A DNA stretch of 64,000 nucleotides from Chloropicon primus (Eukaryota > Chlorophyta > Chloropicophyceae > Chloropicales > Chloropicaceae), in contig CP060770.1 of NCBI GenBank assembly GCA_023205875.1, forward strand, positions 184,501 to 248,500, given 5' to 3'. Position 1 is the first letter of the stretch; every line of letters starts with the position of its first letter. The position numbers and the translations under genes are program-made. Shown piece by piece: positions 1-64,000 of this stretch. The notes under the pieces are model-generated. The model was not told the origin of the DNA, made no database searches, and saw nothing but the letters and a program-made list of their open reading frames with translations.

Positions 1-155
1 AGGAAAGGGAGGGGCGGAAGGTCATCGCAAGCTCCTCCGTCTCGTGACGCTCTTTCGAATGAGCCTGAGCTTGAACGGAGTAACGCTCTGAGCAAGATTC
101 GACGCTCAGAACAGGACGAGAGAGACAGAGGAGAGAGAGAGAGAGGAGGTGATCG
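1..155 (+). promoter_or_regulatory. APH-1 5' leader with motif copy
   Basis: This short leader holds a sense-oriented copy of the recurrent element at 41..75 (CTCTTTCGAATGAGCCTGAG). A CAG-type acceptor candidate near 108-113 suggests a leader intron whose donor lies at or beyond the left edge of the window. A GA-rich run precedes the start codon. Confidence 0.5.
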
Positions 156-1117
156 ATGGGGTGGCTAGCTTGCGCAGGATACACCCTAGTAGGTGCTGGT
201 CCACCTGCTGCCGTCTTCTTCGAGTTCATCGTCTCGTCACCTTTTGTTTTGCTCCTCGCACTCGCCAGTGCTTTCTTTTGGGTCTCTGTCCTTCTGGCCA
301 ACAGCATCGTGTGGAGGATCGTGGCATGGATGGCGGAGGGCAAGGGAGAGGCGTCTCCGTCCTTCGGCTGGCTCACCGTTCTGCCGCTCTTGAGCTTCTT
401 CATCAGCGAAGAAATCCTGAGACCGGTTGTACACAAACAGACGGACAGAGCCACTGCAGCTTTGGAGAGGAGAGCAGTGAGGTAAGGGAGGAAGGGGACG
501 CCAAGGGGTGCGTTGTCGTTGGAAAGGCCATGGCGTTCTCTTTCGAATGAGCCCTCGCTTGGGGGGATTGGCGGCCATGGCGAGGAGTTGTGAAACTAAA
601 CGCGCGGCGTACGACTTTTTCTGCTTTTGTTTTGTTTTGTCTTGTCAGCCTTCGGCACCCCAAGCTGACCAAGCTGGAGAGGCTGAGGATCTGGTTGGGC
701 ATTGGTGCTGGTCAGGGGGTCGCGCACTCGTGCTTGTTCTTCCTCAACACTGTCATAACTTCATACAGGGGCACTTACTATAACAGAGACAGGTGTCCGC
801 AAATGTCGTACTTCTTGGTTGCCGCGATAAGCAGTTGCACTATGTTCATGGTCCTCAGCTTTGCGATGGTCGTCACCAGCGTTGTGTACGAGTCTGGGTC
901 TGGTGTCACGAACCCGGGCACGATCTCGACCGTGAAGGGGGCCAACCTCAAGAAACTGATTCCTTGCGGTCTTCACGGAGCGGCCGTCTTGACCTCGTTC
1001 ATCAGCCTGATGGAAGGAGGCTGCATCGTTTCGAGCATACTTAACGTGTGCTTGGTCGCTCTAACTATTTACCTGTCGTTCAAACTGGTCTCGTGCCTAG
1101 GGAAAGCTGCGCAGTAG
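156..1117 (+). CDS. APH1: APH-1, gamma-secretase subunit
   Basis: Two exons, 156..481 and 649..1117, encode 264 aa, the usual APH-1 length. The intron (482..648, 167 nt) has clean gtaagg and tgtcag ends and splices in phase to give RAVSLRHPKL. The N-terminus (GYTLVGAGPPAAVFF, then SAFFWVSVLL) matches the first two APH-1 membrane segments. About seven hydrophobic segments follow. A GLHGAAVLTSF stretch near residue 220 fits the conserved His of the later helix; the earlier conserved His is not evident. In the known family APH-1 is the scaffold of gamma-secretase, with presenilin, nicastrin and PEN-2, in endomembranes. The coding intron carries a copy of the leader motif (531..562), and another copy lies in the 5' leader (41..75). 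The gene converges on the ClpR gene. Confidence 0.88.
482..648 (+). other. Motif-bearing coding intron of APH-1
   Basis: This 167-nt intron, gtaagg to tgtcag with a T-rich 3' end, carries the motif at 531..562 (TTCTCTTTCGAATGAGCCCT). It is the clearest case of the element inside a coding intron. Its boundaries are fixed by the reading frame and by APH-1 homology on both sides. Its length and motif placement resemble the leader introns of the PTRHD1 and TPR genes. Confidence 0.8.
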
Positions 1118-1343
1118 CCTCGCCTCGTTATCGCCGCTGCCGTAGGAGAAGTAGAACGTAACGGAAGCAGCACTCTAAGAGGAGAGCGAGAGCGAGAGGC
1201 CGGTCTTGCCTCGAAAGTCTGCTGTGTTGTGTGTGTAATGTATGAAAAAGTCAAAAGAAACCCAAACGATGTACCAAAAGTTTTAAAGCTTTCCATAAAG
1301 GTAACAGCTTTTTTCCCCAGCTCCACGAGAAGGCAGGGGCATC

Positions 1344-2249
1344 TCATTTGGTCACCAGGCCCGCCTCCGTGTCCCACTGCTTGGCGGCCTTGATGTCCCC
1401 GATTAAATTCTCGACCCTCTTGCTTTCCACCACAGAGTCAACGATGCCGTACTCGAGGGCATCCGCTGGTTGCATGTAAAGCGGCCTCTGCATGTCGCTA
1501 TTGAGCTTCTCCACCGTGTGACCCGTGTGCTTTGACAGTATGCCAAGCATGTCGTTCTTCTGCGCCTGAACCTCCCTGTTTCTGATGGCAATCTCAATCG
1601 CTTGCCTGCTCCCCGTCGCAGGGATCCTCGGCTGGTGAAGCATGGCGGTCGCGTTCGGAAGCATGGCTCTCTTGCCCTTCTGCCCGGCGGCGAGAATCAT
1701 GCAAGAGTTACCAATGGCCACGCCCACGTTGATGGTCGCGATATCGCTGCTCACGTAGTTCATCGTGTCGTAAATCGCCGTAGCCTCCGTCTCGAAGCCG
1801 ACGACCGAGCCATCGGCCCGGCACGTCCCTGTGCTGTTGATATACATGTAAATATCCTTGCCGGGTTCCTTGTACTGCAAGTACAGGAGCTGGGCGATGA
1901 TGAGCTCGCTCACCGCGCTCACGATGGGCATGCCAAGCCAAATGATCCTGGCGTCAAGAAGGATGGAAGGCAAGTCAGGGGGAGGCGTCTTCGCCCTGTG
2001 CTCGTCGTATCCGCCGCTCGCCGCTGCCGGAGCCCCGCTGTTCATGCTCGTCTCCGACCTCAAGTTCGGCAGCGTCAAGCCAGGAGGCACCCAAAGCTTC
2101 TCAGCTTCCAGCGCAGACCTCGTCACAACTCTGGACACTCTAGCACTCGCTCCTGGCACCCTCCTCCCGAGGTGAACCCGAGGCGAACCTCTTGCCTTGG
2201 CCACCTCCCTCGCACCTCCCTTGCATCTCGTGCCAACCTTCGTCAACAT
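1344..2249 (-). CDS. ClpR-type inactive plastid Clp protease subunit
   Basis: This 301-aa protein has a ClpP fold: IIWLGMPIVSAVSELIIAQL at the start of the domain, then NVGVAIGNSCMILAAGQKGK and AMLHQPRIPATG. Aligned with ClpP, the catalytic Ser column is Gly (in AIGNSC) and the catalytic Asp column is Arg (MQRPLYM). The His of MLHQP is kept. This is the pattern of ClpR, the non-catalytic ring partner in plastid Clp protease; ClpR1/ClpR3 look nearest. The first 70 or so residues are rich in Arg, Ser and Ala and fit a transit peptide. The start follows a leader acceptor at 2281 (ttggtgcag). Two motif copies lie upstream in sense orientation. Confidence 0.85.
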   Translation of the reverse strand: MLTKVGTRCKGGAREVAKARGSPRVHLGRRVPGASARVSRVVTRSALEAEKLWVPPGLTLPNLRSETSMNSGAPAAASGGYDEHRAKTPPPDLPSILLDARIIWLGMPIVSAVSELIIAQLLYLQYKEPGKDIYMYINSTGTCRADGSVVGFETEATAIYDTMNYVSSDIATINVGVAIGNSCMILAAGQKGKRAMLPNATAMLHQPRIPATGSRQAIEIAIRNREVQAQKNDMLGILSKHTGHTVEKLNSDMQRPLYMQPADALEYGIVDSVVESKRVENLIGDIKAAKQWDTEAGLVTK

Positions 2250-2265
2250 CTCTCCCTCCCTCCTC

Positions 2266-2560
2266 GTTTCTCCCCTTTTCCTGCACCAATCCGGTCGACC
2301 AAACGACCAATCGAAAGAACTCGAGACAAGCTTTCGTTCCGTCCAACTCTCTCCCCTCCCCCGTGCCCTTATCCCTCCTCAAACTCCGTCCAAACACTCG
2401 CTCCACACGTCACAATTCGTCGTAATGACAACCCCTTTTTCTCTTTTCTCCCCTTTTCCTGCACCAATCCGGTCGACCAAACGATCAATCGAAAGGGCAA
2501 GAGACAAGCTTTCGTTCTGTTTCACTCCCTTTCCTTTCCCTCGCCCTCCTCCTGCCTCAA
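2266..2560 (-). repeat. Tandem duplicated leader of ClpR with two motif copies
   Basis: Two blocks, about 2266..2345 and 2442..2522, align over about 80 bp with about 90 percent identity. Both share the stretch TGCACCAATCCGGTCGACCA and a motif core (minus-strand copies at 2293..2328 and 2471..2505, about 178 bp apart). On the minus strand each block ends at a ttggtgcag acceptor, so they look like two copies of one leader intron 3' half. Their donor sites are not clear. Confidence 0.7.
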
Positions 2561-2682
2561 ACTCCCTCCAAAGACAACGCAACACACGAAACACGTCACG
2601 AGGACCCCAAACGCCGACTCTTATCTAGAGGGACAGATCTCCGTTTTCCTTTCGAGTTCCTGCGACGGAGGAGAACACATAG

Positions 2683-2839
2683 GTGAGTGATGGGGAGGAG
2701 AAGCACGACGATGGATGGATGGATGAACGGATGGAATCCTCGTGCTCTCCTCTTTCCAATGAGCCCTCGCTTGAGAAAAATGACAAACGGACGAGGATCT
2801 GACAAGACGAATGGTTTTGTTCTTGTGGTTTGATTGCAG
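2683..2839 (+). other. Leader intron 1 of PTRHD1, motif-bearing
   Basis: A 157-nt segment runs from gtgagt to tgattgcag, with a sense motif copy at 2741..2775 (CTCTTTCCAATGAGCCCTCG). It is followed by only 8 nt (TGACACAG, 2840..2847) before the next donor, gtaagg. Confidence 0.65.
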
Positions 2840-2847
2840 TGACACAG

Positions 2848-3016
2848 GTAAGGGCAAGGGGCGATGAGGTCGAGGGGACGCACGAAGAGGGAGAGAGGGA
2901 GGGAGGGATAGATTCTATAGCTCGCGATCTTTCCAAGGAGACCTCGGTCGAGAAAGATGACAAAGGGACGAGGATCTGACGCGACGAATCAATCGTTTTG
3001 CTCTGTTTGATTCCAG
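2848..3016 (+). other. Leader intron 2 of PTRHD1, motif-bearing
   Basis: A 169-nt segment runs from gtaagg to gattccag, with a motif copy at 2921..2952 (GATCTTTCCAAGGAGACCTC). A third leader intron, 3037..3235 (gtaagc to ctgccag, 199 nt), follows a 20-nt exon. It has no clear motif copy. Together these fill the gap between the divergent ClpR and PTRHD1 genes. Confidence 0.65.
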
Positions 3017-3267
3017 CCCGTCCAGTGACAACACAGGTAAGCGCAAGGGACGTTGCAGGCGATGCATACGAGGGAAGGGGCGAGAGGAAGGGCCACCGAT
3101 CCGTCCACTGTCCTCTTTATCTTTCTGCTGGCAGAGCCACTCGATGGGATTGGCCGAGGACTCGTACTGAAGCGCAAGCACACTCTTGGTTGGTCTTCGC
3201 CTGGTTTCGTTGCTTCTCTCTCTCTCTGCTGCCAGTGCTTGGTCAGTTTGCCCCTTTGCTGCGAGGC

Positions 3268-3960
3268 ATGAGATACATCCCAAAGACGTCCAATTGCATC
3301 AAAAGGTATTCAAGCGTGAAGCATTTGGAAGCTTTTTCGATCCATTCCATCGCGAGGCAGGAGCGCGGAGACTCCTCTCCACAGAGGCCAAGGCGAACAC
3401 AGTTCGGGGCGAGGGCGGCAGCGTGGTTTGGTCTTCCAGCGGGTTCAGTTCAGGGGTCGAGGGAATTTTCGGACAAGTTCAGGTTCACGAGGGGAAGGCC
3501 TGCGACGACGATGGCGGCGGCGGGCACCGGAACCAACAGCACGAGCGAGGTCCTCCTGCAGTACGTGGTGCTGAGGAGAGACCTTTGGGACGTGAAGGGC
3601 GACGATGGGAGTGCTACTCCATGGCCCCTTGGCGCGGTTGTCGCTCAGGGCTGCCACGCCTCCACCGCAGCGCTTTGGCTGTCCAAGGATGACGAGGAGA
3701 CCATCGCCTACTGCGGAGAGGACAACCTCGATCACATGCACAAAGCCGTGCTGGAAGTGAAGAGCGAGACCCAACTTCGGAACTTGAGCGAAAAGCTAGG
3801 GCAGTCGGGGGTCAAGCACAAGCTCTGGATCGAGCAGCCAGAGGACGTGGCCACCTGCCTCGCGACGGCGCCGTTGCCAAAATCAAAGGTGTATCCCCTT
3901 TTGAAGAAATTCCAGCTGTGCAAAGCTTCGATCGTCCAGCAGACTAACAAGAAAAAGTGA
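3268..3960 (+). CDS. PTRHD1: PTRHD1-like peptidyl-tRNA hydrolase-domain protein
   Basis: The conserved domain, from about residue 90 to the end, contains LLQYVVLRRDLW, WPLGAVVAQGCHASTAALW and LWIEQPEDVATCLATAP. This is the PTH2-fold pattern of animal and plant PTRHD1. The family is named for similarity to archaeal-type peptidyl-tRNA hydrolase; its exact substrate is less settled. The first ATG in the last exon, 3268, gives 230 aa with an 81-residue basic N-terminal extension. The ATG at 3511 (MAAAGTGT) gives 149 aa, the usual family length. The extension could be an organelle-targeting peptide or 5' UTR. At least three leader introns precede it, two carrying the conserved motif. Confidence 0.85.
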   Translation: MRYIPKTSNCIKRYSSVKHLEAFSIHSIARQERGDSSPQRPRRTQFGARAAAWFGLPAGSVQGSREFSDKFRFTRGRPATTMAAAGTGTNSTSEVLLQYVVLRRDLWDVKGDDGSATPWPLGAVVAQGCHASTAALWLSKDDEETIAYCGEDNLDHMHKAVLEVKSETQLRNLSEKLGQSGVKHKLWIEQPEDVATCLATAPLPKSKVYPLLKKFQLCKASIVQQTNKKK

Positions 3961-4039
3961 CACGTCGGCGAAGGGTGCTTATAATAATTTGTAACCTATA
4001 CTTATACAAGAAGCGGGGACGGCGTTCCCTCTAAGCCAG

Positions 4040-5697
4040 TCAGTCTTTTGGAGGCACCCCCGGTTGGTGCACTACTCTTTGGATCAGGCCGTCCCTCTTG
4101 GTGTAACGTATGCCAGACCAGTCGATCTCATCGCTCACCAGGGTCTTGAATGCCGCTGGAACAAAGAGCGCAACATCGATGCACAGCGCAGCCCACATCC
4201 GCACGTATTGCGACCAGCCCCAGTCCAACGAGTACCAGGACGTTTCCTTGTCATTGTCTGCACGAGCCCCGTCTTTCCCTTTCTTCTTGGTGGAACACTC
4301 CAAGTTCCCAGAGAACCCGTAAAGCTGCGCAAAGAGTCTGTCCATGGAACGGACGAAGCTGGTCATCGCGAAGAATCCAAGCACCACACAAAGGAAGAAG
4401 AACACCGCGCTCACGTTGCTCGAAAGCCACCGCATGAGGTGAACGTAAGCGAGCCTAGTGCTGTACTGGTACACCTCGCTGTGCCCAAGGGATGCCTTGA
4501 CAAGAAACCACGCGATTGCGACCAAGCCGTAGCCGTATCTGATCAAGTTTTGGATCACGGCAAGTACGAAGAAAGTGCTGAGATAGACGTGAATCACGAT
4601 GAGCATGTGGTTGAGTCTCTTGTGCCACCCGGACGTGTACGTGTCCAACACGAAAACTTGTCTGCTCATGTAGTTCCAGTACTGCTTCAAGGTGGTCCGC
4701 TTGGGGATCCTTTGGATCAGGACGTTGCTCGGGTTGCACATGATCGTCAGCCCGTTTGCCTGGCAGACGCTCGACGCGATGAGGTCGTCCGAGTAGCCGC
4801 CATTCTCCCAGCTCGAGACCAAGCCGTAAGCGTCCTTCAAAAGGTCTTGCGTTCGGTACATCATGCAACCGCCCCAAACAAAAGTTGTTTTGAATGCGAT
4901 GGAGAAAGCAATGATCAGCCTCATGTGGTACGCGGCCACGCAGTAGGACAGAAAACAAGCGCCCAGGGCTGGCACATCAAATGGGTATGCCGTGCACATG
5001 AAACAGTCCTTGCCCCTATTCGCTTCCATCGTATCCACGAGATTGTCTATCAGCTTGTCGTGAATCTTGATGTCATCGTCGAGAAAGAGAACATAGTCCC
5101 ACTTACGCCCGCTCCCAACTGAACGGGAAAAGAAAGATGCCAACCAACCAGTCAGTCCAAACTGATCCACCAAAGAGGATGCGAAACTTTTCACTTACTT
5201 TTCCCTTCCTTCAACGCTTTGATTCCGCTCACGATGTTGTGCAGCTTCTGCGAGCAAGTTGCAGCCCTTCCGCAAATGACCACGCCGTGATCCGACACGC
5301 TCTCTCTCACGGCAGCGCAGGCCACGTCCTCCTCGCTCTCTATGCAGAAGCACATCCCAAACCTTCCCTGATAGTCTCTCCCTCCCTCCACAAAACTCAA
5401 CCAGTTCCTCACGCTCCCCTCCTTCAAACCTTTTGCCGGGACAAACGCAAAGACACTCGACCTCTCCCTCGGCTCAGCCCCATCTAAGTCCTCCTCTCTC
5501 CGTCCCGTCCCTCGGTGACCCACCCGCTTGTGCTGCCTCTGCCTCCTCTCCTGTGATGACCCCTCCTCGTAAGAGCAAGGCTTTCCGAGAAGGATGCGCC
5601 TCGTCTCGCGCCGCTTCAGCCTCGCAGAGACCAACCAACCCGTGGACAGCGTCAACAATATGACGCTGCCATGCCAATCCACGATGGCGGACAACAT
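4040..5697 (-). CDS. Ceramide glucosyltransferase (GT21)
   Basis: Two exons, 5697..5199 and 5118..4040, with an 80-nt intron (gtaagt to ttcag), encode 525 aa. An N-terminal membrane anchor (SVILLTLSTGWLVSA) is followed by GRAATCSQKLHNIVSGIKAL, YVLFLDDDIKIH (the D2 site), TFVWGGCMMYRTQDL, GGYSDDLIASS (D3) and YWNYMSRQVFVLDTY. These match the plant glucosylceramide synthase pattern closely. Several C-terminal membrane helices follow. The enzyme would transfer glucose from UDP-glucose to ceramide in the ER or Golgi membrane. The start 5697 is the first ATG; the upstream frame has none. The leader between this gene and QueG is an inverted duplication carrying the conserved motif. Confidence 0.9.
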
Positions 5698-5727
5698 CTC
5701 GCTTCCCTCTCTCTCCTGCTCTCTCAA

Positions 5728-6440
5728 GTCATCTCGTCATCCGCTTGAAGCAACCTCACACTTCACTCCGGAAGCCAAACGAGGCGTGCGACCAGTCTAC
5801 CGAAAGATAGTGAGGTAATATTTCGTATGATACCCTCCCCTTCTCCCTTACCTGTCTTAATCGCCGTCACTGGTCTTGATAAGGTGGACCACTCCGGTAC
5901 TTTCTCCTTCCCTTTCCGTCCTCCCAGTCGATCCCTCGATGACTCCGGAAGCCAAATGGGTCAATCAAGGTATCGTTGGAAAGATCGCGAGGTCTAGTTT
6001 CGTCCCGCGTCCCCTCTTCTCCTCTTTACCCCTCGTTCGACCGCCAGGCCTCGCCAAAGCGCTCTCCTTCCTCTCCTCTGTCGTCCTCAGAGGTTCCTAT
6101 CCTATTTTCCCCACGCCTTGGTCGAACTCAGGCCAACTCCACAGGAGGGAAGCGGAGGGAAGCGGAGGGAAGAGGGGGACGGTAGAGAGGGAGGGGAGGC
6201 GAACGGAGGACGAGAGACGAAAATAGACCTCGCGAGCTTTCCAACGATACCTCGATTGACCCATTTGGCTTCCGGATCGGTCGAGGGATCGACTGGGAGG
6301 ACGGAAAGGGAAGGAGAAAGTCCCGGAGTGGTCCACCTTGTCAAGACCAGTGACGTCGATTAAGACAGGTAAAGGAGAAGACCAGGGTACCAGACGAAAG
6401 AACATCTCACTACCTTTCCGTAGACTGGTCGCCGGCCCGG
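5728..6440. repeat. Inverted duplicated leaders between glucosyltransferase and QueG
   Basis: The left arm (about 5775..6012) is the reverse complement of the right arm (about 6212..6440), with a roughly 200-bp purine/pyrimidine-rich spacer. Long stretches match, such as GACCCATTTGGCTTCCGGA, GGAAAGGGAAGGAGAAAGT and AGTGGTCCACCTT. Each arm holds a motif copy in the sense of its own gene (5961..5992 minus, 6228..6260 plus) and a more diverged second copy (5783..5815 minus, 6405..6440 plus). The sequence GATTAAGACAGgta in both arms looks like an acceptor directly abutting a donor. Confidence 0.85.
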
Positions 6441-6555
6441 TTTGTGTCTGAATCGCGCAAAGAAGAGACTTTTTTAGAGTAACGCCTGGAAGTGGAGTGT
6501 CACCTCATCTCTTCATGGTCCATCACTTGCAGGTTTTTTGCCGTCTGTTGGGGAG

Positions 6556-7995
6556 ATGATCAAGTGGACGAAGGTTTCGAGCCGTGTCATTGCTCGATGG
6601 TCGTGTACCTTGACGGGTGGTGGCCCTGGAGGCGGAAAGGCTGAGGAACAAACATGCTTTTTGCAGGATGAGGCAGCTGGGGGGAGGACACAGCCACAGA
6701 AGAAGAAGAGGAGGAGAAGGAAGAAGAAGAGTGATGTGTTCTCCATGCTGGAGCCATCGGTACCGAGTCACCTGTCGACGTGGGTGGACGTCAAGGAGGC
6801 CATTCGGGACAAGGCCAAAGAGCTGAAGCTGGGTCCCACGAGGTTCGCGGCGTGCGAGAAGCCCAGGCCAGACAGGATGGCAGCGTATCAGAAGTGGATT
6901 GACAGTGGGATGCACGGTGAGATGGCTTACCTTGCGAGGGAGGACAGGCTGGAGCGGAGGAGGGACCCGAGGATCGTGCTGGATGGTGCAAAGAGCATCA
7001 TCGTCTCGTCCATGTTTTACTGGCCGGGCAAGGGTGGCTTCCCTTGGCCCAAGGTCAGCGAGAGGGAGAGGCTGGGGGCCGACTCGGAGGGGAGGGGACT
7101 GGTTTCGTGTTACGCTTGGGGGGACGACTACCACCAGATCATGGGGAGCAAGCTCAGGGACCTGGCGACCTTTGCCGTGGAGCTTTGTGGCGGCAACTCG
7201 CGTTGGTATGTGGACACTGGCGCGGTCATGGAGAGGGACCTGGCCGAGAGAGCAGGGCTCGGTTTCACGGGGAAGAACACCTTGTCCATTCATTCGAATT
7301 ATGGTTCTGGTTTCTTCATCGGGTCTGTTTTCACCACTCTGCCCTTGCCACCAGATGAGCCCATGAAGAAGCCTTCGTATTGCGGGTCCTGCACGAAGTG
7401 TCAAGTCGCTTGCCCGACCGGGGCGCTGGCTCCCACAAGGGATTTCGTGATGGACGCCAGGCGGTGCATAAGCTACCTGACCATCGAGCTCAAGGGCAGC
7501 ATTCCTGTGGAGTTGAGGCCTTTGGTGGGGACTTGGATCTACGGCTGTGACATCTGCCAGGTAAGACTGAGAAAGGTGGGACCAAGCCACCATTTCCTTT
7601 TTGTATCGTTGATTTCTGACTCGCTGTTGGTCGTCTGTTTCCTTCCGCAGGAGGTCTGCCCTTGGAACCAGTTCTCTTGGCAGGGGCAATCCTCGCCCTC
7701 GTGGGGCCAGGTGTCGAAGGACATTAGCTTTCCGGTTCTGAGGGACCTGCTGCACATGGACGAGACCGAGTTCGAAGCGCGGTTTGCACAAAGCGCGGTG
7801 AAAAGGATAGGGAGAGACCGGTTCTTGCGAAACGTGTGCGTCGCCCTAGGAAACTCCGGGGACGTCCGAGCCATCCCTCCGCTGAGGAAGGCCATGGAGA
7901 CGGAGTCTGACTTGGTGAAAGAGCACGCCTCGTGGGCGATCACCCGGATCGCGGAGCAGCAAAGGAGCAGCAGCAAGACGACGACGACGACCTAA
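6556..7995 (+). CDS. queG: Epoxyqueuosine reductase (QueG)
   Basis: Exons 6556..7560 and 7651..7995 flank a 90-nt intron (gtaaga to ccgcag). The intron is a multiple of three and has no stop, so retention would stay in frame. Spliced, the junction restores CDICQEVCPWN, the second 4Fe-4S ligand set. The first set is CGSCTKCQVACPTGAL, near residue 275. Upstream are GLGFTGKNTLSIH and YVDTGAVMERDLAERAG, typical of the cobalamin-dependent QueG family. The C-terminal tail (RFLRNVCVALGNSGD) matches the HEAT-like end. QueG reduces epoxyqueuosine to queuosine at tRNA position 34 in bacteria. The N-terminal start is uncertain: ATG 6556 adds a basic stretch, ATG 6745 begins nearer the domain. Confidence 0.88.
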   Translation: MIKWTKVSSRVIARWSCTLTGGGPGGGKAEEQTCFLQDEAAGGRTQPQKKKRRRRKKKSDVFSMLEPSVPSHLSTWVDVKEAIRDKAKELKLGPTRFAACEKPRPDRMAAYQKWIDSGMHGEMAYLAREDRLERRRDPRIVLDGAKSIIVSSMFYWPGKGGFPWPKVSERERLGADSEGRGLVSCYAWGDDYHQIMGSKLRDLATFAVELCGGNSRWYVDTGAVMERDLAERAGLGFTGKNTLSIHSNYGSGFFIGSVFTTLPLPPDEPMKKPSYCGSCTKCQVACPTGALAPTRDFVMDARRCISYLTIELKGSIPVELRPLVGTWIYGCDICQVRLRKVGPSHHFLFVSLISDSLLVVCFLPQEVCPWNQFSWQGQSSPSWGQVSKDISFPVLRDLLHMDETEFEARFAQSAVKRIGRDRFLRNVCVALGNSGDVRAIPPLRKAMETESDLVKEHASWAITRIAEQQRSSSKTTTTT

Positions 7996-8062
7996 AAACA
8001 AAATACATTATTTATTAAAGAACTTTATTTTCGATATGCACCATTACAAAACACAGGCGAGT

Positions 8063-8398
8063 TCACTTGAGGTCGTCCAGCAGATTGTTCACGGTGGCGT
8101 TGATGATTGCCATCACCACGATCCGTCGTGATGCGAGGGCAATCGCAGGCGATCTCGCCGCCCGAGCGCACTCCCAAGCGTCCTCGTGTCCTATTAGTGA
8201 TGATGCTGATGTTGCTGCTGCTGATGGGGAAAATGGAGTTCCTCCTTGACCAGGGCACCAAACAGGCCAAGCAAGGGCTCTTTGGAAAGATCTCGCCACG
8301 ATCCGTCGTAATGCGAGGACAATCCCATGCGATGTCTCCGTCCAAGCCCACTCCCAAGCGTCCTGTTCAAGTCTCCTGGCGACGCCCCCCATGATCAT
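8063..8398 (-). CDS. Doubtful small gene with internal duplication
   Basis: A minus-strand frame of 111 aa ends in MAIINATVNNLLDDLK and is followed on the minus strand by AATAAAG, so a transcript end here is plausible. The frame contains two related stretches, DAWEWAWTETSHG and DAWECARAARSPA, encoded by 69-bp direct repeats. Between them lie a motif copy (8267..8297, minus) and a T/A-rich acceptor-like ATCACTAATAG. The true structure may therefore be two exons around a motif-bearing intron. An alternative first exon could start at ATG near 8422 (MEDTSFSPVD). No family is recognised. Confidence 0.3.
   Translation of the reverse strand: MIMGGVARRLEQDAWEWAWTETSHGIVLALRRIVARSFQRALAWPVWCPGQGGTPFSPSAAATSASSLIGHEDAWECARAARSPAIALASRRIVVMAIINATVNNLLDDLK
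8116..8364. repeat. 69-bp direct repeat flanking a motif copy
   Basis: 8116..8184 and 8296..8364 are direct copies, about 87 percent identical, 180 bp apart. Both begin CCACGATCCGTCGT and end CACTCCCAAGCGTCCT. A minus-oriented motif copy (8267..8297) lies immediately next to the second copy. The offset equals the usual spacing of paired motif copies in gene leaders. Confidence 0.75.
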
Positions 8399-9516
8399 GA
8401 TCTGGAGTGTCCACGGGCGAGAAAGAAGTGTCCTCCATCTGTCACTTGAAAAAAAGAACTTTTCCCGGGCTTTTTTTCCTCGAGGCTTTGGATTGTGGAA
8501 AAGTGTAGAAATTACACTTTAGGGTCGGCGGAACATTTCAAATTTTTTCAAATCCTCGTTTTCCCTTTCGTCGGTAGAAATCCCTTCTTGAGAGGACACG
8601 AGTGACTCCCCGGAGGAAAACACACCAAAAACCGATCGATCGATCGATCGGAAGACGAGCACCGCAGAGCAGAGCAGGACGGAGGAAGGTAAGGACGACG
8701 ACGACGACGACGACGACGAGGAGCGGAGGAGAGGAGGAGGGAGAATATCGCTCTCTCCATCTCTTGCTCTCTCTCTCTCTCTCTCTCCATCTCTCTCCAT
8801 CTCTTGCTCTGGTTTCTTTCTTCATTTTTTCATGGGAAAGAGACAGTTTGCTTGGTGGGCTCCATGTTGTTGTGGACGAGCGAGCGAGCGGAGGAGCGGA
8901 GGAGAGAGAACATCACTCTCTCCATCTCTTGCTCTCTCTCTCTCCATCTCTTGCTCTGTTTTCTTTCTTCATTTTTTCATGGGAAAGAGACAGTTTGCTT
9001 GGTGGGCTCCATGTTGTTGTTGTGGAAAGTATCCTCGTGTTGAGGTGGAGGACAGAGGAAAGGAAAAGAGAATCTCTTCATCTCTTGCTCTGTTTTTGTT
9101 TCAGGGAACAGAACAGAACAACAGAGAGACCTCTTCCTCTTCCTCGCGTCTCGTCCACAGAGCAGAGCAAAAAGAGAGAGAGCCTTCCTCCGTTCCATCC
9201 TCCATCCTTATTCCTTTCCGTTTCTAACGCCAACGCTTCTCCTTCTTTCCTTTTTTTTTCGTTCAGCTTGGCTCCTGTTGGGTTTTTGTTTTTGATTCAG
9301 TAGCGGGTTGGGTTGCTCGTCGTGAGAGTTTGTTGTTGTTGCTGCTCTGAGAAGAACAGAACAGAATCGACTGGACTGGACTGGACTCTGCTCCGTTCCT
9401 TCGTTCGTTCGTTCGTTCGTTCAATTTTTTTTTATTTTTTTTTGCTTGTTGGTCGACTACTACTCGCTCGTCGTCCACCAGCAGCAGCAGCAGCACCAGG
9501 TAGATAGAGATAGAGC
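8399..9516 (+). promoter_or_regulatory. MYB3R upstream region with tandem repeat and microsatellites
   Basis: No gene is seen here. The region holds GATC repeats (8636..8651), an ACG/GAC triplet run (8696..8718), CT-rich tracts and a tandem duplication. The duplication unit is about 147 bp: copies at about 8735..8876 and 8905..9024 share TTCTTTCTTCATTTTTTCAT and GCTTGGTGGGCTCCATG. GTTC repeats (9402..9422) and a GCA run precede the start codon. No copy of the conserved leader motif was found in it. Confidence 0.6.
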
Positions 9517-11628
9517 ATGGAGTCCATACCGGAGGGCTCGCAAGCGGCCGCGGAAACGCAGGCGGCTCGCCCCCCCCTGGCGCAGTTGGACCCGCAGAAC
9601 CAGCCGGTCGCCTCCGGGCAGCCCGAGGACCCGAAGAAGGAGTCCCCGTCGAGCGTGCCCGCCCAGCAGCAGCAGGCCAAGGCGGCGACGACGAAGGTGG
9701 ACGTCGCGAAGAACGAGAAGTTCACGGAGGCCGCCCTGAGCCTGCCGCCCGTGCTGGGAAAGACTGGCGCGCCGAAGAGGAAGTCGAGCAAGGGGGGTTG
9801 GACGAACGAGGAGGACGAGATCTTGAGGAGGGCGGTGCAGCAGTGCGAGGGGAAGAATTGGAAGAAGATCGCAGAGTACTTCACCGACAGGAGCGACGTC
9901 CAGTGCCTCCACCGGTGGCAGAAGGTGCTGAACCCCGACCTCATCAAGGGGCCGTGGACCCCGGACGAGGACAGGAAGATCATCTCCCTAGTCAAGGAGC
10001 ACGGCCCGAAGAAGTGGAGCGTGATCGCCGAGAAGCTCCCGGGGAGGATAGGCAAGCAGTGTAGGGAGAGGTGGCACAACCACCTGAACCCCGACATCAA
10101 GCAGGACCCTTGGAGCATGGAGGAGGACAAGACCCTGATAGACGCGCACAAGAAGCACGGAAACAAGTGGGCGGAGATCTCGAAGCTCCTGCCGGGGAGG
10201 ACGGACAACGCCATCAAGAACAGGTGGAACTCCACCATGAAGAGGAAGTACGAGGAGCGCACCTCCTCCAACGCGGGTGGAAAGTCAAAGCAGCAGGCCA
10301 GGAAGACTCAGAAGACGTCTGCGGGCGGCAGCGCGGGCGGGGTGAAGGCCGGCAAGGACAAGGGGGCCAAGTCCCAGGAGCAGAAGAAGAAGGCGCAGAG
10401 GCAGGGGGCGGGAAGGAAGAAGGCGGCCTCGAAGAAGGGCCCGAAGGGCAAGGAGGTGAACGTCGCCGCCATGGCGTTTGGCCAGCAGCAGCAGGTCGCG
10501 CACCCCTGGCAGAACCTCTACGCCGCCACCGGTCAGTTCCCCTTCTCCGCGGCGAACATGGGCATGTACGCCCCTCCCGGCGCGGATCCCCAGGCGCACG
10601 CCCAGCAGCTCAGCGCGTACGCCGCGGGCCAGTACCAGCCATTCGCGATGTACGCGAGCCCCCAGGGCAACCTGGTGGGGCAGCCCTTCAGCGCCCAGCA
10701 GCCCGGAGCCGCGGCAGGCCAGTCGAGCGGAGCGGCAGGGCAGCAGCAGCACCAGAGCATGCTGCAGCAGAACAACCTTGCGAGCGCTTTGCACAACGCC
10801 TCGAGCCTCCAGGACCTCACCGGCTTTGGCCTCACCTCCCCCGAGGCTCACCAGGCCCTCTTGCAGTCCTCCATTAGCTCGCCCCTCGGCATTTCCCAGC
10901 TCTTCATGGGGGAGGGAGGGCTCGGTAACGTGGGGTCGCTGACGCCAGGGCAGTTCCTGTTCGCGGCGACGCCAAACCAGAGCGCCTCGGGACCGAACGG
11001 AAGCCCGCAGTCGAGGCTCAGCTCCGCGGCGAAGACCTTTGGCGCGACCCCTTCGATTTACCAAAGGAGGCACAGGGCCGGAGCGAGCGGGCAGCAGGTC
11101 GCTGCACTGGAACCGGACAGTGCCTTGGGAGGCGTCAAGACGGAGCAGGTGGGCTCCGCTCCTGGAAGGAACCACATCGACCAGTCGGACTTGGCGAGCC
11201 AGTCGGACTTGGCGAGCCTGGCGAGGCCCCTTTTCGCCAGCCCAAGCACGAGCTACGGCCAGAAGGAGAGGCAGCAGCAGAAGCTCGAGGACAAGCAGCA
11301 GATTGTCGCCGAGAAGAAGGTGCTGGGAGAGAACCATATGATCCCCAAGCAGCCAGCAACCCACAAGGGGCCAAGACTCAGTCATGTCTTCAGGCAACCA
11401 CAGGACGCCTTGACCATGATGCAGACGGTCGAGGCCCAGAACCAAGGACTTTTCATGGGGTGCGAGGAGGTGCTCGCGGGGAAATCCGGAGACACGAAAA
11501 CGAAAGCGAACGCCGCTGGGGAAGGAAACATCAGCCCAACGGGCAGCAAAGAGAACCACAACATTCACCTTCTCACCCCAGGAAGCAGGTACTTAATGCA
11601 GCATACTGCAAACCTTTGCGACAATTAG
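9517..11628 (+). CDS. Three-repeat MYB transcription factor (MYB3R)
   Basis: A single-exon gene of 703 aa. Residues about 92 to 243 hold three MYB repeats: [30 protein letters not shown] and [15 protein letters not shown]. Each has regularly spaced Trp residues and the R2R3 signatures [19 protein letters not shown] and [15 protein letters not shown]. This order and spacing is the R1R2R3 (c-Myb/MYB3R) type. In plants these factors bind MSA elements of G2/M genes. The N-terminus is Pro/Ala-rich. The middle is Lys-rich with a likely nuclear signal ([15 protein letters not shown]), and the rest is Gln/Ala-rich. The ATG at 9517 is the first in the frame after the leader repeats. Confidence 0.93.
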
Positions 11629-11779
11629 GAAGCACACACACCCCTATGTTTTAATATATGAGAAAAAATATGAACCCCAAAACGAAACAAAACGAAACTG
11701 ATGTACTACAATGTCACTTGACTTCACGCGACGGCGTTAGAATGCGCCTCGCTGTGCCCAAACCCTCGCCTAGCAAGAC

Positions 11780-12151
11780 CTACTGCCCTCCCTTCATCTC
11801 CTTGATGGTGGGCCAGACGCCCGACGCCGCCGCGATGGCGAGGAGCACGACAGCTACCTTGACCATGACGCCCTTGGTCCCGGAACCCTGCGATGGGATC
11901 ACAAGCTGCTGCCCCGGAAAGATCATGTCCCCTTCACCAATCGTCTTCGTGTTCGCTTTCCTCAACTTCTCCGTCGTCACGTTATGGCCGGCTGCGATGC
12001 TGGACAGCCACTCGCCCTTCTGCACTTCGTGGTACTTCTTCGCGTCGCATGACACGAGTCTCGAAGATCTCGAGCACCTCGATGCCGATGGAAGGGAAGG
12101 GGGGCTCCTTCCAACGGAGAACCTCCTCGTCGTAATAGTGTTCACGTTCAT
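11780..12151 (-). CDS. LysM-domain membrane protein, probably organelle-targeted
   Basis: A 123-aa protein starting at ATG 12151; the upstream frame has no ATG. The N-terminus (MNVNTITTRRFSVGRS, then Ser/Arg-rich to LVSC) fits a transit peptide. Residues about 40 to 85 form one LysM: YHEVQKGEWLSSIAAGHNVT, then LRKANTKTIGEGDMIFPGQQ and LVIP. A single C-terminal membrane span (VMVKVAVVLLAIAAASGVW) follows. LysM binds GlcNAc-containing glycans such as peptidoglycan or chitin. With MurB in the same window, a plastid peptidoglycan role is tempting but is an inference. The leader (12205..12500) is nearly identical to that of cyclophilin H. Confidence 0.8.
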   Translation of the reverse strand: MNVNTITTRRFSVGRSPPSLPSASRCSRSSRLVSCDAKKYHEVQKGEWLSSIAAGHNVTTEKLRKANTKTIGEGDMIFPGQQLVIPSQGSGTKGVMVKVAVVLLAIAAASGVWPTIKEMKGGQ

Positions 12152-12204
12152 CGCACGAAAATAATCTTCAGCCCACAAGAAAAAACAGCAAGCAGAATCA
12201 CTCG

Positions 12205-12500
12205 TTCAGTCCCTCCACGTTGTCATCCGTTACCCGTAACGCTCGGGCGAGCGCTCTTTCGAAAGATCAAGAGACGAAGACACCATCTAACGAGCGTCAC
12301 CTCCCTCCAGAACACCACCACGTCGTCCAATCTCTCCAAAGCCACCTCATTCCGTCCAAGAGGCAGCCACGAATCACACGTTTCGCGTCTCAACATCCTC
12401 GTCCGTGAAGCGTAGCGCTCGATCGAGGGCTCTTTCGAAAGAGCACGACACGAGTATTCCATCGGCTTCGCTTCTTGTTCCCTCACCACTCGCCCTCGTC
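12205..12500 (-). repeat. 296-bp leader repeat, copy 1 (upstream of LysM gene)
   Basis: This 296-bp segment differs from 15302..15597 at only about four positions (about 98.6 percent identity). Read on the minus strand, it contains two motif copies (12415..12449 and 12241..12276, about 174 bp apart) built on the palindromes GCTCTTTCGAAAGAGC and TCTTTCGAAAGA. It lies just upstream of the LysM coding start. Confidence 0.9.
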
Positions 12501-12979
12501 GTCCAAATCCTCCTCTCCACTTACCGGTCGCTGGAGTCACTCCTCTCTCTTCCTGTGCACCAATGGGAAAGCCCCGAGGAAGTTGGCGAGAGAGGAGCAC
12601 AGCCTCCCTTTGCTCGAGGAATTAGACGACGAGGGCGAGGATTGGTGCGCAAGAGAGATCTATTGAGCGAAGCTACGTCTCGAGAGCTTTCGAACGGTAC
12701 CTTGGTTGACGCGTTTGACGCTCGGAGTGCTCGACGAGGTTCGCATCAGTGTTTGCTGAAGCAGGATTCGATTGGGATGGAGTGACTTTGTGGAGGAAGT
12801 GGAGGGAGATTGGAGCGCTGGGAGGGATAGTGACCAGCATCGAGCGGTAGCGTGACTCACTGTTAGGTTGCTTTCTGAGGATGATGCCCTGAGTGCTCGT
12901 GGAGGTCACGAGGGAGGGAGTTCGAGACCATGATGGAGGAGGTTGGCCTCAGCATGAGGTTGTGAGTGTCACCAACAAC
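12501..12979 (+). promoter_or_regulatory. Leader of CPR5-like gene with motif copy
   Basis: The region holds one sense motif copy at 12677..12710 (GAGCTTTCGAACGGTACCTT) and an acceptor-like GCTGAAGCAG ending near 12762, so a leader intron probably ends there. No other gene is seen. Confidence 0.5.
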
Positions 12980-14332
12980 ATGAGGAAAGAACTGGAGGGG
13001 GATGACTCTCCTCCTCCACGTGGCTTCCAAAATCAGCTCAAGCATGACAATGAGGTTCTCAATCGTGAGAAGTGGCAGCCGGGGGACGACGAGTTTGTCA
13101 CAAAAGCAAAAACAAATCCTCAAAGTCTTCCACTTGAGCAGCAGCAGCAACCCAAGCAGGTGGAGGGAGGGGGCAGCCGGGATCGAGCCGGACTCAAAGC
13201 TGTTGGCCATGGCGAAGGACTGGCATCGTGGGATTCTGTTCCTTGGGTTGGCATTGTGACCTTCCTGGTGGTGTGTTGTGCTTCGGCGTACCTTTACCTG
13301 CGCGGAGCTGGTGGGTTGCTCACTGGAACGGGAAGGGTTGTTGTCGGTGACGATGCGACGAGCGAGAGGAAGAAGAGGAAGAGGGCGAGAAACAGAAAGA
13401 ATCGCGCGGCGAGGAAAGCGACAGGGGGTGCGGTCACAAGCGTGCAAGGGCACGGTGGAGGGGGGTTGGCTCTGAACGACGCCAGTGCTCCCGCAAGTTC
13501 AACGGCGGTGGACCAGGGGGTGGTGGAGACGGTGGCGTCGTTGGCCCGGGGCCTTGGGCTCAACCCTGCCGAGCTCGATCCAAAGACCAAACTGCAGCTT
13601 GTCCAAACGGCGCTGAATTCGGAGGCATTGAAGCTGCGAAGGGAACAGAAGGACGTGGCCGGGGAAGCGCACCGGTTGAACCTCAGCAGGGAGGAGAAGC
13701 GGTGCGTCGAGGAGGAGGTCTTCAAATTCAAGGCCTCGTGCGCAGACTCCCTCGTTGCGGGCATCCTGGTGACCTTCCTGTGCATTGGCGTCAAGGCGTT
13801 CGATCTTGAGGGCCAGTGGACCTCCATTTTGGAAGCTTGCCCTGCGGGAACAGGCCCCGGAGAGGGAGGGGAGAGACACTCCTGGTTCCCTTTCGCCGTG
13901 CCCTTCCTCTTGAGCAAGGTTGAAATCCTGAACCAAGCCCTGTGTCTCTTGAAAGTCACTCTGTCCAGGGTCGGCGGTTACCTTGTGGCGGCCTACTTTT
14001 TGGCCAAATTCTTCCACCACGTGGCCTCCTTGGCAGTGACTTACCACAGAGCACCAATCACGGTGATCCTCCTGCTCCTGGGTCTTGGCATGGGCAGCGC
14101 TCTGAATGTGCTGGTCTCCGCTTGGGGCGGGAGTGGTACCCTGTTCTTCTCCGTGTGGATGGTCTTGTGCGCTTTGCACTGCGTCCTCGTCACGAGAGCG
14201 CAAACAATTGTGAGACTGCTCGGGAGAGAGAGAATCATCCCATGGAAGCACTTTGCGCTTCACGTCGTCCTCATTGTGGTGCTGCCAGCGACTGCTGGAC
14301 TCCTGCCCTTTCAAGTTGTATCATATTTTTGA
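12980..14332 (+). CDS. CPR5-like membrane protein
   Basis: A 450-aa protein from ATG 12980; the frame is open upstream but only by non-ATG codons. A disordered N-terminus is followed by one hydrophobic span, a basic cluster (ERKKRKRARNRKNRAARKA), a coiled region, and four or more C-terminal helices. The C-terminal third (APITVILLLLGLGMG, WGGSGTLFFSVWMVLCALHC) and the preceding WFPFAVPFLLSK resemble plant CPR5, whose end reads alike (MPVTF-ILLLLG-GGSGY-W--LCLLHF). Plant CPR5 is a nuclear-pore membrane protein affecting immunity, cell cycle and ageing. The assignment rests on remembered family motifs and should be treated as likely rather than certain. A motif-bearing leader intron lies upstream. 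Confidence 0.65.
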   Translation: MRKELEGDDSPPPRGFQNQLKHDNEVLNREKWQPGDDEFVTKAKTNPQSLPLEQQQQPKQVEGGGSRDRAGLKAVGHGEGLASWDSVPWVGIVTFLVVCCASAYLYLRGAGGLLTGTGRVVVGDDATSERKKRKRARNRKNRAARKATGGAVTSVQGHGGGGLALNDASAPASSTAVDQGVVETVASLARGLGLNPAELDPKTKLQLVQTALNSEALKLRREQKDVAGEAHRLNLSREEKRCVEEEVFKFKASCADSLVAGILVTFLCIGVKAFDLEGQWTSILEACPAGTGPGEGGERHSWFPFAVPFLLSKVEILNQALCLLKVTLSRVGGYLVAAYFLAKFFHHVASLAVTYHRAPITVILLLLGLGMGSALNVLVSAWGGSGTLFFSVWMVLCALHCVLVTRAQTIVRLLGRERIIPWKHFALHVVLIVVLPATAGLLPFQVVSYF

Positions 14333-14359
14333 TATATAGTTGTATTATATTGATGCCTC

Positions 14360-15155
14360 TCACATCTCACCGCACTGAGAGATGACCACGTCCTGTTGGT
14401 GGCGAACGAGCGAATACAATGCAAACAAGTCAGGGGGCGAAAGGCCTTGAGAAGAAGAAGCGGGGAGGGAAGAAAAGGAGCTACGAGGACTTACGAGCCT
14501 TGGCTTGTTGTTTGGTCCGCATTGCACGTTCTCCACTTTCCTGACCACGAGGAGTCCGTCGCCCAAGACCCTGCCGAAGACAACGTGCTTTCCGTCGAGC
14601 CACTCGCACTTCCCGCAAGTGATGAAGAACTGGCACCCGTTGGTGTCCTTTCCGCTGTTTGCCATCGAAAGAAGACCCGGTCCCGTGTGTGTTGCCACAA
14701 AGTTCTCGTCATCAAACCTCGTGCCTTGCGTTCGAAACGGGGAGAGGGGGAGAAGAAGAAGAACAACAAATCGTCCAACCGTTCAGTCCCTGGAGCAACA
14801 CCAAGAAAGGGCAAGAGAAAAAGGGAAGGACATCCATAGACGGGTTCACTCGCAGGACTGCCTTACCGTAGATACACAAGCTCCCCGACCCATCGCCCTT
14901 GAGGAAGTCTCCGCCCTGAATCATGAACTCTTTGATAACCCTGTGAAACTTGCAGAGCTTGTAACCGATGGGTTGGCCGTTCTTTCTGAATTCACCGGTG
15001 CAGAGCTGTCGAAAGTTCTCACACGTCCGGGGCGCTACATCAGCAAAGAGCTCCATCTTCACCCTTCCCGCATCGATCCCTCCTATCTGGACGTCGAAGA
15101 ACACAACTGGGTTGCTCAGGTTCTGAGGCCTCGTGTGCCAGCTCTCGTCCGCCAT
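14360..15155 (-). CDS. PPIH: Cyclophilin H, spliceosomal peptidyl-prolyl isomerase
   Basis: Three exons, 15155..14867, 14724..14495 and 14392..14360, encode 183 aa. The last exon encodes only [10 protein letters not shown] and the stop, matching the invariant C-terminus of cyclophilin H. Core motifs are [61 protein letters not shown] and [10 protein letters not shown]. Catalytic Arg (FHRV), Phe and Gln (FMIQGGDF) and Trp (EWLDGKH) are present. The second intron is 102 nt, in frame and without a stop. In the known family this isomerase belongs to the U4/U6.U5 snRNP. Its leader is the second copy of the 296-bp repeat. Confidence 0.95.
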
Positions 15156-15301
15156 GGCGCGCTATCGATCCGCAACTCACGGAAGAACGATCACACCGAG
15201 TCACAATGGAAGCTTTCCGCCGGAAAGCAAGTCGCCAAACTCCTGAACCTCGACCAAAACAATTCAATACCTTGAGGAAGAAAAATGAACAGATCTCGAG
15301 T

Positions 15302-15597
15302 TTCAGTCCCTCCACGTTGTCATCCGTTACCCGTAATGCTCGGGCGAGCGCTCTTTCGAAAGATCAAGAGCCGAAGACACCATCTAACGAGCGTCACCTC
15401 CCTCCAGAACACCACCACGTTGTCCAATCTCTCCAAAGCCACCTCATTCCGTCCAAGAGGCAGCCACGAATCACACGTTTCGCGTCTCAACATCCTCGTC
15501 CGTGAAGCGTAGCGCTCGATCGAGGGCTCTTTCGAAAGATCACGACACGAGTATTCCATCGGCTTCGCTTCTTGTTCCCTCACCACTCGCCCTCGTC
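15302..15597 (-). repeat. 296-bp leader repeat, copy 2 (upstream of cyclophilin H)
   Basis: Nearly identical partner of 12205..12500, exactly the same length, in the same orientation relative to its gene. Motif copies on the minus strand are at 15512..15546 and 15338..15373. The high identity points to a recent duplication or gene conversion limited to the leader; the downstream coding genes are unrelated. Confidence 0.9.
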
Positions 15598-15711
15598 TTC
15601 CATTCTCGCCCCCAAAACTCACCTGGCGGTCGTCTCCTCCGTCCTCTTCAGCTTTCAATTCAAAAAATTGAGCGGCCAGAGGGAGAAGAGAGAGAGAAGC
15701 GAAGGCGAGCG

Positions 15712-15868
15712 GTAAGTGAGGGGTCTTGCGCGAAACGGGGAGGGTCTTTGGTGTGGTGGAGGGGGTCGTTGGATAGATCTTGTCGCGATCTTTCGAAAGA
15801 GCTCTTGCTTGGGACGACTTTCGTCCTGTGGAGGATTTGACGTACTGAAGTAGAGTTCTGTTTTGCAG
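15712..15868 (+). other. Leader intron 1 of TPR gene, motif-bearing
   Basis: 157 nt from gtaagtgagg to ttttgcag, with the motif at 15781..15813 (CGCGATCTTTCGAAAGAGCT). It is followed by a 22-nt exon (15869..15890). Confidence 0.75.
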
Positions 15869-15890
15869 AGTGTGAAGGAAAGAGCGAGAG

Positions 15891-16058
15891 GTAAGTGAGG
15901 TGAAGCGTGGAGTGGAGGGTGTTGTTGTGGTCGTGGATGGTGTCATAGGATAGATCGTGTCGCGATCTTTCGAAAGAGCTCTCGATCGGGACGATTGACG
16001 TCGATTTGAGCCATCTTGAGGAACTGAAAGGAGATCTGTTCGCTTCTGTTTGTCTCAG
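15891..16058 (+). other. Leader intron 2 of TPR gene, motif-bearing
   Basis: 168 nt from gtaagtgagg to tgtctcag, with the motif at 15957..15990. It aligns with the preceding intron at the donor (identical first ten bases), around the motif and at the T-rich end, so the two look like copies of one element. The coding start follows 6 nt after the acceptor. Confidence 0.75.
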
Positions 16059-16064
16059 TGGAAG

Positions 16065-16823
16065 ATGACGATGAACGCAGAGGAGTTGAAGCAGGAAGGG
16101 AATGCGCTTTACAAGGACGGAAAATACTTGAAAGCTGCTGCGACGTATAGCCAAGCCATCAAACTCGACAAAGAGAACGGCGTCCTGTATAGGTAAGGCC
16201 ACGAGACCTGCTCGGCGAGGACCGCAGGGGAGTGACACACTCTCTTTGCTTGGGTCTTGCACAGAGGACGGTGGTCTCTTGCTCTCGTGTGGCACGATGC
16301 TTCCCTTGGTGAGATGTCTCATGCTTGCCTGCCTCCTCGCCCGGTTTGCTTCTTGACGGCCCGGTGGTGTGTGAGTTCTCTCAAGCGAGCGAGCGCTTAA
16401 AGTTCGCTTGAGAACGACGACCGGCCGCGACGAGGAAGGGGGAAGGCTTGCTCGGAGACCCTTCGATCATCTGACCGTCTCGTGTTTTTTCCTTGCCTCC
16501 CTGGCGATGTGCGCAGCAACCGAAGCGCTGCCTTGCTTCAGTTGAATAAGGTGAAGAAAGCTATCGCCGACGCGGACGAGTGCATAAGACTCAAACCAGA
16601 CTGGGAGAAGGGTTACTTCAGGAAGGGGACCATTTACGAGTCTATGGACAAGACGGAGGAGGCGCTTGAGGCATACAAGCTCGCATTGGAGAAGAACCCG
16701 GACAACAGAGACTGCACCAACAAGGTCAAGCTGCTTACGAAGATGGTACAAAGGCAGCAAGCGAAGGCGGAGAAACTCAGCAAGCAAAATTTTAGTTTTG
16801 ACAAGAAAGCCGACAAGAAGTAA
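16065..16823 (+). CDS. Small TPR protein
   Basis: Exons 16065..16192 and 16517..16823 encode 144 aa. The intron (16193..16516, 324 nt) splices to give VLYSNRSAALLQLNK. Three TPR units are visible: ELKQEGNALYKDGKYLKAAA, then LYSNRSAALLQLNKVKKAIA and GYFRKGTIYESMDKTEEALE. The Lys/Asn/Arg carboxylate-clamp pattern of Hop/STI1-type TPRs, which bind Hsp70/Hsp90 C-termini, is present (KxxGN, NRSAA, FRKG). The tail is Lys-rich. The intron contains an inverted repeat, GTTCTCTCAAGCGA with TTCGCTTGAGAAC (16374..16414). Specific partner unknown. Confidence 0.85.
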
Positions 16824-17054
16824 GAAATAACGAGCCGGGAGGCGGGCTTGGCCTAGCCAGAGGGATGGGGTACCCGCTCTCGCAGCACTTGGAGCTCAAC
16901 AAGCTAAGGTATCTCTACTCGCTCACCACGAGGTGAACAAACTAAGTTAGTATACAAACAGTTTCGCTTGCACCGTCTTATTTGCCGTGTCCTCTTGGCT
17001 TCCCTCCGCTTTCCGATCTCTCCCGAACGGGGCGTCGGGGCACCCCTAGCCACT

Positions 17055-17384
17055 CTACCGATTCTGATTCAGCTCCACCGTGATGCTTTTGAAGTCCGGC
17101 TTCCGGTAATACACCACTTTGTTCTTCAGCCTCAGTTGCTTCTTCTTGCCCTGGTAGTTCGCCGTGTGCACCCTCTTCACGTCCAACCCATAAATTGTCC
17201 GCAAGTAATTCTTGATCTCGAGCTTGCCAACAGATGGAGCAGACCTGAACTTGAGCATCGACGGCATCTCTCCCTTGGATACTGCTTCAAGTCCTTCCTC
17301 GCTCAAAGGCATGGCTTGCAGAACCATGTTCGGAAAATATATGGGAAGACGAGTTCCCGGTATCACCTTCTTCAGAGCACTCAT
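17055..17384 (-). CDS. Mitochondrial ribosomal protein uL23m
   Basis: A 109-aa protein from ATG 17384. It reads LPIYFPNMVLQAM, then KLEIKNYLRTIYGLDVKRVH, NYQGKKKQLRLKNK and YYRKPDFKSITVEL. This is the L23 fold with the form seen in plant and fungal mitochondrial uL23 rather than the plastid or cytosolic protein. uL23 lies at the exit tunnel of the large subunit. An acceptor-like CCTTGTGCAG ends at about 17472 on the minus strand, and a motif copy (17550..17582, minus) lies further upstream, so the start is preceded by a leader intron. The gene converges on the TPR gene, with 231 bp holding no other gene between. Confidence 0.82.
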   Translation of the reverse strand: MSALKKVIPGTRLPIYFPNMVLQAMPLSEEGLEAVSKGEMPSMLKFRSAPSVGKLEIKNYLRTIYGLDVKRVHTANYQGKKKQLRLKNKVVYYRKPDFKSITVELNQNR

Positions 17385-18515
17385 GAATGAACGATTCCCT
17401 TCGACCAATCCACGCTCTCAGGATGCCAAACAACTTGCTCCGTGCTCCCAATGCCTTCCGCCGTCAATGCCCTGCACAAGGAGGTCGAAACGAGAACAAA
17501 ACAAATGGACGTCTCAGTCTTTGCGATACTCAATACGACGCCAACCGTTTCGAGTGACGACTCTTTCGGAAGATCACGACCTAATACGTCGCACTGTTCC
17601 CTCTCTCGACCCCTTACGACCACGACACGACCCCTGGATCGCCTTGAACCCCAGCCTCTCCTCGCTTCCGGCCTAGGCATTGGTCTTCTTCTCAAGCGCA
17701 AGATCCTCAAATGGGGTCCAAATCTTTCGAACGACGGGTCTATCGAAAGAGGAGAAGGCGACTCTTCGTTTCGTAACGCTTTCTGTCGCACTCAAAAGCC
17801 TCGTCGCTCTCCTTACCTTCGAGTTTGCCTCGCTCCTCTTCGCTCCTCTGCGTGGGATCCCAAGGACAAGAAATGGAGACGAAATTTGGGGATCTCAACG
17901 GCGGTCGAGACGGCGGTCGAGACATCAAGCAAAGGAGGTGAGTTTGAGTGGAAATGACGGAGAGGTTGGGTCTCTGGAGGAAAGTGATGAAGTCGAAGAC
18001 GAAATAATATTGTGTCCTCTTTCCAAAGACTCCTCTCTCGAAGGATTTGAAGCCGTTTTGAGGATTTGAGAGACGAAAGATTGCATGCTTGCCATGAAAA
18101 TGTGCTCTGACATCTGGCGGACTCTTGGTGTGGTTTTGACGACAGGCATCGGGTCGAAGCCAGAGTTGGCCCACGCAGTGCGACGCTACGTTCCACGATC
18201 TTTCGTTTGGCTGGTCCCTTGACGCACTTGGCTCTCTGCTGTGTTCGCTTGGCTCGAGGACTTGACTCCTTTGTTTGAAACACTCGGCCGAGTGTGTGAG
18301 AGGGTGGAGGAGCCTGAGGACCCCCAGGCTGGAGGAAAGCTGAAGACGAGTGTGAACCCGCTGCTTCAGGCGAAGTCTAAGGAGGTCGAGGGATTGAGGA
18401 CGCCGGCACACCTTGGTGTTGAGGGGGTGCCAGGCCTTGGTGCAAGAAGCGTCCTTGCTGAGGACTTGTGAGAAGGGGAGTTCGAGGAGGGAAGGTTAAG
18501 GGAAGGAGGCACCCG
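17385..18515. promoter_or_regulatory. Divergent leaders of uL23m and ABCA with three motif copies
   Basis: No coding gene is seen. One motif copy is in minus sense (17550..17582, for uL23m). Two are in plus sense (17719..17750 and 18011..18044, for ABCA). A probable ABCA leader intron runs 17938..18145 (gtgagt to gacgacag, 208 nt) around the last copy. Short overlapping frames here are not supported as genes. Confidence 0.55.
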
Positions 18516-21500
18516 ATGGGCCAAAGAAAATTAGGGCAGCACACCAATGCTGTCATCAAAAAGAATGTCTCGCAGCAAAGGACAAAGAAGGGCTTCAACG
18601 CTTGTTTGGTGGTTTCACCTCTCGTACTGTGCGGCCTGCTCTTCGGCTTGCAGCTCGCGATCAACTATCTGTTCCTCGATAGACCGGAGTTCAGGTGCGG
18701 GTGCAAGTGCTTGGACTGCTGCATCACATCGCCGGAAGGGTTCGAGACGTGCTACCAGAACGAGCCCGAGAAATGCCTCGTGGCGGACTCCTGCAAGAGG
18801 AGGGACTACGATCAGTGCACCATCGCGTACTCGACGCCTCAGCAGTTTAGTTTTTGTGAGATCAAGGACCCATACCGGTGGCCATCACAACTCCAGATGC
18901 CTGACTCTATCTTCCACAACGAGACGAACTGGGAATCGGAGACCCAACTGAGAGCGCACACCCTGGTCACAGGCAGGACGCCTGCCTTGGACGAATTGAC
19001 GGCGAGGCTGGTGCAGCAGAAAAGCGTCGAGCCCGAAGTCTTCTCCGAGCTGATTGACTTGACCAGCTCGCTTTGGGCGAGCAAGGCCATGGACGGAGGC
19101 GTTGGCGGTGGGAGCATGAACGTAGACATGGGGAACATTCAGGCGATGCTCGAGGACTCGAACTTGCTGACGTACGCGCTGTTCTCAAACCCTGAGGTGT
19201 TGACGAAGATGACGGAAGCGGATCTGGTTTACGCCACCCCCTTCTGGAACGACCGCCCGGTCGCGTTCTTTGACAGCGCGTTCAGCGTGCCAAGGATGAT
19301 GCATTACTTGCAGAAGAACTGCTCTGCGGTGAGCGTGTCCCCGGGGGAGGACACGCATTGCGCGGAGCTTGATCTGGTCAACACGTTGACCAGGAAAGAC
19401 ATGAACGAAAGGCAGTACTGTGGTTTCGAGAAAGCTGTGATCACACAGCAGGTGGACTGCGAGGGGAAGGGGTATCCTTTGATGGAGTACTCCACCGGCT
19501 GGGACTTCGGGCTGACCACCGAAAACAACTTTGACCTGATTGTCGCGTACAACGATTCTGGCCTCAGGAGGGACCAGCGAGAGGAAGGGCCCGATTGGCA
19601 GAACCGTGCGACGGAGCAGATTAATATGGCTACCCAAGCTTTCGTGAAGTGGGTGCTTGGCGACGAATACTCGGTGAAGTTGCGGGCGCTGAGAGACATG
19701 CCTAGGGAAAAGAAGGGGCTCACCCTGGACTTTGCGTCTTTGCTTGGGCCCGTCTTTTACGTCCTGCTTTTCCAACTCCCGGCGCCATCCATGCTGGTGA
19801 CCCTGATCCAGGAGAAGGAAAACAAGGTTCTGACCAGAATGAAGATGCAAGGGATGTCGCCCCTCGCCCACTACATCGGGTGCTACCTGTGGAACCTCCT
19901 GCTCTGGGTTCTCTTCATGGTCATCACCCTCATTTCTGGCTACGCCGTGTACGACCTCAAGTTCTTCACGCTCTCTGACGCGGGCTTGCTGATCGTCTTC
20001 ATCCTGCTGTATGGGAACCTGCAGATCGCCTTTGTGTTCATCCTTTCCCACGTGTTCAAGAAGTCCAAAAGCGCTGCGGTTTCTGGAAACCTGTGGCTCA
20101 TGCTGAGCGGCTACCTCTGCGGCACCCTGTTCACGCCGATGATTGCGAAGGACAGGTGGTACATGGTTTTCTTGGAGCTCATTCCCACGCTTGGATTGTT
20201 CAGGGGGCTCTTTGAGTTTGCCGAGTATGCCTTCTTGGGGGCGTACACGGGAAACGCTGGGATGAATTGGAGCAAGTTCTCCGACCACAAGAACGGCATG
20301 GAAGCAGTCATGCTGATCTTCTTCTTCGAGTGGATCGTTTTCGTGGTCATCGGCGTCCTCATGCACGACGAGAGTTACTGGAGGATGGTTTTCGGGAGGC
20401 CCAAGTCGTCGTCCTCGAAGCAGGGCAAGTTCGTCGAGATGACCGAGATGAACAAGGAGAAGATCTCTCCCCTTGAGATCGAAACGGAGGTGCAGGAGGA
20501 GGACGTGGCGGAGGAGAGGAGGAAGGTCAGAGCCCTCGAGGGGTCTGAGAACAAGGGTCCGATCTTGGCATCGAACCTGAGAAAGGTTTACAAGGTCGGG
20601 GCTTCGGAGAAAGTGGCGTGCAACGGGGTCGACCTCGGCGTCGAGGAGGGCGAATGCATTGGCCTTCTTGGTCCAAATGGCGCAGGAAAGACGACTTTGA
20701 TTAACATGCTTGTGGGCTACGTGGAGCCCACGGAGGGAGAAGCTTATGTCAGCAACCTGAACATCCGGCATGACAAGTCGAAGATATTCGAGAGCTTGGG
20801 AGTTTGCCCTCAGTTTGATGTCCTGTGGCCCGAGCTCACGGCAAACCAGCACCTCCTGTTTTATGGCAGGATCAAGGGCCTCCAAGGGCAGGAACTCGAG
20901 CGTGCTGTGGACGAAGCCCTGAAATCGGTGAACTTGTTGGATGTCAAGCACAAGAACGCCGGGTCTTACAGTGGAGGAATGAAGAGACGCCTCAGCGTCG
21001 CGATCAGCCTGATAGGAAAGCCCAAGGTCGTGTTCTTGGACGAACCCACGACGGGGCTTGACCCTGCCTCGAGGAGGGAGCTTTGGGCGACCATCAACAA
21101 GGCGAGGGACTACGCCTCTGTGGTGCTGACGACGCATTCCATGGAGGAAGCCCAGGCTCTGTGCGACCGAGTGGGCATTTTCATCAACGGGAGGTTGAGG
21201 TGCATCGGTACCCCCACCAATCTCACCAACAGGTTTGGGGAGTACATCCTTCTCACGACTTCCATGGGCGAAGGGGTTGGCGAGGAAAGGGTTGCTGCCT
21301 ACTTGAAGTCCAACCTGACCCCCAACGCAAAGGAGGTTTACTCCTTCAACGGCATTCAGAAGTTCGAGTTGCCATCGCAGGACGTTCAGTACTCCCAGAT
21401 TTTCGACCACATGTCGAAAGCCAAGGGCCAAGGAATGGTCACGGACTGGGGAGTCTCCACGGCCTCGCTCGAGGATGTGTTCCTCAAGGTTGCAGCACAG

Positions 21501-21521
21501 TACATGAACTTCGACGGATGA
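18516..21521 (+). CDS. ABCA-family half transporter
   Basis: A single-exon protein of 1001 aa from ATG 18516. One N-terminal span (VVSPLVLCGLLFGLQLAIN) is followed by a large Cys-rich lumenal or extracellular loop starting CGCKCLDCC. A cluster of about six helices follows, residues about 410 to 630, then one ATP-binding domain. Its motifs are GLLGPNGAGKTTLINML (Walker A, near 720), SYSGGMKRRLSVAISL (signature, near 820) and VVFLDEPTTGLDP (Walker B). The half size and the CGCKC loop fit the plant ABCA2-12 (ATH) group, which moves lipids or fatty acids across ER-type membranes. Substrate not determinable here. Confidence 0.93.
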   Translation: MGQRKLGQHTNAVIKKNVSQQRTKKGFNACLVVSPLVLCGLLFGLQLAINYLFLDRPEFRCGCKCLDCCITSPEGFETCYQNEPEKCLVADSCKRRDYDQCTIAYSTPQQFSFCEIKDPYRWPSQLQMPDSIFHNETNWESETQLRAHTLVTGRTPALDELTARLVQQKSVEPEVFSELIDLTSSLWASKAMDGGVGGGSMNVDMGNIQAMLEDSNLLTYALFSNPEVLTKMTEADLVYATPFWNDRPVAFFDSAFSVPRMMHYLQKNCSAVSVSPGEDTHCAELDLVNTLTRKDMNERQYCGFEKAVITQQVDCEGKGYPLMEYSTGWDFGLTTENNFDLIVAYNDSGLRRDQREEGPDWQNRATEQINMATQAFVKWVLGDEYSVKLRALRDMPREKKGLTLDFASLLGPVFYVLLFQLPAPSMLVTLIQEKENKVLTRMKMQGMSPLAHYIGCYLWNLLLWVLFMVITLISGYAVYDLKFFTLSDAGLLIVFILLYGNLQIAFVFILSHVFKKSKSAAVSGNLWLMLSGYLCGTLFTPMIAKDRWYMVFLELIPTLGLFRGLFEFAEYAFLGAYTGNAGMNWSKFSDHKNGMEAVMLIFFFEWIVFVVIGVLMHDESYWRMVFGRPKSSSSKQGKFVEMTEMNKEKISPLEIETEVQEEDVAEERRKVRALEGSENKGPILASNLRKVYKVGASEKVACNGVDLGVEEGECIGLLGPNGAGKTTLINMLVGYVEPTEGEAYVSNLNIRHDKSKIFESLGVCPQFDVLWPELTANQHLLFYGRIKGLQGQELERAVDEALKSVNLLDVKHKNAGSYSGGMKRRLSVAISLIGKPKVVFLDEPTTGLDPASRRELWATINKARDYASVVLTTHSMEEAQALCDRVGIFINGRLRCIGTPTNLTNRFGEYILLTTSMGEGVGEERVAAYLKSNLTPNAKEVYSFNGIQKFELPSQDVQYSQIFDHMSKAKGQGMVTDWGVSTASLEDVFLKVAAQYMNFDG

Positions 21522-21668
21522 TGATGGAAAAGCATGAAACGATGCTATATTATCATAAAATTGCTTGCAATCCACTATGGCTTCTTCGTTTGGTGCGCTA
21601 AAGGTGAATCATTCAAAAGAAATAGCAACGAACAGGAGGACAATCTCTCATCATCATCATCATCATCA

Positions 21669-21701
<33 letters not shown>

Positions 21702-21811
21702 ACAACTCCAATCCCAGAGAGAGAGAGAAAGAGAGAGTCAAAGAAAGAAAGGCAGAGACAAGAAGAAGGAGAAGAAAAGCAATTCACCATCGTCATTCAT
21801 CCATCCATCCC

Positions 21812-21852
<41 letters not shown>

Positions 21853-21943
21853 GTCTGTCTTTCTCCTGGTTGAACTTCACAACTCAAAACAGAGCAAAGT
21901 CGTGAGGAAGTTTGGTCAGAGGCCCCAGCAGCAGGCGACCAAG
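21522..21943 (+). promoter_or_regulatory. Leader of CEP164-like gene with microsatellites and dispersed repeat
   Basis: CAT and CT microsatellites (about 21650..21693 and 21811..21848) surround a complex stretch at 21700..21842. That stretch is repeated in reverse orientation at 34442..34602 upstream of OGDH. A 47-bp block (21737..21783) is identical in both. No copy of the conserved 33-bp motif was found. Confidence 0.65.
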
Positions 21944-23980
21944 ATGCCACCCAGTACTGAGATAGTACCGGTAGACTCCGCTCCCAGAGAGGAGCAGGCC
22001 TCAACATCTGTAGCAGACGAGCTCACAGGGACTCCAACTCACCTCAAGCCCACAGCAAACTTGCCCAAAGGCAGCGAGGTAAGTTCAAACACAAAGAGCT
22101 TTGGGGGCCTTGACTACTTGGTCTTTGTTACAAGATAAAGGGACACACGAAAAGCTTGGACGTGGAAAGAGTTTAGCTTCATCCACCTGCATTGACAAAG
22201 CATTGGCCTGACTTTTCCCATCCCTTCTCTCTCTCTCTCTCTCTCTCTTTGAACTTGGTCCTCTCCTGGTCTTGGTCTTCTTGGTTTTGCCAACTTGCCA
22301 TGGTTTCAAAAGGTGTCTGAGGTAGCCACCAGGTTGGGCATTGACCCCGTCTATGACACGGACTTGTTGTACATTGCTGAAGAGTTCCTGCTGACGCCTC
22401 TGCCATGTAAGTAGCATCTTTGGACATTCACCTTGGACCATTGGTTTTTGAGTTTGACAAAGGAGGTATGCTGACACAGTCGTTGACTCTTGCTCCTCTT
22501 CGCAGTGGGCTGGACAGAGTACAGCAACGATGACGGCCGAATTTATTACTTCAATGAGAAGAGCAGAGCTACCCAGGTGAGTCCACACATCTTTGCCTTT
22601 CCCTTGAAGCGTTGTTGGGGACTGGATACTGAACGAAACCGCTTCGGTTGACTCGCTGGCGCTCGTGCCAACCACTAGTGGGACCACCCGCTCGAAGACT
22701 ACTACAAGGGCATTGTCTTCATGCGCAAGATTGGTTACAATGTCCTGGAGAGGAAGATGCAGGAGCATCCACCAACGCCAGCAGAAGTCAGAGAGATGGC
22801 CAAGTATTATGGAGTGAACTTGTACGAGGAGTGGTCGATCATACCTTTTGTGAAGCTGACGGTAAACGCTCCGCTGCCACCAGAGTGGGAGGAGTACGAG
22901 GAGGAAGACGGGTCGAATTGCTACGTTCACGTCAAGACAGGGAACAAGAGCACAAAGGTGAGTCACGTTCAGAATTGTTCTTCCTGGTCTTGCTTCTTAC
23001 GACGACGCCTCGGGCCGTGTTTCTCTAACGTCGATTGCGTATCCCTTTCTTCATCATAACGGTCGTTCCAGCACCCTTTGGACGCTTACTTCTTGGAGGT
23101 GATCCGACAGAAGAGGTCCGAGGTGAACCAGGGAGCGAGCGATGGCGGCAAGAAGCTGAAGATCGACTTTGCGAAGTACTCGAGCTTCAACGACGAGACG
23201 ATACCGGAGCCTTGGATCGAGTTCTATGACAAGACCCTCGGAAAGAAGTTTTACTTCAACTTTGTAGCGAACGAGAGGACCTACCACCACCCATCTTTCA
23301 TCATGAGGTCAGACGTGATGCAGGACGCCTCGGTGCTGATCCAGGCCTGCGCCAGGAGCTGGCTCGCGCGCAAGAGGAGAGAGGACCAAAAGATGTCCGA
23401 CTCTGCGCGGGTCATCCAACGCAGCTGGAACCGAAGAAAGGAGAGGAAGGAGGGGAGGAAGCTTTTGGAGATCATGAAGTACAGGGACAATACCCCTCAG
23501 ATCGTGCTGATCCAGAGAAGCTTCAAGAAGCACTTGGTGGAGAAGAGGGAGACGGAGAAGAAGGAGGCGGATGCCGCGGTAAAAATACAATCTCACTGGA
23601 GGGGGAAGCAAGCCAGGTCCAGCGTGCCCGCCACTCTGAACAGGAAGAAGGCGGGCAAGCTGCCTGACATCTCCATGGAGCTTGGGAAGAGCGCGAGGAG
23701 CGAGACTTTGGGCAAGATCGAGGATTCCATCCAAAAGATGAACGCCTTCGCGCTGCCCCCCGAGCCCTTGCTAGAACCAAGCCTCCTGCAAGCCGAGTCG
23801 AGTAACTCCACGATACTCTCCGTCAAGAAACTGAAACCAAAGCCAGCAAAGAAGAGGCGGAAGAGAAGGAGCACGATGGTTGGTGGCGGTCGCAGGGCAT
23901 CGGTGGCCGGAGGATCCTCCGCCCGAAGAGCTTCGATCGCTGGAGGCCGAAGAGGATCCGTGGCAGGAAGTAAAAAGTAA
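21944..23980 (+). CDS. WW- and IQ-motif protein, CEP164-like
   Basis: Five exons, 21944..22078, 22313..22406, 22506..22576, 22679..22957 and 23072..23980, encode 495 aa; all junctions keep frame. Three WW-type modules are visible: LGWTEYSNDDGRIYYFNEKS, LPPEWEEYEEEDGSNCYVHV and EPWIEFYDKTLGKKFYFN. Four IQ motifs follow (VLIQACARSWLARKRR, RVIQRSWNRRK, VLIQRSFKKHL, VKIQSHWRGKQAR). The C-terminus is basic, with repeated RRASVAGG / RRASIAGG stretches that could be phosphosites. The first WW with its preceding helix resembles CEP164, a distal-appendage protein needed for cilium assembly, while the IQ motifs predict calmodulin or centrin binding. The CEP164 assignment is likely, not certain. Confidence 0.75.
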
Positions 23981-24683
23981 AAGTAAGCGCTTACCAAGAA
24001 GCCTTTTTCTTGCTTGCCAAACCCAAATCAAAATTCTTCTTTTGTCGCATCACCATCATTGTCATCATGAAGAAGGGAAGAGGAGGAGATGCCCTTCCGT
24101 GCTGGAAAGGCAAACGAGAAGCAGCCACCTCCACACGACCTCTCTCTCTCTCTCTCTCCTTTCAAAGATGATGAGGATGATGATGTTGATCCTCCTCCGT
24201 CATCTCCCTTTCCTAGGACGCGGCGTCCTTCCACTTAACGTCTAAAAAAAACGACAAACAATGAAATTTGCGGGGGAAAAAATTAACGACCGAGCACGAA
24301 CTCGAGGCCCCGCGGCCTAGTCCAGCAAAGGTTGTTGCAGACTTCCAACAATTCTTGCTGTCGTATAGGATTCAAAACACCGAGGCCATTGAATTGCCTA
24401 CACCTTGCATCCTTTGCTGCTTGCTGCTCCACAAGACTTGAGGTAGAGACGAAGCTTTCCCAAGAAGACACTTGGCAATAGCATAGGCATCAACACCAGC
24501 AGCATCAGCACCAACAGCAACATCTTTGTGTCACCCTTTCTTTTGAGCATGAGCTTCAGCAGTAGAGCGTGAGGGAGAAGAGAGGCAGGGAGATACGATA
24601 CACGGGAGGATTCAGCATCCCCTCAAGTTTGTTAAAGGGAGAGAGCCCGAACGAACTGGAAAATATTTTCAGAGTGGGACAAG
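23981..24683. other. Intergenic region without recognised gene
   Basis: About 700 bp between the CEP164-like gene and the Thr-Pro protein. It holds a CT tract (24138..24158), GAT repeats and an A-rich stretch near 24243. No gene, RNA or motif copy was recognised. Confidence 0.5.
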
Positions 24684-26786
24684 ATGACATCTTTTTCGTC
24701 GAGCAAAGGCCTTGGCGTTGTCCTGGCCTTGGGAATTGCCATCCTTTGTGCCTCAGCAGCGGCACAGGAGGTGGTTTACGAAGGTAGCTTCCAGTGGAGG
24801 GATTACGTAGAGGAAGGGGAGATCGTGTCCGTTCGGCACTTGGTAGGCAACGAAGGAGCCAGTGGGGGGAGCTACCTTGACAGAGAATATGGGGGACATT
24901 CCTTTTATGGTTTCTATGGTGTTCTCGCAGAATTTGATGATCTATTTGAGGAGGAGGCACCTCCTGCACCGGAGCCAGCACCAACACCTCCTACACCAAC
25001 ACCGACTCCAACACCAACACCAACACCAACACCTCCTACACCAACACCAACACCTCCTACACCAACACCCACTCCAACACCAACACCCACTCCAACACCA
25101 ACACCCACTCCCACTCCAACACCCACACCCACACCCACACCAACACCCACTCCAACACCCACTCCAACACCGACACCAACACCGACACCAACACCCACTC
25201 CAACTCCCACTCCAACACCAACACCCACACCAACTCCTACACCAACACCAACACCAACACCAACTCCTACACCCACTCCAACACCCACACCCACTCCTAC
25301 ACCCACTCCTACACCAACACCCACACCCACTCCTACACCCACTCCCACTCCAACACCCACACCCACTCCTACACCCACACCCACACCCACTCCCACACCC
25401 ACACCCACTCCAACACCCACACCAACTCCTACACCCACACCAGCGCCAGCGCCACCAGTGGTACCTCCCACTGTTTCTGGCAGAGCTATCAGCTTCGGGC
25501 CACTGGCATCGTGTGATTACGAGACGAACACTGATGTGACAGGAAAGACAGACGCCAAAGGAAAGTTCAGCTTCGTCGTGCCTGCTGATGCCACCGACAA
25601 CCTCGATGTGATCTCGATTCGCGTCTTTGCTACGAACCAGGATTGCAAAGATACTTTCTCGGGCATGACTTTGGCTGGAGAACTGAAGTCGGTCACCCCC
25701 ACCTCATTCATCGGCGGACATTCCTTGGTGGTCTCCCCAATGTCGACCATTGCGGAAGAGAAGTACGGCTCCGCTTCACCCTCCATCACCGTGGCAACTG
25801 CAGAGTCCATCGTGGCAACTTCCTTCGGTCTGGGAGCGCACAAGTCGACGTCGTTTGATCACATCAATGCCTTGTCTTTGGAAGACAACAGCGTGGCCTT
25901 GGATGTGATGGCGACGACGGCAAAGCTCAACGCGGTAATCAACCTTGGCTCCGGCTACATCGCGAAGAAGGGACAGGCCAACGGCGTCACGGAAGCGTCA
26001 GCGAGGCAGTACATGTACACGGCTCTGACCAGTTACCTCGGGGTGGACCAAGCGTTTGACTTCACCACAACCACCGACACCATACAGGTTCTCAAGAACG
26101 CCCTTGCTTCTTTCGGTGCGGAGATTCTACCGGCAACCAGCAGGAGGGCCTTGCTGCAAGTATCGGAGGATGATCTGAACGCTCTCGCGGACGTTATGCT
26201 CGTCGTTTTCGAGACGGTGGAGAAAAAGAAGTCGGAAGGCACCGACGTGGCCACTGCTGTGGAGGAGCTGACGAAGACCACCATCGCTGCGGAGACAGAA
26301 GTCGTCAAGGACGTGGAGGCCCTCGGGGCGGGAACCTTGACTCCAGAGGCCTTCAAGGATGCCAATACCGCAGAGAAGGTGGAGAGCAAGGTTGCTGCTG
26401 CAGAGGTTCCAGCGACATTCCAGGACAGTCTTGAGGAGGCCCTCACACCTGACACGGCGGTGGTCCTGCCTCCGGCGCCTCCTTCGGGAGGGGACGACAG
26501 CACGACCTTGATCATAATCATCGTTGTTGCCGTTGTTGTCGTTGCTGGTGGCGGAGGAGTCTATGCCTTCTGGTACCGACGTAAGAGGAAGGGCCAGCAG
26601 GTTGCCGTCATGCCCGCCTTGGATGCTACCAAGCTTCCTGACCTCGAGGAAGGATCGAGGGGTGGGTTGCTGCCTCCTTTGGATTCTCCGGGTGGCGGAT
26701 CCAGCGGGGGGAAGGTCAGCGTAATGCCTTTCGTCGCATCTCCACCCTTGAGTCCCACACCAGCGATGCAAAAGAAGGGCCAATGA
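24684..26786 (+). CDS. Surface protein with long Thr-Pro repeat
   Basis: 700 aa. The signal peptide is [17 protein letters not shown]. Residues about 98 to 253 are an almost pure (TP)n tract from about 465 bp of DNA. A folded region follows, beginning [20 protein letters not shown] and reading [15 protein letters not shown] like a carbohydrate-binding or carboxypeptidase-regulatory beta module. A helical region with [11 protein letters not shown], a motif common in green-algal extracellular proteins, comes next. A single membrane span ([18 protein letters not shown]) and a short cytoplasmic tail (YRRKRKGQ) end it. The Thr-Pro rod is probably hydroxylated and glycosylated as in algal wall glycoproteins. 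Likely a type I cell-surface protein; function unknown. Confidence 0.85.
24976..25442 (+). repeat. Thr-Pro coding minisatellite
   Basis: About 465 bp of variants of ACNCCN hexamers (ACACCAACACCCACTCCAAC and similar), all reading Thr-Pro. The irregular mixture of third-base variants shows nested duplications of 12-, 18- and 36-bp units. The opposite strand is open as a Gly-Val repeat, which is a shadow. Confidence 0.95.
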
Positions 26787-26928
26787 GGCCAGCCGCGCCC
26801 CTACGCCGCAGCAATCGGAGGGTTCTTTGGCTTCAGACGCTATCGTAATATCTCGGACCAACAAAAGTTGAAACCAACTTTGCCGCCCTAATGTACTATA
26901 GATTCAGATTCTTCGGTACGCCGTCGTC

Positions 26929-28026
26929 TCAGTATTTGATGATCTTGACCTCAGTCTCAAGCTCGATCCCCGTTTTTGCTTTCACCTTGTCCTTCACGAC
27001 CCTGATGAGCTCCTTCATGTCCCTCGAAGATGTCTCCCTGGTTTCTGTGCACACGAGATAGTTGGCGTGAACCGGTGAGACCATCGCAGTCCCCACGGAG
27101 TAGCCCTTCAAACCCGCTCCGTCGATCAAAGCCCCGGCGGAGGGAACCTGCTCCTGGCCAGGACTGCAAGGCTGCTCCGGATTCCGAAACGTGCAACCGG
27201 CACTCTTGTCCCTCAAGGGCTGTGTCTCATTCCTCCTGTGCATGTAGGCCCGAGCGGTGGCTTTGGCGTTGGCGCTCGCCGCCACCGAGAACGTGCCAGA
27301 AACAATCGCAAAAAGATCATCCATTCCCTGGAACGGTGAAGTCCTGTACGTGAAACCCATATCACTCGACGAGCAACTCCCACTGCCACCCAATTCGAGC
27401 CTCCTGACTTGCCCACTTCTCGTCAGGAACTCCACGGAGGACAGAACCTCACAGGTCTCCCTGCCATTCGCCCCAGCGTTCATGTAGATGGCTCCACCCA
27501 CTGTGCCAGGAATCCCCGTTGCGAATTCGAGGCCACCCCATCCCGCCGTGCTCAGCCTCTGCCCAAGAGTGTTGAATGCATAACCCGAACCAACCTTCAC
27601 TTCAAGCTTGGCTGTCGTCCCATCCACTTCATCCACTTGATCAACATCATCAACATCAACAACAACAAGAGTAACTTCATCATCAACCTGTTGCTGCGTC
27701 GTTGTGGACGCCATCGTCGTCGGTTGCACGATTCCTTTCCTCGGCAAAGGAACATCGTCGCAGGACGTCAACTCGTTCAGGACCACGAGGCCTTGGTACC
27801 CTCGATCATCGAAGAGCAAGTTCGATCCCTTGCCAACGATGAGGACTTTGGCAAAGTTTTGTTTAGCAAAGTGTGCCGCCTGAGTGAGATCTTCCACCGA
27901 GGCGCATCGTGCAAAGTAACGTGCGGGTCCTCCGATGCCCAGCGTCGTGTAACGGCCGAGGGGGACGTTACGTTCCACCTTCAACGCTGTGCAAAGCGGC
28001 ATCCTCCTTGCCCAACCCACCATCAT
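26929..28026 (-). CDS. murB: UDP-N-acetylenolpyruvoylglucosamine reductase (MurB)
   Basis: 365 aa. FAD-binding motifs are YTTLGIGGPARYF, VGKGSNLLFDDRGYQGLVV and ATGIPGTVGGAIYMNAGANG. The C-terminal domain has YRTSPFQ, DKSAGCTFRNP, AGLKGYSVGTAMVSPVHANY and the final ELETEVKIIKY with the conserved Glu. The catalytic proton donor column holds Cys (AGCTF) rather than the E. coli Ser. An insert of about 35 residues rich in Asp and Val (VVVDVDDVDQVDEVDG) follows the first domain. MurB reduces UDP-GlcNAc-enolpyruvate to UDP-MurNAc. In a eukaryote this points to the plastid peptidoglycan pathway kept by some prasinophytes, mosses and glaucophytes. No clear transit peptide is seen; an upstream exon is possible (acceptor-like GGTTGACAG just 5' of the ATG). 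Confidence 0.92.
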   Translation of the reverse strand: MMVGWARRMPLCTALKVERNVPLGRYTTLGIGGPARYFARCASVEDLTQAAHFAKQNFAKVLIVGKGSNLLFDDRGYQGLVVLNELTSCDDVPLPRKGIVQPTTMASTTTQQQVDDEVTLVVVDVDDVDQVDEVDGTTAKLEVKVGSGYAFNTLGQRLSTAGWGGLEFATGIPGTVGGAIYMNAGANGRETCEVLSSVEFLTRSGQVRRLELGGSGSCSSSDMGFTYRTSPFQGMDDLFAIVSGTFSVAASANAKATARAYMHRRNETQPLRDKSAGCTFRNPEQPCSPGQEQVPSAGALIDGAGLKGYSVGTAMVSPVHANYLVCTETRETSSRDMKELIRVVKDKVKAKTGIELETEVKIIKY

Positions 28027-28412
28027 GAGGAATGAGGAGGAGGAGCTCCAGCTGTCAACCCATGAGTTTGAGGAGGGAATGGGGCCTCACTTGACTTGAC
28101 TTTGATGATTGAGAGGAGGAGGGGAGGAGGAGGGGAGGGGAAGAATGGTGGTGCACCTCCCCTTCTCTCTCTCTCTGTGAATGGATCTTGTTCAGTTGGG
28201 ATCTCCACGTTCCTCAAAGGATTGTAGCCATCGATGGTGAGGGGTTGCAGACTTGGAGAGAGAGAGGGAGGAGGAGGGGAGATGGATGGTTGGTTCAATC
28301 GTGTTTGTCATCGGCAGCACAGAAACAAGATCTTGTGCTTGATTCAATCCTCGGCTTGCGTCTCTTTTTACAACACAAAAGTTGTGGAAGGTTTTATACA
28401 TCGGTTGGTTGG
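28027..28412 (-). promoter_or_regulatory. MurB upstream region / ORC5 3' end
   Basis: 386 bp of purine/pyrimidine-skewed sequence that must hold the ORC5 3' UTR and the MurB promoter. A candidate acceptor (GGTTGACAG) lies about 30 bp before the MurB ATG. No motif copy is present. Confidence 0.4.
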
Positions 28413-30145
28413 TCAGATGTAGACCAAATAGTCGTGCAAGTTGATGCCGAGGCCTTTGGCAATCTTGAGCGCGGCGGCTTCCTTCAAGTTGCACTGGAGT
28501 CTGTAGTGCTCGCAGCACATCGATGCCGACTCCACGGAACCTGGGCTAAGCAGGCTTTGACTCGTGAACGTCTTGATGATCTGATACGTCTCTTGGCTGT
28601 GGACTTTGGTTCTGAGGTAATCCTCGTAGTCCGTGTCGCCTGACTCCTCCAGCTTGTCGAGAAGGTCCGAGTCCTCGAGGTAATCGCCCTCCAGCTTAAA
28701 CAGGGACTTGAGGATGCTGACCAGGCGCTCGACTGTGAAGGTTCCGGGGCCACCCAATTTGGCCTCCTGGATCTTCTCCGCCTTCTTGTTCATCAAGAGT
28801 GGATCCTTCCTCCTCCTCTTTACCGTTTTCGTGCGCCCAAAAATCCTGTTGTCGCTCGTGTGAGGGTTCCAACCAGCAATGTATGCGGCGAGAAGTATCA
28901 TTTTACCCATGTAGGGCATCGAGGTGACAAAGGCCTGCGAGTGCAAATCAGGAACGGCCTCACAACCAAAAGTGATCTCCGCGTCCCCGCCGTCCTTGGA
29001 TGATTGCTGCTCCAAGACCCTTTCCCTCTCGAAGAACTCGGCGAGGGTCACGTTTGATATCCCTTTGGCCCTCATGTGCTGAATCACCTTTTGCAACTTT
29101 GGCTTGAACCTCTTGCCTTCGGCGCCATCATCACAAGCGTACGAACCAAACAGCTTGGAGCTCAAGTACCTCAGCATGTGGATGGAGTTCGTGCACTGGC
29201 TGACGGAAGGCACCACGATGTTCAAGAACCTCTTCCACTGCTTTTCCTTCTCCTCTTCGCTGCTCAGGGCCACCGCGCCCGACAGCAGTTCCGAGGGCGA
29301 TAGTTTTGGAATCAGAACCTCTCTCTCGCTCAGCAAAATCTCTTGGAGCTGCTGCACGGTGTACGCGGGGAAGAACAAGCTCGTTGGTCCGTTCTCTTCG
29401 TACGACGAGCCCTGCTGAAACGAGTCCCAGCTCACCCTGGAGATCAGAATGATGCAGAGCTTGCACCGGATCTGAAACTGTTTCAGTTGAACCAAAAATT
29501 GCAGAAACTTTGTCCCTTCGGTGCTTCGCGCGCCTTCCGTGAGAGTCTCCACATCATCGATGACCCAATAAGCCGTCGATTTGGAGTTCCGCGAAGCTTT
29601 CAGCACGTTCAGAAGGTCCGCTGGCCCATTGCAGAGCAACCCACCCCTCTGCAAGCGACCACAAGAAAAGGCAAGGCAAGACAAGACAAGACAAGAAGAG
29701 TCAGAACCAAGCCTTCCCCGAGCACCGTACGCGGGCGGAGGGCCTCGCGCCGCCTTACCTTCCCCCCCATTTCCGGAAGCCACCCTTGCTCCCTCAGCTG
29801 CGTCAGGCCACTCGCTATGATGTTCTTCGTCGTTGCACATGCCCTAGCGCTCGTCCAAGCGAAAGGCCTCTCGATGGACCCAAGCACTTCTCTCACCACC
29901 ATCGTCTTGCCTGTGGTCTCCGGCCCGTGAACCAACAGAGGCGGACACTCGTCGTCCTCCCTCGATCCCAGAAGCCACAAAAGCTTCCTCACTTGCTGCT
30001 TCCTTCCGATGTATCCACGAACACTTTCGCTCTCTCCCTGGAGAGACGCTTCACAACCAACATCAACATCAACATCATCAACGCAACCTCCTGGCCCTTC
30101 CTCCGTTCCCCTGGAACCCATCGGCATCTCCACAACCATCACCAT
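28413..30145 (-). CDS. ORC5: Origin recognition complex subunit 5
   Basis: Exons 30145..29759 and 29648..28413, with a 110-nt intron (gtaagg to cttgcag), encode 540 aa. The N-terminal AAA+ part has YIGRKQQVRKLLWLLG, VHGPETTGKTMVVREVL (Walker A) and YWVIDDVETL (Walker B position). The ORC5-type C-terminal part has TSMPYMGKMILLAAYIAGWN, then PHTSDNRIFGRTKTVKRRRK and the final LGINLHDYLVYI. ORC5 is an ATP-binding subunit of the complex that licenses replication origins. The start was set at the first ATG after the motif-bearing leader; the longer open frame upstream runs through the motif. A consensus E2F site lies upstream at 30507..30518. Confidence 0.9.
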
Positions 30146-30706
30146 CACTTCGCTTCGCTTCGCCTCAAGTGTGACGGTTCGATCGAAAGCTCGTGACAAA
30201 AACTTTCGCTCCGTCACCACCTCCGTCACCAGCTCCTCTCCCCCTCGTTGCCGTCGTCGTCGTCGTCGTTTAGGGTCTCCACCGATCGGGTTCGGCTTCG
30301 TTCGATTCCGATGGCCTCGCCTCGTCCTTGGAGCGACGACGTCACCGGTGGAGTGTGTGGGATCAATGGAAAGCTCGTGAGATGCGGTTTCGTTTGGTCC
30401 AACCCTCGAGTGCACCCTTTGCCCGCCTTCGTCCTCACGTCGCGCGCACGCGCCGCGTCTCTTTGCCTCTTTGGCTCAAACCTTCGTCCCCCTCGATTTG
30501 TGATAGTTTTGGCGCGAAGCCCCCAAAAGCAAAATCTCCATTAAATGGTTTAGCGAGACAAACTCTGATGATGATGATGATGATGATGATGTTGATGGAA
30601 TGGTTGGACAAGAGGAGGAGAAGGTGTTGATGGCATCCACATGGCCTCTTGCACTTCTTCGTGCTCTTTCCAAAGAGCCCTCACTTGATGGGGAAAGGGA
30701 TCGTCA
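30146..30706 (-). promoter_or_regulatory. ORC5 leader and promoter: two motif copies, E2F site
   Basis: Minus-sense motif copies lie at 30163..30197 and 30343..30381, about 180 bp apart. Upstream of both lies TTTTGGCGCGAA (30507..30518), a canonical E2F/DP site, then an ATG microsatellite (30566..30592). A third motif copy (30657..30690) faces the other way, with no plus-strand gene downstream, 17 bp beyond the OGDH stop codon. Confidence 0.7.
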
Positions 30707-33700
30707 TCACAAGGCCATGGCGTCCTCCAGGACGGCGTGCTCCTCCTCCTTGTGGAGACAGGCAAAACCGGTGGCAGGGACAGCAGAGGAGCTCCTGCCG
30801 ACGTAAGGCAGGGGCTGGTCCACCGTCATTCCGAGGGCTCGCATGCAGGTCTCCATCCTCGGCATCACGTAGGCGTACGCGCCCATGTTCTTCGGCTCCT
30901 CCTGCAGCCACACGACCTTGGCGTTGGGGTACCTCCTGAGCTCCCTCAGCACCAAGTCGTAGGGGAAAGGACTGATTTGCTCGATTCTCACCATGTGGAT
31001 CTTGTCCTGCAGGCCGACCTCCTGCCTCTTGGCGTCCGCCTTGTAGTACATTTGGCCCGAGCAGAAGAGGACCTTGTCGACGTGAGCCTCCGGGGCGGGC
31101 ACGGGGGCCCGATCCGTGACGGAGGCGTCCATGATCACCCGCTTGAACCGAATCTGAGCCAGCCTATCGTTCTCCGCGTCGTCGTCAAAGTTGTCCAAAG
31201 AATCCTTGCACTTTGGGTGCTTGAGCAGATTCTTGGGCGACATTACGATCAGAGGCTTTCTGAACTCCCTGTGCACCTGCCTCCTCAGGAGGTGGAAGTA
31301 ATTCGCCGGCGTGGAGCAGTTCACGACCTGCCAATTGCACCTCTGAAGGTTCGTCCCCAGGTGAACTCCCTCGAAAAAATCGCTCGTGTCCGGATTCAAT
31401 GCCCCCTCCGGCAACTGAAAGGGATCCTCATCGCACATTTGCAGGAACCTCTCGAGCCTCGCGCTGCTGTGCTCCGCTCCGCCGCCGTCGTAGCCGTGGG
31501 GCAGGAGGACCACGAGGCCTGACTGCCTGAGCCACTTTGCCTCGCCGCTCGACAGGAACTGGTCGAAGATGACCTGGGCCCCGTTCGCAAAGTCCCCGAA
31601 CTGCGCCTCCCACATGATCAAGGAGTTCGGATTCACCAAAGAGTAGCCGAGCTCGAACCCGAGCACTCCGAACTCGGAGAGGGCAGAATTGCAGACCTTG
31701 AACGCCCCCTCCTCCTGGTCCTCAATGACGTGGCTTAAGGGGCAATACCTCTCCCCTGTTTTCTGGTCGTGAACCACGGCGTGCCTGTGAGCGAAAGTTC
31801 CCCTCTCGACATCCTGACCGCTCAGGCGGACGTGGTTCCCCTCGCGAAGCAGAGTCGCAAACGCGAGAGCCTCCGCAGTGCCCCAGTCAATCCCTTCGCC
31901 GGTCTCGATGGCCTTCAACCTGGTGTCGTAAATCTTTTTTATCTTCCTGTGAACATTGAAACCTTCAGGGATCTTGCACATGGCCGTACCAAGCTCTTTA
32001 AGGATCGGCATCTCGACGCCAGTAGTCTTGATCCGACCCAACTGCACGGGACTTTTGAAACCCAGCCAAACGTTCTCCAACCAGTGGAAGTCCTTCGCTT
32101 CGTAGCCCTTGGAAGCCTCCAGAGCAGTGGAGAGCTTGTGGTTGTAACTGTCCTTCATCGTCTTGCACTCCTGCTTCGTAACGGTCCCCTCCTTGAGTAA
32201 CTTGTTGGAGTAGATGAACAACGTGTCAGGAGTCTCACTGATGGTCTTGTACATCAGAGGGTGCGTGAAAGAAGGCTCGTCGCCTTCGTTGTGACCGTGC
32301 TTTCGGTAACAAATCAAGTCCACCACCACATCCGTCTTGAAGGCGGCTCGCCATCTCGCCGCCAACTCCATTACCCTGCAAACAGCCTCGGCGTCGTCAC
32401 CGTTCACGTGAAAGATCGGGGCATCCAGTGCCTTGGCCACGTCAGTGCAGTACGGGGAGGACCTGCTAAACTTGGGGTCCGTGGTGTACGCGACCTGGTT
32501 GTTCACAACGATGTGGACTGTTCCCCCAACAGTGTAGTCTGGCAGGCCCGACATGTCGTACGTCTCGTACACCACTCCCTGGCCGGAGTGCGAGCCATCG
32601 CCGTGCAAGAGAACGCACATGGTCTTCGACCTGTCGTGGTCCTTGGAATAGTGCTGCTTCGCCCTCGTCTTGCCGATAGCCAGGGGTGCCACCGCCTCAA
32701 GGTGGGAGGGGTTGGACAATATGCTGAGCTTGACTGGAAGGCCGGCACTTGTTTTGAAGAAGGGGTTGCTGGTTCCAAGATGGTACTTGACGTCCCCGTA
32801 GCCCGTGTATATCTCCTCACCGTCTTCACCTTTCTGAGGCTTTACCCCCTCGGTGAACTCGTTCAGCATCTGCTCGAGGGGCTTGCCGAGCACGTTTGCC
32901 AAGACGTTGAGCCTCCCCCTGTGCGCCATGGCGAAGGAAACTTCCTCCACGCCGAGTTCCGCGGCGGTGTCGACCATGCTGAGCATTCCGGGAATCAGGG
33001 ACCAGCCCCCATCCAGGCCGAACCTTTTGGTGGCGGGGAACTTCCTGTTCAGGAAATCCTCGAACATCACAGAATGAGCGGTCCTTTCCAAGATCTTCTT
33101 CTTGCCTTCCTTGTCAAACCACGCGCTGGAGGGCTCTTGAATGTTCTTCAGCAGCCAGTTGCGCATTTCTTTCGCAACAACAAGCAAGCGTGAGGCGTTA
33201 GCATCGCGAAAGGCGTGGCACGAAGGAGAGGAGTCTTACCTGGGTTGGAGATGTGGCTGAACTCGTACCCGATGTTGCCACAGTACAGCGCTTTCAGCTC
33301 CTGCACAAGGGACCCGACCGTCTTGTCGACGGACATGCTGACCATCCCGTTGCCTTTGCACGCGCGCGCACGCCGAGGAAAGCAAATTTGTCAGCAGTCC
33401 AAGGTCGAGGGAGGCATCAACGGTGCGACGGACGACTCGACTCACCTTTGATGGGAACGACCAAAGCCTTGATGGGATCTTCCGGATCGAGGCCGTAAAA
33501 CTCAGGCGACAGGCAGCCAAGATCCTCAGGCTTGTGAAGGCCAAGGGGATCCAAGTTCGCCATTCTGTGCCCCAGGTTCTCAAAGCTCTGCATCATCGCC
33601 AGCACTCTTGACATCTTCGCCTCCTGAGGGTTATTGTGTTGCGATCATTTCGTGCGGGGCTCTCGTCAGCAAGTTGCAAGTGGAGCGTGAGGCGCGGCGA

Positions 33701-34172
33701 CGACCGAAGGAGGGGAAACACTTACAGTCTCGACGCTGCGCAGAGTGCCTTGAATGCTCACGTTGGAGCTTGAGTACGCCTCGGACAGTTGCTGGGGCGA
33801 AAGCTTCGCCGTGGCTTCGAAGAACGCAGCCCAAGATGGCTCCACTTCATCGCCCCTGGCATGCTGGGCCTCGAGCGCCTCCACGTAGTTTGCGCTCGAG
33901 GCGGACAGGAAGCTGTCGTTCATCTGGGCCACGGTCTTCGGGTCTGGGGCTGTCGCAGCGCGCTCGCTTCCCTTGGTCCCTGCGGACGTGAGGCAAGGCA
34001 AAGCAGAAGACGGTCAGCCAAATCCACCCATCGATGGCAGGTAAAGCTCATCTCCGCTCAAGAGAGAAAGGAAAAGCGTTTACGTACCGTGAAGTCGAAC
34101 GGAGGAGGACGCGAGAAGCCACGGCCTCCCCCTCCTCATCCATCGCGAAGCCAAAGAAGCAACCGTCGCCAT
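30707..34172 (-). CDS. OGDH: 2-oxoglutarate dehydrogenase E1 component, mitochondrial
   Basis: Five exons, 34172..34088, 33979..33726, 33623..33446, 33353..33240 and 33168..30707, encode 1030 aa in frame. The presequence (MATVASLASRWMRRGRPWLL) is Arg-rich and mitochondrial in type. The N-terminal binding segment (FLSASSANYVEALEAQHARG, EPSWAAFF) is present. The thiamine-diphosphate core has FAMAHRGRLNVLANVLGKP, HGDGSHSGQGVVYET and FHVNGDDAEAVCRVMELAARW. Further on are MWEAQFGDFANGAQVIFDQF and LLPHGYDGGGAEHSSARLERF, all strongly conserved. It decarboxylates 2-oxoglutarate in the TCA cycle with E2 and E3. The four introns are short (71 to 108 nt) and carry no leader motif, and no motif copy precedes the gene. 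Confidence 0.96.
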
Positions 34173-34331
34173 GACGCTGGTCCCTCGCGTCACGCTCTCT
34201 CTCTCTTCGTCGCGTGTCCCCGAAAGCGAGAAGAGAAAACAATTGACGGAAAGTACGCGGCCAGCCTCTACCGCTGTCGACCCCTTCTCAAGGTTTAGGG
34301 TTGGCGCCAACGCCGTCGTCTAGAAGTTGGC

Positions 34332-34362
<31 letters not shown>

Positions 34363-34696
34363 AGGCTGTTGCACTTTCTGGGGCGTGAGCGTTACTTTTT
34401 CGGATTGGGCGAGCGTTTTATTTAGAGGAAGGTCAAAGGTTGGAGAGAGAGAGAGAGGACGGATGGATGGATGGATGGATGGAGGAGTGATGGATGAATG
34501 ACGATGACGGATTGCTTTTCTTCTCCTTCTTCTTGTCTCTGCCTTTCTTTCTTTGACTCTCTCTCTCTCTCTCTCTCTCTCTGAGATTGGAGTTGTTGTG
34601 GGAGAGAGACAGAGAGAGAGAGACAGAGAGAGAGAGACAGAGAGAGAGAGGGGCTTTGCTCTTTCTTTCGTTCAAAGGTAAGTTAAAGTTATACTG
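34173..34696 (-). promoter_or_regulatory. OGDH promoter region with telo-box-like and E2F-like sites and dispersed repeat
   Basis: TTTAGGGTTGG (34294..34304) reads on the minus strand as a telo-box-like AACCCTAAA. It overlaps the palindrome TTGGCGCCAA (34301..34310), which is E2F-like. CT/GA microsatellites (34338..34362, 34555..34582) and GGAT repeats follow. The block 34442..34602 is the reverse complement of 21700..21842 upstream of the CEP164-like gene, including 47 identical bp. Confidence 0.6.
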
Positions 34697-36952
34697 CTAC
34701 AATGATGAATGAATAGTGTGTGTGTGTGTCTTCCTCAGGAAAGCGTGGGCGTGGTTCAGGATTCGGAACCTGTCGTCCCTCGCGTTCTTCGCACCCCTGG
34801 CTCTCTTTTGTGCCTCCACGGGGAGGTTGCTGTAGGCCTCCACGAGCTTGTAGCGCAGTGCGATGTCAATCTTCTCGACGCCTTCCATCTTTGACAGGCA
34901 GAAGATGATCTTGGAGAGCGACGGGCCGCCGAATTGAGCCTTGTCCGACTTGTCGTAGCTCTTCATGAACACCTCCAAGGACTGGCTCAGGAGGTCGCTG
35001 CTGATGGGGAGTCCAAGCTCAGACACCGCCGAGATGGCTTGCGCGATCTCGTTCACTTTGGGCGGCGGAGCTTTCGACGGATTGCAAATCAGAAACTTGT
35101 AGAGGTCGTGCATGCACCGAAAGGTCTCCTCGTCAAAGACTTCACCGAGGTTTCCTCTGGTTCGAAGTTTTCTCAGGTTGCTCAAGCTGTTGCTCAGGAC
35201 CTGAGAGTTGCAGTTGCCGTTGCAGTTGCCCGCGAGCTCCGTCAGCTTCATCACGACTTTTTTCAGGTGCTCCGGGTTCACAGCCCGAAGGTGCGGAATT
35301 ACCAGGCCTTGGAGGGCCTGTGAAATATGGATGGGATCCACCGCGACCTTGTCACTGTCCATCACGTGGACGAACTCTCCCAGCAAGTTCGTCAGGCAGT
35401 CAGAGGAGTGCAGGTAACTCTTGTTGCTGTTGCTGTTGACCTTCTGAAGCGACCACATGAGCCCTCCGATGTGCCAACTGTTAACCTCGGAGTCGTCCTC
35501 AAAGTAACGGTCCATGATCGCCCGGATCTCTTCGCTCGAAAGTTCCAGCTTGTGTTTTGCGACCCCAACCATCAATTGAGAGATATTTCGCTTCTTCGCC
35601 GTCGGCAAGGTCTCCAAGAAGCGGGCGAGGACGTCTCGCACCACATCTCTCGGGATGTTCTTTGGCTTCAGCCTGGCGAGGCTGCCCAAGACATTGCCAG
35701 TCTCCTTTGGCCCCGCCGAGCTGAGCTTGGAGTGAAACAATCGCACAAGGTCTTGCAGCAGGGGTTCCATCTTGCCCCTGTCGATGAATTGCATGTACCT
35801 GCTGGCGCACAGGAACACAGCGGCCTGCTTGGCCTCCACGGCATCTTCGCAGCTCAGGAAGTTCTCCACAACCTCTTCCAGGAGCTCACCGAGTCCATGG
35901 TGCCACGCCGCCCTCGGCTGGTTCGCGTGACCAATCGTGTTCAGCTTGTGAATGTTGTCCACGACGACGACCCAGTGCGACGGGTCCACGGCCCCCGCGG
36001 GGCAATCTGCAGTCTCCCTCAGCATTGCCCGCAAGAGCTTCTCCGCAACTTCGATGCCCAACCTCTTCGCAGGCAGTTTTGTCACGGCGAACCAAACCTG
36101 GCTGTACTGCTTGAGCATGTTCGCGAAGCTTTCCCTGTCCCTGTGAGGTGGGAACTCGTTGCAAGCTGCCACAAACTTGTCGATGGCCTTCCCGATCACT
36201 CTGCCCTTGATCTTGCTCTGCAACCCGTCGACCTTGAGGGACCACAAGGAGTTGGCCAGGTCCCTCCTGCTCCTGAAACTCAGTGGGCGCTCGACCAGCT
36301 CCACCATCAGGGCCTCGAACTGCGCCGAGGATCTCTCCTCCATCGAGGACCTCGAGGCCACCATGAGCCTCCGTATGTTCTTGAGCTCCTCCGTCTGGTC
36401 GATCCTCAGGTACGCGCCCACGAGCCGCCGCCCCAAGCTCGAAGGAATTCTCACCCCAAAGTCGTTGAAGGCCTCGAGCGTGTCCTCGATGTCAGACATC
36501 TCAAAGCTCGAGGCTTCCTCCTCCACGTAACGGAGCAGAGTGCCCAATGCCCTCCCCTTGACGCTAGAAGGCGTCGTCCCGGTCAGCCCGTTCCTTCCCA
36601 AAAAGCTCATCTGGCTCGCAATCGCCTTGAAGTCACCCCGGTCCAGCGGCTCGCCCTCGGACAGGACCGCGGTCCACAAGCTCCGCTCGTCCGTGCACTT
36701 CATGATCTCGTCGCTCCTCTTGTTGTACGTCGTCGTGGCGGCGAGCTCGCACTTGGTCCGGATGGTGCTGGAGGAGAGAGAGGCCAGCCGCCCTTTCACA
36801 TCCAAAGCGCCGCTCCACGACGACGGCGACGACGACGACGGGACGCTGGGGGACGTCAAACCTCGAAAGAGCAGGCCAGGCCACGATAACACACCTCGTT
36901 GTCGAATCATCGTCACCATCCTCGCCATCGTCCACGTTGTCCTCCTCCTCAT
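34697..36952 (-). CDS. Helical-repeat protein, probably organelle RNA-binding (OPR/FASTK-like)
   Basis: 751 aa, single exon. The N-terminus, including MARMVTMIRQRGVLSWPG, fits a mitochondrial or plastid targeting peptide. The body is built from degenerate helical hairpins with a recurrent LxxALxxL pattern (RDLANSLWSLKVDGL, ETGNVLGSLARLKP, IGGLMWSLQKVN, QVLSNSLSNLRKL, EIAQAISAVSELGLP, LSKIIFCLSKMEGVE). This spacing recalls octotricopeptide (OPR) and FASTK-type proteins, which act in organelle RNA processing. No RAP domain is seen at the C-terminus. The family call is tentative. ATG 36952 is the furthest upstream; 36928 and 36919 are alternatives. A motif copy (37223..37256, minus) lies in the leader. 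Confidence 0.55.
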   Translation of the reverse strand: MRRRTTWTMARMVTMIRQRGVLSWPGLLFRGLTSPSVPSSSSPSSWSGALDVKGRLASLSSSTIRTKCELAATTTYNKRSDEIMKCTDERSLWTAVLSEGEPLDRGDFKAIASQMSFLGRNGLTGTTPSSVKGRALGTLLRYVEEEASSFEMSDIEDTLEAFNDFGVRIPSSLGRRLVGAYLRIDQTEELKNIRRLMVASRSSMEERSSAQFEALMVELVERPLSFRSRRDLANSLWSLKVDGLQSKIKGRVIGKAIDKFVAACNEFPPHRDRESFANMLKQYSQVWFAVTKLPAKRLGIEVAEKLLRAMLRETADCPAGAVDPSHWVVVVDNIHKLNTIGHANQPRAAWHHGLGELLEEVVENFLSCEDAVEAKQAAVFLCASRYMQFIDRGKMEPLLQDLVRLFHSKLSSAGPKETGNVLGSLARLKPKNIPRDVVRDVLARFLETLPTAKKRNISQLMVGVAKHKLELSSEEIRAIMDRYFEDDSEVNSWHIGGLMWSLQKVNSNSNKSYLHSSDCLTNLLGEFVHVMDSDKVAVDPIHISQALQGLVIPHLRAVNPEHLKKVVMKLTELAGNCNGNCNSQVLSNSLSNLRKLRTRGNLGEVFDEETFRCMHDLYKFLICNPSKAPPPKVNEIAQAISAVSELGLPISSDLLSQSLEVFMKSYDKSDKAQFGGPSLSKIIFCLSKMEGVEKIDIALRYKLVEAYSNLPVEAQKRARGAKNARDDRFRILNHAHAFLRKTHTHTIHSSL

Positions 36953-37685
36953 GTGGTGGCCATCCTATATCCAACCTCCTCGTTTGCTGTGGCCCGACAC
37001 GGGGGGTCGATGGTCAGAGAGCACCGCCAGGGAGAACGAGTCGAGTGATGGCGGGCACCGAACGAGAGTTCGCAATCAATCGCTCACGACTCGTGGTTGG
37101 CCTTCGCCCTCAAGTCCTCCTCCCCTGGCGACGGGTATGCAAATCCAATCCACTGTGTGCCCTCGTCCCTCCTCGAGAAAACCACTGTTGCGACGACCTC
37201 CCGATCACTCCGGCCACCAAAACGGTCAAGTAAGGTATCAATGGAAAGATCTCAAGACGATCTACCGTGTTATGAACCTCTCCGTCGTTCCAAACAAACC
37301 ACTCGTCGTCCTGTGAGCAATCAATGATGATCAACCCTGCAAAACTCTGCAACTCTGATGTGGCTCTATTTCAGCCAGAAAATCTAGAAAAAGATTTCCC
37401 ATTAATAATGTTGGTTTCCCCATTAATTATTTTTTCATTGGAAAAATTTTGACAAGCCAGAGAGAAGGGGAAGCGGTGCGGTGCGGTGCGAAACCATCGC
37501 AAGTGAGGGACGATAACGAGCACTGGAGGGGACTAAGGTGGTATCAATCGAAAGGTCTTCTCACGGGCTTTCCATTGATACCTTACTTGACCGATTTCGT
37601 GATCGACAAGTTGGAGGGATCGAAGGAAGAGGAGTGAAAAGTTGAGTTGTTTCCAAGTTTTTGTTTTGTTTTGTTTTTGATTGAG
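36953..37685. promoter_or_regulatory. Divergent leaders of the helical-repeat and ING genes
   Basis: The minus motif copy 37223..37256 and the plus copy 37559..37593 share 25 identical bases (TTTCCATTGATACCTTACTT and on) in inverted orientation. A third, minus-sense core (37540..37563) overlaps the plus copy, making a hairpin GTATCAATCGAAAG / CTTTCCATTGATAC. An AT-rich island (about 37360..37455) between the two leaders is the best candidate for the shared core promoter. Confidence 0.65.
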
Positions 37686-38543
37686 ATGGCGTCGGTGAAG
37701 GAAGAAGCGAAGGGCTCTGGCAAGCCGCTTTATACGACTCCGCAGCTGGACATCTTCATCAAGGAGGTGGACACGCTGAAGACGAGTTTGGCGACGAACT
37801 TGAAGAGGATTCGGGAGATTGATGAGGAGGCGCAAGCCAGGAAGGACGTCCTCGTGAGGAAGGCGAGGACCTTGCTCATGGAAGTGAGGAAAGGTCGAGG
37901 AGCTTCGGCATCCGCGTCAGGGGAAGAGACAACTACGACTGCTGCGACTGGTGGGCCTCCTGGCGCGATGAGTCCAGGGTCCGTGAAGAAGCAGGAGGAG
38001 ATAGCGCGGGAGTTCCAGGACTTGATCGAGCGGTCTGAGGACAAGGTGCACTTCGCGAGTCAGACGTACGACCTCGTGGACTTGCACACTTGCAGGCTCG
38101 ACAAGGCGTTGAGGTCGATGGAGGAGGAGCTGAGAAGTCAGAGGCGGATGGCAAGCATGTACGATCCAAAGTACGCGCTTCCCGAGGACCAGCAAGCTGG
38201 GGTGTTGGCGAGGGGGGGTAGGGGGAGAGGGAACAACAAGCAAAAGCAAGCGAAGAGGGGAGCGGAGAGGAAGCTCAAGGGGTCTGCGCAGGGCATCGGA
38301 CAGCAGGCGCTTGGTGCTGCCGCGGGGGGCGCTCAGCCGTACGTGATGGACATGAAAGTCGACCCGAGCGAACCGACGTATTGCTACTGCAACAGAGTCA
38401 GTTTCGGGAACATGGTCGGCTGCGATAACGACGACTGCCCTTGGGAATGGTTCCACATCGCTTGCGTGGGAATCCTGCCCGAGAACATGCCAAAGGGGAA
38501 ATGGTACTGCCCGGAGTGCAGGAAAAGCATGAAGAGGTGGTGA
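37686..38543 (+). CDS. ING-family PHD-finger chromatin reader
   Basis: 285 aa, single exon. An N-terminal helical ING dimerisation region (residues about 15 to 160) is followed by a basic linker and a C-terminal PHD finger. The finger reads YCYCNRVSFGNMVGCDNDDC, then WEWFHIACVGI and KGKWYCPECR. The Cys4-His-Cys3 zinc ligands and the Tyr and Trp of the H3K4me3 pocket are all present. ING proteins direct histone acetyltransferase or deacetylase complexes to H3K4me3. TRRAP, encoded 11 kb away, is part of the NuA4-type complex that usually includes an ING subunit. The leader carries the conserved motif. Confidence 0.95.
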   Translation: MASVKEEAKGSGKPLYTTPQLDIFIKEVDTLKTSLATNLKRIREIDEEAQARKDVLVRKARTLLMEVRKGRGASASASGEETTTTAATGGPPGAMSPGSVKKQEEIAREFQDLIERSEDKVHFASQTYDLVDLHTCRLDKALRSMEEELRSQRRMASMYDPKYALPEDQQAGVLARGGRGRGNNKQKQAKRGAERKLKGSAQGIGQQALGAAAGGAQPYVMDMKVDPSEPTYCYCNRVSFGNMVGCDNDDCPWEWFHIACVGILPENMPKGKWYCPECRKSMKRW

Positions 38544-38710
38544 TGACGATTGAGGAGGAATACTACCTACCCAAGATTATCCCTGGTGGCCTAAGAAGAA
38601 CACAGACTAAATTTAAAATAAACCCTAACTCTTTTACATGAATGGCTGTGTCGTTTTCAGCCGACTCTTTTGGAGGGCCCCCCACTCGCGTCCCCATTCG
38701 CGTTCCCCGA

Positions 38711-39469
38711 CTAGTAGTAGTTCTTCTCTCCGTCGTCGCCATCGTCGCCGTAGCCGTCATCTTCGGACCCGTCGCCATAAAGGTCGGCGTACTCGTCATC
38801 AGAGTAGTCCTCCTCCTCGGCATCTTGTACCAGCTCCTCCTCCTCGTCCCTTCCAAACTTGTCAGGCGAGGAGGGTCCCGCGCCAAGCCCCGAGACTGAC
38901 GACTCCCTCTTCCTCAAGGTGCGGTCTCCTCCCGCGTCGGCCTCCTCCTTGACGCGAACCAAGCCAGGCTCACGCTCGGTCTCGTGGTCAGCATCGTCCT
39001 CCGCTTTGACCACGCCCCTATTCATCTCGAACCTCTCCTCCTCCTCCTCCGCCTTCGCAAGCTTCGCGTTGAACGTGTCGAACAAGGAGGTCGAACTGCC
39101 GACCTTCCTGGACTCAGCAGAGACCCTCGAGATCTCTCTCGTCTTCGCCTTGGAGCTCCCCGTAAAGAGCTCCTTCGGGTAGTGCTCCTCGTTCACCGTC
39201 GTGATCTTCATGAACTCCGCCTTCTTCACCGCGAGCCTGTCTGGGTCCTTCACATCCTCCCAACTCAAGTAGTAAGGCGACTTGGACCACTTCTGCTTGA
39301 GAGCCGTGTCCCTCAAGTACAACTTCCTGTTCCTCAACGTCTGCGGCGGTGGCGGTGGAAGATCCGCGTAGGGCCTCCACCTCTCCTCCTCCATATCCTC
39401 CTGGCTAGCTGTTTCCTGCGCATCACGACCGCTGTCACTCGCACCGTTCACGAAGTCCCCTTCTGACAT
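38711..39469 (-). CDS. RNA polymerase III subunit RPC7/Rpc31-like
   Basis: 252 aa from ATG 39469. A conserved segment (RWRPYADLPPPPPQTLR, LYLRDTALKQKWSKSPYYLS, then AEFMKITTVNEEHYPKELF) resembles the RPC7/POLR3G pattern of a proline-rich strip followed by a helix and a P-Y-aromatic motif. The C-terminal third is very acidic (GRDEEEELVQDAEEEDYSDD) and ends in aromatic residues (EKNYY), as Rpc31 proteins do. Rpc31 belongs to the initiation subcomplex of Pol III. The call rests on this layout and is moderate. Two motif copies lie upstream in minus sense. N-terminal residues may come from an upstream exon. Confidence 0.5.
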   Translation of the reverse strand: MSEGDFVNGASDSGRDAQETASQEDMEEERWRPYADLPPPPPQTLRNRKLYLRDTALKQKWSKSPYYLSWEDVKDPDRLAVKKAEFMKITTVNEEHYPKELFTGSSKAKTREISRVSAESRKVGSSTSLFDTFNAKLAKAEEEEERFEMNRGVVKAEDDADHETEREPGLVRVKEEADAGGDRTLRKRESSVSGLGAGPSSPDKFGRDEEEELVQDAEEEDYSDDEYADLYGDGSEDDGYGDDGDDGEKNYY

Positions 39470-40087
39470 CTCTCCCTCCTCCTCCTCAACAACAACTCGA
39501 GGCAAAAACGAGTTCGCGGCCGTTACCGGCAACTCCAGTTGTCAAAACCACTCGAGTGACGACTCTTTCGAAAGCTCTTGAGACGAACTTTCTGATGGAT
39601 CCCTCTTCTCTCACTCTCACAGTCGTTCTCGCCACCACCGTCCTCGTTGAGGTAGCCCAACTCGAATACTTTTTTTTTTCCTTCCCCTTCCGCTCTCCCA
39701 ATCAATGCTTCGACCACTCCAGTTGTCAAACCACCCGAGTGACGGCTCTTTCGAAAGGTCTTGAGACGAACTGTCGTTCAATTGAAACCCCTTCCGCTCT
39801 CTTCGCCCTCGACGTCGTCCAAACCCACGACAAAACAGCCCAGGCGACACTCCACTCGTCTCCTCTGGATCAGTTCGTTTTTGGCGCCGTCGAAGAAACA
39901 GAAACAAAAATCGATCGATCGATCGAGGCGGAGGAGGAGGAGGGGGCGAGTTCGCGACCGATCGCCGCTCGAGGGGTGGGAGAAAAGGGAACGATCACTT
40001 GCGCGATCGAATATACGTCTCGCGATCTTTGGATTCGTGGGTCGGTTGACCCCATTGGCTTGACGCTCGTCGAGGAGGAGGGAAGCC
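39470..40087. promoter_or_regulatory. Divergent leaders of RPC7-like and BIN4 genes with E2F-like site
   Basis: Minus motif copies at 39549..39583 and 39731..39766 share CGAGTGACGACTCTTTCGAAA-type cores and lie 182 bp apart. A diverged plus copy at 40018..40053 precedes BIN4. TTTTTGGCGCC (39878..39888) between them fits the plant E2F consensus TTTSSCGC. A GATC repeat lies at 39911..39926. Confidence 0.6.
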
Positions 40088-41377
40088 ATGCCAGCATCCT
40101 CCTTGTTGGGTTCGGATAGTTCCGACCCGAGTTGGATCAAAGACTACAAGGTAAGGACACTCGATCCTCTCCTGCATCATTGTCATTGCCACCATCTCTT
40201 TCTCTCTTTCTCTCGTTCTCTGTTGTTTGAGTGTTGGTCATCGTGTTCATCATCAACAACATCATCAACATCATCATCAACATCATCATGTTCATGTTCA
40301 TGTTCAAGTTCTTCTCGTCTCATGAGCGTGAACCATGCACCTGTCACGGATGGCTGTACTCTCTGCCTCTTCGCTACTCTCTTTCACGGTCTCTGTGATG
40401 GTGAGGAAGGCGGTCAGCATCAACATCAACATCAACTTTTGCTCCTGCTCCTGCTGATGTGCACCAATGCACCTGTCACGGATGGATGTTTCTGACTCGC
40501 TCTCCTCTGCTCCTTTTCTGCGTGATCCCTTTGTCTGAAACCACACCAGTCGCCCGAGAAGAAGAGGAAGGCGGATGACGAGGAGCCTCGAGGGAACGCC
40601 ACCACCGAGGTGACTTCTGGTCTGAAGAAGGCCAAGGTGGTCAGGCCGGTGGGCAAGATCGTGGAGAGTGACAGCAGCAGCGAGGACTCCGATGACCTCC
40701 CTCTTGCCGTGGTCACCCAAAAGGCCATGCGAGTTGAGGAGGCGGAGCCCGAGCGTGTCAAGACGAGGGATGATGGAGGGGATGGGGGTGGGCCCCGGGT
40801 GCTCTTCGACTTGACGGACGACACGCCAACAGCTACGCAGCAATCATGCGAGGAGGAGCCTCTGACTCAAACGCAGCAGACGGTGGACGAGACCGTCAAC
40901 ACTTGTGACACTGGGGGCGCGTCAAAGGGTGGCGGTGGCGGTGGTGTCAACAGCGAGTACGTCGTCACGATTCCCGAAAAGGGAGTCTCGAGAACCAGAG
41001 TCCTGGTGCAGTTCGACAAGAACTCGCAGTCGAAGCTCGACCTGAGTGGAGACGTCGGGGCGGTGGGGAGGTTTCTGGTCACCAAAGGGGGCAAGAGGCT
41101 GGACTTTGGTGTCGGAAAGGCTTACGACGCTGCGAAGCATGGCAAGCAGTCTTTGCTGGAGGACAACATAGAAATTAGGATGGACCTCAAGGGGCAAATG
41201 TACAACTGCACGGTGGTGCCCACGTGCACTACGATGATCCTCAAAGTTGATAAGGGGAAGGATGCCAAGGTCGAGTCCATGGCCACGGACGTGCTTCGGC
41301 TGGACCAGGACGTGTACACTCAAGAAGGGAGACACCACGACAGCTCCGCGGGCGCCGTCGCTGCGAAGGGAAAGTAG
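40088..41377 (+). CDS. BIN4: BIN4/MIDGET-like topoisomerase VI complex protein
   Basis: Exons 40088..40150 and 40550..41377 encode 296 aa. An acidic, Lys-rich N-terminus (SPEKKRKADDEEPR) leads to a conserved C-terminal domain: VLVQFDKNSQSKLDLSGDVG, AVGRFLVTKGGKRLDF, then DLKGQMYNCTVVPTCTTMIL and KVESMATDVLRL. Plant BIN4 has the same DLSGD-GAVGR and DLKG-IY-T-I-P segments. In plants BIN4 works with topoisomerase VI to decatenate chromosomes during endoreduplication. The 399-nt intron contains AAC/ATC triplet runs and a direct repeat GCACCTGTCACGGATGG (40338..40354 and 40468..40484). Confidence 0.85.
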
Positions 41378-41519
41378 GCGGGCGGCGACGGACTTTCCCT
41401 CCTTTCCATCATGTACAGTAACAGCAATAAGCAAGCTCGTAATTGTATCCTACTCGCAATGATAAGTTGATATCTATCACACACATACAAACAAACCCCC
41501 CGAGGTTAGAATAGTATTC

Positions 41520-42407
41520 TCAATGCAAAGACACCGTGGCCACTTTGCTCATGTATTCCATGAGCGTTTTCCTGACAAACTTTCCGATGGCCTTGCAGCC
41601 CTCGGAGCTGATGTCCACGGTCTCCTCCAAATCCTCTGGCGTCATCTTCGAGTCGCACATCACGCTGACAACGTCCTGGTGGTGGTGCCTCTCACCGCTG
41701 ACTGTGACGGCCAAGCTGAGCTCCATGTGCTTGTTTATCTCCGTGCTGTTGGGATCGAGGAGAAACTTTTGGCCCTCTCCCGCCCCTTGGGCTTGAAGCA
41801 TCCTCGCCTCTCTCAGCGTTTTCCCGATCGGCTGGGCCGTGCAGCCGCAGGAAACCACAAAGTTGCCGCAGGCCAAATTCGCCATACCCACCGCGCACGT
41901 CACCGCATTCACGCAGCAGGACTTGACGCCCCCGTCCGCGGTGAGCACCACAACCTTAATCTGAACCTCCGACGTGCTTCCCATCGCCGAGAAGGACGAG
42001 CTCGACTTCGTCCTCGTCGTCGTCGACGACGAAGAGTTCAGCATCGTTTGAACGGTGCACCTCAAGGCGTTCTCCAAGTCCACGATAAATCGGTCCGTTC
42101 GACCCCGCTCCCTCCTCTCCTGCATCGCGAAGGGAGCCCACGACACTCTGAGCTCCACCACCGGGGCCGAACCCCCCCCTCCCCCCCCTCTGTTCCCCGT
42201 CACGCCGCTTCTCTTCAGCTTGCTCGTGCTCATGGGCACCACGTTGCACGACGCCAGGACCTTGGTCCTCCCCATCATGAACATAGCCGACCCGTCCGCG
42301 CCCTTGACGACATCCAGGTCGCACGTCAGACGCCTCAGCTCGTTCCACTTCCTCCCGTCCTGCCTCAAGTCTCCTCCCAGGACACCTCCCACGCTCCCGG
42401 ACGCCAT
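41520..42407 (-). CDS. RRP41: Exosome core subunit RRP41 (RNase PH fold)
   Basis: 295 aa from ATG 42407. It reads LRQDGRKWNELRRLTCDLDV, GADGSAMFMMGRTKVLASCN, TDRFIVDLENALRCTVQTML, VVLTADGGVKSCCVNAVTCA and GCTAQPIGKTLREA. The D-GR---E-R start and the ADGG---C-NA--CA motif identify the RRP41/EXOSC4 branch of the RNase PH family. Two inserts (a Gly/Ser run, GNRGGGGGGSAP, and a Ser/Thr run, SSSSTTTRTKSSSS) lengthen it relative to yeast. In most eukaryotes the ring is not catalytic, while plant RRP41 keeps phosphorolytic activity. The longer open frame upstream runs through leader motif copies at 42446..42479 and 42625..42660 and is not taken as coding. Confidence 0.9.
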   Translation of the reverse strand: MASGSVGGVLGGDLRQDGRKWNELRRLTCDLDVVKGADGSAMFMMGRTKVLASCNVVPMSTSKLKRSGVTGNRGGGGGGSAPVVELRVSWAPFAMQERRERGRTDRFIVDLENALRCTVQTMLNSSSSTTTRTKSSSSFSAMGSTSEVQIKVVVLTADGGVKSCCVNAVTCAVGMANLACGNFVVSCGCTAQPIGKTLREARMLQAQGAGEGQKFLLDPNSTEINKHMELSLAVTVSGERHHHQDVVSVMCDSKMTPEDLEETVDISSEGCKAIGKFVRKTLMEYMSKVATVSLH

Positions 42408-43067
42408 GCTGATCCAACGCCTCAGCGCCTCACCAGGCCTCCGTTCCTCTCGTACGACAGCTCTTTCGAAAGATCTGGAAACGCTCTTTCTTGTGATCCC
42501 TTCGCCTTCCCCTTTTCTTCTCCCTTTCGTCCGCCTCGCCTCCACTGAAGGGACGGAGACACCTGCAAGAGGGGTCCAAGAATCCCGTTTACCCAAAGGC
42601 CAACCACGTCTAATGGACGCCAAACGAGTCGATCAAGGTATCGTTGGAAAGATCTCGAGACAATCTTTCTCGTGGCCCCTCACTTGCGTCCTGAAACCCT
42701 CCCTTTCGTCCACCTCGCCTCCTTCAAGTCGTGACGTCGAGTCCTGTGGTTTCCTGTCCTTCCGCCGACAGCTGACTGGACACAAACGAACAGACACGAG
42801 GCGCTCGCTCGGCTGAAGAGGTGAGTTTCAACGCGACATGGAGGACGGAGGAGGAAGATGGAGGACCGAAGGAGCACACCGATGGAACCGTTACGTTCCC
42901 CTCTTTCCATCGATGTCTCGCACGAAAAGAGAGGCGGCCTCTTGCGGATGGGACGACTGAAAAGGTTTCGTTTTCTTTTTTTTTTCTGAATGGAATGGAA
43001 TGGGAACGAACCATGGGGCAGAGAGAGAGAGACAGAAGCAGACGAGTTCAATCCACCGCGAGCAACC
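42408..43067. promoter_or_regulatory. Divergent leaders of RRP41 and MMSDH with three motif copies
   Basis: Minus copies at 42446..42479 and 42625..42660 (about 180 bp apart) serve RRP41. A plus copy at 42892..42924 (CTCTTTCCATCGATGTCTCG) precedes MMSDH. No other gene is seen. Confidence 0.6.
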
Positions 43068-44922
43068 ATGTTGAGAGCCCTTCACGTCTTGAAGCGCTCG
43101 TCTTCGCCATCCCTTTCCATCGGCTTGAGACAACTCTCCAGTTCAAGCGATGCCGCAGCTGTAAGTGTCGAGGCGCTTCCTCTTCTCATCATCATCAACT
43201 TGTTCTTCATCTTCTTCATCTTCATCCGTCATCAACTTCATCATCAACTCCATCATCATCAAGAACAACAAGATGGACGAGGACCAGCCTTGCTCCAAGG
43301 ATTGTGGAGAGGTGTTTGTGAATGCAAGCTTCTCGTTGCTGACTTTGTGCTTGTCCACCTCCTTGTTCATCATCAATCAGGACTCTTTGGGCGTGACGAG
43401 CGTGCCGAGTGTGAAGATGCTGATCGATGGAAAGTTCGTGGAGAGTAAGGCGAAGGAGTTCGTGCCACTGACGAATCCAGCGACTCAGGAGGTGATTGGT
43501 CATGTGCCCTTGTGCACGCCGGAGGAGTTCGAGCAGGCCGTGCAGTCCTCGAAGGAGGCTTTCAAGACCTGGGGGAACACTCCCGTGCAGACCAGGGCCA
43601 GGGTGATGCTGAAGTTCCAGGAGCTGATTCGCGAGAACTTCGAGGAGCTTGCCGTCAACGTGTCCGTGGAACAGGGAAAGACCTTGGCGGACGCCAGGGG
43701 AGACGTTTTCAGGGGACTGGAGGTCGTCGAGTTTGCCTGCAGCATGCCTTCCCTTTCCATGGGAGAGCTCATGGAGAACGTCTCCAGCGGAATCGAGACG
43801 TACTCCATCAGGAAGCCGCTGGGCGTCGTCGCTGGAATCTGCCCCTTCAACTTCCCGGCGATGGTCCCTCTTTGGATGTATCCCATGGCTTGCACCGTCG
43901 GAAACACGATGGTGCTCAAGCCTAGTGAGCAGGACCCCGGTGCTTCTCTCATGCTCGCGGAGCTCGCTCTTGAGGCAGGCCTCCCAAAGGGCGTCCTGAA
44001 CATTGTTCACGGGCAGCACGACATCGTGAACGCCATCTGCGACCACCAGGACATCAAGGCCATCAGTTTCGTTGGCGGAGACGGCGCCGGAAAGCACGTG
44101 TACGCCAGAGGAACTGCCGCGGGCAAGAGAGTCCAGAGCAACATGGGTGCCAAGAACCACGCGGTCGTGCTCCCGGATGCCCAGGTGGAGGCCACCGTCG
44201 CGGCGTTGGCCGGCGCCTTTGCCGGAGCTGCCGGACAGAGGTGCATGGCTATCTCCGCCGCCGTTTTCGTTGGGGATGCTTACGACATGTTCGTCGATAA
44301 GATCACCGAGAAGGCAAAGGGCTTGAAGGTTTCCGGAGGACTGGAGCCAGACTGTGACGTTGGCCCCATGATCAGCCCAAAGGCGTTGGAGAGGGCCGAG
44401 GGCTTGATCCAGGCGGGCATTGACGAGGGCGCGAACTGCATTCTTGACGGAAGAGGGTACAAGCCAGAGGGCTACGAGAACGGAAACTTCTTGGCCCCCA
44501 CGGTCTTGAAGGATGTTACCCCGGACATGACTTGCTACAAGGAGGAGATCTTCGGGCCCGTCCTTTGCGCCTTGAAGGCGGACTCTTTGGAGGACGCCAT
44601 CGCTCTTATCAACGCGAACCCTTACGGCAACGGCACGTCCTTGTTCACCTCGAACGGAGCCGCTGCGAGAAAGTTCCAGAACGAGATCGACGTCGGACAG
44701 GTCGGTATCAACGTCCCTATCCCAGTCCCACTTCCAATGTTCTCCTTCACAGGGTCTAGGGGATCCTTCAGGGGTGACCTCAACTTTTACGGCAAAGCAG
44801 GCATGCAGTTCTACACCCAGTGGAGGACCATCACAGCCAGGTGGCCCGAGGTCGACATCCCAAAGTCCGCGAGAGCCGCTGGCTTGGATGGCGTTGGAGC
44901 TTCCGCCCCTGGGCAGGACTAA
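43068..44922 (+). CDS. ALDH6: Methylmalonate-semialdehyde dehydrogenase (acylating), mitochondrial
   Basis: Exons 43068..43160 and 43381..44922 encode 544 aa. Exon 1 encodes exactly the presequence ([20 protein letters not shown], then [11 protein letters not shown]). The body reads [60 protein letters not shown] and [17 protein letters not shown] with the catalytic Cys. [20 protein letters not shown] near the end is typical of this subfamily. The enzyme converts methylmalonate semialdehyde to propionyl-CoA in valine and thymine breakdown, using CoA and NAD. The 220-nt intron is rich in ATC triplets and has no motif. Confidence 0.96.
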
Positions 44923-44991
44923 ATCCACGCGACTACAGATCTTAAAAGCTAAGTTATTATTACACACCGGTCTTTTTTGTTGCATTGTTTT

Positions 44992-47900
44992 TTACGTGCC
45001 CACACCTTCCAGGACCATCTGCGTGTAATCGCAGAGTCCATGCGTGAGAAGCGTTACGGACAGACTGTCGAACCACACTTTCCCCGTGTGCCCCCTGAAC
45101 ATGCAGTAGAGCTGCAGAGCGACAATCGGCTGCTCCGGGTCGATCACCCCGGCTCTGAACTGCCAGGAGTGCGTGCCCACGTCAAAAGGAATGTTGTAGC
45201 CCCACTTCACGCTCCCGTCCTTGTACACGATGTCCACATAGACAGCGTACCCGCCGTCCACCACGCCGGAAACCTTCTCAGCCTTGCTCCATCCCGAGAC
45301 AACTACGGCTTCTGGCTCCTCCTGCTGCAGCCACACCTCCTGGTAAGCGGCATGGGTTCGCCTCCAGTCGCTGCTCTGCATCGTGATCGCCAAGGTGTCC
45401 AGGGAGCCCGCCTTCTTGCCCCCCGCAAAATCGACGGTGTAACCGTCCATGAAGGCCTTCCAGCCCGCGCTGGGATAGTCCACTGGGCCGGTGTAAGCAA
45501 ACTGTGGATTGCGGAGGAGGTTTTGCCCCTTCTTCTGTATCCTTCCCTCCCTGCACAAGCTCTGCAGGGAGGAGGACATCACTTTCACGACCTTTTGGAG
45601 CTCCAAGGTGGTGTACTTCTCCTTCTCCAGCATGGCGTTGTTCTTGTCATGGGACTCCTTCATGCCCTGCGCAAAGAGCACAAGCTGGTGCAAAGATGTT
45701 GGAATGGTGTCCAAGTAAGGCCTGATGGTCCTGACCTGGTTGCCATGCTTGGCTGTCGTCCTACTGTGAGAGGTCACACGCAATCGGTACCAGTACAGCG
45801 GGAGGGGCAGCGTCACGAGCTTGAACCCAGAGAGCACGGACTTGCTGAAGAGCTCCCAATCCTCGAGAGCGTATCCGTAGTCGTCCGGGAATCCGCCAAC
45901 CTCATCAAAGGCGGTCTTTCTTATCATCGCATTCGTGTCGCCGTACATGTTTTGGAACATGCCGACCGTCTTGGCGTCTCCGATGGGCACCCACCTGCCC
46001 GTGGGGGTGAGGCCATAGGGCGGGGGATCGTTCCCAAAGAAGTAGTCGTTGACGCAGGTGAGCACGTCGGCGCCCGTGAAGGCAGCGACATTGACGAAGG
46101 TCGTGATCTCTTCCCGCTTCGCATAGTTATCGTCATCCATGAAGAAGAGGAACTCTCCGCTGGCCAGCTTGGCAGCCTGGTTCCTTGCTGCTCCGGGTCC
46201 CCTGTTCACCTGCTGCATCACCTGCCAGCCCTTTGGGGCGAACTTCGCTCTCAGGTCCTCCAGCAAAACGTTCGCTTCCTCGAGGGTGCTTCCATCGTCC
46301 ACGACAATCACCTCGAGCCTCGCGTAGTCCTGGTGCTCAATGCTCTCCAGGGTCTGCTTGAGGAGCGCCGGGTTGTTGTACGTCACGACGCAGACGGAGA
46401 CCAGGGGGGTGCCGTAGTGCATCACGGACAAGTCAAACGCTCTCGCCTGGTGCTTGAGGATGTGGTGCCAGATGCCCCAGGTCCTGGAATTGCTGCTGGC
46501 AAAGGCATCGTAACCGACGAATCCTGGGTATATCCCCCCAAGCAGAATGGTTTCCAAGCGCTTGGCCATCTCTTTCGCCGCGGGGATCACCAAGGCCTGC
46601 TCCCTCAGGTACGGCGGAACGAGCTCCTCCACGCCTCCAACCCTGGACGCCAAGAAGGGGACACCGGCTATCAGGCACTCCAGAACGCTCAATGGGGAGT
46701 TCTCCATGATCGAAGGCATCACCGCGAGCCTCCTGCCCACGGTGCCTTCGATCGTCCTGTTGCTCTCTTCCTTGAGGTACTCCAGCCTGTGCTGCGGCCC
46801 GGCCTGGTCGTCCAAGATCCGCCACTCGAAGTTCCACTTCACGGATCGATGCTTCACGTAGTCCTCGATTCTCGCGTTGATGTTTCCTGGCAAGGTGAGG
46901 AACTCGTCCTGCTCGTTTGGAAACTTCCCGAGGAACGTTACGGAGAACTGGGGCAAGTTTCGCTTGCTAAGCCTGTCGAGCGCATCGCAAAACAGGACAA
47001 TCCCCTTTTTCAGCTCTGCTCGAGCAAAGTACACCAGCTCGGTGATCTTCACGGGGTTCCCCTTCATCACCTCGAGGCCCTCGTCCAGGACCTCACTCGT
47101 GGTTCTCGGCATCATCTGGTGCCTCTTCAGCCACTTGGGCGCCACGTGCTGCTGCACGACGACCTTGTCCCTCGGCAGGACCCAAGAGTTGTCCTGCAGC
47201 CAATTCAGCATGTAGTGGGAAGGGGAAACCAGGTAGTCCGCGTTCTTGGCCGTCTCTCTCTCGAGGTGGTCAGAAACCAAGTCGTTCACCTGGTCCAGCA
47301 GCTTGAGCGAGTTGATCTTGTACCACATGTGAGGACAGTGCAAGTGAACCACCAGGATGGTCTGCAGGAAATCCAACCCTTGCTTCTTCGCGCTCGTCGC
47401 GAAGAATCCCGCGCCCTTGTTGTCCGCAAAGTGAATCACGTCGAAGCTCTCCTGAGCCCTCAGCCACATGAAGACCCTGTGGGCGATCTCCACGTCCTTG
47501 TCCACGTCGTAGCTTACCGGCTTGGGCAGCGCGACGAGGGTCAACCCAAGCTTCTTGTAGTAATCGACCCAGTGGTCGATGGAGCCAACATCTGTGCGGG
47601 CGCCATTCCTCGTGTACAGCAGAGTCACCTCGAACCCGGACTTGCAGAGGCTCTCCGCCAGCGTGGTGAGGGCCGTCCCCGGTCCCGAGGACAATGCCAG
47701 GCCCATGAAAGCGTTGGACACGATGCAGACTCTGCCGTATTTCTTGATCCTCCAGCTCTCCGAGTGGGATCCGAAGAACGCATCGTACGTCTCGAAGAGC
47801 TCAGCCTCCGTTCGAACGACCTCGTCGAGCATCGGCCACACCTCCGTGGAGTAGTCCTTGGCCGAAACTCCCGCGCTGGCCTGCGTCGGCACCGTCGTCG

Positions 47901-48078
47901 TCGTCGGCTGGGTGGGCCGGGCTTGCGCCTCGGAGCCCCGGCCCTGGCCGCCGTCCGACGAGAGGGTCATGTAGAACACCAAGTTCCATGCCGGAAAAGC
48001 AAGAAGGACCAAGATGAACCAGTTCGACTTGAGCAAGCTCAAGTAACTAGTAGTGGTCCGCTTCGAAGAGGAGGCCAT
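44992..48078 (-). CDS. GT4-GT2 fusion glycosyltransferase, Golgi type II membrane protein
   Basis: 1028 aa, single exon. A short cytoplasmic N-terminus and one membrane anchor (SNWFILVLLAFPAWNLVFYM) are followed by a Thr/Pro stem. Residues about 110 to 540 form a GT-B glycosyltransferase: VCIVSNAFMGLALSSGPGTA, VIHFADNKGAGF, ENSPLSVLECLIAGVPFLAS and RVGGVEELVPP. Residues about 555 to 830 form a GT-A (GT2) domain: PLVSVCVVTYNNPALLKQTL, VIVVDDGST, FLFFMDDDNY (DxD) and YGYALEDWELFSKS. The C-terminal 160 residues look like a beta-sandwich module (GWKAFMDGYTVDF, DIVYKDGSVKWGYNIPFDVG). The topology and two catalytic domains predict a bifunctional glycan-building enzyme; donor and acceptor sugars are unknown. 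Confidence 0.85.
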   Translation of the reverse strand: MASSSKRTTTSYLSLLKSNWFILVLLAFPAWNLVFYMTLSSDGGQGRGSEAQARPTQPTTTTVPTQASAGVSAKDYSTEVWPMLDEVVRTEAELFETYDAFFGSHSESWRIKKYGRVCIVSNAFMGLALSSGPGTALTTLAESLCKSGFEVTLLYTRNGARTDVGSIDHWVDYYKKLGLTLVALPKPVSYDVDKDVEIAHRVFMWLRAQESFDVIHFADNKGAGFFATSAKKQGLDFLQTILVVHLHCPHMWYKINSLKLLDQVNDLVSDHLERETAKNADYLVSPSHYMLNWLQDNSWVLPRDKVVVQQHVAPKWLKRHQMMPRTTSEVLDEGLEVMKGNPVKITELVYFARAELKKGIVLFCDALDRLSKRNLPQFSVTFLGKFPNEQDEFLTLPGNINARIEDYVKHRSVKWNFEWRILDDQAGPQHRLEYLKEESNRTIEGTVGRRLAVMPSIMENSPLSVLECLIAGVPFLASRVGGVEELVPPYLREQALVIPAAKEMAKRLETILLGGIYPGFVGYDAFASSNSRTWGIWHHILKHQARAFDLSVMHYGTPLVSVCVVTYNNPALLKQTLESIEHQDYARLEVIVVDDGSTLEEANVLLEDLRAKFAPKGWQVMQQVNRGPGAARNQAAKLASGEFLFFMDDDNYAKREEITTFVNVAAFTGADVLTCVNDYFFGNDPPPYGLTPTGRWVPIGDAKTVGMFQNMYGDTNAMIRKTAFDEVGGFPDDYGYALEDWELFSKSVLSGFKLVTLPLPLYWYRLRVTSHSRTTAKHGNQVRTIRPYLDTIPTSLHQLVLFAQGMKESHDKNNAMLEKEKYTTLELQKVVKVMSSSLQSLCREGRIQKKGQNLLRNPQFAYTGPVDYPSAGWKAFMDGYTVDFAGGKKAGSLDTLAITMQSSDWRRTHAAYQEVWLQQEEPEAVVVSGWSKAEKVSGVVDGGYAVYVDIVYKDGSVKWGYNIPFDVGTHSWQFRAGVIDPEQPIVALQLYCMFRGHTGKVWFDSLSVTLLTHGLCDYTQMVLEGVGT

Positions 48079-49338
48079 GTTCCTCCAATATAGAGTACAG
48101 GATTGGATTGTCACAGAGCGCCTCGTCCTTCGTCAAAAGAGTCAGGAGCCGATCCGGTTACGAAGGGATGCAAACCATGCGTTGACGAAGGTCGCGCGCG
48201 CGCGTGTCTTTGATCAAGACTGGGACTCACCACCACCGGGTGCCATGATGATGATGATGATGATGATGATGATGGGACAACTAGACGCAACCTCGAGTCG
48301 CAAAATGACCCGTTTCAATCGAGAGATCACGAAGCGGAGAGAGTATCATCCATGGTAGTCTGACCCTCCCCTCTCCCTCGCACCTTCCTCCTCTGCAAGC
48401 TCTCTCTTTCTCTCTCTCTCACACACACACTCTCGATGAGAGTCCCGCTCCAAGATCCAGTGATCCCGGAGGAAAACACGTCTCCTGGACGCCAAATGGG
48501 TCAAATGACCACTCGTTGGAAAGATCGTGAGACGTATGTTTCGTCTAAGCAATGAACATCCTTTGAATCGTCGTCACTTGGTCTCCAATTGCACCGCAAG
48601 CGTCGCCCCTCTCCCTCGCACCTCCTGGATTCCGACTGTCAAAATTGTCCATGGGATGAAGATTCATTTTGTCATTTTGTGATAGACGTTATATTTATAT
48701 AACGTCCCACACCGAAAAACCCTAATTGGTAACGTCGCGCGCAGAATTCTGCAAAGCGGCGATCAATCGCGATCGCGGGTCGTCACGGAGGGAGGTACGT
48801 TTGCAGGCGAAATACGACCCTTGGACGAGGGGAAAAGGGTGACGAGAAGGTTACCACGGCGTCCGCCATCTCGTGATCTTTCCAACGACCCCTCGTTTGG
48901 ACCGTTTCGTCGACGCGGTGACTGAAAACTTGCGACCTTTGTGCGCTCATCACCAGCGGTCTTGATTCTTTGATTGAATCTTGTGGGTCTTGTGGTGCGA
49001 GGAGAGACGGAGAGGGCGAGGAGCGACGGAGGGGGGAAGCAGGAGAGGTCTTCGAGGGCGAAGGATCTCTTCGCCACCGCCGCCGTCGTCGCATTTCTTT
49101 TTTTTTTTTTCCGTCGAGGAGATCATAGCATTCCCCAGGCTTCTCTTTTTGTCTCCTGCGGAGGTCCCCTCTCGTGAAGGCATCAGCATTCATCATCAGC
49201 TGCTCGATCAGCATCGACGATTGGAGTGACTCGAAAGATCCCGATGGTAAAGCAGTGAGTGATCGATCACCTTTTTCGTGGTGCTGAAGAGAGGAAGAAC
49301 GGGACGGGTTGGCGCCACGCTCTGCCACCACCACCAAG
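48079..49338. promoter_or_regulatory. Divergent leaders of the fusion glycosyltransferase and TRRAP
   Basis: No gene is seen. A minus motif copy lies at 48501..48534 and a plus copy at 48869..48903, each in sense with its gene. Between them are a perfect inverted repeat GACGTTATAT-tt-ATATAACGTC (48685..48706) and a telo-box AAACCCTAA (48717..48725), in an AT-rich island that is the likely shared promoter. An ATG microsatellite lies at 48245..48277 and a CT tract at 48401..48419. Confidence 0.65.
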
Positions 49339-52300
49339 ATGGTGCACTCGCTCATATTGCTGAGCAAGTTTCAGGAGCACGCCAAGGACTTTATCAATCC
49401 GGAGTCAAGTAAGTGGAGAGACCGAGGAGGTTGGGAGATCGGGATCGGCCCTCAATCCCCCCCCCTCCTGTTTGTTTGTTCTTGCTGCTGCTTGCTTTTT
49501 CTTGCTCCTCCCCGCGTGTACTGAACCACCACTGAACTCTTTGTCCTTTGTTCGTCACCGCTGTTGTTTCTCCTCCCTGCTGCTCCTCCTCCTTCGCCGC
49601 CGCAGGCTTGGACACCTTGATACAGTTGGCCACCGAGGTGAGGGACTGCATCGAGATTGCCCACACTTCGGAGTACAAGAAGTTCCTCCACTTTTACTTC
49701 CCGGCCTTTGAGCACGTCTTGAGGCAGAGGACCAAGCCTCAATTCACGGCAAACAAGGAGAACAAGCTTCGAAACTCTGTGGTGGAGATCTTGCACAGGT
49801 TGCCTCAGAACCAAACGCTCAAGGACCACGTGGAGAAGCTCTTGCTGCTGTGCACGGACGTGCTGAAGAACGACAACGAGCTCAACGCTCTTGTTGCCCT
49901 TCGGGTGATCTTCGACGTTCACAAGAATTTCAGGCCTCAGTTGGAAGACAAGCTCAAGGCTTTCTTCGAGTATGTCGTCGAAAAGTACAAGCAGTTTCCG
50001 GACACGGTCAAGTACGTCTTCAGCGGGGTCGCGGGGAGCGAAGCAGGTGCTTTGCCTGGCTCTGCGAAGGATCCTTCCTCGGCAGGGACGAGCGAAGGCG
50101 GCGCGGGGACGGCGCCGGCATCTGGCCAGCAGGCCATGGACACCTCCGAAGTTCCGGAGGGAAAGAAGCCAGACTCAGGAGACAAGAAGGAAGGTGCCGA
50201 GGCCGACGCATCGGCGGATCCGAAGGCGGGCAAGGACTCGTCCACCCCTGCCAAGGAGGGGGAAACAAGTGACAAGGGGGACACCAAGGCAGCCAAAGGC
50301 AAGGGGAAGCAAGCAGAGGCAAGCGGGGCCAATGACAAGAAAGACGCGGATGCCGAGACCGGGAAAGGATCGAGTGCGAAGGCCAAGAGCGTCGGAAAAG
50401 CCGCGACAAGATCAAAATCGAAAGAGGCTGAAGCTGGGAACAAGGGAAAGGCAAAGGACGAGGACGCGCAGGAAGGAAATAAGGATAAGGATGACATGGA
50501 AGTCGACGAGCCAGGAAAGAAGGACGATGGCAAGGCCAAGCAAGGCGCTGGCGCGAAGGGCAGCGATTCTGATAGCAAGCCTGCCGCGAAAAGCGACAAG
50601 GAGGATGAAGGCCAGGGGGTCGAGGGCATCGAGAAGCCGGCAGGTGATGTCCGTGGAAGCTCCGGCCTGATTTTGCCAAGCACTCACTCTTTCAAGGTCC
50701 TGACGGAGTGTCCCTTGATAGTGATGTTCCTCTTCCACTCGTACCCGACGCACATCAACAAGAACGTCACGAGGCTCTTGCCCTTCATGCTGGAGGCGAT
50801 AGCGGCTCAGCCGCCAGGGAGCCTCGATGAAAGCCAGATGGCAAAGTACGCAGATATGAAGGCGGCGCAGGTGAAGACTGTGAGCTTCCTTACGTATCTT
50901 GTCAGGTCTTTCGCCACGTATTGCAATCCTCACAAGGAGAAGATCGCGAAATGTGTCGTCGTGTTGCTTACGAAGCAGCCTGACACCGTCAGCGTGAGGA
51001 AGGAGCTCCTGGTAGCCACGAGGCAATTCTTTGCAACGGACTTTAGGACGCCCTTCTTCCCTTACCTTGATAAGCTTATGGAGGAGAACTTGTTGATTGG
51101 AGACCCTCAAGGTCAGAACGAAGCCCTTCGACCACTAGCGTATGGCCTGCTTGCCGAGCTGATCCACCACATGAGGATGCAGCTGAATATCAAGCAGCTC
51201 CACCGGATCATTTTCGTCTTTTCAAGGATTTTGCATGACAGCTCTCTGACGTATTCGGTGCACGTCACTTGCGTCCGATTGCTGCTGAATCTCGTGGAGT
51301 CGATCTATCACCAGCGCAATGATCCTGCCAATGCCAGAGACGGGAGAATGCTTTTGGGCAGGATCTTGGATACTTTCACAGACAAGTTTGGTTCCCTGAA
51401 GACGAAAGCTGGCAATTTCGACATCAAGCTTCTGGAAGAAATGAAGAAAGACACTTCCAATCCCAAAGCAATCAAGGCCTACGGGGAGAAGAGGAAGGCG
51501 AGGTACGAGTACATCCAGCTCCTTCGGACGCTGATCATGGGCATGAAGGCTCTCTTGTGGAGCATGACAAACTATGCGCAGATGAGGAAGCAAAAGAGCC
51601 ACACGATACACCCCGTGTCACCCTTGTCTGAGTACGAAGTGGTATCTGTAGCAAAGCTTGTAGCGAACGGGTTTTCCTCCCTTTGTGTTCTGCGACAAAC
51701 TGAGATCGGAAGCGTTTCAGATCACTTCGCTTCCATGTGTCAAGTGATGGATCCCAAAAACATGACAGAAGTGTTTGCGCGGCACATCTCAACCCTGTTT
51801 GAGAAGGCTTTGGAGTACCCACCGTTGATACACGTGCTGGCCCAGCTTTTATTGAACAGCGAGACGCATGCACCGTTTGCAGACGTTCTTTCGGCCTATT
51901 TCATCGGGACGAAGCTGGATGCCATTGGCGATACAAAGTCTGCTGAAGGAAGGCTCGTGTCCCGATTGCTGAAGCACTTGCTCAGCTGCTTGGGAAAGTA
52001 CCACTCGTGTGAATTTTACATGAAGAACAGGCTTATTCCTCTGGTTCAAGGCTGTCTAGACAGAGCTGTCAAGACGGTGGATTGTACACCATACATTGAA
52101 ATTTTGAACTTGCTGTTCCATTCCTTGGCTGGAGGAAAGTTAGACAAGCTGTACCAGGAGTTCTTGTTTGTGTTGCAGCCAACGATCAATGCCATTTTGA
52201 TGATCTTGCAGGGGCCTTCAGGCAGAACACACCGAAAACAGATTGTTGAGCTTTGCCTGACCTTGCCCGTAAGGTTGCAAAATTTGCTTCCCTATCTGAG

Positions 52301-55300
52301 CAAGCTCATGAACCCGATCCTTATTGCATTGAAGGGCCAAGACGAGCTTGTGAACATGGGCCTCAGAACACTAGAATTTTGGGTGGATTCGCTGAATCCG
52401 GAATTTTTGGAGCAGGAAATGGCGAGCATAGAGGTAGAGCTCATGGAGACTCTTTGGAGTCACCTGAAGCCTCCGCCATATCCTTTTGGCGCCCGGACTT
52501 TGCAACTTCTGGGTAAGCTGGGAGGGAGAAACAGACGCTTCCTCTCGAAGCCTATGCCACTGGAATTCAAATCAAACCCGGAATACGGACTGAGGGTGAT
52601 TCTGTCATTCAAGCCTCAGACTCGATTCTTGATTCCTTTGGACAAGTGCATCCAGATGGCCACAAACGTCGTGAAGAGCTCGAACAACAAGCACTACAGG
52701 GCAAGCCCTTATTACATCGAGCAGGCAGCGGACTTCCTTCAGTCGTGCTTCATATCTTTGCTTGATCTGAAGAACGCCAAGGAGGTGAGCAGGGACACCC
52801 TCATCCAAGTTCTCGTGGGCAAGGAACATGTAGAACAGAAGGAAGACGAGGCGGCACCTACCGGGGACCAAGTCGCCAAAGCAGGAACCCAAGAGAAGAG
52901 CCAGCCGTTGGCTCCGAAGACAAAACTCCAGTTTGGTGCGGAGCAAAAGCAATTTATCACTCTGGTGGCATCTGTTATCATTACGAGTCACCGGAAAGAT
53001 TCCCCCAAAGCTAGCAAAACGGGTCTTGATCCTTTTGTGGTCCACATGTGTGACCACTTCATGATCATGCTCCTTGCGCAAAAGGAGCTGAAAGTTGCGA
53101 ACAATGATCAATTCAGGAAGCTTGACCCTTCCCTGTTCTTTGACGCTGTCGTGGCCACGATCTGTGACCAAGAAGCGGACTACTCTGAAGTCGGACTGAA
53201 AATCGTGAATCATATCTTGGACACGATCGAGAGCGTCAAATCTGAGCCAAAGGTGCTTCCCGTCAAGGAAAAGGTGGAGACGAGAAGTGTGGAAATTATT
53301 GAGATCTTCATGAGCAAGCTCATTCACCATTGCTTCAAGCTGCCTTCCTTGGATCACCCGAATCTGATGAACGCGATTAGCATAGTGTACAATAAAATAC
53401 CCTCCCAGAAGAAGATCGAGCACATCCCGGCGATCATGAAGGCGCTCTTCTTTGTTCTGAGGAACCTTCCATGCCATTCCTTGCACGATTGCAAGGAAGT
53501 GAAGTATTGGATCAAGAAGTATCTCTCGGAAGAGCTGAAGAATGCTCAAGTGGAAGAGGGCGCTAAGGATGCCGCCATGAAGCAGATCATTGAGAGCACG
53601 GTCAACGAGGCACTGAATGCTAATGCAGGGCGCATTGCAAACGAGTGCGCGACCGAAATCCTTCAGATCTGTTCAGACATGCTGCAAAAATCTGTCAGTG
53701 CGATTCTTGAACCGGTGAGCAAAAAGCTTCTTGTCTCAATTTTGCACAAGCCCTTGAATAGCAGGAAGCTGGAAGTTCAGATCCAGGCACTGTCCATCGC
53801 GACGTATTGCATCAACTTGGGCCCGCAAATCATAGCATCTTTGACTCCAGAGCTGATGCGCCTTGTGGTCGAGGCAATGAACATCTGTAACGCCGATCAT
53901 GCCCACTTGCCTCAGATCAAGAGTTCTGAGAAGTGCAATGTCTCGTACGCAGATCTGAAAGCCGCTTCCATCAAGTTCTTGTGGGCCGCTTTGACCCTGA
54001 GGCAGTTGGAGGCCGCTGGCCAAACGAATCTGAAGGGAAAGATCATACCTTTGATGTTCAAGCTGTTGGCCTATCCTAACGAAAAGGTTGTCAGCGCTGC
54101 ACTGGATGGGTTGAGTCAGATGGTCAAGAGCTCTGGGATTCCAAAAGAGCTGCTGCAGCAGAGCTTGAGGCCCATCCTTCTGCATCTGCAGAGGCACAGC
54201 CACCTGACCATTCCACTGCTGAAGGGAATCGCGAAGCTCCTCGAGCTGCTTGCGCATCACTTCAACACGACGCTTGGAGAGAAGCTTGTCAACCACCTGA
54301 AAAAGTGGCTTGAGCCCGAGAAACTAGCGAGCAGCAGGCACGACTACGAGGAAACCAAGTTAGCCGCAGCCATAATCGAGCTCTTCCACCTGCTTCCTTC
54401 ACAGGCCTCCAAGTTCTTGGAGTCGACGCCCGAGAGGCCGGGTTTGGTGGTGTTGACCATACAGCTCGAAGCGCACATGGGCATTGGGGCTCCAGCTTTG
54501 GATACGATCTCTCCTTACAGAAGGCCATTGACAAAGTACCTCAACAGGTACGCGGACACGGCGATCGAGTATTTCCTCGTCAGAATGTCAAACCCGTCGT
54601 ACTTTGTGAGATTCATCGACATTATCTGCTCCGAGGAAGGTGTGCCACTCCGGGACAAGCTTGCTTCGAGTAGTGACAAGATCATCAAGTACTGCTTTAG
54701 CAAGGTTCCAGAGAAGCCCAAAGCCCAAGCTAGCGATAGCAAAGGTAACGGCAAAGCGGCAACGCCAACAACTGGAGCGGCGGGAGCCTCTACACCGGCT
54801 AAAGAAGGCCAGAAAAACCCACCAAACGCCCCCTTTGAAGGTGTGAAGCTGGTTTCTGTTCTCAGCGAGCTGAAGCCCGACTGGATTGTCACTTGCACTG
54901 ATTTGATTGAGGTGCTCAAGGAGAGGTGGAACTCTCCAGAACGCAAGGCAAGGATTGACGTGGAAGAGAAACTTCCACCGATGCAGGTGAAGGAGAGTAA
55001 ATGGCTCGCAAAGTGCTTCATCTCCTACATCAGGGTGAAGAGGCTTGAGAGCATTGACCTCCTCATTTCTCTGCTCACTTCCTTCACGACGAAGACGAGG
55101 GTGGATTTCACGTTCCTCCGTTCCTTCTTCTCAAAAGAGATTGTGGAGACGTTCTCGGTGGAGGAAAAGAAAACTCTCCTCGAGAAGTTCTTCTCCTTTT
55201 TCAAGTCAAAGGGCGAGCCTGCAGAATTTTTCGCTGGCCTTGAGGTACTGGTTTTCCCAATATTTGAGAAGGAGTGCAAGGATGAGACCAAAACGGTGAT

Positions 55301-58300
55301 GGATGAGAATCTCATGTCGTGTATCATAAAGGACTACCTGGGAACAGTAGACAACATGGATTCTTCCCGTTCCGAGCAACACCGCATAGCCATGCTGAAG
55401 TTGGCGACTTCGCTGATAAAGCACAACTCAAAGGAGTTGGTTGCTCACCGAAAAGAGCTCATCAAGTTCGGCTGGAATCATTTGAAGAGGGAGGACTCCA
55501 CGAGCAAATGCTATGCTTTTGTGAATGTTTGCTACTTCTTGAACGCATACCAGGCTCCAGAAAAGATTATTCTACAAGTTTTTGTTGCGCTGTTGAGGAC
55601 ATGGCAAGTTGAAGCGAGGCCGTTCATAAACGAAGCGCTCGACATCTTGATGCCAGCCCTGCCACACCGGCTTCAGGAGGGAAATGAGCACCAAAAGGTG
55701 CCTATCTGGAATCGCTATGTCAAGAAGATTTTGATCGAGGAAGGGCATATCATTACTCATACCATACACCTGTGGCATCTGATAGTCAGGCACGATGAGA
55801 TGTTTTACCAGAACCGGGCGCAGTTTGTGCCTCAAATGATCAATTCCTTGCCCAAGCTCGGCTTGCTGCCCAACAGCTCATTGGAGAATCGAAACTTGGC
55901 GCTTGATTTGGCTAAGCTCATTTTGAAGTGGGAGGAAGACAGCATGTCACAAGAATCTGGCCAGGGGGGCTCAGACGGAGTGAAAGGCGACCAAGGAGCT
56001 CCTTCGAGCGATGCCGGAAAGGCCGAGACGGACTCCAAGAAGAGGAACAAGCCTGATCAGTCTTCTGGAGAGAACAAAGAGAAGGCAAGCAAATCCAAGA
56101 GCGAAAAGGCAGAGGACATGGATGTTGATTCCAAGGAAGGGAAAGAGCCAGCAGCAAAGCAAATGAAGCTTGACGATACGTCCGCGAAGGCGACCGCAAA
56201 GAAGCCAAGCGCAGGGCAGGCTGTGAAAGAGTCTGATGGAGCGACCGGTCAAGGGCAGAAGACTGGGAAACAGGAGTTCCGGCTGACCGCTGCTATGCGG
56301 GAGATGCTGGTCAACTTCATTATCCGTTTCTCTTTCCTTTGCGGTGAATCCACAGAAGCGAGAGTGAGTCTGTACCATCCAACGATGAAAGCACTCACAA
56401 GATCGTTGAAGATATGGCCCAACGTTACAGTCAAGATACATTATTTGCACCGTTTGCTGCAGAGTAACCTTCAGAGGCACCAGGACCCTACCTCTGCGCT
56501 CGTCGCTGGCTTGGAAGTCTTGAGAAAAGTTGCTGATAGCCAGTACGAGGACTTCCTGAAACAGAACAGCAACCTCATCATCATGATTATGGAGCTGACG
56601 TTCAATTCGAAGATGCTATCAATATCCGTGAACTTCGTGTACATCATCAAAAAGATGTTCACAAAGTATTACCCAGTGCAGCCAGAAAACACTGACGTGC
56701 AAAAGCTTTTCGATCACCTGAGCGATCTGATTACAAAGCACTTGTCTGCTTGTGAGAAATCTATTCACGGAGATAACTTGGGCAATGGGCATCCTGGCTG
56801 CGTTGCGGTTGCTTTGATGATCCTTTACGAGCTAAGCAACGACTTCCCTCAATTTGTGGAGAACTTCACAGGGCAGTTGATGAAAGTCTTCAAGAAGCAT
56901 GTCCAAGAATGCAGCACGGAGCACAGCGCGAGCAAGCACAAGAAGGTGCCAGCGAGGAGCCAGCCTCAGATGAAGGGCGGCGATGTCGCAAAGCCATCAG
57001 ACAATATGTGTATTATCCTGAAAATCCTGGGCGTCGAAAAGATCGCAAACTCGGAGACCAAGAAGATGTTGTCGCAGACCATAATGTCCTTGATGACCCT
57101 CAAGGGCCACGCGGATGAAATGTACATGGAGCTGACGAGAACGGTTTGCAAATGGGTTTCCCTTCCAGAGGGGCACCGAAATGAAGTCACCGCAAGGGAA
57201 ACGGTGTCTTTCTTGCAGAAATTAGCAGCTCTGGAACGAAATGGAAACATCTCAGTTAGAAGAAGCGCAGAATGGCAAGAAATCTATCTGAAGACACTTC
57301 ACGGTCTCTGCACGAATTCTGGGGACACTGACAAGGCGAAAGAGCTGCGCAGGGATGCCTTCAACAAGGTTGAGGCTTATTGCCTGATCGGCCTCCGCGC
57401 AAGGAGCATCTCGTGGAGGCACGCCTTTTTCGACGTTCATTGCAAGACCATCGGAAAGACGCCATATGATTGCCTCCAGTACATCTTCCACACGCAGGAT
57501 TGGGAAGCCTTGTCCAACACGTTCTGGTTGAACATCTGCGTGAACCTTTTGTTGAACATTGTGGATGGGAAGCCGTCCCCGAATCTAGCACCGAACAGCT
57601 CTCAACTCCACTCCCTGCTACCGCAGGTTGAGGAGGAGGTGGCTCCCAGGGCGGCCGAAGCGCAAAAGTCTTTGCTGCCAGGCAAAGCTGCCGAGGGTGA
57701 CAAGGCTGCGGGCGGAAAAGGGCTTGCTTCTCCCATGAAAGTCGACTCCGCACAAGACAAGGGTGGTGATTCGGACAAGGTTGCAGTGAAAGCTGAGCCA
57801 GGGCAGGACGGATCTGGTGCGCAAGCCTCGGAGGGGGCGGCCGATGTGAAAGAGGCCGAAAAATCCGAGGGGGGTGCCGAGAAGCCACCTGAAGCTCAAG
57901 CTGAGAAGGACGCAGGAGTGGAAGTCAAGGCAGAGAAAGATAAGGGCGGGGATGCCAAGGCAGGAGATAAGGGTGATGCCATGGAAGTGGATGTTCCTGA
58001 AAACGATCAGCCAAAGGATCAAAAGCAGGAGACAGGGAAAGCAGAGGGGGATGCAGAGGCGTCCAAAGATGGGCAAGGAAAGAACGGGCAGGAGAAAGCC
58101 ATGGAGGTGGAGGCGGTGCCAGTGAAAGCTGAAGGGGTCGCGAAAGCAGATGCAGGTGCATCTCAAGCAGGTCCTCTTGCTGCGACCACCAAGGTACCCT
58201 CAGAGAACAAATCTGAAGGAAACGTGGCTACATCTCAGGCCAACGCGTCAGCTTCACAGGCTGAGGGAGCGCTGAATCTGACCAAGGAGAGAAAGGCGAC

Positions 58301-61300
58301 GTTACTTGAAATTGATGCAAAAAGCGCAGAAATCTCCGATCTCTTTGAGAGGCATGCGGCATTTATATCGACAGTGTCCAAGGTGAGGATGAAAGACCTC
58401 ATCTTTCCACTGCAAGAGCTTGCGTACAACGACCCGAACTTGTCCTATCATTTGTGGGTGCTTCTTTTCCCGATTGTCTGGGCTACTTTGGCAGACGTAG
58501 AAAAGAAGCAACTGGCCCGACCAACTGGGCCCATTGTGGCCCTCTTGTCGAAAGACTACCACATTGTCCAGGCGCCGTCAAGGCCAAACGTCATTCAAGC
58601 TCTGCTGGAAGCGTTCATTGTGAGCCAGCCATTGCCAAAGCTCCCGATGGAGCTGATCAAGTATTTGGGGAAAACCTACAATGCATGGCATGTTGCGATC
58701 AAGTTGCTCGAGAGTTACTTGCCTCGTGTTGAGGACAAGGACAGGTGCCTCGACGCTCTGGCAGAGTTATATCAGGCTCTCAACGAGGAAGACATTTACC
58801 TGGGCTTGTGGAAGCACCGTTGTCTCACTGAGGAAACACGCATCGGTCTTAGTTATGTGCAGCATGGGAAGCACACCCAGGCGCAGGAGGTGTTCTTGCA
58901 AGCAATGGCCAAGGTCAGAAGCGGGGCCATCAGCAAGTTACCGAAAAGGGAGATTGTTCTTTGGGAGCATCAATGGATATCGTGCGCAAAGGAGCTGAAC
59001 CAATGGCAGCAGCTTTCTGAGTTTGCGCAGAAGGTCGACCACTACAGCTTACTTGTGGACTGCTTGTGGAAGGTCTCTGATTGGCACACCTTGAAGGACC
59101 GAGTGTTGTACAGAGTTCAGATGGAGGATACGCCGAAAGTGATGATGGTGCAAGGATACCTTCACTTGCATGAGGGGCAAGTCATAGAGGGAGACCAGTG
59201 TATCAACCACGGGATCCAGAGAGCTCTGCACAAATGGTGGCAGTTGCCCCAAAACAGTGCCACGTCTCACCTTCCTCTGTTGAGCCTCTTCCAGCAACTT
59301 GTGGAGCTCCAGGAATCCACGAGGGTTCTTCTGGAACTTGGAATGGTGCAACAGCAGCAGCAGCACCACTCTTATAGCGAGTTGAAGGACATTTTGGAGA
59401 CTTGGAGGCTGAGGACACCTAATTTCTGGGACTCTCTTGGTCAGTGGCACGATCTGTTCCAGTGGAGAAATCACATCCACAACATCGTGATCAGTGCTTT
59501 CAAGACCTTCCAAGATCAGCCCCACCACATGCATCAGATCGGATACAGGGACAAGGCTTGGAGCATCAACAAGTTGGCGAGTATAGCCAGAAAGCAGAAT
59601 CTCCACAGCCTGAGCCTCGATGTCCTGAAGACGCTGTACGGGTATTACCAAATGGAAGTCCAGGAGGCCTTTGTCAAGATCAGGGAGCAAGTGCTTGCGT
59701 GTTTGAATATTCCAGGGGAGCTGGTGTCTGCCCTGAACCTGATCAACACCACGAACCTCGAGTTCTTCCCTCAGCAGCACAAGGCAGAAATGTTCAGGCT
59801 GAAAGCGACGATTTATCAGAAGCTGAACAACAGTGAGCAAGCCCACTCGAACTTTTCCACCTCTTTGAGCATTGACCCTGGTCTAGCTGAAGGCTGGTAC
59901 TCTTGGGGATCCTACTGCGAAGTTGTCTACGAGGCGCATGGGAACATAACGTACCTTGAGTACGCGGCGTCCTGCTACTTGCAAGCGATCAAGATAGACA
60001 CCAAGCTTGCCAAAAAGCTCATGTCAAAATTCTTGTTGTGGCTTTCATTTGACAACACCTCTGGCGGGGACATCGTCGGCAGAGTCTTCGATAAGTACGG
60101 TGAAGGGGTACCAAGCAGTGTGTGGCTTCCTTACGTTTCGCAGCTCATCTGCTCGCTTCAAAGGCCCGAGGCCGCCCGTGCGAAGGCTCTTCTATTCCAG
60201 TTAGTCCAGTCCTTCCCACAGAGCGTTTACTACTCTTTGAGGACGTTCCTTCTCGACCGAAGGGAGGGTTCACCCCTGTCGAAGAACCAGTACTCGAGGT
60301 CTCAGCAGGGCGATTCAAGCGGCCAGAAACAGAAGCAAAGTCCCGCGGCACACGAGTGGGGCTTTGGCCACATTCCCACTGTAGCGGAGGCCTTTGCGGC
60401 GGGAAAGCAAGTGATGGAAGTGCTTCGGTCGGAGTGGGCGCTCATGATCCACGAGCTGGAGACGTTTATTCACGAAATTGGCACCAAATTCGTGCCAACG
60501 CCGGAGGAAAGGCTCCTTGCTGTCGTGCACGCCCTTCTTCAGCGGTGCTACAAGTACAGCAGCGCGCCCCTCACGGCTGAAATCCCGCAAATGCTGAAGA
60601 GGGAGCTGACCCAAATCTGCAGAGCCTGCTTTTCGAGCGAGACCGTGACCAAGCACGAAGTGTTTGTCAAGGAGTACAAAGATGACTTCTGGAGGGACCT
60701 GAATCCTGATGTGGAGGGCTCCACTTTCCCAAAGAGCTTAGGGGAGCTCACGAAATGTCTGAAAGAGTGGAAGACGAGGCTAGAGACTTCGATTGCAAAG
60801 AAGGGTTGCAACGTGCTCAAGCTAGAGAAGGAAAGCACTGCGCTTCAGCACATGGTGTTCGAAAACATTGAGATCCCTGGTTACAGGCAATCAAGGCAGA
60901 TCTCCACGCAGGAGGAGCCTGTTTATGTCGAGGGGGTGCTCTCTGACATAGAGATTGTCCAGAGGTACGGCTCATCTCACAGGAGGATCACCCTGCTGGG
61001 TTCCAATGGCGAGAAGTTCACTTTCCTCATCCAGAGCGGCCTGGGCCCCTCAAGCTCATGTGACGAGAGAGTCATGTCCTTGCTGAACGCTTTCAACAGC
61101 GTGCTGGAGGGCAACTCGGAGACCAGGAGGAGGGCAACAAAGTTCTTCACGCCGGCGATCATATCGCTGTGGCCTCAGATCACTCTGGTGGAGGACCACG
61201 AAAGCTTTGTGAGCTTCATGGAGGTGTACGAGTGGTTCTGCTCACGCTTTGGGAGGGAACCAGATGCTCCGATCATGAGGTTCAAGGAGCTGGTTTCCAG

Positions 61301-62027
61301 CGCCCTGGCTTCGTCCCAGGAGCCGCTGACCTCGCAAGTGATGTTGGAAGTTCGCTACAGGGCTTTCAACGAAATCTGCAACCAGATTGTGGCGAACAGC
61401 ATCTTTGCACAGTACATGTACAAAGTCTTGCCCACTTGCAGTCACCTGTGGGAGTTTAGGAAGCGATTTGCAACTCAGCTCGGCCTGTCGAGCGTGATTT
61501 CGCACGCGTTACAAGTCGGCGGCCGGTCCCCCAACAAGATCATCTTTTCTAGATCATCCGGTGCCATCTTCAACTCGGACTTCTACCCACTATTTGACAG
61601 CAACGGGAACGTGGAATGCTCGGAACCTGTCCCGTTCAGGATCACAAGGAACATTCAAGTGCTGCTGACGCCGTTCTGCCTGGAGGGAATCTTCGTGACT
61701 ACCATCGCGTCATGCGCACAGGCCATCAACTCAGAGGTTTCTCTCATCCTGCCGCAACTCAGTATCTTCTTCAGGGACGAGCTGCTGAATTGGAGTTGGA
61801 GGAGACTGAGGTCACCCGGGCCAAACCCGATGGACCTCAAGACCATGGTCAAATCAAACGTTGGCCACACCATGAACCGATTCATGAACTGCTCTCCACA
61901 GGAAGTTCACGTCAAGAACGGAGTGAGCTCCCAGCACTTGCAAAAGGGAGCGTACGATCTCGTCGAGCAAGCAGTAAACCCAGAAAACCTCTGTCGAATG
62001 GAGGGAACCTGGATGCCGTGGTTCTAA
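49339..62027 (+). CDS. TRRAP: TRRAP/Tra1, PIKK-family pseudokinase scaffold
   Basis: Exons 49339..49408 and 49606..62027 encode 4163 aa. Exon 1 gives MVHSLILLSKFQEHAKDFIN. Most of the protein is helical (HEAT) repeat. A FAT domain covers roughly residues 2920 to 3550, the kinase-like domain roughly 3800 to 4100, and the FATC end is CRMEGTWMPWF. The kinase-like part (RYGSSHRRITLLGSNGEKFT, FLIQSGLGPSSSCDERVMSL) lacks the catalytic HRD and DFG residues, as TRRAP and Tra1 do. Three long acidic, Lys-rich inserts interrupt the repeats (about residues 167-376, 2135-2248 and 2690-2918). They explain the extra length over yeast (3744) and human (about 3860). TRRAP is the activator-binding scaffold of SAGA and NuA4 acetyltransferases. 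Confidence 0.96.
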
Positions 62028-62116
62028 TAAATAAATATAAATAGTTCTTGTGTGAATATGGTAATATAGTACAACACAATTTGTTCAAAACATGCAGTTG
62101 CTGTTGCTTGATGCAA

Positions 62117-63648
62117 TCAATCGATCCCATGGATTCTTCCAAGGGCCAACTCGTTGGACCAAGGGGTGTCCTCGTTGGTGTAGGCTTCCGGAGGGAATTG
62201 GAAAGGGAGGGGAACGTCCATATCGTCAGCAACCTTGACCGCTACGCTCAGTTCGTAGTGTCTGATACAGAGCTGCGACCCCTGCTTCTGAAGGCACCCC
62301 CAGGCCGCCTTGGAGAGGTTGTGGCTGCCGACGACAACCCACGCCAGCTCTGAACCGGAGTAACGCATGTAGGTCTTGATGTGCGGCGCTGCCCGGACAG
62401 AGCCCCACTTCCTGTAGTGGGGGAGAAGAAAGTCTTTGCAAACATTTTTCTGGGCCCCGGGGATGCTTGTACCCGCACTCAGGCCTTCCAAACTTGTCGC
62501 TACCTCTCTGTACGTGGGCCAGACCAAGTGCAAGTCTCGCTCCAGGTTCGCAGGAGGGCCCAAATGCCCACTTCCAGAGAGCCTTCCTGCTGACAGTGAC
62601 GTTACGAACTCCTCTTGCACCCACTTCCTATCCAAGCTGCCTACTGAAGAGTACTGGCAGATCAAAGGCGAGCCAGAAAAACAATACTTGAAGGTCTCCT
62701 GGCTCAAAACCCTCCTCAGTTTCATGTGGCCGTAGAGGTTGATGGTGTTCGCTTTATGGTAACCGGGAACAGACGCGATTAAGCACAACGCCTTTGCCGG
62801 GGAGAAGTCCACCTTCTTCACGTTTTCCAAGAACTTCATGCAGGTGCGAGGCAGGTTCAAGTGGTTCAGGTACTGGATGAACTCGATCTCAAAGCTGCAA
62901 CTCGATCTCTCCTTCTTCAGGAAAAAGTCTTGAAACCAAATTCCTTGCGTCTTGTAGCAACAGTCTTTCTCAATGAGGTTCGCCGTTGTGATGATGAGCC
63001 TCATCTTGTCTCGGAAAAAAAGTATGAAGAACTGCAAGGAAGAGAGAGAGAGAGAGAGAGAGAGAAAGTCAGTCGCTTTTCATGGAACAACTTTTTCAAT
63101 GGTCAACTTACTTTGCTGTGATGGGTGCCGTAAGGGATGGGCAAGGGCGGCGCGTGCAAAACAAGCCTGCTTCTGTCTTGGTCCATCCATCCCCTCTCCT
63201 TCACGAGTCTTTCCTTGATGCACTTGCTCTGCGCATTCCTCTCGTCATAAGCCACGATAAGCTCTGGAGCACGCACCACGTCTGGAAAGTTCTCTATGAG
63301 GAAATCCGCGTCAAGCAAGTAATTGGAGACTAACGCGGCTTTCACTTCTCCCCGGCACAAGTCTTGCAACCGTTTTCCCTTCGGGTGGACACCGCCCACG
63401 TGCATGATTTCAAATGCCTTTGGCCGACACTCCACAGCGTGAACCTTCTTCGCTTCCTTGACCAGGTCCTGCTTCTCGATGAAGCGTGTGAAGTCTGTCA
63501 CCCCCTTTCTTCTCAGCCACTCTTTGAGCTCCTTGATGCTGTACTCATCGAATTGGGGCGAGGACCTCGACCCTGACGAGGATCCAGCGCCACTGGCATC
63601 ACCCGACCCTCTCTTCCTCTTCCTCTCCCTCTCCCTCTCCCCGTCCAT
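62117..63648 (-). CDS. TDP1: Tyrosyl-DNA phosphodiesterase 1
   Basis: Exons 63648..63112 and 63031..62117, with an 80-nt intron (gtaagt to ccttgcag, CT-rich), encode 483 aa. The splice joins the first HKD motif: PYGTHHSK|FFILFF. The second is HIKTYMRYSGSELAWVVVGS followed by HNLSKAAWG. Both catalytic His-Lys pairs are present. Other family segments are IGSVPGYH-like LIASVPGYH, IYEFIQYL-like EFIQYLNHL and the final NEDTPWSNE. TDP1 removes topoisomerase I peptides from DNA 3' ends. The N-terminus is charged (MDGERERERKRKRG). The frame is open further upstream through a motif copy (63891..63930), but without an ATG, so the start is set at 63648. Confidence 0.92.
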
Positions 63649-64000
63649 CCTTCCTGCCAAGCTCTCGTTCTCGTCCAAACTAAAACCAGGAGGTGGCACC
63701 TTTGGGTCACCCGAAAGGGTCCGAATGAGGACACAACCAAGCGATCCGCATACCAAGCTTCCCAATCTCTCCTTCCCTTCACCGCTCCCTCGTCCTCCAC
63801 GCGGCAACAGCTGCGAGCCCGAGTCTGGGCTCTCCCTTCCCGTCTTCCCAAGCCCTTCACCCAGCCTCAACTCCTTCCTTGGAGAAGAAAATCGGTCATG
63901 CGACCACTCAAACGAAAGAACACAAGACGACAATTCGCTCTATACCTCGTTTGCTCCCTCCCTCTCTCCCCCTCGCCGCTAATCGTCCCCTCCCTTCAAA
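63649..64000 (-). promoter_or_regulatory. TDP1 leader with motif copy
   Basis: One minus-sense, diverged motif copy lies at 63891..63930 (core GTTCTTTCGTTTGAGTGGTC). The rest is pyrimidine-rich. The window ends within the leader, so a second copy and the promoter may lie beyond the edge. Confidence 0.5.

What the first reader, a model, noticed from the sequence alone, without database searches (positions are those of the whole stretch)
41..63930. A conserved ~33-bp element in the leaders of most genes, oriented with the gene
I count about 30 copies in 64 kb of a motif with core GATCTTTCSAAMGA (often the perfect palindrome TCTTTCGAAAGA), then roughly GCCCTCGMTTGAS. Copies precede APH1, ClpR, PTRHD1, glucosyltransferase, QueG, LysM, CPR5-like, PPIH, TPR, uL23m, ABCA, ORC5, helical-repeat, ING, RPC7-like, BIN4, RRP41, MMSDH, GT fusion, TRRAP and TDP1. 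Almost every copy reads in the sense of the gene it precedes, even at divergent promoters. Where splice sites are readable it sits mid-intron. The flanks diverge while the motif stays, so it is more than shared ancestry: a splicing, transcription or RNA-structure element is likely.
Basis: partly seen in the sequence, partly recalled or inferred. Interest (0 to 1): 0.9.

Follow-up and report, generated by a model that had tools for sequence, protein, structure and literature searches.

The report
Nucleosome-spaced DNA element after promoters
In a tiny marine green alga, many genes carry a long conserved DNA word just after their start, pointing the way the gene is read and repeated at nucleosome-like steps of about 180 bases, which suggests that the DNA itself lays out the first nucleosomes of these genes.

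Summary
The motif is real: 36 profile copies in the window; 255 perfect palindromes genome-wide against 1 for the reversed pattern. The genome is Chloropicon primus RCC138 by size. The conserved part is about 68 bp, 46.6 bits. Of 95 copies, 82 precede a same-strand coding segment. Same-strand neighbours lie mostly 176-188 bp apart, mode 177; divergent neighbours mostly 242-303. About a third have a splice donor near -88; no RNA structure is conserved. New here: each copy lies in its own block of about 165 bp whose A/T and G/C steps alternate every 10.5-11 bp in fixed register. The signal fades after the block in single copies, continues in pairs, and recurs in 40 further promoters. I read each copy as a DNA-encoded, gene-oriented, nucleosome-sized module (+1, often +2). 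Divergent sites are about 38 times denser on the four smallest contigs than on C1-C6, unexplained.

The parts
   Evidence: profile
514..581 (+). motif copy (core 544), same side; donor upstream
2275..2342 (-). second copy (core 2312), leader of Clp protease gene 1344-2249
2453..2520 (-). first copy (core 2490), 178 bp from the second
2726..2793 (+). first copy (core 2756), leader of PTH2-domain gene 2998-3960; donor upstream
2903..2970 (+). second copy (core 2933), 177 bp on; an apparent 8-nt exon lies between the two apparent introns
5764..5831 (-). second copy (core 5801), leader of glycosyltransferase 4040-5194
5941..6008 (-). first copy (core 5978)
6211..6278 (+). first copy (core 6241), leader of QueG 6538-7995; 263 bp from 5978
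6388..6455 (+). second copy (core 6418)
8247..8314 (-). copy (core 8284) pointing into the 3' end of QueG; the next modelled + segment on its other side begins only at 9514
12223..12290 (-). second copy (core 12260), leader of - gene near 11783-12154
12399..12466 (-). first copy (core 12436)
12661..12728 (+). copy (core 12691), leader of + gene 12893-14332
15320..15387 (-). second copy (core 15357); 15302-15602 is 98% identical to 12205-12505
15496..15563 (-). first copy (core 15533)
15764..15831 (+). first copy (core 15794) in an apparent leader intron, 261 bp from 15533
15941..16008 (+). second copy (core 15971) in a second apparent leader intron after a 22-nt exon
17530..17597 (-). second copy (core 17567)
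17707..17774 (-). first copy (core 17744), leader of - gene near 17070-17330
17993..18060 (+). first copy (core 18023), leader of ABC transporter 18468-21521
18174..18241 (+). second copy (core 18204)
30147..30214 (-). second copy (core 30184), leader of ORC5 28413-29840
30331..30398 (-). first copy (core 30368)
30640..30707 (+). copy (core 30670) pointing into the 3' end of - gene 30707-33187; read as the far arm of the ORC5 promoter
37206..37273 (-). copy (core 37243), leader of - gene 34697-36952
37542..37609 (+). copy (core 37572), leader of ING gene 37647-38543, no strict donor found
39532..39599 (-). second copy (core 39569), no strict donor found, shortly before an ATG
39715..39782 (-). 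first copy (core 39752)
40001..40068 (+). copy (core 40031), leader of + gene near 40544-41377
42430..42497 (-). second copy (core 42467), leader of RNase_PH gene, no strict donor found
42609..42676 (-). first copy (core 42646)
42877..42944 (+). copy (core 42907), leader of aldehyde dehydrogenase 43165-44922
48481..48548 (-). copy (core 48518), leader of GT fusion 44992-48114
63876..63943 (-). copy (core 63913), leader of TDP1 gene 62117-63933

Best explanation
Each motif copy is the conserved centre of a DNA-encoded, nucleosome-sized module (about 165 bp, repeated mostly every 176-188 bp) lying downstream of the transcription start and read in the direction of transcription. One module marks the +1 nucleosome, a second the +2, and at bidirectional promoters both arms carry them around a nucleosome-poor core. 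The alternating A/T and G/C steps fix how the DNA wraps; the 68-bp oriented sequence sits just 3' of the presumed dyad (about 14-24 bp, reckoned from the phase) and probably sets translational position and polarity, through the histone surface alone or with a factor that reads nucleosomal DNA. Where the leader is spliced, the donor falls near the upstream edge of the block, so the intron is about one module. Shown: motif, orientation, spacing, phase on both sides of the motif, block edges. Inferred: that a nucleosome occupies the block, where transcription starts, and any effect on transcription.
For: Same-strand neighbours within 1200 bp: 21 of 28 at 176-188 bp and 26 of 28 at 161-188; no convergent neighbour. 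Genome-wide strict core pairs, rows on both strands: 4 at 127-157 bp, 174 at 157-187, 32 at 188-218, reversed control 0 each. Held-out promoters: 22 of 38 same-strand distances at 176-179 and 32 of 38 at 174-188. Pairs with flank identity below 0.45: 33 of 38 still at 174-188. Divergent sites: 4 at 211-241, 54 at 242-272, 43 at 273-303, control 0. The A/T-minus-G/C step profile peaks at 10.5 bp in both flanks of all 86 copies and of the 59 without a donor; in held-out copies at 11 bp, z 11.0 upstream (n=114) and 4.0 downstream (n=83). The phase agrees from -105 to about -35 and from +15 to +65. In single and last copies the signal is near background at +75; in first-of-two it goes on with a shifted phase. 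Register is kept though flank identity is close to composition. Position 0 is C .38 or G .60, position 2 A .64 or T .35, as shape readout would allow. 0 conserved RNA pairs.
Against: No nucleosome, start-site or RNA data. The periodicity lies in the shared consensus: after subtracting it the 10-11-bp contrast is 0.005 +- 0.011 (raw 0.074 +- 0.014; other non-coding -0.029 +- 0.015). Upstream the excess is broad, with z 4 to 10 also at 12-16 bp. In the 27 copies with a donor the downstream peak was at 14 bp, not 10.5. Inside the motif the strongest period is 6.5 bp and the 10.3-bp phase departs between about -25 and +5. In last copies a slight excess remains at +105 to +135. My acceptor scan was not above random (13 of 95 against 11.5%), so the downstream intron edge rests on pyrimidine tracts at +60 to +80 and on reading by eye. 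46.6 bits is more than any histone preference needs. 52 of 98 gene starts lack the element. No CG rhythm or clear 177-bp autocorrelation peak in the sample. Array partners are alike (flank 0.423 against 0.352), so some spacing comes from tandem copying.
Confidence: 0.5

Rival explanations
1. The motif is the binding site of a large sequence-specific factor (many-fingered or multi-subunit) that acts as a barrier beside or on the first nucleosomes and phases them; the histones only follow.
For: 46.6 bits over 68 bp, orientation, 176-188-bp spacing; the 10.3-bp phase departs inside the motif, as a protein-read site might show.
Against: The same rotational phase is found on both sides of the motif and the block is about 165 bp long with the motif inside it, so the site does not look like a linker.
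Confidence: 0.23
2. An enhancement element of the plant intron-mediated-enhancement kind: a transcribed, promoter-proximal DNA sequence that raises transcription, whether or not it is spliced.
For: Downstream of the promoter, sense, with and without a donor, as reported for TTNGATYTG in Arabidopsis (PMC6760150, passages).
Against: The Arabidopsis sequence is in only 3 of 201 units (about 0.8 expected from the sample); that model does not predict fixed 177-bp spacing. It could hold together with the best explanation.
Confidence: 0.12
3. Degenerate copies of an old nucleosome-length repeat or introner that settled near promoters, multiplied by local duplication and conversion, with little present function.
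For: About 165-bp unit, donors near its upstream edge in a third of copies; tandem runs; a 301-bp stretch present three times on C17 at 91-100%; array partners alike; no periodicity beyond the consensus.
Against: Core identity 0.502 beside near-random flanks; spacing kept in diverged pairs; only 5 matches genome-wide to a 301-bp array, the query and two short pieces included; position tied to gene starts. Terminal repeats and target duplications were not tested.
Confidence: 0.12
4. A splicing or RNA-structure element acting in the pre-mRNA.
For: Sense orientation; donors peaking near -88 in 36 of 95 and 36 of 114 copies.
Against: 0 conserved pairs, no Rfam match on a copy, most copies without a strict donor, acceptor scan at random level.
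Confidence: 0.03

Closest known systems
DNA-encoded rotational positioning of the +1 nucleosome in animal promoters (Dreos et al. 2016, PMC5055345; abstract and one results section read)
   Same: 10-11-bp dinucleotide periodicity strongest in the +1 region just downstream of the start, matched there by in-vivo nucleosomes
   Different: There a diffuse dinucleotide signal; here a 68-bp, 46.6-bit oriented sequence sits in each nucleosome-sized unit and the unit is often repeated
Intron-mediated enhancement motif TTNGATYTG (PMC6760150, passages)
   Same: transcribed, promoter-proximal, works from intron or exon without splicing
   Different: 9-bp unrelated sequence; no nucleosome-length spacing in the passages that I saw
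Introners (PMC9860276, passages)
   Same: tied to nucleosome linkers; the apparent introns here are about one unit long
   Different: introners are families of highly similar introns; these copies are diverged, mostly without a strict donor and near gene starts. 'Chloropicon' does not occur in that main text
Alphoid or CEN180 satellites, about 171-178-bp monomers (recalled, from no call)
   Same: nucleosome-length repeat unit, in some satellites with a conserved box
   Different: here mostly one or two units per promoter arm, genome-wide, oriented with genes

Membership tests
DNA-encoded +1 nucleosome | 10-11-bp A/T-step periodicity in register downstream of the promoter | tested here: met
   carried by the shared consensus
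DNA-encoded +1 nucleosome | a positioned nucleosome in vivo | not testable with these tools
DNA-encoded +1 nucleosome | fixed distance from mapped start sites | not testable with these tools
   only gaps between divergent copies could be measured
Intron-mediated enhancement motif | sequence TTNGATYTG | tested here: not met
   3 of 201 units
Intron-mediated enhancement motif | transcribed, promoter-proximal, in introns or exons | tested here: inconclusive
   position before coding segments and strict donors support it, but transcription was not seen
Intron-mediated enhancement motif | raises mRNA level | not testable with these tools
   needs reporters
Introner | many highly similar copies genome-wide | tested here: not met
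   upstream flank identity 0.346 against 0.315 expected; 5 matches to one 301-bp array
Introner | each copy is a spliced intron | tested here: not met
   strict donor in 36 of 95 and 36 of 114 (an underestimate, since other donors such as GTACGT at 48882 are missed)
Introner | terminal repeats or target-site duplications | not tested
   empty sites not available
Structured RNA element | conserved base pairs or Rfam match | tested here: not met

The most novel reading that the evidence does not exclude
A nucleosome-by-nucleosome promoter code: a dedicated reader recognises a 68-bp oriented sequence near the dyad of the +1 and +2 nucleosomes, so that the DNA of a eukaryote spells out, per nucleosome and per direction, where transcription-linked chromatin begins; the code is concentrated on the small chromosomes.
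Probability: 0.3. Interest if true: 0.95.

Novelty: new variant of a known kind. Interest (0 to 1): 0.85.

Why it matters
How far DNA sequence, rather than remodellers, places the first nucleosomes of genes is an old question. A genome in which about half of the sampled gene starts (46 of 98) carry a strong, oriented, nucleosome-length sequence module would let it be tested directly: reconstitute, map, delete. It also suggests a link between nucleosome length and leader intron length, and a chromosome-size gradient that any account of its spread must explain.

Tried and rejected
RNA structure: RNAalifold on 82 copies gave 0 pairs; 41 Rfam matches at E up to 1 lie on four low-complexity stretches and none overlaps a copy. 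CG-methylation linkers: no CG rhythm near copies and no clear 177-bp peak in the autocorrelation of the sample; one PF00145 gene was found and not followed. GATC as a methylation site (recalled idea): not constant in the copies. Pattern scan of viral contigs for relatives: 0. Residual periodicity after removing the consensus: not significant. A jitter null for periodicity was too lenient, since any position-locked composition beats it; whole spectra were used instead. An acceptor scan found 13 of 95 against 11.5% at random. Dropped before counts: three exact tandem copies in L018 and two cores of the 98% duplicated pair in the periodicity, identity and within-array tests (searches dropped only the L018 ones); from the alignment of 82, also copies with E above 1e-4; held-out copies under 15 bits in those tests and in the donor count (of 119 at 10 bits or more, 114 had room upstream). 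The 40 held-out loci were picked from 54 sites of one strict pattern, so their cores and divergent gaps are not independent; their same-strand spacing and flank periodicity are. Held-out exceptions: distances of 159, 192, 193, 199, 234 and 241, a divergent 74 and 204, and one convergent pair at 97 bp. L001-L004 were fetched by the perfect palindrome and are biased to it. The strict genome-wide pattern undercounts.
Full report
What is there. The core motif matches 41 times in the window (both strands, up to 2 mismatches; palindromic copies count twice) against 2.55 expected. A profile built from window copies and iterated finds 36 copies in the window and 95 at E<1e-2 in 276 kb: the window, 20 stretches of 10 kb (one per contig) and four 3-kb loci fetched by the palindrome. 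The perfect palindrome occurs 255 times in the genome, its reversed control once. The genome has 17,584,162 bases in 20 contigs, the longest 1,855,637 and the shortest 417,210; these numbers equal those printed for Chloropicon primus RCC138 (PMC12301720, passages).

The element. In 196 copies the conserved part runs from about -30 to +37 around the core and holds 46.6 bits; the consensus reads roughly Ac.g..gGAAaC.TCgTCTCgtGATCTTTCGAA.GAgCCCTCGCTCGAa.GgtTTGGCG. Pairwise identity is 0.502 there against 0.251 expected from composition, but 0.346 against 0.315 in the upstream flank and 0.276 against 0.265 downstream. The motif is kept while the flanks are nearly scrambled. Two core positions accept both bases of a strength class: position 0 is C .38 or G .60, position 2 is A .64 or T .35.

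Where it sits. A codon-usage model trained on long ORFs marked coding segments. Of 95 copies, 82 are followed by a same-strand segment, 7 by an opposite one, 4 by none within 1.5 kb and 2 lie at an edge; random non-coding points gave 2601 same and 1227 opposite of 5000; one copy lies more than 150 bp inside a modelled segment, near its 5' end. Five of the 7 exceptions (window 8284 and 30670, L020 5169, L024 964 and 1131) lie behind the 3' end of a neighbouring gene and point into it. On the other side of four of these a divergent segment begins near; for 8284 the next modelled one begins 1.2 kb away. I read them as the antisense arm of a bidirectional promoter, an inference. The other two are in L013. 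Overall 46 of 98 putative gene starts have a sense copy, 17 of 23 in the window.

Spacing. Same-strand neighbours within 1200 bp: 21 of 28 at 176-188 bp, mode 177, and five at 161-167, four of them in the tandem run of L018; divergent neighbours: 12 of 17 at 252-279; convergent: none. Genome-wide, strict core pairs: 4 at 127-157 bp, 174 at 157-187, 32 at 188-218; divergent sites 4 at 211-241, 54 at 242-272, 43 at 273-303; reversed controls 0. Palindromic pairs count on both strands in the same-strand numbers, and these include tandem runs. In 40 promoters chosen from the 242-272 class, 38 same-strand distances were seen, 22 at 176-179 and 32 at 174-188. Array partners are somewhat alike (flank 0.423 against 0.352 between arrays, n=56), so tandem copying or conversion happens, but of 38 pairs with flank identity under 0.45, 33 still lie at 174-188 bp.

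Splicing. A strict donor (GGTRAG) lies upstream in 36 of 95 copies, peaking near -88, against 5.2% of random points, and in 36 of 114 held-out copies against 1 of 114 for the antisense control. A pyrimidine- and T-rich peak lies at +60 to +80, but my acceptor scan found 13 of 95 against 11.5% at random. Some arrays look by eye like two leader introns separated by 8 or 22 nt. Other copies lack a strict donor and lie shortly before an ATG. RNA folding of 82 copies gave no pairs. I take splicing for a companion, not the general role.

Nucleosome signal. The profile of A/T steps minus G/C steps, aligned on the core, has its spectral peak at 10.5 bp upstream (-145 to -30) and downstream (+38 to +150) in all 86 copies and in the 59 without a donor; in the 27 with a donor it peaks at 11 upstream and at 14 downstream. 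In held-out copies both peaks are at 11 bp, z 11.0 upstream (n=114) and 4.0 downstream (n=83); upstream the excess is broad, z 4 to 10 also at 12-16 bp. The 10.3-bp phase agrees from -105 to about -35 and from +15 to +65, and departs inside the motif, whose own strongest period is 6.5 bp. In the 92 single and 148 last copies the signal is near background at +75, with a slight excess at +105 to +135 in last copies; in the 56 first-of-two it continues, with a shifted phase. Each copy thus carries its own block of about 165 bp with the motif just 3' of its middle. Length, period and repeat distance fit a nucleosome. Against this, the periodicity resides in the shared consensus, and the residual autocorrelation was not significant; descent from one ancestral sequence and present selection are not fully separated, though keeping register in near-random flanks favours selection.

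Mechanism. I propose a DNA-encoded module for the +1 and often +2 nucleosome, polar with respect to transcription. Assigning +1 rests on donors near -88, the pyrimidine-rich stretch upstream of about -120 and the divergent gap, which leave starts roughly 100-130 bp before the first core; no start was mapped. That strong positioning sequences can be polar barriers to polymerase is recalled, from no call. The high information content points to a specific reader as well.

Chromosome gradient. Of 97 divergent sites, 6 lie on C1-C6 (8.86 Mb), 45 on C7-C16 (6.92 Mb) and 46 on C17-C20 (1.81 Mb; four of these assigned, see the steps told); Spearman -0.87 with contig length. A few sites are copies of one another by their listed letters, such as C19:302149 and C19:315142. 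Gene starts show the same trend in the sample: 5 of 24, 17 of 35, 24 of 39. Higher recombination on small chromosomes could favour spread by conversion or more efficient selection; untested.

Known work. Animal promoters have 10-bp periodicity in the +1 region (PMC5055345, abstract and one section). Plant intron-mediated enhancement works from transcribed DNA without splicing (PMC6760150, passages). Introners are biased to linkers (PMC9860276, passages). In the main texts of the two Chloropicon genome papers the word UTR does not occur, and motif occurs 0 times and once (PMC12301720; PMC6731263, where it is a protein motif). Searches joining Chloropicon with introner (2 papers), intron (0), promoter motif (20 of 2,610 listed) and nucleosome (3 of 4 listed) showed no title or abstract start that describes such an element; only open-licence papers are held.

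Noticed in passing
G000, all contigs: Divergent motif sites are about 38 times denser on C17-C20 than on C1-C6; the first listed perfect palindrome on C1 lies at 1,061,550.
   Followed up: partly
window 12205-12505, 15302-15602; C17:151603-151902: A 301-bp two-copy array is present three times on C17 (98% and 91% to the query) in different places, as if copied by conversion or duplication.
   Followed up: partly
window 5788-6024 and 6196-6432: The two arms of one promoter are an inverted repeat of 89% identity; the promoter at C17:159404-159679 shares its 80 listed letters on one strand.
   Followed up: no
L018 7046-7756; L021 4782-5413; C16:318341-319369; C13:443021-443564: Tandem runs of units carrying the motif (steps about 167, 95, 170 and 177 bp), like short satellites; the L021 units score weakly.
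   Followed up: no
window 2810-2860, 15867-15890; L013, L022, L023: Apparent tandem leader introns separated by exons of only 8 or 22 nt.
   Followed up: no
G000, 39 places: A subfamily CTTTCCAAWGARCCCTCACTTG occurs 39 times, none on C1-C6; two members read here (window 30670, L024 964) have GATG-rich flanks and point into the 3' end of a gene, while the four in L018 precede a gene.
   Followed up: partly
window 21669-21847 and 34443-34629: Inverted copies (86%) of a GA/CT-rich dispersed repeat, which draw nearly all of the weak Rfam matches.
   Followed up: no
window 24975-25442: Tandem repeat of 12- and 18-bp units inside ORF 24684-26786.
   Followed up: no
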